Source: a virus
IMG/VR virus record: IMGVR_UViG_3300012950_000023
Span: 1 to 25,887 of that record
Strand: one strand, 5' to 3'
Length of the DNA stretch: 25,887 bases
The notes beneath the pieces were generated by a model. That model ran no database searches. It was not told the DNA's origin and saw only the letters and a list, made by a program, of their open reading frames with translations. Below are positions 1-25,887 of the stretch, one piece after another (within the stretch, counting starts at the first letter, position 1; the number at the start of each line of letters is the position of its first letter). Made by a program: the position numbers and the translations under genes.

Positions 1-2031
1 CAGTTCATCCATTAACTCCTGTTCTTCTTCAAACCATTCATCGTCATATTCGACTTCTTCCCATTGCTCATCTTCCCAATAATCATCATCGACATTGGAG
101 AGAATGGCTGTGAAGTCAAGTTCATCATCTTCGAAAATTTCAGGTGCTTGCCATTCTTCTTCAAGCTCCATGATCTCTTCGACATAAGCCTCGCCTAGAA
201 CTTCTTCTAAACGATCTTCAGCAATGGCTTGGTAGTACTCGGCATCCGAAGCTACCCAAGCTTCAATCTCTTGTTCTTCTTGGGTAATTTCGCCAATTTC
301 CTCGTCATAGGTAATCTCTATAACAACAGGCGCTACCTGTGTGTCCTCTTCGTCGGGTTGACCCGGTCCTACTGTTGTAGGTGGCCCACGTTCCTCCACC
401 TCTTCGACCCTGTAGTCAGAAAGATCAACCTCAACTGCAGCTAAAACTTCACCCGTGTCGTCTGCGATAGCAATGTTTAGGAAATCATTAACAGGCGGTG
501 CGGGCGTATCTGTCTGATCTGGTATTTGATTATCTGGAACAGCGGGTGGTTCGGGAGCAAAAGCAACCTCTATCTGTTGTCCTGCATTTAACTCGACTTC
601 GACTTCCAATGCATCGACCGCAATCGCAACAGTTGCTTCTTCAATTTCCGCGATTTCAATTGATTCATCAGAGAAAGCCAACAATGACTGGGTTTCTTCA
701 ACCACTGCAGTTTCATCTTCTTGCTCCCACCGTTCAACTTCTTCCTCTTCGACAATCACAGCTTCAATCTGAACTGATTTTTCTTCGTTAAGAACAAGTA
801 ACGAAAACTTTTGTTCAGTTTCCTCTTCTACTTTTTCTTCGACAAATTCCTGTATACGATCTTTCGAAGATGTTGCCTCTTCCTTCTCGGGAAGTTTTAT
901 CTCCTCAACGTCGGCACTGAACTCTTCAATACCAGGTGGAAGGAATACCAACACAGGGTCAGAAGTGCTAGGGCCTGAAATCAAGTAACGATAAGTAGCT
1001 CCGGGTATTTCATTAACAAACTGACCGTCGTAGTAGCCCAAACGTTGCCCTGACTCAGTTTCTATCTTTATTGACATCTGCTTACTGCCTGAAGCCGCAA
1101 CAGTCAGCATCGTGCCAGATTCTTCCCCTTCTTCTTGGGGACAGAAACTACATGTGAATGGGCCAGAACGAGCACGCATAGGTGTTAATTCCATAGTTCC
1201 CGTTCCACCAGACCATGCTTCAGATTGTTCTGTTGGGTTGGTCGCAGCTAATGCGTAAACCCATTGACCTTCCTTTGAAACGTCTATCCAACGTTCTTCG
1301 CCGGGCCAGTTGGAGTCATAAATATAGATCCTGTAACCACTGGGCATTTCCTCAACCCTGTATGGGGTTACAGCGTGTCCACCCTGTTCGGAGTAGATAC
1401 CAATAGTGAAGCCAGTATGGGGATTGCCTTTTTCTGCCTCTGCAAAGTCATACATCAGCACCTGTGCTAATTCAGCAGGTGATTTTTCTAAAAAGGCTGA
1501 TGCGGTTTCTTGTACTTCTGTAGCGAATTGAGTTACATACCAATAGGCAATCTCAGATAAAAGTGCAGGGTCCTCTTTGATGAGCGCATTGACAGTGTCA
1601 GCGTCTTGATAAGAAAGTAAAGTTTCTGCATCACCAGCAAGTCTTAAACTGAGAACAGCTAAACCTTCACAAAGACCGCCTCTCATTGATTTATTTGCTT
1701 GTGACATCAATTGAAGAACTACTGGATAAGGCGTACATTCTCCGTCTGTCACGTCTGAACAAACTTGTGAATCGCCGTAAAGACGACGAGTCATGTTTAC
1801 TGTTAAGTCTGCTGGAGCTTCACCGCCACCGAAATTGGCAAAAGAGAAAGTATCTTCTGATGCTGCATATTCGGGTATGCCGTGATCTGCGAGAGGTGCC
1901 CCTTCCAAGATAACTTCTTTAATGGGTACATCTGAAGGTGTATTTACGCTGTCTTTTGCTGTTTCAGGCGAACTTGAGCATGCCGAAAAGAAAAGTGCAC
2001 CTGCTACTAGAGCAGTCGAGAGGCGCTTCAT
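1..2031 (-). CDS. Truncated lipoprotein with papain-like domain and acidic tail (3' end beyond window)
   Basis: The frame is open from an ATG at 2031 to base 1 without a stop, giving at least 677 residues. The N-terminus is a lipoprotein signal: basic MKR, a hydrophobic stretch, then FSAC with lipidation Cys18, so the protein is probably anchored to a membrane. Residues about 100-260 look like a papain-like cysteine peptidase or transglutaminase fold: GGLCEGLAVLS with candidate nucleophile Cys121, GGHAVTPYRV with candidate His219, and YDSNWPG at 238-244 supplying Asp239/Asn241. I know this Cys...GHAV...YD-N-PG pattern from uncharacterised bacterial secreted proteins. From about residue 390 the chain becomes extremely rich in Glu/Asp and looks repetitive and extended. 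The neighbour ends 5 bases upstream of the start, so they are co-transcribed. A lipoprotein of this kind is unusual in a phage; it could alter the host envelope. The fold is moderately supported; activity is inferred. Confidence 0.72.
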   Translation of the reverse strand, partial: MKRLSTALVAGALFFSACSSSPETAKDSVNTPSDVPIKEVILEGAPLADHGIPEYAASEDTFSFANFGGGEAPADLTVNMTRRLYGDSQVCSDVTDGECTPYPVVLQLMSQANKSMRGGLCEGLAVLSLRLAGDAETLLSYQDADTVNALIKEDPALLSEIAYWYVTQFATEVQETASAFLEKSPAELAQVLMYDFAEAEKGNPHTGFTIGIYSEQGGHAVTPYRVEEMPSGYRIYIYDSNWPGEERWIDVSKEGQWVYALAATNPTEQSEAWSGGTGTMELTPMRARSGPFTCSFCPQEEGEESGTMLTVAASGSKQMSIKIETESGQRLGYYDGQFVNEIPGATYRYLISGPSTSDPVLVFLPPGIEEFSADVEEIKLPEKEEATSSKDRIQEFVEEKVEEETEQKFSLLVLNEEKSVQIEAVIVEEEEVERWEQEDETAVVEETQSLLAFSDESIEIAEIEEATVAIAVDALEVEVELNAGQQIEVAFAPEPPAVPDNQIPDQTDTPAPPVNDFLNIAIADDTGEVLAAVEVDLSDYRVEEVEERGPPTTVGPGQPDEEDTQVAPVVIEITYDEEIGEITQEEQEIEAWVASDAEYYQAIAEDRLEEVLGEAYVEEIMELEEEWQAPEIFEDDELDFTAILSNVDDDYWEDEQWEEVEYDDEWFEEEQELMDEL

Positions 2032-2035
2032 AGCC

Positions 2036-2482
2036 TTATCTCTTTTTGCGTTTACTCTGGTACCAGAACAAGAAACCTATAAAAACGATCAAACAGGCGG
2101 TTACAGCGATTACAGTGACAGACCCTCCGGGTGCGCCACTCATATCTAAAGAAAAATTCTTTGTCCCTCCGCCAAGAAGATCATTCTCAGCTTTCAATTC
2201 TGCTACAGCTTCTTCCAACTGTGCAACTTTGTAGTCGAGAGCAGCCTCTTCGGAAGAAGATTGCCATAAGAAGCCAAATGCTCCTGAAATGGCGGCAGGT
2301 AAACCAAGAACCCAAACGATGTTGTCTTTGGCTTTTTCCAGCAAACCCGTAGCCTTTTTGGCTTTACTGAGTGCTGATTTTTTAGTTTTTGGTTCCGCAG
2401 TTTCTTCAGGGGCGGAATCGTCAAGAGTTTCCTCTATTAATTCCACCGTTCCTTCTAGATATTTGCGTAGATCCCCATCCAT
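2036..2482 (-). CDS. Small two-TM membrane protein with coiled coil
   Basis: The 148-residue product has an acidic, then Lys-rich, N-terminus. A hydrophobic segment lies at about 54-74 (NIVWVLGLPAAISGAFGFLW), a heptad-like coiled coil at about 77-101, and a second strong TM segment at about 120-141 that ends in the basic tail SKRKKR. The layout of two membrane spans, a charged C-terminus and small size resembles some phage holins or envelope proteins, but I do not recognise a family. It stops 5 bases before the lipoprotein start, so the two probably form an envelope-associated pair. A lysis role is only a guess, because no endolysin is nearby in this window. Confidence 0.72.
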   Translation of the reverse strand: MDGDLRKYLEGTVELIEETLDDSAPEETAEPKTKKSALSKAKKATGLLEKAKDNIVWVLGLPAAISGAFGFLWQSSSEEAALDYKVAQLEEAVAELKAENDLLGGGTKNFSLDMSGAPGGSVTVIAVTACLIVFIGFLFWYQSKRKKR

Positions 2483-2530
2483 GCTTACCCCTATAACTAA
2501 TAAGTCATAGTTGTATTTTACACTACAAGG

Positions 2531-2818
2531 CTAGACGACTCGGTTGGGTCCTTCGAGTTTTTCAACGATTTTCTTAAAATTTATAGAACAATTCAATAAA
2601 TCGGCATAAGGGCGTTTCTCTTCGTCGGAAAGATGATCGATTTTAGAAACACCTTCTACGTCGGTTTGCCACAAAATATCAGGGCGTGAGAAGTCCATTA
2701 GACGCGCTTCGAGACCCAAACTTACAGCTATCAAAGACATAGAATTTTCAATATCTCTTTTTGCACGAACTAACGCTGCTCGTCTTTCGGTCGTACTCAT
2801 TGAATGAGGAATAGCCAT
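2531..2818 (-). CDS. Small helical protein, family shared with 11549 and 11793 genes
   Basis: The 95-residue product has no function I recognise. Residues about 8-40 form an amphipathic helix with the pattern RAALVRAKRDIENSMSLIAV followed by SLGLEARLMDF. A second helix lies at the C-terminus (LLNCSINFKKIVEKLEG). The two small proteins encoded at 11549-11788 and 11793-12002 share this arrangement: an Ala-rich helix, a S/N-LG-L/M hinge, an acidic-aromatic turn and a C-terminal helix. Its start codon overlaps by one base the TGA of the upstream fibre gene, so translation is coupled. The link to tail proteins suggests a small virion or assembly protein, which is an inference. Confidence 0.7.
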   Translation of the reverse strand: MAIPHSMSTTERRAALVRAKRDIENSMSLIAVSLGLEARLMDFSRPDILWQTDVEGVSKIDHLSDEEKRPYADLLNCSINFKKIVEKLEGPNRVV

Positions 2819-4155
2819 CAGACACCACCATTGATATGGGTGTATGTGGCGCTCGTGAGAGTCATTGCACTTGTTATTGAAGAGGAGGCTGTGTCAGTAA
2901 TAAGAATTATGCCACCGAGTTGACCTGTGTCTCCTGTGGCTCCAGTTCCGCCGGTTCCTCCGGTTCCTGCCGCACCGCCTGGGTCTTGATTCCCTTCAGA
3001 GTGGTGTGCCGCATAAGGATTTCCTGGTGTGTCTGGATTTGGGGTGGGTGAATTTTGATTTCCTTCAGCGTGGTTTGCTGCATCTCCTGCGGTATGACTT
3101 GCTGCATCTCCTTCACTATGGTTTCCTGCATAATGATTTCCCTCGGAATGTTGGGGTGTGTGGACAGGATTGCCAGCATGCTCGCTGTGGTATTCGAAAC
3201 CAGGCGCATGATAACCATTGGTCGGGTGATGAAACGAAGGATTATGGCCCGGTGAATGAACAGGGTTACCAGGACTTTCCTTACTACTATTGTGATCCGG
3301 ATCGGTTGTGGATGCGTCGTGGTGATCAGGGTTGCCTGCGAAATGATGATCAGCGTTACCTGCGAAATGGTGATCAGCGTTAAAGTTTCCTGCCGTTGGA
3401 TTAGTGGGGGTAGGTGGATTCGATCCAGAAGGATTATGGGAATCAGGATTAGCAGCACCCACATTACCAGGATTGCCGTCAGCGCCAGTTGATCCTGTGC
3501 TTCCCGCCGTGCCAGTAGCGCCGACGCTTGCGATAGTACCTGAACCGGAAATAGTTTTAGCGGCAACTACAACCAGTCCACCGCCTGTTCCTCCAGCGCC
3601 CCCAGAGCCAGTGGCTCCCTGCGCTCCCACATTGCCTGGATTTCCTAAAGGTGGATTACCTGGGGGTGCGCCGCCTGGATTTCCTGGACTTCCCGCCGTA
3701 TCAGAACCGACATCGCCGTCAGAACCGCCTTCAAACCTTTTAAAACCATCTGTTGGGTCCCAGTTCCAACCCTGAATAGCGTGTTCTAAATCTTTCAATA
3801 TGGATGCTGGTACTTGAGCCGCACCACCCGCATCAGAATCACCTAAAACATAGGTTTTAGTGCCACCAGTAGCTCCATCCGCAACACGGCCTGTAATAGT
3901 TCCGAGTCCAACAGTGTGTGTTGCAGACGAGGGCATCCCTAGTGTCCCAGCGATACTTAACGTTCCTGTGCAGAAAACACGAAAACCGTTAGTGAATAAA
4001 ATCGCACCACTGTTTACAGTGCAATCTTTGTAGTACATGTCACGATCCAAAATCGTTGTACCAGAAATAGTTGCGTTACCATCGACCCCTGTGCCGTAGA
4101 CAATGTCATTGCCTAAACGCTGAACAATAGGTTTATTGTGTCGGATAATGGCCAT
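2818..4155 (-). CDS. Gly-rich fibre-like protein with His/Asn-rich insert
   Basis: The 445-residue protein has three parts. The N-terminal beta-rich module (about 1-90) contains DIVYGTGVDGNATISG, DRDMYYKDCTVNSG and TNGFRVFCTGTL, a pattern I know from phage fibre-type proteins; the next gene has the same module. Residues about 145-235 are collagen-like or Gly/Pro-rich (GSPGNPGGAPPGNPPLGNPG). Residues about 236-390 are a low-complexity segment with some 23 histidines and repeated HSEGN, GNPVH and DHHFAGN units. The C-terminus returns to Gly-rich then beta (GQLGGIILITDTASSS). It is probably an adhesin or tail-fibre accessory on the virion. The His-rich part may bind metal or assemble a trimer, as HxH repeats do in T4 gp37, but that comparison is only an analogy. 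The start overlaps the upstream stop. Confidence 0.75.
   Translation of the reverse strand: MAIIRHNKPIVQRLGNDIVYGTGVDGNATISGTTILDRDMYYKDCTVNSGAILFTNGFRVFCTGTLSIAGTLGMPSSATHTVGLGTITGRVADGATGGTKTYVLGDSDAGGAAQVPASILKDLEHAIQGWNWDPTDGFKRFEGGSDGDVGSDTAGSPGNPGGAPPGNPPLGNPGNVGAQGATGSGGAGGTGGGLVVVAAKTISGSGTIASVGATGTAGSTGSTGADGNPGNVGAANPDSHNPSGSNPPTPTNPTAGNFNADHHFAGNADHHFAGNPDHHDASTTDPDHNSSKESPGNPVHSPGHNPSFHHPTNGYHAPGFEYHSEHAGNPVHTPQHSEGNHYAGNHSEGDAASHTAGDAANHAEGNQNSPTPNPDTPGNPYAAHHSEGNQDPGGAAGTGGTGGTGATGDTGQLGGIILITDTASSSITSAMTLTSATYTHINGGV
3321..3382. repeat. 24-bp tandem repeat in the His-rich fibre segment
   Basis: Two full 24-base units (3321-3344 and 3345-3368) and a 14-base partial unit follow one another with few mismatches. 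On the minus strand each unit encodes eight residues of the DHHFAGNx type. Such in-frame repeats can change copy number by slippage and so vary the length of the His-rich segment. Confidence 0.8.
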
Positions 4156-4880
4156 TAGTCAACCTCAATGTAGATGGTTGTCCCATCAGTGTGGTTACCT
4201 GAGCCACTTCCTTTCGCAGCCGACAACGACAGATGTGTCTGTGCATTAAATGTAGCCTCGTCGTTTGACGAAATGAAAATAACTGCTCCACCGCCAGCTT
4301 GAGCGCCTCCAGTGGCAGAAATTGTGCAAGCTCCTGTAGTGGAGATGTAACGTGCTGTGACAATTACTACTCCGCCACCAGCGCCTTGTCCTGTCGGACC
4401 GCCAGCGCCACCTTCTAAATAGGTAGGAGTAGTGGCTGATGCGGTAACTGCGTAACCACGAATGGCTTGACTTGGGTATTTCCAGTAAGCGGTTCCACCT
4501 TGAGCCGCAGTAGGGGCAGTAGCAGTTCCGCCGTCTGCGGAACTATCTGTATTTCCGTTGCCACCCAAACTATTGGTTGTATCGGCTGTTACTGCTGCTC
4601 CACCTTTAAGAGTTCCCACAGCAGTTGAACCACCCGGAAGCCCGATAACCGATGAAGCTCCCATAGTTAAAACGTTTTTGACAAAAAGTCGATATCCACC
4701 CGTATTGTATGTCACACTGCCGTCGATAGTGAGATTGTAGTAATACATGTCACTAGTCATCGTTGCGTTTGTTGAAATGGTTGCGTCTAAATCCGCTCCG
4801 GAACCGTAAATGTCATCTGGAGAATCCAGAAAGCTTGCCAGTTTTCCAGGCGAGTTTACTTTAACTCTGCCCCATGACAT
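4155..4880 (-). CDS. Gly-rich fibre-like structural protein, paralog of the downstream gene
   Basis: The 241-residue protein opens with the same beta-rich module as the 2818-4155 product: DDIYGSGADLDATISTN at about 22-38, SDMYYYNLTIDGSVTYNTGG at about 43-62 and YRLFVKNVLTMG at about 63-74. A Gly/Ala/Thr-rich middle follows, including a GGVVIVTARYISTTG strand near 169-183 and AGGGAVIFISSNDEA near 195-209. This is the Gly-rich fibre-like architecture of phage structural proteins without the His-rich insert. It ends where the next gene begins (overlap of one base) and starts at the last base of the upstream small structural gene. A receptor-binding or fibre-decoration role is inferred. Confidence 0.75.
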   Translation of the reverse strand: MSWGRVKVNSPGKLASFLDSPDDIYGSGADLDATISTNATMTSDMYYYNLTIDGSVTYNTGGYRLFVKNVLTMGASSVIGLPGGSTAVGTLKGGAAVTADTTNSLGGNGNTDSSADGGTATAPTAAQGGTAYWKYPSQAIRGYAVTASATTPTYLEGGAGGPTGQGAGGGVVIVTARYISTTGACTISATGGAQAGGGAVIFISSNDEATFNAQTHLSLSAAKGSGSGNHTDGTTIYIEVD

Positions 4881-5221
4881 TAGGTAATCTCAATTCCACT
4901 AACTGTCGCATTAACCGCTAATGCGGTGCCGCACAACATATGTATCTCATCACTTGCATTTAACACTAATGACATGTTTAGAAGTGTTGTTTCTTTTTCA
5001 GTTAAAGATAAGTCTTTAAAAATCTGATGTGTATCCGCAAGAGTGACACCACTGGGCTTTATAGAGATGGTCACCGTTTGAGCGGATGCCGTGATATTTG
5101 TCAGAACGATTTGTTTTACAATGGTTGAAGTGGAGACTGGTACCGCGTACTGCGAGCCTCCGTAAGTGCCCGCGTTGATTACAACCGCAGGCCCAGACAA
5201 CCGTTTTTGAGTCATTGCCAT
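4880..5221 (-). CDS. Small beta-rich virion-type protein
   Basis: The 113-residue product is rich in Thr, Val, Ile and Ser and predicts as a beta-sandwich: IVKQIVLTNITASAQTVTIS near the middle, then LNMSLVLNASDEIHML and AVNATVSGIEIT at the end. Similar short beta-sandwich proteins accompany tail-fibre genes in marine myoviruses; I recognise the style, not a named family. It directly precedes two Gly-rich fibre-like proteins with one-base overlaps, so it probably takes part in the same structure. There are 54 bases to the upstream gene, the widest gap in this part of the operon. Confidence 0.68.
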   Translation of the reverse strand: MAMTQKRLSGPAVVINAGTYGGSQYAVPVSTSTIVKQIVLTNITASAQTVTISIKPSGVTLADTHQIFKDLSLTEKETTLLNMSLVLNASDEIHMLCGTALAVNATVSGIEIT

Positions 5222-5275
5222 AAATTAGTGTCCTTCCCGGAAAGTAGCCACTTCATACATATTACCAGTCATACC

Positions 5276-6148
5276 TTACAACGTATTGTGGTTTGGGTGG
5301 TTTAACTCTCCGAATAACCAGTCGGAAAAGCGTTGTTTAAAGGATTTACGCTTACGAACTGGACAAATCTCTGGAGAAGGCGCTTTTTTCTGCTCTCTCC
5401 TATATGCGCCTTTTCTATCGACAGGAACACCCACAAATGATTCTAAACCTTGGCTCAGAAGCCAAGGGTAAAGTTTAGGTTGGGCGTATTCGATATTTTG
5501 GTGATCTCTCGGAAATGTGATTATTTGACCTATTGGGGTTCCTAATGGGATCACAAATTCTTTATCTGTGTAGATATTTATAACCCAATTCATACTGTGG
5601 TAATAGTCGGTATTAACAACACCTGGAATTAAACTCCAATCCCTTGAAGGTTCCATTAAGTATGGGATCAACAAAGACGACCACCCTGGTGCGGTTTTGA
5701 CAAGCCATGGATTCACAATTTTGATTTGATTAGCTTCCGGCAAACTACGATCCGAGTTAAAGGGACAGTGTTCCCCCGACATGTGATATCCGAATTTATC
5801 TATTTCTAATTTTGGATAATGCATGCCCATTCTTGGGCCAGTTCCAGCATCCCACTTGGCTTCCCAGTTGACTCCATCTGCAGTTGGCCTGAATCTAACA
5901 GGAGCAGGTAAACGCCATGTCGCTCCAAGCGACAAGAAATCAGAAGTTCCTTGACACGCTTTAAATCCACTTTCGGCATTTCGTCTCCATGCGGGCCAAA
6001 CTTTAGAATTGTCTAATGGAGTGATAGGAGGTTGATAAAGGTTTTCGTGATTTGGGATTAGTAATATGTGGCCTGGCTCAACTTCTACATCGGAAGCTAT
6101 GCGATAGTCTTCTCCAACGAGATCCTGTCCATTGATTCTAAAGTCCAT
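5276..6148 (-). CDS. DUF6065-like protein with basic C-terminal tail
   Basis: The 290-residue protein has the core of the uncharacterised DUF6065 group: APGWSSLLIPYLMEP (about 153-167), GVVNTDYYHSMNWVINIYTD (about 176-195) and IPLGTPIGQIITFPRD (about 200-215). These have the look of a barrel or jelly-roll fold with a GTP(I/F) turn. The N-terminal 140 residues carry many Trp, Pro and Gly residues (VWPAWRRNAESGFKACQG). The last 45 residues are strongly basic (CPVRKRKSFKQRFSDWLFG). The function of the family is unknown to me. A second, clearer DUF6065 protein lies at 20831-21565, so the window carries two diverged members, both beside oxygenases or fibre proteins. A role with the oxygenases is conjecture. 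Confidence 0.68.
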   Translation of the reverse strand: MDFRINGQDLVGEDYRIASDVEVEPGHILLIPNHENLYQPPITPLDNSKVWPAWRRNAESGFKACQGTSDFLSLGATWRLPAPVRFRPTADGVNWEAKWDAGTGPRMGMHYPKLEIDKFGYHMSGEHCPFNSDRSLPEANQIKIVNPWLVKTAPGWSSLLIPYLMEPSRDWSLIPGVVNTDYYHSMNWVINIYTDKEFVIPLGTPIGQIITFPRDHQNIEYAQPKLYPWLLSQGLESFVGVPVDRKGAYRREQKKAPSPEICPVRKRKSFKQRFSDWLFGELNHPNHNTL

Positions 6149-6166
6149 GTACTCACATTAGTCCAA

Positions 6167-6862
6167 TTACGCAATTTTTGTAACGACTGAAACTCCCAGC
6201 CCTGCGGCCATATGGTAAAGCCTTGCATTCGCATTATCTTGTAATGTGTCGAACAGATTCACATAATCATGAGAATCATCAAATTCATAAAGTTTTCCAT
6301 GGTCATTTGTACTTGTAAGAATTATTGACCCACTTACTGGTAATTGAGAAAAAATATTAGTCACAATGTCGAAATTATGGTTTATTTGCGGCATATGGAT
6401 AGAAGCCATGTCATAAATCTTAGGCAGGCTGGAATTCTCTATATCTACCATATTGATAACGTCATACTCTAAACCTGATATGTCCATATGGCGTTCCATG
6501 TAATCTAAATGCAAGTTATTGATAAGAGTGATATTCCCGACACCCAACTTTAAAGGGCAGTATGGGACACCTATAACCAATAATTCAGAAGGATTAGCCA
6601 TACGAATCAACATTTCCTGCATGCTTCGCATATGTCCATTAACCGCTTGGAAGCTAGGAGAGTTAGACGCCACCCTCTCATAAACACAAAGTTCGTCGTT
6701 ATACCCAACGACGTCTATGCTTCGATCCATTCCATGCCCAATTTCTTCAGACACAATCGCTGTCGCAGAAGCTATTTCTGCGGCTGAATCAATATTTGAG
6801 GTGTGACTAACAGAAGAATGTTTTTCTACAACTTTTATCATATCTATTGCGTCGAGAGCCAT
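6167..6862 (-). CDS. Rossmann-like protein, possibly methyltransferase-derived
   Basis: The 231-residue protein has alternating strands and helices in the C-terminal 140 residues: SELLVIGVPYCPL (about 92-104), YDVINMVDIEN, NFDIVTNIFSQLPVSGSIIL (about 163-182) and GLGVSVVTKIA at the end. The order of a D-I/V strand, a helix, then G-x-I/L-x strands resembles the second half of class I SAM-dependent methyltransferases. The glycine-rich SAM loop is not clear, so it may be degenerate. It has the same position behind two small genes as the 12483-13244 protein on the other strand, and I think the two are diverged homologs. Its ATG overlaps the upstream stop. It may modify or help assemble fibre proteins; this is unproven. 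Confidence 0.6.
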   Translation of the reverse strand: MALDAIDMIKVVEKHSSVSHTSNIDSAAEIASATAIVSEEIGHGMDRSIDVVGYNDELCVYERVASNSPSFQAVNGHMRSMQEMLIRMANPSELLVIGVPYCPLKLGVGNITLINNLHLDYMERHMDISGLEYDVINMVDIENSSLPKIYDMASIHMPQINHNFDIVTNIFSQLPVSGSIILTSTNDHGKLYEFDDSHDYVNLFDTLQDNANARLYHMAAGLGVSVVTKIA

Positions 6863-7134
6863 TATCCGTTCCTAGCCTTTATCAAATCACGTTGGTATAC
6901 GAATTTACGTCCGATGTCATACTTGCGTTGACGTTCCCTGTAGGAAGCCCGCTGTGAGGCGGTCCATGTTGATGGGTCTGCTGGCACCTTGTCGGTAAAA
7001 TTCGTTGTGATTTTTGACTTAAGCTCGTCAAAAGTTATCGAGTTTGCTGCAGTTTCATCCCCACCAACGGAAGCAATAAGAGTCGCTAAAGAATTAGTGA
7101 TGTATATATAATTAGCGTCCATATCGTAAGCCAC
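6862..7134 (-). CDS. Small phage protein, GTG start with strong SD
   Basis: The 90-residue product begins at a GTG whose first base is the last base of the upstream TAG. A perfect AGGAGG on the minus strand (7142-7147) lies 7 bases before it, which settles this start. The protein has an N-terminal helix, an ITFDELKSKITTNF segment, a PxxWTASQRASYRERQRKY segment and a basic end (YQRDLIKARNG). I do not recognise a family. The pattern of helix, T-I/F-D-E/D-I/L-x-x-K-I, then Pro/Trp and an Arg-rich C-terminus recurs in the 102-residue product at 12175-12483, which also precedes a Rossmann-like gene. Confidence 0.72.
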   Translation of the reverse strand: MAYDMDANYIYITNSLATLIASVGGDETAANSITFDELKSKITTNFTDKVPADPSTWTASQRASYRERQRKYDIGRKFVYQRDLIKARNG

Positions 7135-7283
7135 TATTCTTCCTCCTCTGGTGGGTTCAAAATGGGGTCATTCAAAGTCATAACAGGAGTGTCATACATG
7201 GTACATAATACTGTTTCTCCAGTGTCTACCATGACATCTCTATCCTTTGTAGAATCCCATCGTTCAGGTTTAATATCAGGCAT
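7134..7283 (-). CDS. Short acidic 49-aa protein
   Basis: The frame from ATG at 7283 encodes 49 residues (MPDIKPERWDSTKDRD..., ending NPPEEEE) and stops with TAG at 7134-7136. It fits exactly into the space between the 90-residue gene and the oxygenase. GGAG lies about 9 bases before the ATG, and its end contains the AGGAGG site used by the next gene. I do not recognise it. It occupies the position that a 59-residue gene (11999-12178) holds in the plus-strand block, but sequence similarity between the two is not evident. Confidence 0.6.
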   Translation of the reverse strand: MPDIKPERWDSTKDRDVMVDTGETVLCTMYDTPVMTLNDPILNPPEEEE

Positions 7284-7318
7284 AGGGAATTCTCCAGTGC
7301 AGTCCTTGTTTTATTGTA

Positions 7319-8059
7319 TCATTTGTCTTTCTCGGCGGTTTCGTCTTCAGCGTGAGTCTTATCTTTAAGAGTAACAAGAGGGGACTCGGGCTTTTCCTCA
7401 TCCTTCGATTTATCCCAACCGGTACGCTCACAGGTGATAAAACTGCTAAAAATAAACTTATCCGAAGATAAAGGCGTTAGCCCTAGATGGGGATGTGTCC
7501 ATCCGCAAGAAAACAGTGCCACACGACCGGCTTTTGCACTTACAGTCTGTTTTTGTTCAGGAAACTTGGTTCCACCACCACTTTCAACAGTATTCAAATA
7601 GATAACTGCACCAATAACGCGCTGTCTCTGCCCTCCTGAAGCATGCCACTCCCAAGGACATCCGTCAGTATGTTGTCGATACCAACCTTCCGCTTGAGAG
7701 TAATGCTGAAATCGAAATCCTGTGTCGGTCAAACCAGGAGCGCTCCATAATTCTCTATAAGTTTCTCTATATCTACCCAAAGCTATATACATGGCTTGCA
7801 TTGCCTTTTGATGCATAGTTGAAAATACTGAAACAGAATCAAGCCCTATCTCTTTTAAGTAGATACTGTCAATACTCGCATCCATACTAGATTTAACCTC
7901 ACGTCTAATTCCGCCGATAGTAGGACCGGGTGAAAATATTTTTCCATAATGGTGTCGTGAAGCGTCTAAGAACTCTTCACACAATTCTTCACTCAAAGCA
8001 CCATCAAGGGTCATCAAATAATTATTGCGACCACCAGGAAAATCAAATATTAAAGTCAT
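7319..8059 (-). CDS. 2OG-Fe(II) oxygenase
   Basis: The 246-residue protein carries the double-stranded beta-helix signature of 2-oxoglutarate/Fe(II) dioxygenases of the prolyl-4-hydroxylase type. The HTD motif is at His130/Asp132, then VIYLNTVESGGGTKFP at 152-167, AGRVALFSCGWTHPHLG at 177-193 with His189 as likely third ligand, and Lys201 in the place of the 2OG-binding basic residue. The family couples 2OG decarboxylation to hydroxylation of a peptide or small molecule; the substrate here is unknown. A charged Lys/Glu tail follows from about 215. Its ATG overlaps the halogenase TGA by four bases (ATGA), which suggests coupled translation. The YLNTVE-GG-T-FP core is shared with the 10146-10811 oxygenase. 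Confidence 0.85.
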   Translation of the reverse strand: MTLIFDFPGGRNNYLMTLDGALSEELCEEFLDASRHHYGKIFSPGPTIGGIRREVKSSMDASIDSIYLKEIGLDSVSVFSTMHQKAMQAMYIALGRYRETYRELWSAPGLTDTGFRFQHYSQAEGWYRQHTDGCPWEWHASGGQRQRVIGAVIYLNTVESGGGTKFPEQKQTVSAKAGRVALFSCGWTHPHLGLTPLSSDKFIFSSFITCERTGWDKSKDEEKPESPLVTLKDKTHAEDETAEKDK

Positions 8060-9588
8060 TTCTCCAACCTTGGGATAAGTTGCCCTCCGAAATCATCAAA
8101 ATTCCACTCTCCACGTTTCTTTGCAAAATCCTCATGGGCACGCGCCAAAACAGTCCTATGAGGTAATTCTGGATGTTTAGCGTTATTAGTTTGAGTTTCT
8201 TGAACCACGTTCATTGACGGAGTGATCGAGCCAAATGCTTCGATGCCGACTTGAGCACCCGCCCTACTAATCAGTCCTTGACCTTGTGCCACATGCCAAA
8301 AATGATTAGGTCCGAATAATTCGTACCCAGTAGAAGGAATGTCGTGCTGTTCCGGCCCTCTATGTTTAAACAACTCAATCAAAAAATGAAGTAATTCTGT
8401 TCTTGGGGCATCCTGCTGGTCTGCCCACATCGGAGAGTCTCTACGATCTGACACATAATGCATGCTCACCATAGTTAAAAGGTTATCGAACATAGAATCA
8501 AAAACCTTTAGATACCCGTGTTGATGAACACCCGAATTGGGTTCATAAGTAGGTAAATAAGAACAAATCAGCCGTGACTGCTCAATGGTCGCAGCTATAG
8601 AAGTGGCTTCTAAAGGTTCAACAAAATTAGATGCTAGACCAACAGCGACACAATTGAACTGCCATGAATTCTGTACCTTGTATGGCTCATATTTAATCGT
8701 TCGAGTATTTTTAACAGGTTCATCTATGTAATGTTCGACCTCGCCAATCGCATAGTCTTCATCTATATATCGAGATGAAAAAACATAACCATGACCTCGA
8801 CGTTCGTATGTAGGGATATCCCAGTGCCAACCAGCAGATAAGGCTTTAGCTTCTGTAAAAGGTTTTATTTGATGATTGCCAGGTGTTTGAAAGACTAAAA
8901 CACTGTCGCAAGGCAAGTAATCGCCAAAAGAACTTTGATGGATATCACCAAGTTCCTTGAGGATGATCTGCTTAAACCCGCTTGCATCTACAACGAAATC
9001 AGTTTCGATTTTCCCGTGAGAAGTAAGCACATGCGTAATATCTCCATTTTCAGGGTTACGGAATAAACCCTCAACTTCAGCCTCAATAAAGTTGATACCC
9101 ATGGTTAGTGCGTGACCCTTAAGGAACTCGTTTAGTTTTTGACTGTCAAAATGAAATTGATTTGCCTGTCTCCAAGGTTCTTTTGTATCAACAACAAGTC
9201 CTTTGATCAGTCCACGATGCGTCAAGGAGGGTGTCAATTTCCTACCGGAAGCATGAATGTAATTGTAGACACCATTAAAATTTCCAGTGTTGGTAAAAAG
9301 TTGACCGCCAGAAATGCTATGGAAATAATCTGGAGTGTGATTTGTCCAATCTAAAAAACGTATCCCGTATTTAAAAGTTGCCATTGAGGCTTTAATGAGA
9401 TCTTGACGGTTTATTCCCACTCGCTTTTCATAACTTGACCATTGTTCTGTACTACCCTCACCCACACCGATAGGGGGGATATCTTTCGAAGAAACAACGG
9501 TTACATCAAAGTCTTTAAAAGCTGATTTGATTGTTGTTGCTGCTATTAAACCTGCTTGCCCAGATCCGACTATTAAAATATTTTTCAT
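8056..9588 (-). CDS. Flavin-dependent tryptophan-type halogenase
   Basis: The 510-residue protein is close to full length for this family (PrnA is about 540). It has the FAD-binding GSGQAG at 8-13, VGEGSTEQW at 42-50, the catalytic lysine in ATFKYGIRFLDW (Lys73, equivalent to PrnA Lys79), and the diagnostic GWHWDIP at 253-259. The EPLEATS loop at 324-330 holds Glu327, the counterpart of PrnA Glu346. The family uses FADH2, O2 and halide to halogenate an aromatic or indole substrate. The usual E-S-T-G is E-A-T-S here, so the flavin-to-active-site loop differs. A marine cyanophage halogenase (VirX1) has been characterised, which makes a viral copy credible. It needs a flavin reductase, none of which is visible here. 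It abuts an oxygenase-like gene upstream with no gap and overlaps an oxygenase downstream. Confidence 0.93.
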   Translation of the reverse strand: MKNILIVGSGQAGLIAATTIKSAFKDFDVTVVSSKDIPPIGVGEGSTEQWSSYEKRVGINRQDLIKASMATFKYGIRFLDWTNHTPDYFHSISGGQLFTNTGNFNGVYNYIHASGRKLTPSLTHRGLIKGLVVDTKEPWRQANQFHFDSQKLNEFLKGHALTMGINFIEAEVEGLFRNPENGDITHVLTSHGKIETDFVVDASGFKQIILKELGDIHQSSFGDYLPCDSVLVFQTPGNHQIKPFTEAKALSAGWHWDIPTYERRGHGYVFSSRYIDEDYAIGEVEHYIDEPVKNTRTIKYEPYKVQNSWQFNCVAVGLASNFVEPLEATSIAATIEQSRLICSYLPTYEPNSGVHQHGYLKVFDSMFDNLLTMVSMHYVSDRRDSPMWADQQDAPRTELLHFLIELFKHRGPEQHDIPSTGYELFGPNHFWHVAQGQGLISRAGAQVGIEAFGSITPSMNVVQETQTNNAKHPELPHRTVLARAHEDFAKKRGEWNFDDFGGQLIPRLEK

Positions 9589-10149
9589 TTATTTTGGCCA
9601 CATGTATTTACTGAAAAAAAACGCTTCCTCTTCGGTTGGTTTTATGTTTAATTCAAACGGAAAACCGGATGGCATGATAATTCCGTCACCTGGTGAAACA
9701 TCAAATTCGACATCATGTTTAGCTAAACGCATCTGAGCATGACTAAAAGAAAAAAATGCACTTGTGCAGAATCCAGTGCTAGGGGCTTGCAGGTGAGAAG
9801 AGAAATTATTGCCAACAAATCTAAAAATATTTAGACCACCATCTCTTTTGAAAAAATTAGAATAGTAAAGTGCGTATTCGTAGAGGAATTTTTCGAGAAT
9901 TGTATTTACTTCTAATACTTTAGTTTTTATTTTTTTGAGAGAATCTTCTGAAGGTGAGATGTTTAAAATATGTCCAACAGGGCAAAAGAAACTTTTGCAA
10001 TAATCTAAATTCCCATTAGCTAGATAGAAAGGGAGATAGGACCAGTCACGACTCGCTTCTTGTTCCAATTCTTGTATTAATTGTTGCCCTTCATATTCGC
10101 CATGATAGATATGAACACCTGGCAACACTTCCGTTATCCCTTTAATCAT
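9589..10149 (-). CDS. Degenerate 2OG oxygenase-like protein (metal ligands lost)
   Basis: The 186-residue protein starts like the upstream oxygenase (PGVHIYHGEYEGQQLIQELE compared with FMHLYHADFDGQALIDAIE) and keeps a beta-helix-like C-terminal half. That half has FVGNNFSSHLQ at 111-121 and DVSPGDGIIMPSGFPFE at 150-166. The HxD site reads His119-Leu-Gln121 and the distal His is absent from the strand after GDGIIMPSG, so the Fe triad is not present. It is probably not a catalytic dioxygenase. It may bind a substrate or form a subunit with the neighbouring oxygenase or halogenase. Its ATG overlaps the stop of the upstream oxygenase by four bases, and it ends directly at the halogenase ATG. The oxygenase-fold assignment is moderate; the loss of ligands is read directly. 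Confidence 0.7.
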   Translation of the reverse strand: MIKGITEVLPGVHIYHGEYEGQQLIQELEQEASRDWSYLPFYLANGNLDYCKSFFCPVGHILNISPSEDSLKKIKTKVLEVNTILEKFLYEYALYYSNFFKRDGGLNIFRFVGNNFSSHLQAPSTGFCTSAFFSFSHAQMRLAKHDVEFDVSPGDGIIMPSGFPFELNIKPTEEEAFFFSKYMWPK

Positions 10150-10811
10150 ATAAAAAATCCTGCCATGCCGTATTTGACTTCTTCACTATTTGAGCCAGTT
10201 GGAGCAGAAGCATGCGCATAAATATATGAGGAGGGGAAAATAAGAATATTCCCAGCGATGCATTTGCTAACAGTATTTTGAAATGGGAAAATTGTCTCTC
10301 CGCCATCTTCTACGGTATTCAGGTAAACCACGCAAGAGATGATTCGTGGATCACCAGTACCTTGATCCGTATGAATTTTATATTGACCTCCGTGTCCATA
10401 TTTGTTAACAACCCACCCTTGGCATTCTTTTATGTAATCCAACCCGTAAGTTAAGCGATAATCCCAAACCGCCCGTTCTGCGTGATATAAGACGTCATAA
10501 GCAGCCTTCTGTAGTTCGGTAAAAGAATCACTGTCGCTGTTTTTAGCGCTTTTTTCAACCTCGTTGAGTAGGTTCTTAGAACGAGAATCCCTATGTCTGC
10601 TGTATCTAGATTCCCCCTTACTGCCGACAACACCCATTCCCCAGTTTGTGTTTTCACCATCAACCTCAATAGCATCTATTAAAGCTTGTCCATCGAAATC
10701 TGCATGATATAGATGCATGAAAGGTGCTGGTTCTGTGTGGGAAAAAGGTGTCGTTTCTAACGATTGTCGAGCAGAGTGAGGGAAAGGTATCCCTTCGGGG
10801 AACTTCACCAC
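10146..10811 (-). CDS. 2OG-Fe(II) oxygenase (prolyl hydroxylase type)
   Basis: The 221-residue protein has a complete active-site set: YKIHTDQGTGDPRIISCVVY with His147 and Asp149, YLNTVEDGGETIFPFQN at 163-179, GNILIFPSSYIYAH at 187-200 with His200, and Lys213 in VKYGMAGFF as the likely 2OG contact. It most resembles P4H-type oxygenases found in T4-like marine phages. The N-terminal 30 residues are Pro-rich and may be disordered. It is first in a tightly coupled run: oxygenase, degenerate oxygenase, halogenase, oxygenase. It overlaps the upstream small gene by seven bases. The substrate is not predictable. Confidence 0.88.
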   Translation of the reverse strand: MVKFPEGIPFPHSARQSLETTPFSHTEPAPFMHLYHADFDGQALIDAIEVDGENTNWGMGVVGSKGESRYSRHRDSRSKNLLNEVEKSAKNSDSDSFTELQKAAYDVLYHAERAVWDYRLTYGLDYIKECQGWVVNKYGHGGQYKIHTDQGTGDPRIISCVVYLNTVEDGGETIFPFQNTVSKCIAGNILIFPSSYIYAHASAPTGSNSEEVKYGMAGFFI

Positions 10812-11227
10812 GGGAGCACCTCAATATTTTCAAAAGCAATATCCCCATCTTCGTCAAAAATACGTACTTTATATTTTCCTACTCCAGAAAAACGAACCCT
10901 CCAGCTTTGAAAATGAGGATCACCCGACATAATGGGAGTTATTTCGGTACTGCCATCAGGACCGTCGTAAGCCAACCGAACATTTGTACAAATTGAAAAT
11001 TCATCAACGTAATTACACACAAGTGTTTCGAGTGGTTTCAAAACAGTACTTGAAATAGCAAAATGCTGTTTAGTGGGCAAATTTAGTATTTGAGGTTTAT
11101 CCCTATCAAATTCAAAAGGTTTAGTTAAGTCGCTTTCACCTAATTGAATATGAACACCCCAAGGGGCCGCTAACTTTTCTGCTTCTTCCATATGCTCTTC
11201 TGAAGGGCAATAACAAAGACGTTCCAC
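10805..11227 (-). CDS. Hypothetical protein with Ig-like/beta C-terminus
   Basis: The 140-residue product is not from a family I recognise. The N-terminal third is helical and acidic (CYCPSEEHMEEAEKLAAPWG). The rest is beta-rich and ends with a hallmark of Ig-like or beta-sandwich domains (SWRVRFSGVGKYKVRIFDED). It is preceded three bases away by a coiled-coil gene and overlaps the oxygenase that follows by seven bases. The beta-sandwich suggests a virion or binding role, but this is weak. Confidence 0.6.
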   Translation of the reverse strand: MERLCYCPSEEHMEEAEKLAAPWGVHIQLGESDLTKPFEFDRDKPQILNLPTKQHFAISSTVLKPLETLVCNYVDEFSICTNVRLAYDGPDGSTEITPIMSGDPHFQSWRVRFSGVGKYKVRIFDEDGDIAFENIEVLPW

Positions 11228-11230
11228 TGT

Positions 11231-11467
11231 TTATTCCTCTAACATTGGCTCCGTTGTAGGGTCACCACCATCAAAAACGGTCATATCGCTGATCTCTGCA
11301 GCTTCCTGTTCTAATTCAGCAGGAGGACCATCAGGCACTGTTGCCTTTTTAGGCTCCTGTATTTGCTTAATTGCTGTACGGAGTACTGCATTATCTACAG
11401 ATAACCGTTTTACTTGTTCAGCTAAATCTTCGATAACACCTTGTGGGGAAACGCTCTCTTCACTCAT
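11231..11467 (-). CDS. Small acidic coiled-coil protein, first gene of leftward operon
   Basis: The 78-residue product has a heptad-like helix at about 10-38 (GVIEDLAEQVKRLSVDNAVL) followed by a Pro/Glu-rich acidic tail. It has no enzymatic motif and no family I know. It is the first minus-strand gene after the divergent region 11468-11548, so it should carry the 5' end of the leftward transcript unless that region is silent. It lies three bases before the 140-residue gene. Confidence 0.6.
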   Translation of the reverse strand: MSEESVSPQGVIEDLAEQVKRLSVDNAVLRTAIKQIQEPKKATVPDGPPAELEQEAAEISDMTVFDGGDPTTEPMLEE

Positions 11468-11548
11468 ACTTAGACCTTACCACGAGCCAGTTACTTACTG
11501 GTATTATAGAGAACGATAGCTAAACTCGATTGTGGGGCTTATATAACT
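11468..11548. promoter_or_regulatory. Divergent intergenic region with -10-like box and inverted repeat
   Basis: This 81-base gap separates the leftward operon (starting at 11467) from the rightward one (starting at 11549) and is the only divergent junction in the window. On the minus strand TATAAT occurs at 11503-11508, 35 bases before the first leftward ATG, without a convincing -35 box. Beside it is a short inverted repeat, CCAGT-tactt-ACTGG (11487-11501), which could be an operator or the base of a hairpin. On the plus strand TTATATAAC lies immediately before the ATG at 11549, too close for a normal leader. A two-way promoter is an inference from position. Confidence 0.45.
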
Positions 11549-11788
11549 ATGGAATTTTCAGCCGGACTTAGCACTGCCATGAAGATAGAGGCATGCAATA
11601 ACGCAATTAAAAATATTGAAGTCGCCTTTTATGAAGCGGCGCTTAATCTAGGATTACTTCCAGCGGATGTAGCAGATGACTACGCAGCACCAGGAACAGT
11701 AACAACACACCCTCTCGAACACCGTGTTGAAGGTGAGTTGGCTAAACTGACTGCTGTGAAAGCTCATTTAACAAGTTTGTCAGGTTAA
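11549..11788 (+). CDS. Small helical protein (SLG-hinge family)
   Basis: The 79-residue product repeats the pattern of the 2531-2818 protein: an Ala-rich helix (IEACNNAIKNIEVAFYEAAL), then NLGLLPADVADDY, then a Pro/Thr turn and a C-terminal helix (ELAKLTAVKAHLTSLSG). It opens the rightward operon and sits 4 bases before its closest relative, the 69-residue gene, which points to local duplication. No Shine-Dalgarno sequence is visible next to the ATG. The function is unknown; a small virion or assembly protein is the likeliest class by company. Confidence 0.65.
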   Translation: MEFSAGLSTAMKIEACNNAIKNIEVAFYEAALNLGLLPADVADDYAAPGTVTTHPLEHRVEGELAKLTAVKAHLTSLSG

Positions 11789-11792
11789 AACA

Positions 11793-12002
11793 ATGGCTCT
11801 TTCAGAAGCTGAAATTGCTGCCGCTAGGGCAGACGCTAAGGAATTTTTAGAATATTCTCTTCAGGTTCTCTGCCTTTCATTAGGCATGGACCCTGCTGAT
11901 GCATCTAGTTCTTTCACGAACCCTGTTGCTTCAGATGACCCTTCTTATAACGCATACCAGTCTGTTATTAGACAGGCGACTGCTTTGGAGGCTTTAGCAT
12001 GA
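11793..12002 (+). CDS. Small helical protein, tandem relative of the preceding gene
   Basis: The 69-residue product has the same arrangement as its neighbour: helix ARADAKEFLEYSLQVLCL, hinge SLGMDPADASSSF, then a polar turn and a C-terminal helix (YQSVIRQATALEALA). Its hinge SLGM-P matches SLGLEA in the 95-residue protein and NLGLLP in the 79-residue protein. The stop TGA overlaps the next ATG (ATGA). No catalytic motif is present. Confidence 0.65.
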   Translation: MALSEAEIAAARADAKEFLEYSLQVLCLSLGMDPADASSSFTNPVASDDPSYNAYQSVIRQATALEALA

Positions 12003-12178
12003 CAATAATTGAGTCGGGTGGCTCTGCGTATGCAGACGAAGCACCAGGAACTAGAGACAACGAAATTCGTATTTGGAATCCTCAAACAACCAGAATGGAG
12101 TGGGTTACTGACGGTTCTGCAACTTATTGTCCCGGATTTCGCAGGGAAAGATACGGAACGTTCGAAGAGGGATCATGA
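11999..12178 (+). CDS. Small 59-aa protein in overlapping gene chain
   Basis: The frame from ATG at 11999 (ATGA overlap with the previous stop) to TGA at 12178 encodes 59 residues: a short Gly/Ala/Asp-rich start, then IRIWNPQTTRMEWVTDGSAT and an Arg-rich FRRERYGTF near the end. The overlaps at both ends, ATGA each time, support it as a translated gene. The IWNPxTxxMEWV segment could be a small beta element of the type found in fibre accessory proteins, but I cannot assign a family. Confidence 0.6.
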   Translation: MTIIESGGSAYADEAPGTRDNEIRIWNPQTTRMEWVTDGSATYCPGFRRERYGTFEEGS

Positions 12179-12483
12179 GCGTTCGTAGTACACCGGGAGC
12201 GCTTTATGCCAATGACACCGAATTGGCATTTCTAGAGGGTGAAGTTGCCCGCATAATGTATGTTGCTGGACTCGATTGGGCGGACATCGACACCACAACT
12301 ATTGATGACATCGTTAATAAAATTCGTGAAACTTTTGTTGGAGGCAATTCAGTAGTTCCTCATAACGCAACCAATTCTGTTCTTCCTGCCGCCGATGAAT
12401 GGTTGAAAGTTCAAAGGGACGTGCTTACAGACCCACTTCGTCGTGCTTGGCGTAGACGACATATGGCATTGGCGCGTGCATAA
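12175..12483 (+). CDS. Small 102-aa protein before the Rossmann-like gene
   Basis: I place the start at ATG 12175, which overlaps the previous TGA as ATGA, rather than at the upstream in-frame TTG at 12127 that lies inside the previous gene. The product contains NDTELAFLEGEVARIMYVAG, then DTTTIDDIVNKIRETF, a Pro/Asn-rich turn and a strongly basic C-terminus (PLRRAWRRRHMALARA). The helix, T-I-D-D/E-I, K-I and Arg-rich end match the layout of the 90-residue protein at 6862-7134. The stop TAA shares its last base with the next ATG. Confidence 0.68.
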   Translation: MSVRSTPGALYANDTELAFLEGEVARIMYVAGLDWADIDTTTIDDIVNKIRETFVGGNSVVPHNATNSVLPAADEWLKVQRDVLTDPLRRAWRRRHMALARA

Positions 12484-13244
12484 TGGCTGAAAATCATTGG
12501 AACAAAGCCCTACGTGTAGCCCGCGACAGTTCGTCATTTGAGTATGACGCAGACTTTTCAAATAGTGAAGCTATAAACGACTGGTCAACTCTTGTCGTTG
12601 ACTATTTCACAGCGAATAACGTTGATATGCGTGATATCGCTGTGGGTGGAGATTACGACATAATCAAATATGACTTGTTTAAGACACCTAGCGAAAACTG
12701 GGAACACGTTTTATGGTGTGGATTCTTAGTAGAGGGCTTCATATCTCAACTTTTGAATAAAGACAATCCAAAAGTATTCACAGATAATCCAATGCCTGTG
12801 GATATCCAGCTTTCAGCGATTAATGGGCCAACCCCTAAAAGAAGGTACACATTCCTAAATGGTGATCAACTCTTCAATTTTGAAGAATTTGGCCTGTCCT
12901 TATCCACTACAACGAATAATTATTCAGATATCCAGTATTCAGTCATGGACATGCAAGATCTATTGAATGGCGACGAAGCAGGAACATTCGATTTGGTCAG
13001 AGTGAAAGCTCCGACCCTCCATTCCATTAACAATCGAATAATTGACGCAGTTCTAGGATTATTGAACGTTGGAGGCATACTACATTTTGCAGAAACTAGT
13101 AAATGGCAGTCTGCTTACAGTCTAGGGGTGCCTCATCGCCATTCCTATACTCGTTTTAACCGGCACATCGCAGCACAGTCGAATCTCAACGTATATCATG
13201 TACCTATGGAACAAGGAGCGATCATCGCTAAACGGTTGTCTTAG
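12483..13244 (+). CDS. Rossmann-like, methyltransferase-like protein
   Basis: The 253-residue protein has a C-terminal pattern typical of the late strands of class I methyltransferases: AGTFDLVRVKAPTLHSINNR at about 166-185 (strand 4 and the following helix), VLGLLNVGGILHFAETS near 190-206 (helix and strand 5), and NVYHVPMEQGAIIAKRLS at the end (strands 6-7). The early region has VAVGGD-like and LWCGFLVEGF segments, but I do not see a clean G-x-G-x-G SAM loop, so it could be inactive. Its counterpart is the 231-residue protein at 6167-6862. It is followed 8 bases later by the fibre-domain oxygenase. The target is unknown. Confidence 0.62.
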   Translation: MAENHWNKALRVARDSSSFEYDADFSNSEAINDWSTLVVDYFTANNVDMRDIAVGGDYDIIKYDLFKTPSENWEHVLWCGFLVEGFISQLLNKDNPKVFTDNPMPVDIQLSAINGPTPKRRYTFLNGDQLFNFEEFGLSLSTTTNNYSDIQYSVMDMQDLLNGDEAGTFDLVRVKAPTLHSINNRIIDAVLGLLNVGGILHFAETSKWQSAYSLGVPHRHSYTRFNRHIAAQSNLNVYHVPMEQGAIIAKRLS

Positions 13245-13252
13245 GAAAAACA

Positions 13253-14395
13253 ATGCATCTATATTCTGAACCGGATATCAGTGGGGCAATAATCACAGCC
13301 GACGACCATGAGCCAAACTCACCCGTTGAGGGTACTCTCTGGTATCGAAAAGCCAACAAGCGGGCGTATAGGTATAACGCAAACGAATCAACGTGGCAAG
13401 AAGTGCGTACTGACATCGCTCATCCACAACCAAAATTAAGTGACGAAGATCTTTCCGATATAGCCGGACTTGACTTTGACTCATACCCAAATGGTGTTGT
13501 TCATTTTAAAAAAATTATCGATGTAGATACAGATTTAATCCTTCCCTATGTTCGAGAAGAAGCTCAGCCATCAAACTGTGGACTTCAATGGATGGAAGAT
13601 GGCAACGAAAGATGGGCAGAAGACTATCAAGGCAACAGGCATGACATAAGTTTGCTGCTTGAACAACCCGCCCGACTAGGTGGATTGGGTGAGAACGAAC
13701 CCGTCATGGAACACACGCCAAAAGAAATAACTGATTTCTTTAATGAATGCGAACAGGCGTTCTATAAGTGCCTTATTCGTTACATCGATCTTTACCCCAT
13801 GGTACTAAATACAATTTGGTGGAGAATGAGGGGTCACGTTTTACACTACAAACCAGGTGCCCTCTTGGGTCTCCATAATGACAATGACACAAATTTCAGG
13901 GTTATAGACGGGCTTCGCTACCAGACGACAAGAAATATAGCGATTTACACAGTGTTAAACGCACAGATCGACATTAGTGAAAGCTACGAAGGTGGCGAAT
14001 TTATTTTCCCCCATTCAGATGCTGTCCTTAAAACGGAAACTGGTGATGCTGTTTTCTTTCCATCTAATTACCTAGGTGCTCACGGAGTAAAGAAAATCGA
14101 ATCGGGAGAACGATTTTCTTATTTAACTCAATTTGGACAGGGCAAAGAAGATGAGTTTGAAATAGTGGATGCTCCAGCTAGTTATGGTTGGTTACCCCCA
14201 GCTTTCATGCCGTGGATATTTCAGGATTATGAGAAGTTTTTTAACTCTGAATACTCAAAATCTGGGAATGACTGGCGTAGTAATCAAGGTAGTGAAGATG
14301 GATCACTAATGGCTATTCAAACAGCTAATCCTGTGTCCCAACAGCGTTCGCTGGAAGGGGACCCCGAAGGCGTTTATCAACCATATGATGCATGA
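13253..14395 (+). CDS. 2OG-Fe(II) oxygenase with fibre-like N-terminal module
   Basis: The 380-residue protein has two parts. Residues about 20-55 contain EGTLWYRKANKRAYRYNANE followed by STWQEV, a LWY...Y-Y-N...W-V module common in marine phage fibre and virion proteins. The oxygenase spans about 78-300: LYPMVLNTIWWRMRGHVLHY at 180-199, LGLHNDND with His208 and Asp210, EGGEFIFPHSD at 246-256, VFFPSNYLGAHGV with His277, and Arg287 in GERFSYL. The C-terminal 80 residues are Trp/aromatic-rich, then Ser/Gln-rich. The fusion suggests that the enzyme acts on, or is packaged with, a virion component, which is inferred. AGGA sits 6 bases before the ATG. It is first of three tandem oxygenases of the WW subfamily. 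Confidence 0.85.
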   Translation: MHLYSEPDISGAIITADDHEPNSPVEGTLWYRKANKRAYRYNANESTWQEVRTDIAHPQPKLSDEDLSDIAGLDFDSYPNGVVHFKKIIDVDTDLILPYVREEAQPSNCGLQWMEDGNERWAEDYQGNRHDISLLLEQPARLGGLGENEPVMEHTPKEITDFFNECEQAFYKCLIRYIDLYPMVLNTIWWRMRGHVLHYKPGALLGLHNDNDTNFRVIDGLRYQTTRNIAIYTVLNAQIDISESYEGGEFIFPHSDAVLKTETGDAVFFPSNYLGAHGVKKIESGERFSYLTQFGQGKEDEFEIVDAPASYGWLPPAFMPWIFQDYEKFFNSEYSKSGNDWRSNQGSEDGSLMAIQTANPVSQQRSLEGDPEGVYQPYDA

Positions 14396-15239
14396 AATGG
14401 AACATTATGCTAACGGCATTTCGATACAGCGGGCCGTTATCAAAACTCCCACCAACCTTGTAGAACAATTACTCGATCTACGCAGCGAGCAACTCCAAGA
14501 TCAATACGAATTTGAGGGTGATGTTGCAATTCATAAGACAAGTGGAATCAAATACGATTTAGAAAAAGACATTCTTCAACAACCAATCCGAGTTCATCCC
14601 CATGCACATGATATGAATGTTGAATTTTGGTCAGAATGTGATCGATTATGTTACAACGCTGTTCTCGAATACATTAAAAAATACCCAACTATTATCGGCT
14701 CCTTGTGGTGGAGAAATCGTGGTCACGTTTTGATTTATGAACCTGGAGCTTTTCTCGGACTACACCAAGATCAAGATGTGGGATACACCTGGAGTAATCG
14801 TGAAAATGTGATTGGACAGTATGAAGTTTCAACACGTAACACAATCAGTACCACCATGCACATGGTTGACTCCGATGGCGGAGAAGTGCACTTTCCGTAT
14901 GCCGATCTAACTATCGAAACGTGTGAGGGCGACATTCTTATCTTCCCTGCTAACTATCTGGCGGCTCATGAAGTCACTCCTGTCAAAGAAGGAAGCAGAC
15001 GTATTTCTTATCTAGCATGGTTTGGACAAGGCTCAGAAAAACCATTGACTCAACCCAATGGACCACTGGATATCGTAGAGCCACGAGAAGGACGCATTGA
15101 TCCATTCATGTGGTGTCCCACCCTGTCTGAAGATTTCATTAATGCTTCAGGTTGGACTGATGATGAAATGAAATCTAAATATCCAGCTTGGCGTCGAGAT
15201 TCTGTACCTAATTACCACATCAATAAAAAGGGTAATTAA
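14385..15239 (+). CDS. 2OG-Fe(II) oxygenase (WW subfamily)
   Basis: The 284-residue protein carries KKYPTIIGSLWWRNRGHVLI at 98-117, FLGLHQDQD with His127 and Asp129, DGGEVHFPYADL at 164-175, ILIFPANYLAAHEV with His195, and Arg206 in RRISYLAWFGQG. All metal and 2OG residues are present. The C-terminal extension (WCPTLSEDFINASGW) resembles the WLPELEKDF extension of the next gene. The start at 14385 overlaps the previous gene by 11 bases; ATGs at 14388 and 14397 are alternatives. It is directly followed by another family member with no gap. The substrate is unknown. Confidence 0.86.
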   Translation: MMHEMEHYANGISIQRAVIKTPTNLVEQLLDLRSEQLQDQYEFEGDVAIHKTSGIKYDLEKDILQQPIRVHPHAHDMNVEFWSECDRLCYNAVLEYIKKYPTIIGSLWWRNRGHVLIYEPGAFLGLHQDQDVGYTWSNRENVIGQYEVSTRNTISTTMHMVDSDGGEVHFPYADLTIETCEGDILIFPANYLAAHEVTPVKEGSRRISYLAWFGQGSEKPLTQPNGPLDIVEPREGRIDPFMWCPTLSEDFINASGWTDDEMKSKYPAWRRDSVPNYHINKKGN

Positions 15240-16013
15240 ATGTGGACAGAAGTTCTTGGACCTGGAATTATTAAATTCCATGAGGCTATCGAAGTCAAAG
15301 ATGGCGTTATAGATACTTTAGAGATGATGGCAGATCAAGCTTTACTTGAAATGTATGAGATGGACCCTAAAGGCAGATTTGGAGTCAATCAAAGCGGGCA
15401 CGTTATACCAATAGACCAAATCTCTAAAATGCCTATCAGAATTAATCAACCATTAGAGCCAGAGTTTTTTAGTTATTGCGATGAAGTCATCTATAAAAAT
15501 TTAATCACTTATTGTTCCCATTACCCAGACGCTTTGCCCTCTTGCTGGTGGTCCGCAGGAGGACATGTAGCGGTTTATAAAAGAGGAGCATTATTGGGTC
15601 CACATAGTGATAATGATGTTAATTATCATTATGGCGATCACCCCAAAGATCAGACGGCGTTGTTTAATGTGGTGTCTTCAAGTGTGGTTTTAGGTGCCGG
15701 GTTTAATGGCGGGAATCTGAAATTCGAATACCTAGATATTGAAACCAGAGTGGGACCAGGTGATCACATCCTCTTTCCAGCAAACTATATGGCTACTCAT
15801 TTGGTAACTGAAATACATGAAGGAACTCGCTACAGTTACATTTCCACTTTTGGACAAGGAACATCAGCACCGGACCGTGGCATTGTTATCCAACCAAAAA
15901 GAGAAGCTGGTTTACAAGGGCGGTCTTGGCTCCCTGAATTAGAAAAAGACTTTATCGCAGAAGTAGGGCCAGATCACAGGTTTGCGCCTAGAGCGCTCGA
16001 CCATCGGGATTGA
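15240..16013 (+). CDS. 2OG-Fe(II) oxygenase (WW subfamily), last gene of rightward operon
   Basis: The 257-residue protein has YPDALPSCWWSAGGHVAVYK at 95-114, LGPHSDND with His122 and Asp124, FNGGNLKFEYLD at 155-166, ILFPANYMATHLV with His187, and Arg197 in TRYSYISTFGQG. The active site is complete. The ATG begins right after the previous TAA, with AAGGG 7 bases upstream. Its last 26 bases overlap, in convergent orientation, the 3' end of the minus-strand oxygenase at 15988-16704, which belongs to the same subfamily. There is no room for a terminator at this junction, so the two transcripts must overlap. Confidence 0.87.
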   Translation: MWTEVLGPGIIKFHEAIEVKDGVIDTLEMMADQALLEMYEMDPKGRFGVNQSGHVIPIDQISKMPIRINQPLEPEFFSYCDEVIYKNLITYCSHYPDALPSCWWSAGGHVAVYKRGALLGPHSDNDVNYHYGDHPKDQTALFNVVSSSVVLGAGFNGGNLKFEYLDIETRVGPGDHILFPANYMATHLVTEIHEGTRYSYISTFGQGTSAPDRGIVIQPKREAGLQGRSWLPELEKDFIAEVGPDHRFAPRALDHRD

Positions 16014-16704
16014 TCAACTCGGAAAACCATTCTTGTCCTGTGCCTTGTCCCCCGACAGGCGTGCCTTGTCCAAAAAATTCGATATAGGAAATCCGTTCAC
16101 CTTCTGTAACAGGCTCCACTGCATGGGCACCAATGAAATTAGAAGGGTACATTATTAAGGTTCCCGCGTCTGGGTTGCACTTTGAATTAGATGTGGCGAA
16201 CTTTAGTGCTCCACCGGCATCAGCTTTTCTTAAAATTAAGGCACTGGAAATTTCGTTATAAATTGGAGTTTCACTTTCAGGTACCTGACCCGGTGTGTAT
16301 TCTATTTCTCGATCAGAATGACTGCCCATTCCTTGACCATTTGTGTAGCAGGCGATTTGACCATCGACTCTCCACCAAATGGATCTCCAGACCGAAGGGT
16401 AAATCTCAACATATTTGACCAAACAGTCATAAACAGCGTCTCTGATTTTATTATGAAATGTGAGATTTTCCCCATCGGGTGTTAAGTTCAAATAGCGGAC
16501 TGGGGAAATGCCGATTTGTTCTGGGGTGAAAGTGTAGCCGCCTCTATTAATGTAATTACCATCTTCATTAACGGTGTAGTCACTCGGTTCACATTCTTGA
16601 CGCAATAACATCCAAGCGTCCAACTCGTCTTGGTCTATCTCAACAGCGTCCATGAATTCTACAATGCCAGCCGCGTGTTCAACTATTTGCACAGTTCGCC
16701 CCAT
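15988..16704 (-). CDS. 2OG-Fe(II) oxygenase (WW subfamily)
   Basis: The 238-residue protein has YPSVWRSIWWRVDGQIACYT at 102-121, MGSHSDRE with His129 and Asp131, AGGALKFATSN at 163-173, LIMYPSNFIGAHAV with His194, and Arg204 in GERISYIEFFGQGT. The GH before the first strand is GQ here, unlike its four relatives. The N-terminal part contains DGNYINRGGYTF, which matches EGYINRNGYFF in the 17886-18701 product, so these two are the closest pair. It is last in the long leftward operon and converges with the plus-strand oxygenase. Its start overlaps the NAD-binding gene by 22 bases. Confidence 0.87.
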   Translation of the reverse strand: MGRTVQIVEHAAGIVEFMDAVEIDQDELDAWMLLRQECEPSDYTVNEDGNYINRGGYTFTPEQIGISPVRYLNLTPDGENLTFHNKIRDAVYDCLVKYVEIYPSVWRSIWWRVDGQIACYTNGQGMGSHSDREIEYTPGQVPESETPIYNEISSALILRKADAGGALKFATSNSKCNPDAGTLIMYPSNFIGAHAVEPVTEGERISYIEFFGQGTPVGGQGTGQEWFSELINPDGRAL

Positions 16705-17330
16705 CCTTCTGGCATGTGGTTGTTTTCATATGCATCTTCTTTGAATTCTCTAGCCTGTGTTCCATCAGGTAAAACAATTGGCTTACAGGACATAAGCGGA
16801 TCAGTCTTAAACAAATCTGCTACAAGATCTGCATCGTTTCCGCTAAGCCAAAGGAAACGTCTACAGTCTCCCTGTTCATGAGACATTGGGTATCCATAGA
16901 TCGCACATTCGACGTAGCTTTCAAGTAAAGATGCTTGTTTGCGAAAGTCTTCATAATTTGATGGATGAATCCAATTGCAATCAACAAAGATACCTTCGAA
17001 ATTAACTTCTAGAGCGGCATCGACGGTTGGACAAGACAAAATTTTAGGATAGGTGCCTTGTTCTGTCATCATCATCTGATCTTCTTCACTCCACTCAGCT
17101 TGTTCTCCGATTATCACGCCACCAAATTGAGCAATTGAAAACACGACATCTACCTCTTCGAATAAACGATCCCAAGTTCCCACTTCTCGCGTGCCGACTA
17201 AAGCGGCTCTGGCTTGTGTTAATTCTGAACGATCTCTGGTAGCAGAAAAAACATCATGTCCTGCTCTTAATAAGGAGTCGGCAATAGTTGTACCCATAGC
17301 ACCTGTGTGCATTACACCTATTCTTGCCAT
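16683..17330 (-). CDS. NAD(P)-binding 6PGDH/3-HIBDH-like domain protein
   Basis: The 215-residue protein begins with a Rossmann dinucleotide-binding motif of the beta-hydroxyacid/imine dehydrogenase class: RIGVMHTGAMGTTIADSLLR at 3-22, then AGHDVFSATRDRS. It continues with VDVVFSIAQFG near 60-70 and FVDCNWIHPS near 115-124, matching the yvDaNaisP motif of 6PGDH-like NAD-binding domains. The usual helical C-terminal dimerisation and catalytic domain (another 100 residues or more, with its conserved lysine) is missing, so the chain is short and may only bind the cofactor. Embedded between oxygenases, it could oxidise or reduce a hydroxylated product, which is an inference. Confidence 0.75.
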   Translation of the reverse strand: MARIGVMHTGAMGTTIADSLLRAGHDVFSATRDRSELTQARAALVGTREVGTWDRLFEEVDVVFSIAQFGGVIIGEQAEWSEEDQMMMTEQGTYPKILSCPTVDAALEVNFEGIFVDCNWIHPSNYEDFRKQASLLESYVECAIYGYPMSHEQGDCRRFLWLSGNDADLVADLFKTDPLMSCKPIVLPDGTQAREFKEDAYENNHMPEGWGELCK

Positions 17331-17893
17331 AGATCATCACTTAATATTCCTTGACGCGGCTCACGTTTAACTTTTATTCCATTTGGCTCCATAGGGTATA
17401 GATTACCCGCAATAGAAACCCTATGCCTGTCTACTATTTGACGCTCAGTCATATGTTGATAGTAAGAACGAAAAATAACTAACATTCCAGCTTCTGGTTT
17501 GATTCGTTCAAGAATCTCTTGCCGATTACTGTGTTGAATATGAAGCACCATTGATGCATCACCCTCTTTAGCACACGGGTAGTAACAGAAGGAAAAGTAT
17601 TCATCTGGATTCAACCAAGAGTTGTTCCAGTGAGAATGCGCCATAACAGATTCACCGGGTCCTGTGTGAACTCCCCAAATTGCGTCAATGTAATATGGGC
17701 GAACTAATATCTTGTTTGCTGCAGTTGTGATTTCGCGACGTAGATCCATGACTGTGTGACCAGTCGGCAATTCTAAATCTTTATTTGCTTCATGTTTAGT
17801 GAGAACCATTTCGTAAAGGGCAGATTCGTTAGCGTCTATGAAACAAGTCCAATAGTCTAAATCGATAATAGAGTGGTGTTTAAGGTCACGCAT
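17318..17893 (-). CDS. 2OG-Fe(II) oxygenase-like protein with HxH motif
   Basis: I use ATG 17893 (191 residues, 8-base overlap with the upstream gene, AGGA 13 bases ahead). The in-frame ATG at 17926 would add 11 residues and has no SD. Counting from 17926, the protein has TGPGESVMAHSHWNNSW with His97 and His99, YFSFCYYPCA, EAGMLVIFRSYYQHMTER with His158, and Arg169 in HRVSIAGNLYP. The HxH in place of HxD, with the distal H...R-x-S-I-x-x-N pattern, matches a known group of putative 2OG oxygenases (TIGR02466-like). Whether iron is bound with three His ligands is open. It overlaps the dehydrogenase-like gene downstream by 13 bases. Confidence 0.75.
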   Translation of the reverse strand: MRDLKHHSIIDLDYWTCFIDANESALYEMVLTKHEANKDLELPTGHTVMDLRREITTAANKILVRPYYIDAIWGVHTGPGESVMAHSHWNNSWLNPDEYFSFCYYPCAKEGDASMVLHIQHSNRQEILERIKPEAGMLVIFRSYYQHMTERQIVDRHRVSIAGNLYPMEPNGIKVKREPRQGILSDDLWQE

Positions 17894-18701
17894 CGGGGAG
17901 CTTATATCCTTTCGCCATGTATACATTCGTTGTCGTTTTCGCTAACTCTGGTTCCTTAAGGGGATCAGTAACTGCCTCGTTGAATTCCATATTGGGAGTT
18001 CCGTGACAGTACCACCCTACATGTGAGTACCTTGTGCCTCTGAGTACTTCTGAAACTGAGTGAGCAGCCATATAGTTAGAAGGAAATAAGACTATGTCGC
18101 CTTTGTTCGGTCGATGCTTAATTCCTAAATATTCCCAAGCTGTTACACCTCCTAGATAGTTTGTTCCATCTAGTTCTTCTTCGGTCTCAACAGAATCATT
18201 GAGGAAGGTGACCGAGGAAACCACAGTTCGAGTTGCTATTTGATCTGGAGGATGGGGGGAGCCATATTCATAATCCGTGCTTTGATCTGAATGCAACCCT
18301 AGGTAACAACTTTCGGGATACACCAAAACGTGGCCTTTAATTTTCCACCAAATACACTTACCGGCTAATGGGTATTTATGCAGATAATCCCATAAACATT
18401 CATCTCTAGCACTTTCGAGAGCAGTTAAAGCCGTCCTTGCCTCTGGGTCAGTGTCCCTATGAACATGAGCACAATGTCTAGGCATACTCCAGACTGATGC
18501 CGACGGAAAGAAATAGCCATTCCGATTTATATAACCTTCTTCACCAGTAATTGGATCATTACCTGGCGCGTACATCTCAGCGAGTTCTTTCTCAGCAGAT
18601 TTCTGAGAAAATTCGCGGATAAAGTCCCAATCTATTTCTACGGCATTTCGATAAAGAACAACGCCTCCGCCTAGTTCTTCACCTTCCGAATTCATGTGCA
18701 T
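17886..18701 (-). CDS. 2OG-Fe(II) oxygenase (WW subfamily)
   Basis: The 271-residue protein has KYPLAGKCIWWKIKGHVLVY at 109-128, YLGLHSDQS with His137 and Asp139, a longer variable loop (VETEEELDGTNYLGGV), IVLFPSNYMAAHSV with His214, and Arg224 in GTRYSHVGWYCHGT. The HxD...H...R set is complete. N-terminal EGYINRNGYFF links it to the 15988-16704 protein. The start overlaps the TauD-like gene by 23 bases; the second ATG at 18695 would shorten the overlap to 17. A fibre modification or small-molecule role cannot be told apart from sequence. Confidence 0.86.
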   Translation of the reverse strand: MHMNSEGEELGGGVVLYRNAVEIDWDFIREFSQKSAEKELAEMYAPGNDPITGEEGYINRNGYFFPSASVWSMPRHCAHVHRDTDPEARTALTALESARDECLWDYLHKYPLAGKCIWWKIKGHVLVYPESCYLGLHSDQSTDYEYGSPHPPDQIATRTVVSSVTFLNDSVETEEELDGTNYLGGVTAWEYLGIKHRPNKGDIVLFPSNYMAAHSVSEVLRGTRYSHVGWYCHGTPNMEFNEAVTDPLKEPELAKTTTNVYMAKGYKLPDA

Positions 18702-20424
18702 TCATTTCTAACATAATGTTTAAGAAGTCTCGGATGTCTTTAACTATTTCTTCACGACTCTCGTCTGTATTCAAATGATTGAAGCACCCATAAATAGTGT
18801 CAATGGCAAATTGAACTAGAAAGTCTTTTGGTGGGTCTCCATCAAAATCTACGTACCTAGCGAATGGAAGATTTTCCCATCTAAATGGTCGTTCCTGATG
18901 GCTGGGATAAGACATGAAGTCTGGGTAATGCCAAGCATGACCAGCATGACGCAAGTCCCTACGGGCCGACAGCATTCCGGCAACTTGACCTGCACATCCC
19001 TCAAACATCGGATCGTTTGTTGATTTATAGGCTCGGGAAATGTCTCCATTCCTTGTGAATAAAAAGATCTGACCGGTTGGATCAGTTTCAGGATTCCAAA
19101 AGGGAGCATATTTAGTAACCAAAATATGATTTTCGTCAAATGGGACCTTTACAACATTAAATTTAGGCTCCCTTGGTTCGTCTTGTTCTGCCCAATCCTC
19201 ACCTTGAACACTTTCCCATAAAGCTGTTATTCCATCTGGGGCATTTGAAAACTCATCTCTGCTGATAAAAAATACAGTTACAGAGTCAATTAAATGTTCG
19301 AATTCAGGGAGGGCATAAATTCCTTTAGTTAATACCAAAGGAATGTGATCCGGATTAGCTATAGCGCTTGCCCAGTCATCTCGTTCAGGTGCATTATTTT
19401 CACTACTAAATTTTGTGGTAGCTGTTTTTTGATCTGCTTTAGGTGGATTACCTGTATTCGGAGTAGTTTCAATCTTCGTGAATTTTTCAGGATCGTAATA
19501 TGGTTTTTCTATTCCCACTTCATAACGAGTAAAAACCCTTTCACCAACTTTGAATTCAGGGCTGAAAGCGTGAATGAGATTTCGATTATCCCAAATGAAA
19601 AGATCTCCGACATCCCAAGACCATCTAAATCGAAGTTCCGGTTTTTGAAGCTCGTTAAACATCCATGCTTTAATTTCACCCCACTGTTCGGTGTGCCCAC
19701 CTACGGGAATACATTCTGTTGGATTAAACCAAAACGATGTCTTACCTGTAACGGGATGAGTTCTCAAAGCAGGGGTTGTTACCGATTTTCCAAAATGAAG
19801 AGAAGTCAGTTCATCCTCCCCGTGGTGCGTTTCGGAATCAGATCCCAACGAATGAACTACCTCAATACCTTTCAAATACTCTTTCATGTTTTCAGGCATG
19901 ATTTCGTATAAGTATTCCAGACTCACCACCATGGTGTCGTCGTTGCCCACATTGTCTGTTCGTATATCCATACGCATACTCTGCAATGAGGGAGGCAATT
20001 CTATGAATGGGTTATCCAAATGCCAGTTACCTGTAATAAAATCTTCAGAATTTTCAAATGTGTTTAAAGGATTTGTAGCCTTCATCCAAGCATGATCGAT
20101 ATTGATGATGTTTCCCTCAGAAGGCGGCTTGTCATCGTCCCCTCTGTAGATAGCGCCAAGTATCTCTACATGTTGTTCAATCGTGGGATGTAAATGTTTA
20201 AACCCAATGGCTTGATGTTTAGTTAAAAGATCAGCATAAAAATCAGAATCGTTAAGTATTTCTTCTGGAGTTACTCCTTGAATCCTTAAGCCCAATCTTC
20301 CAAGATGTAATCCCGATGCGACTCCAGTACCGCTTGGGGAAGAATTGCCGTCACCAAGTTCACGAGGTTCATCTGCCTCTTCCATCGAACTATCGTAACG
20401 TTGACCTTCTGGTATTTCTGTCAT
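18679..20424 (-). CDS. TauD/TfdA-type 2OG dioxygenase with extra C-terminal domain
   Basis: The 581-residue protein is about twice the usual 280-300 residues. The N-terminal half has the TauD/TfdA fold: LTKHQAIGFKHLHPT near 67-81, GNWHLDNPF with His135 and Asp137, VTGKTSFWFNPTECIP near 225-240, and DLFIWDNRNLIHAFSP with His285. Arg296 and Arg300 stand 11 and 15 residues after His285, as in TauD (His255, Arg266, Arg270). This class hydroxylates small sulfonates, acids or amino-acid derivatives. Residues about 345-581 are an additional domain that I do not recognise, with several Trp and His (GHAWHYPDFMSYP) and a Cys (FEGCAGQVAG). A Ser/Gly/Glu-rich N-terminal 35 residues is probably disordered. 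It starts directly at the SET-gene stop. Confidence 0.88.
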   Translation of the reverse strand: MTEIPEGQRYDSSMEEADEPRELGDGNSSPSGTGVASGLHLGRLGLRIQGVTPEEILNDSDFYADLLTKHQAIGFKHLHPTIEQHVEILGAIYRGDDDKPPSEGNIINIDHAWMKATNPLNTFENSEDFITGNWHLDNPFIELPPSLQSMRMDIRTDNVGNDDTMVVSLEYLYEIMPENMKEYLKGIEVVHSLGSDSETHHGEDELTSLHFGKSVTTPALRTHPVTGKTSFWFNPTECIPVGGHTEQWGEIKAWMFNELQKPELRFRWSWDVGDLFIWDNRNLIHAFSPEFKVGERVFTRYEVGIEKPYYDPEKFTKIETTPNTGNPPKADQKTATTKFSSENNAPERDDWASAIANPDHIPLVLTKGIYALPEFEHLIDSVTVFFISRDEFSNAPDGITALWESVQGEDWAEQDEPREPKFNVVKVPFDENHILVTKYAPFWNPETDPTGQIFLFTRNGDISRAYKSTNDPMFEGCAGQVAGMLSARRDLRHAGHAWHYPDFMSYPSHQERPFRWENLPFARYVDFDGDPPKDFLVQFAIDTIYGCFNHLNTDESREEIVKDIRDFLNIMLEMNAHEFGR

Positions 20425-20816
20425 TATTCCTTATACTCTATTTCGTGCGCTATCCAATATTCTGAACCATAATAAGATAGTAACTCCTCATTGGCAGCAA
20501 TGTCTTTCGTAGCTTTAAATACGTATAAATCTCTTTCTTCATCACAATCCCAATCTATTGATCTTCCTTCTATTGATTTAGCACAGTTGTAAACACAAGC
20601 AAATCCAAGTGGAATTGTGAGATATTTAAAATCTTTTCTATGTCTGGGCCAATTAAACACGTAACTTATAAAATCTCCCTCAAAATGCCCTGTTATGTAA
20701 GGACATTCTTCAAGAAGTTCGTCTTTTACAATGCTTTCGTTAGCAAAAACCCCAAAACCATGTATTGGGGATTTTCTAATCTCTAACTTGCGATTCATGT
20801 AAAGCGCTTCTGTCAT
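20424..20816 (-). CDS. SET-domain protein (putative lysine methyltransferase)
   Basis: The 130-residue protein fits a minimal SET domain: KSPIHGFGVFANESI at 15-29 (first motif), LGFACVYNCAK at 70-80 with Asn77 in the place of the NHS/NC motif, then DLYVFKATKDIAANEELLSY ending in YG at 116-117, matching the A-x-x-D-I-x-x-x-E-E-L...Y-G end of SET enzymes. SET enzymes transfer methyl groups from SAM to lysines of proteins. The core has the key Asn and Tyr residues. It lies between the TauD-like gene and the DUF6065 gene; ATG 20798 is an alternative start. A viral or host protein substrate is possible, but the target is unknown. Confidence 0.82.
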   Translation of the reverse strand: MTEALYMNRKLEIRKSPIHGFGVFANESIVKDELLEECPYITGHFEGDFISYVFNWPRHRKDFKYLTIPLGFACVYNCAKSIEGRSIDWDCDEERDLYVFKATKDIAANEELLSYYGSEYWIAHEIEYKE

Positions 20817-20830
20817 TCTGTATCTCTTTG

Positions 20831-21565
20831 CTATTCGGGCACATCAAGAACAGGATGCCCTTCATGCTTGGGACCAATTCGTTCTCCCTTTTCGTCTAAA
20901 CCCGTTCGTATACTCCCCATCCAAGTCCAAGGGTTATCAATCATTTGCTGTGATTTGGCCTCGTTGTAGGTCACTCGTGGATCTATTAATTCGTCAGGGT
21001 TTTCCCATGCTCCTGAAGTATTAAATCTGACTTCAGGTAACGCATCATCTTTAACAAAGGTAAACCACATGTAGGGCATTCCTTTAGGGAATGTAACCGT
21101 TGAGCCAGTTGTAGTTATTTTCCAATTCATAGCAAACGGGTCAGGCCACCATCCGGTAATCATTGCCGTTAAAGGAACAGCGCCGTTTAAAAAGAAGTTA
21201 GGTGAACCGGAAATGAAAGTGCTGTAACCTTCAGGCGGACGAAATATCCAATCAGTGGCGATGGATAATATCCCGACAACCGAAGGCATTGCTAAATCTC
21301 GTTCATACTCGTGATCACCGTGAAGCGGTCCTGTATTGCACTGTCTAGTTAGTCCATTAATGACTTTAGGAACACTTACTTCGCTTTCCAGTGTGACAGT
21401 TATTTCTTCAGGGAGAATAAGTTCCCAGCCATGCGTGTTTGCAGTAGTTAGAGGTAGGCATTTATAAGCATGTTTTTTATAAGTGGCATCCATCCAATCT
21501 CGACGGGGGCGGGATTGGCGTATCTCAGGAGGATCATGGTGCATCTTAATAAGATCTACCTCCAT
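20831..21565 (-). CDS. DUF6065 family protein
   Basis: The 244-residue protein matches my memory of DUF6065. It has KKHAYKCLPLTTANTHGWEL at 30-49 (C-x-P...AN-x-x-GWEL), WIFRPPEGYSTFISGSPNFF at 106-125, MITGWWPDPFAMNWKIT at 135-151, and VTFPKGMPYMWFTFV at 157-171. The biochemical function is unknown to me; the fold is probably a beta barrel or cupin-like jelly roll. It sits between the SET gene (14 bases apart) and the thioesterase (10-base overlap). The 5276-6148 protein carries a diverged form of the same core, so this window has two copies. Confidence 0.8.
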   Translation of the reverse strand: MEVDLIKMHHDPPEIRQSRPRRDWMDATYKKHAYKCLPLTTANTHGWELILPEEITVTLESEVSVPKVINGLTRQCNTGPLHGDHEYERDLAMPSVVGILSIATDWIFRPPEGYSTFISGSPNFFLNGAVPLTAMITGWWPDPFAMNWKITTTGSTVTFPKGMPYMWFTFVKDDALPEVRFNTSGAWENPDELIDPRVTYNEAKSQQMIDNPWTWMGSIRTGLDEKGERIGPKHEGHPVLDVPE

Positions 21566-22041
21566 GTTTCCCCTTTGAGGTTTTTGGGGTCGAAACGTTT
21601 AATCATCATGGAGCTAGAGCCAAGAGCAACTACTCGACCCTCATTTTCCACTCTCGCTGTCACAAAGCTCGATGTCTTTCCGAGACTGTGAATAGTTGAA
21701 TATGCGTCAACTCGCCCTCCCTCTACGCTTTTCAAATAGTTGATATTTAAATTCATAGTCGCAACCCATGAACCTGTGGGGACAAAAGGATAAACGACTA
21801 GAGGCATGGCGGTATCTAAAAAGGCTGCCGTGCACCCTCCGTGTAATTGATTGGTAAACAAGAGATGCTTATCTTCAACGTCGAAATAGCAATGAGATAC
21901 ACCGGTTTCGGGATTGATTTCTGCACAAACCATTCCCAAAAAGGAACCAGCACCTTCACTGTGACCGCGTGTACCAAATTTAAATCCGACTACATTGTCA
22001 ATCATTCCTGCATTTAGGACTTCAAGCGGAAGCAGACTCAA
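21556..22041 (-). CDS. Hotdog-fold thioesterase (PaaI-like)
   Basis: The 161-residue protein has the PaaI-type hotdog motifs: LLFTNQLHGGCTAAFLDTAM near 60-79 with the HGG turn and Asp76, SWVATMNLNINYLKSV at 91-106, and a strand-rich end (SSFVTARVENEGRVVALGSS). The class hydrolyses acyl-CoA or aryl-CoA thioesters. A TTG at 22041 is the start used, preceded 5 bases away by AGGGGG on the minus strand; the first in-frame ATG is at 22005 and would remove 12 residues. The upstream oxygenase overlaps by 20 bases. A thioesterase next to oxygenases and a TauD-type enzyme would fit a small-molecule pathway better than protein modification, which is an inference. Confidence 0.84.
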   Translation of the reverse strand: MSLLPLEVLNAGMIDNVVGFKFGTRGHSEGAGSFLGMVCAEINPETGVSHCYFDVEDKHLLFTNQLHGGCTAAFLDTAMPLVVYPFVPTGSWVATMNLNINYLKSVEGGRVDAYSTIHSLGKTSSFVTARVENEGRVVALGSSSMMIKRFDPKNLKGETWR

Positions 22042-22711
22042 CCTGACCCCCTAAAGTTTCAGGAAGATCCCCACCAGCCATACCTGGTCGTTGATGATTC
22101 CTGTCGTTATAGTCATACATCGTGACGGCTGAATACTTCACGCCACTTTCTATTGGCAATGATTGATGAACATAAGGGTAGTTAGAAGGAAGGATCAGAA
22201 GGTCGCCTGCTTCTGGCGTGAATTTAATATCCATATTGGGAATAACTAACTCTCCACCTTCATAATCGTCATTCAAATAACCAATTGTTGAAGTAACCGC
22301 ACAATAAGAAAAACCATGATCTGGATGAAGAGCAAAATGTTGACCTTCCGTGTACCTCACAAAGTTTGTAGCCTCTTCAAATTCGAGTTTGATGTTGTAA
22401 AGCGAAGAATAGTGATCATGAACTGCTTCCCTTACAGGTGTTATGTACTCTGTGTAAATCGCTCCTAGATCTTCAAAACCTTCAGCTGTGACAGGGAGAG
22501 CCATTTCTGCCATTTTGAAATCACTGCAATCTCGATAATCAGGCATTTGATCCATGTCGCCAACAGTTGCGTTTTTCCAGCAAAAAAACTCGTGATCACT
22601 TTCCCCTAAAGTATCTTCAAGACGTTCAATAAGGTTTGCCGGATCAGGCCAAACATTTTTATATAAAATAATAGCCATAGATGGATGGCCACAATAACCT
22701 GCGATTTCCAT
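22022..22711 (-). CDS. 2OG-Fe(II) oxygenase (YEGGE subgroup)
   Basis: The 229-residue protein has GQHFALHPDHGFSYCAVT with His129 and Asp131, IGYLNDDYEGGELVIPNMD at 143-161, GDLLILPSNYPYVHQS with His182, and Lys192 in VKYSAVTMY as the likely 2OG contact. All ligands are present. It resembles P4H-type oxygenases. The start ATG overlaps the upstream stop (TAATG). It pairs with the 22711-23391 gene, whose core Y-N-D-F-EGGD is similar. The two are the most upstream oxygenases of the leftward operon. Confidence 0.87.
   Translation of the reverse strand: MEIAGYCGHPSMAIILYKNVWPDPANLIERLEDTLGESDHEFFCWKNATVGDMDQMPDYRDCSDFKMAEMALPVTAEGFEDLGAIYTEYITPVREAVHDHYSSLYNIKLEFEEATNFVRYTEGQHFALHPDHGFSYCAVTSTIGYLNDDYEGGELVIPNMDIKFTPEAGDLLILPSNYPYVHQSLPIESGVKYSAVTMYDYNDRNHQRPGMAGGDLPETLGGQVESASA
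22047..22052 (-). promoter_or_regulatory. SD-like AGGGGG deciding the TTG start of the thioesterase
   Basis: On the minus strand AGGGGG lies five bases before the TTG at 22041, inside the end of the upstream oxygenase gene. The alternative ATG at 22005 has only AGGA one base away, which is too close. This favours the TTG start. Confidence 0.55.
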
Positions 22712-23391
22712 TAATTTTCTCCTAAATCTGTAATCGTAGTAAAAGCAGGGCTAGTCCATCTAACCCCAGATGTTATTTCCTTAATTCCATGCAAATAGTT
22801 CACATCACCTGGATGCGCAATGGCCATTCCAGCTTCAATTTCTAAGTGGATGCCATGGTCAGGATAATAAATATCGCCACCCTCAAAATTATCATTCCAG
22901 TAGATAATTGAATTGATGTCGTAAGTTGGGAACGGATTGGGGGTTCCATCATTTAACTGTTTATCAGAATGTGGGCTTTGACTATTTCCTGGTAGCCACC
23001 GGACGACTACTGGGGGTCTCATGTATACCCTGTAATTAAATTTCTCTTCAATAACGCTCTTGATCTTTATGTTGTATTTATCAACGAGGTTATATAGTTC
23101 TGGATATTTCCTTCCAAGAATTTCCGAATTACACATACGATCCCACCAATAAGAAGCGTCATAGATGCACACGCCTTCTTCATTGAAGATGTCAGGGCTG
23201 GGATTATGCCACTCGTTAATATCTTCTACTAATTCTTGGACTCTTATTAGATCATCAGCCTCTACGAAATTTTTCTTTATGATGATTTGATCACTGGAGT
23301 TGCCAAAATGACCCGGCTCTATTAAAGAAAAATCAAAATCTACATGCGAATTGTTCTCCGGCATAACGTTTAGCCTATCAGAAACAAGCAT
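22711..23391 (-). CDS. 2OG-Fe(II) oxygenase (FEGGD subgroup)
   Basis: The 226-residue protein has VVRWLPGNSQSPHSDKQLND with His141 and Asp143, IIYWNDNFEGGDIYYPDHG at 162-180, EAGMAIAHPGDVNYLHGI with His201, and Arg211 in GVRWTSPAFTTI. The set is complete. The N-terminal segment (VEDINEWHNPSPDIFNEEG) is longer than in its neighbour and contains aromatic-rich WWDRMCNSE. The ATG used is the first; an internal ATG ten codons in is an alternative. The peroxidase-like gene ends 11 bases upstream. Confidence 0.87.
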   Translation of the reverse strand: MLVSDRLNVMPENNSHVDFDFSLIEPGHFGNSSDQIIIKKNFVEADDLIRVQELVEDINEWHNPSPDIFNEEGVCIYDASYWWDRMCNSEILGRKYPELYNLVDKYNIKIKSVIEEKFNYRVYMRPPVVVRWLPGNSQSPHSDKQLNDGTPNPFPTYDINSIIYWNDNFEGGDIYYPDHGIHLEIEAGMAIAHPGDVNYLHGIKEITSGVRWTSPAFTTITDLGEN

Positions 23392-23402
23392 TATTAGGCG
23401 GT

Positions 23403-24446
23403 TTATTGAACCCCTTTTTGAACCCCTTTACCGACTTTGAACTTGGTTGCATATTCCGCGTGGTCAGCTCTAACTGTTTCACTCGGTAATGACCATTTCC
23501 CCTCTGCCACAAAGGTGCTTTCTGTGGGCTGCTTTCCCAATAGGTGGTCTATGTCCTTACATAGGATGGACAAGGATTCGTCGATTCCACGTTCCTGTTG
23601 GGCATTCGGGTAAATCATTTGTCCATTTTCATCTATGTAATTTGCTTTAGCCACTTCCGGAAGTATTTTGCCATCTTTGCCAAACCACTCAGGGTCACTC
23701 CAATCGGGTGTTTTTATGTCTGGAGTTTTCCACCAAGAAAAGAATTGCCCATCTGGATTTCGTTCTCCAAGAAGGAACCCATTGGCATAACGTCTGAACC
23801 CTGCCCCTTCTCTGGTAATAAGAAACTTTTCAAAGTTTCCCTGAAGTCCGTAAAATCCTTTCTTACTGGTGTCAATTTCTTGTGGTTCCGCAGACCAAGG
23901 GCTTGCTTCGTAGTGGTGTGGCAAGTTATTTTCATCTCTTGGAAGGTTGGCACAACCAACTAGATCTTGCCAAAATGGATGCATTTCCTGTTCATATTGT
24001 GCACCTGGCTTCCACTCTGGATCGTATATGTGCTTATCAAATCTCCCATTAGTTAATTCAGAAAACTGGAATTTAACTCCATAGTTATTTTGAGCATATC
24101 TTTCAGCTATTTGACCAGGTGTTAAATTTTGGTATCCACCAGTTTCTTCATTATCAGCGAATGCTTCCAGACCGTCGTTAAACTCGCCGTACCCATGACA
24201 GGTGAAGTCATCCACAACGATGGCTCTGATTTGAAAATCATCCTCATTTTCATAGTGTTCATCTAGCGCTTTGAGCACAATCATCTGTGGATAATTGCCA
24301 CAACCGGCAGCAATATTGAAAACAAGAGTTACTTTTCCTTTGCAGTCATCCATAATGTCTGGGTTTTCCCCATCTGCTGACGCAATTTTATGATCATAAA
24401 GATTTCTCATATCCTCCATATTACCCCTTAAAGTCATATCTTCCAT
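23403..24446 (-). CDS. Glutathione-peroxidase-like protein, extended
   Basis: I choose ATG 24446 (347 residues). An upstream ATG at 24668 only adds a low-complexity reading of the FPP repeat. Residues about 20-55 carry the GPx entry: KGKVTLVFNIAAGCGNYPQM at 36-55 with Cys49 in the peroxidatic position of N-A-S-x-C/U-G. Then come DDFTCHGYGEF (Cys83, in the place of FPCNQF), YAQNNYGVKFQFSELTNGR near 118-136, and GNFEKFLITREGAGFRRY at 203-220, which matches the GPx WNFEKFL...G...RR end. The catalytic Gln and Trp are replaced, so activity is uncertain. The last 120 residues are an unrecognised extension, and the total is twice the usual 160-200. The fold class is thioredoxin-like. A protective role in an O2-using gene cluster would make sense but is inferred. 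Confidence 0.7.
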   Translation of the reverse strand: MEDMTLRGNMEDMRNLYDHKIASADGENPDIMDDCKGKVTLVFNIAAGCGNYPQMIVLKALDEHYENEDDFQIRAIVVDDFTCHGYGEFNDGLEAFADNEETGGYQNLTPGQIAERYAQNNYGVKFQFSELTNGRFDKHIYDPEWKPGAQYEQEMHPFWQDLVGCANLPRDENNLPHHYEASPWSAEPQEIDTSKKGFYGLQGNFEKFLITREGAGFRRYANGFLLGERNPDGQFFSWWKTPDIKTPDWSDPEWFGKDGKILPEVAKANYIDENGQMIYPNAQQERGIDESLSILCKDIDHLLGKQPTESTFVAEGKWSLPSETVRADHAEYATKFKVGKGVQKGVQ

Positions 24447-24460
24447 ACTACCCCTTAAAG
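24407..24460. repeat. 27-bp tandem duplication of a translation-start region
   Basis: Two 27-base copies (24407-24433 and 24434-24460) differ at two positions. On the minus strand each holds TTTAAGGGGTA, a start-type ATGGA and ATATGA. The upstream copy supplies the stop of the FPP-repeat gene and the ATG at 24446. The downstream copy supplies an in-frame second ATG at 24419. The peroxidase-like protein therefore has two near-identical AAGGGG-ATG initiation sites nine codons apart. Confidence 0.85.
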
Positions 24461-24888
24461 CCCGGTGGGAAGTGAGGTGGGAAATGTGGTGGGAAATGTG
24501 GTGGGAAATGAGGTGGGAAGAACGGTGGGAAAAACGGTGGAAAGAATGGGGGAAAGAATGGGGGAAAGAACGGTGGGAAGAATGGGGGAAAGAACGGTGG
24601 GAAGTGAGGTGGGAAGAACGGAGGAAAATACGGAGGAAAATGTGGATTATATTTGGTGTAATCAACAACCTGTCCCAACAGATAAGTGGTTCCAGCAGGT
24701 TGGACCTGACTCTGAACCGTATCTACTAAGCCGGCACTCCCTGAAGGTGCGTCAGTCTCACTGACAGTACCTACAACGAATCCAAGTGATGTGATTTGAC
24801 TGTTGGCATTACTGGTTGTTTGACCAACAATGTTGGACATATCGTTTCGTCTGGGTAAGTCTTTACCCTGTCCGCTTTGTGTAACCAT
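24448..24888 (-). CDS. PASTA-like protein with (F/H/Y)FPP repeat tail
   Basis: I choose ATG 24888, two bases after the upstream stop, giving 146 residues. Residues about 17-78 read like one PASTA domain: ITSLGFVVGTVSETDAPSG, then VQSQVQPAGTTYLLGQVVDY, i.e. the G-F/L-V-x-G-x-V...S-Q-x-P-A-G-T...G-x-V-V core. Residues 83-142 are 15 tandem four-residue units (HFPP, YFPP, FFPP), and the protein ends GFKG. PASTA domains bind peptidoglycan-type ligands in bacteria. A Phe-Pro-rich rod with this head would suit a virion tip or envelope-contacting protein. It sits between a tail-fibre gene and the peroxidase-like gene, both on the same operon. The PASTA call is moderate; the repeat is unambiguous. Confidence 0.75.
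   Translation of the reverse strand: MVTQSGQGKDLPRRNDMSNIVGQTTSNANSQITSLGFVVGTVSETDAPSGSAGLVDTVQSQVQPAGTTYLLGQVVDYTKYNPHFPPYFPPFFPPHFPPFFPPFFPPFFPPFFPPFFPPFFPPFFPPHFPPHFPPHFPPHFPPGFKG
24464..24643. repeat. 12-bp x15 repeat array encoding (F/H/Y)FPP
   Basis: Fifteen in-frame 12-base units run without interruption; on the plus strand they read like GGTGGGAAATGT, GGTGGGAAGAAC or GGGGGAAAGAAC. Each encodes one xFPP unit on the minus strand. Two frames besides the real one are also open across the array, which produces long spurious reading frames on both strands. Copy number is likely to vary between relatives. Confidence 0.92.
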
Positions 24889-24890
24889 AA

Positions 24891-25887
24891 TTAAGCCACA
24901 ATGTCTCCGTAAACCAACCATGTATCAGTTGCGTATTTAACAATAGTAGCAACACTGTATTGGGCACGCAACTTTAAGCCTGGTGACGAAACTAATGTGA
25001 CACCCGATCCGGCAGTGATAGTTGTTTGTCCAGCCCCATAGTTAATAATGGTCATCAAGGTGCCGTTATCAAACGCAACACTTGAGTTTGGTGGAACAGT
25101 GAAAGTGTTAGCACTACCAACGTTCATCCAAATATAAGAAGATTCGTCTGTTAGGACTGCTGTGTGATCAGCTGATCTAGTGGTTCCGGTAGCGTGGACA
25201 GTCCATCGACCCCAAGTTTTAGAACCTTGATATCCGAGACTGTTTCCACTGGCATCAATTTTCGCCGTGAGAGTGTTACTACCACTGTAGAACCCAAGAT
25301 AGGCACCAGAGCCAGTACCTATGTAAGTATTAGTACCAGCAGTGGCGATAATGTACTCACTACTGCTGGCACTGTTCATGTCCTTAGTTTTCATACCGAT
25401 GTAATCGGATGAACCAATAGGAATACGACCTATTTCGAAACCGCCGTCGTAATAGGCAGTTTGCCCACCCGGTACTATCGGGTTGAGGTTGATGTTTTGG
25501 TTGTATTCCCAAGCATCCTTCGAGTTGGTCCATGCGATGGTGTAGTCAGCGGCACCCTTTAGGGTTAGACCACCACCATCGGCTGTGGTGTCGTCAGGAG
25601 AAGCAACAGAACCGAGTTCAATGTTCTTATCGTCAACAGTGATTGTTGTCGAACTAATCTCCGTTGTGGTTCCACTAACCGTAAGATCTCCTGTAATTGT
25701 GACCTTGCCGTCTGCGGCGATTGTCATTCTTTCGGTGCCACCAGTGTCAAAGCGGATGATGTCTTCGTCTGAAGATTCCTCAACTTGGATTTTTGTGTCA
25801 CCATCAGCGTCCTCAATCGAGGTTGCTGAGAAATCAGAAGTAAGAGCAACTGTTCCAGTCTCATTTGGAAAAGTAATTGTTCGGTCA
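24891..25887 (-). CDS. Tail-fibre protein, 5' end beyond window
   Basis: The frame runs from TAA at 24891 to the window edge; the first complete codon starts at 25886, giving at least 331 residues. The start of the visible part reads DRTITFPNETGTVALTSD, a module repeated in tail fibres of marine T4-like phages. It is followed by GTERMTIAADGKVTITGDLT, TITVDDKNIELGS and a long Ser/Thr/Gly-rich beta region. The C-terminal about 70 residues (NTFTVPPNSSVAFDNGTLMT, then GSGVTLVSSPGLKLRAQYS and TDTWLVYGDIVA) are a common phage fibre end domain. It should be a receptor-contact or distal fibre protein on the virion. The internal ATG at 25727 is not the true start. It ends two bases before the PASTA-like gene. 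Confidence 0.88.
   Translation of the reverse strand, partial: DRTITFPNETGTVALTSDFSATSIEDADGDTKIQVEESSDEDIIRFDTGGTERMTIAADGKVTITGDLTVSGTTTEISSTTITVDDKNIELGSVASPDDTTADGGGLTLKGAADYTIAWTNSKDAWEYNQNINLNPIVPGGQTAYYDGGFEIGRIPIGSSDYIGMKTKDMNSASSSEYIIATAGTNTYIGTGSGAYLGFYSGSNTLTAKIDASGNSLGYQGSKTWGRWTVHATGTTRSADHTAVLTDESSYIWMNVGSANTFTVPPNSSVAFDNGTLMTIINYGAGQTTITAGSGVTLVSSPGLKLRAQYSVATIVKYATDTWLVYGDIVA

Follow-up and report, generated by a model that had tools for sequence, protein, structure and literature searches.

The locus considered here raises the question of why a phage would devote much of a gene cluster to Fe(II)/2-oxoglutarate (2OG) oxygenases, and on what these enzymes might act. The window, which is the whole stretch of 25,887 nucleotides analysed (IMG/VR record IMGVR_UViG_3300012950_000023), had been read in a preliminary description as containing an island of eleven catalytic-looking oxygenases and one degenerate copy, possibly forming a dedicated oxidative modification system.

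Gene content of the island and its surroundings

The island of approximately 16 kb is real. Open frames were present for 12/12 of the oxygenase-family genes. According to Pfam models and motif location, the Fe(II)/2OG motifs are intact in ten of them, one carries an HxH variant and one relative is without ligands; HxD (or HxH) motifs were found in 11/11 oxygenases. Matches to PF13640 above the cut-off were obtained for two prolyl 4-hydroxylase (P4H)-type genes (7319–8059 and 10146–10811, both on the minus strand), for the P4H-type gene at 22022–22711 (minus) and for four members of a paralogue group of five (motif IWW..GHVL..LGLHSD), located at 13253–14395 and 14385–15239 on the plus strand and at 15988–16704 and 17886–18701 on the minus strand. 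The fifth paralogue (15240–16013, plus) scored 23.7 bits against PF13640, slightly under the 27-bit cut-off. The remaining oxygenases, all on the minus strand, are a PF13759-type gene at 17318–17926 (27.5 bits, cut-off 27), a TauD-type gene with a C-terminal extension at 18679–20424 (90 bits) and the gene at 22711–23391, which the Pfam 2OG models missed.

The HxH motif of gene 17318 is not a sign of decay, since its orthologues retain the motif, as does a homologue in a Pelagibacter phage. Likewise, the gene at 9589–10149 (minus), whose loss of metal ligands had already been reported in the preliminary description, shares that loss with all three of its orthologues and is thus considered a conserved pseudo-oxygenase.

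Other genes are interspersed among the oxygenases. The flavin-dependent halogenase at 8056–9588 (minus; PF04820, 301 bits) carries the GxGxxG and WxWxIP motifs expected of flavin-dependent tryptophan halogenases, together with EPLEATSI, and is limited to the closest relatives (6/13 records of the group). A possible methyltransferase at 12483–13244 (plus) gave a weak match (E 0.017) and is syntenic in relatives. On the minus strand lie an NAD(P)-binding dehydrogenase-like protein (16683–17330), a SET-domain protein (20424–20816), a DUF6065 protein (20831–21565; 125 bits) and a 4HBT thioesterase-like protein (21556–22041). A scan for promoters and terminators was uninformative, yielding matches below the shuffled expectation.

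The island adjoins tail genes. The gene at 24891–25886 (minus) covers the C-terminal portion of a long tail fibre; its orthologues in relatives reach 1703–1775 aa and begin with FRRDTAANWT..GEIGYETD..KIGDGSTAW, a common phage tail-fibre start. Between this gene and the island, a short protein at 24448–24888 (minus) combines a PASTA-like domain (21.3 bits, slightly under the 23.2 cut-off) with 15 tandem X-F-P-P repeats, in which X is F, H or Y (tract at 24451–24642). This Phe-Pro-Pro repeat protein had been overlooked previously and supplies a likely substrate; its gene is kept beside the island in contigs G001, G003, G006, G007 and G010. It is followed by a glutathione-peroxidase-like protein with the motif CGNYPQ (23403–24446, minus); its true start is near 24446, and the longer open frame called there is spurious, produced by the repeat frame. 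The order in this direction is therefore long tail fibre, short PASTA-like/repeat protein and then oxygenases, in mostly overlapping frames. At the opposite end of the window, a Gly/Pro/His-repeat fibre-like protein (2818–4155, minus; GNPG and HHFAGN, with GDPP in a relative) is a second candidate substrate.

Conservation and origin of the island

The density of oxygenases in the window is far above chance, with nine such enzymes in 26 kb vs two in 722 kb of tail-fibre control slices. Well-studied cyanophages carry at most about five 2OG oxygenases per genome (Table 3, PMC3037559). The island is not, however, a one-off: arrays of 5–11 oxygenases recur across many uncultured phages, including 11 PF13640 matches in each of 4/50 repeat-bearing contigs and 11 in one 10-kb stretch elsewhere. 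The arrangement is thus widespread, yet no description of an oxygenase/X-F-P-P module was found in the open literature or the phage collection searched; within that scope, the earlier statement that the system matches none described still holds.

The same gene order was found in an independent 114-kb contig at 41–84% identity. Collinearity with contig G001 extends over nearly the whole window, and with G003 over most of it, which rules out a chimeric contig. Synonymous sites in the catalytic oxygenases are saturated (pS), with dN of 0.10–0.39, and a decaying array of duplicates is likewise ruled out. For the pseudo-oxygenase, a dN of 0.575 means that constraint is weakly shown. The proposal of a dedicated oxidative modification system receives good support from this kept gene order, from the low dN at saturated synonymous sites and from the strong two-way link to one kind of tail protein described below.

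The T4-like framing of the preliminary description, in contrast, fails. The capsid, portal and sheath of the near relative G001 are closest to those of Gordonia, Brevibacterium and Arthrobacter phages, ruling out a T4-like (Kyanoviridae) origin for that contig; the window itself is without these genes. Based on this relative, the phage is probably not T4-like and its host is probably actinobacterial. The Pfam sheath model PF04984 was uninformative across the repeat contigs, as it misses even the G001 sheath detected by PHROGs.

Association of the oxygenases with the X-F-P-P repeat

In a substrate-first search, IMG/VR was queried with the repeat DNA alone, using tail-fibre contigs as controls. 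PF13640 oxygenases were present in 47/50 contigs found in this way vs 2/50 controls (Fisher 5e-22), and slices of equal total length held 228 oxygenases in 735 kb around repeats vs two in 722 kb of control. Such p-values overstate independence, because the 80 repeat slices collapse to 15 groups at the loosest clustering with repeats masked. The reverse search agreed, the repeat being found in 42/50 contigs recovered by oxygenases and the reversed pattern in 1/50. Only 4/80 collagen-like-repeat slices carried an oxygenase, so the link is specific to X-F-P-P rather than to Pro/Gly repeats in general, and a collagen-type (Gly-X-Y) substrate is unsupported.

The association is also directional, with 217/228 oxygenases located downstream of the repeat and 205/228 on the same strand. 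The oxygenase nearest to the repeat was of the 22711 type in 31/60 loci and of the 22022 type in 28/60 (59/60 together), and both types occurred in 31/40 slices with at least 4 kb downstream. These two genes and DUF6065 form the core of the module: DUF6065 was present in 36/50 repeat contigs, and a relative of it in 41/80 repeat slices vs 0/159 controls, while a relative of the glutathione-peroxidase-like protein occurred in 17/80 repeat loci vs 0/159 controls. The enzymes were missing from the same record in 3/50 repeat-bearing contigs and, among slices with 4 kb or more downstream, in 7/40; these cases may reflect fragmentation or be genuine exceptions.

Among 84,980 bacterial and archaeal species, only 17 stretches matched the repeat, most of them unrelated LFPP/HFPP frames, and a cellular origin of the repeat was rejected on these grounds. 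Three of the 17, located in two bins, resemble this tail protein and are probably phage contigs in MAGs; oxygenases lie next to two of the three. Searches by tblastn in phages found nothing for a member of the five-paralogue group, nor for the PASTA-repeat protein, for which the query was partly masked as low complexity; FFPP repeats in phages were not found in the literature searched.

The two core oxygenases, 22022 and 22711, resemble, by profile and modelled fold, peptide-binding prolyl 4-hydroxylases and collagen prolyl 3-hydroxylase, respectively. In the 22022 family (n=44), H129, D131, H182 and K192 are invariant, corresponding to the P4H-type HxD...H triad and the 2OG-binding lysine; its model (pLDDT 89.7) shows a DSBH fold with the best PDB match to 3gze (4.5e-11), an algal P4H bound to a (Ser-Pro)5 substrate. 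The 22711 family profile matches human prolyl 3-hydroxylase 1 (P3H1; 8k0e_A, 5.4e-10), and the AlphaFold model of 22711 adopts a 2OG fold best matched by 8k0m/8k0f, also human P3H1. In this family (n=38), H141 and D143 are invariant and H201 and R211 occur in at least 90%, as in the P3H-like HxD...H...R arrangement. At 226 aa, the protein is of catalytic-domain size and lacks the long N-terminal extension and CRTAP/PPIB partners of P3H1, and it is therefore named a P3H-like domain rather than a P3H1 orthologue. The fold similarity is moderate (TM ~0.6, 14–19% identity), and the 2OG oxygenase fold is a poor predictor of substrate.

A putative adhesin maturation module and related systems

We propose, with a probability of roughly 60%, that the locus is a tail-adhesin maturation module, that is, a phage-encoded, operon-linked system whose targets for hydroxylation are the proline pairs of the phage's tail adhesin and probably further residues in it. 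We infer the repeat to be the substrate, and likewise infer which prolines are modified, in what order the enzymes act and what the modification is for. Once the repeat has been translated, its proline pairs would be hydroxylated by the 22022-type and 22711-type enzymes, a paired action on neighbouring prolines paralleling that of collagen P4H and P3H. The other oxygenases, and the halogenase in its clade, may modify other residues or fibre proteins, such as the His/Gly/Pro-rich protein at 2818–4155. As a stiff, polar rod, the modified repeat would then display the host-binding end, shield it or conceal it from the host.

Part of the locus counts against this reading: a Pro-Pro repeat would be accounted for by two enzyme types, whereas 8–11 are present, and it gives no clear role to the thioesterase, the dehydrogenase or the SET protein. 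In a rival reading, the oxygenases act on tail proteins but not on the prolines of the X-F-P-P repeat, which would be a co-travelling structural partner; the targets would be His, Asn, Asp, Phe or further fibre residues. In its favour, oxygenases far outnumber the distinct prolines of a four-residue repeat, the adjoining fibre-like proteins have a high content of His, Gly, Asn and Pro, position X is itself F, H or Y, and the five-paralogue group best matches PKHD-type enzymes rather than P4H; however, the enzymes nearest to the repeat, which are almost always present, are the most prolyl-hydroxylase-like, and we regard this explanation as rather unlikely.

A pathway in which oxygenases, halogenase, thioesterase, dehydrogenase and methyltransferases synthesise or modify a small molecule (a secondary metabolite) or a surface glycan appears quite improbable. 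The halogenase motifs are intact, and a jumbo cyanophage cluster of halogenase and 2OG enzymes has been interpreted in this way (PMC7824862), but no carrier protein, synthetase, carbamoyltransferase or glycosyltransferase scored above the Pfam cut-offs in the scanned proteins, the halogenase is confined to a minority of the group whereas oxygenases and tail repeat remain together, and a tail-protein repeat is not predicted by such a pathway. Host take-over or repair, in which the enzymes tune 2-oxoglutarate/nitrogen status or mend nucleic acid, has been suggested for cyanophage 2OG enzymes (PMC3037559). It seems very improbable here, because the tested profiles best match protein prolyl, lysyl and PKHD hydroxylases, with far weaker TET-like matches, and the genes sit in a tail-fibre cluster, away from DNA metabolism.

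Among the genes of marine and freshwater phages that lack an explanation, those for 2OG oxygenases are some of the commonest, and the usual label for them is auxiliary metabolic genes. Should their role be to mature tail adhesins, this large viral gene class would have to be reassigned from metabolism to the assembly of virions and the recognition of hosts; host range would then hinge on the oxygen, iron and 2-oxoglutarate of the infected cell. The adhesin reading also supplies a directly testable substrate, a simple sequence tag (X-F-P-P repeats) for locating the system, and a process to which DUF6065 can be linked. A bolder proposal, which we consider as likely as not, is a hydroxyproline-based phage adhesin: an X-Phe-Pro-Pro rod on the tail, matured by P3H-like and P4H-like enzymes, DUF6065 and lineage-specific oxygenase arrays. 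It would be common to phages whose capsids differ, and no cultured phage in the searched collection would have it.

Several known systems share elements of this arrangement. The chlorella virus PBCV-1, for which we know of no conserved oxygenase array or X-F-P-P repeat, encodes the hydroxylase vCPH, which hydroxylates proline-rich repeats encoded by the same virus. This enzyme (PDB 5c5t/5c5u), matched here by profile and fold, is likewise a virus-encoded P4H fold, although it is a single enzyme of a eukaryotic virus rather than an array in a phage. Mimivirus L230, a lysyl hydroxylase/glucosyltransferase, is another 2OG hydroxylase modifying the virus's own repetitive structural protein, viral collagen (PMC9614988), but it is bifunctional, belongs to a giant virus and acts on lysine in Gly-X-Y repeats. 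Marine Kyanoviridae (Pelagibacter phage HTVC008M and P-SSM2) also have 4–5 consecutive 2OG-Fe(II) oxygenases near virion genes, one adjoining a PrnA halogenase; these clusters differ in having fewer genes, other families and a T4-type virion, with no X-F-P-P repeat in the stretches read. The jumbo cyanophage cluster, with its halogenase and several 2OG enzymes, additionally contains carbamoyltransferases, HAD phosphatases and a HemK methylase, its proposed product being a metabolite or capsule decoration (PMC7824862); these three functions were absent from Pfam scans of 29 window proteins, which covered all but a few short ORFs. VirX1 of cyanophage Syn10 is similarly a phage flavin-dependent halogenase with characterised chemistry, acting on small aromatics in vitro (PMC8407142). 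In collagen, P4H and P3H1 (8k0e), the classes closest in fold and profile to 22022 and 22711, are two 2OG enzymes acting on neighbouring prolines; however, both come from animals, P3H1 needs to be seen as part of a complex with CRTAP and PPIB, and the substrate is Gly-Pro-Pro instead of X-Phe-Pro-Pro. The new element is the X-Phe-Pro-Pro neighbour tied to the oxygenases, and this association suggests that such phages use chemistry to stiffen or embellish the fibres with which they bind the host, in a manner resembling collagen hydroxylation in animals.

Oxygenases of the island and their likeness to prolyl hydroxylases

The window spans an entire IMG/VR record (25,887 bases), and its middle encodes ten 2OG/Fe(II) oxygenases with intact motifs, one with an HxH variant (17318; genes are named by start coordinate), and one without the ligands (9589). 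This is the gene tally of the preliminary description, recovered here by Pfam searches and motif location. Genes 13253, 14385, 15240, 15988, and 17886 form a single paralogue group (26-34% identity), whose profile weakly matches PKHD hydroxylases. The HxH motif of 17318 is native to its family, since its orthologues retain it and so does a homologue from a Pelagibacter phage. The conserved oxygenase-like protein 9589 (9589-10149) is possibly a partner subunit; metal ligands are absent in all four orthologues compared, and it evolves faster than neighbouring genes, with 41% identity to its orthologue in G001, a related 114-kb contig. Several window oxygenases have 2OG domains matched by PHROG 2297 ("DNA endonuclease") and PHROG 3531 ("ferrochelatase"), names that seem to be misannotations propagated among cyanophage entries.

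The 2OG-binding residue is a lysine in 22022, 10146, and 7319, as in prolyl 4-hydroxylases (P4Hs), and an arginine in 22711. The profile of 22022 matches bacterial P4Hs, lysyl hydroxylase LH3, and the P4H of PBCV-1, while that of 22711 best matches human prolyl 3-hydroxylase 1 (5e-10). The AlphaFold check proposed earlier agreed with this, the best fit being an algal P4H with a Ser-Pro peptide for the predicted 22022 model (pLDDT 89.7) and again human prolyl 3-hydroxylase 1 for that of 22711 (pLDDT 92.3). No relatives of 22711 above 34% identity were found in the phage collection.

A proline-rich repeat protein linked to the oxygenases

A small gene (24448-24888) that follows the long fibre and precedes the first oxygenases, identically placed in relatives, encodes a PASTA-like domain (21.3 bits, slightly below the Pfam cut-off) followed by 15 tandem X-Phe-Pro-Pro units. 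IMG/VR was searched with degenerate DNA of four such units, the enzymes not being used in the query. The proteins that end in this repeat in other contigs have PASTA-like or fibronectin-III-like domains. PF13640 oxygenases occurred in 47/50 repeat-selected contigs (up to 11 per contig), compared with 2/50 control contigs selected for carrying a common tail-fibre motif (Fisher 5e-22). Oxygenases were present at 60 of 80 repeat loci (228 in 735 kb), in 2/79 tail-fibre control slices (two in 722 kb), and in 4/80 collagen-like-repeat slices. A reverse search via the paralogue group recovered the repeat in 42/50 contigs and the reversed pattern in 1/50. After repeat masking, the repeat loci fell into 70 groups at 80%/30% and only 15 at 70%/10%; the association p-values should be tempered because of this relatedness.

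Within the repeat slices, 217 of the 228 oxygenases lie downstream of the repeat and 205 on the same strand. At 59/60 loci, the oxygenase closest to the repeat belongs to the 22711 or 22022 type. Where at least 4 kb followed the repeat (40 slices), both types were found in 31 and a DUF6065 protein, encoded here at 20831-21565, in 30. DUF6065 belongs to the core of the repeat/hydroxylase module, occurring in 36/50 repeat contigs; its relatives, sought in 159 control slices, were found in none.

The repeat was also observed in three records without a PF13640 gene (L124, L127, L156) and in six slices in which PF13640 was not detected downstream (L126, L139, L149, L152, L175, L185). Among 84,980 cellular species genomes, only L477, L482, and L486, from GTDB MAGs, held genuine-looking X-Phe-Pro-Pro proteins, two of the three with adjacent oxygenases; these are probably phage contigs binned into MAGs.

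Genomic context, constraint, and host

Nearly the whole window is present in unchanged order in G001, and most of it in G003 (65 kb) and G002 (16 kb); other related contigs carry variants with TauD duplications. PF13640 genes number 7-10 per contig in G001-G007 and 4-5 in G008-G012. Between the window and G001, synonymous sites are saturated and the catalytic oxygenases show a dN of 0.10-0.39. In G001, the island closes the tail module, with the long tail fibre on one side and a giant lipoprotein-like protein on the other. The latter (window 1-2031, minus strand; lipobox FSAC; orthologues of 1635-1733 aa) bears long Asp/Glu/Trp-rich repeats and adjoins a small membrane-protein gene (2036-2482). 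Two syntenic gene pairs (12127-13244 and 6167-7134), each encoding a small protein and then a possible methyltransferase-like protein, flank the oxygenases, one pair on each side. Immediately outside the island, a phrog_7084 protein (5276-6148) with a weak dUTPase-like match is conserved in G001 and G003.

The sheath, portal, and capsid of G001 are closest to those of Gordonia, Brevibacterium, and Arthrobacter phages; the host is therefore probably an actinobacterium, judging from marker genes that G001 carries and the window itself lacks. The G001 capsid occurs in 3/46 repeat contigs, and several that measure 75-106 kb lack it. The module therefore seems to be common to different phages, with support limited by the fragmentary contigs.

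Proposed substrate and comparison with known systems

The data show the anatomy of the module, its constraint, the folds, and the linkage to the repeat; from these we infer a substrate, modified sites, and a purpose. In the simplest reading, enzymes of the 22022 and 22711 types would hydroxylate the proline pairs of the repeat post-translationally, and further enzymes of the island may target other positions or fibre proteins. More speculatively, the GPx-like protein could scavenge the peroxide that uncoupled turnover releases. In the openly accessible literature, no report was found of the X-Phe-Pro-Pro repeat or its linkage to oxygenases. In collagen, a prolyl 3-hydroxylase and a P4H act on neighbouring prolines, a precedent for two hydroxylases on adjacent prolines. 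A viral hydroxylase modifies a viral repeat protein in PBCV-1. For the 2OG genes of cyanophages, published explanations are 2OG metabolism or DNA repair (PMC3037559) and metabolite synthesis (PMC7824862), and in mimivirus, too, a viral hydroxylase modifies a viral repeat protein (PMC9614988).
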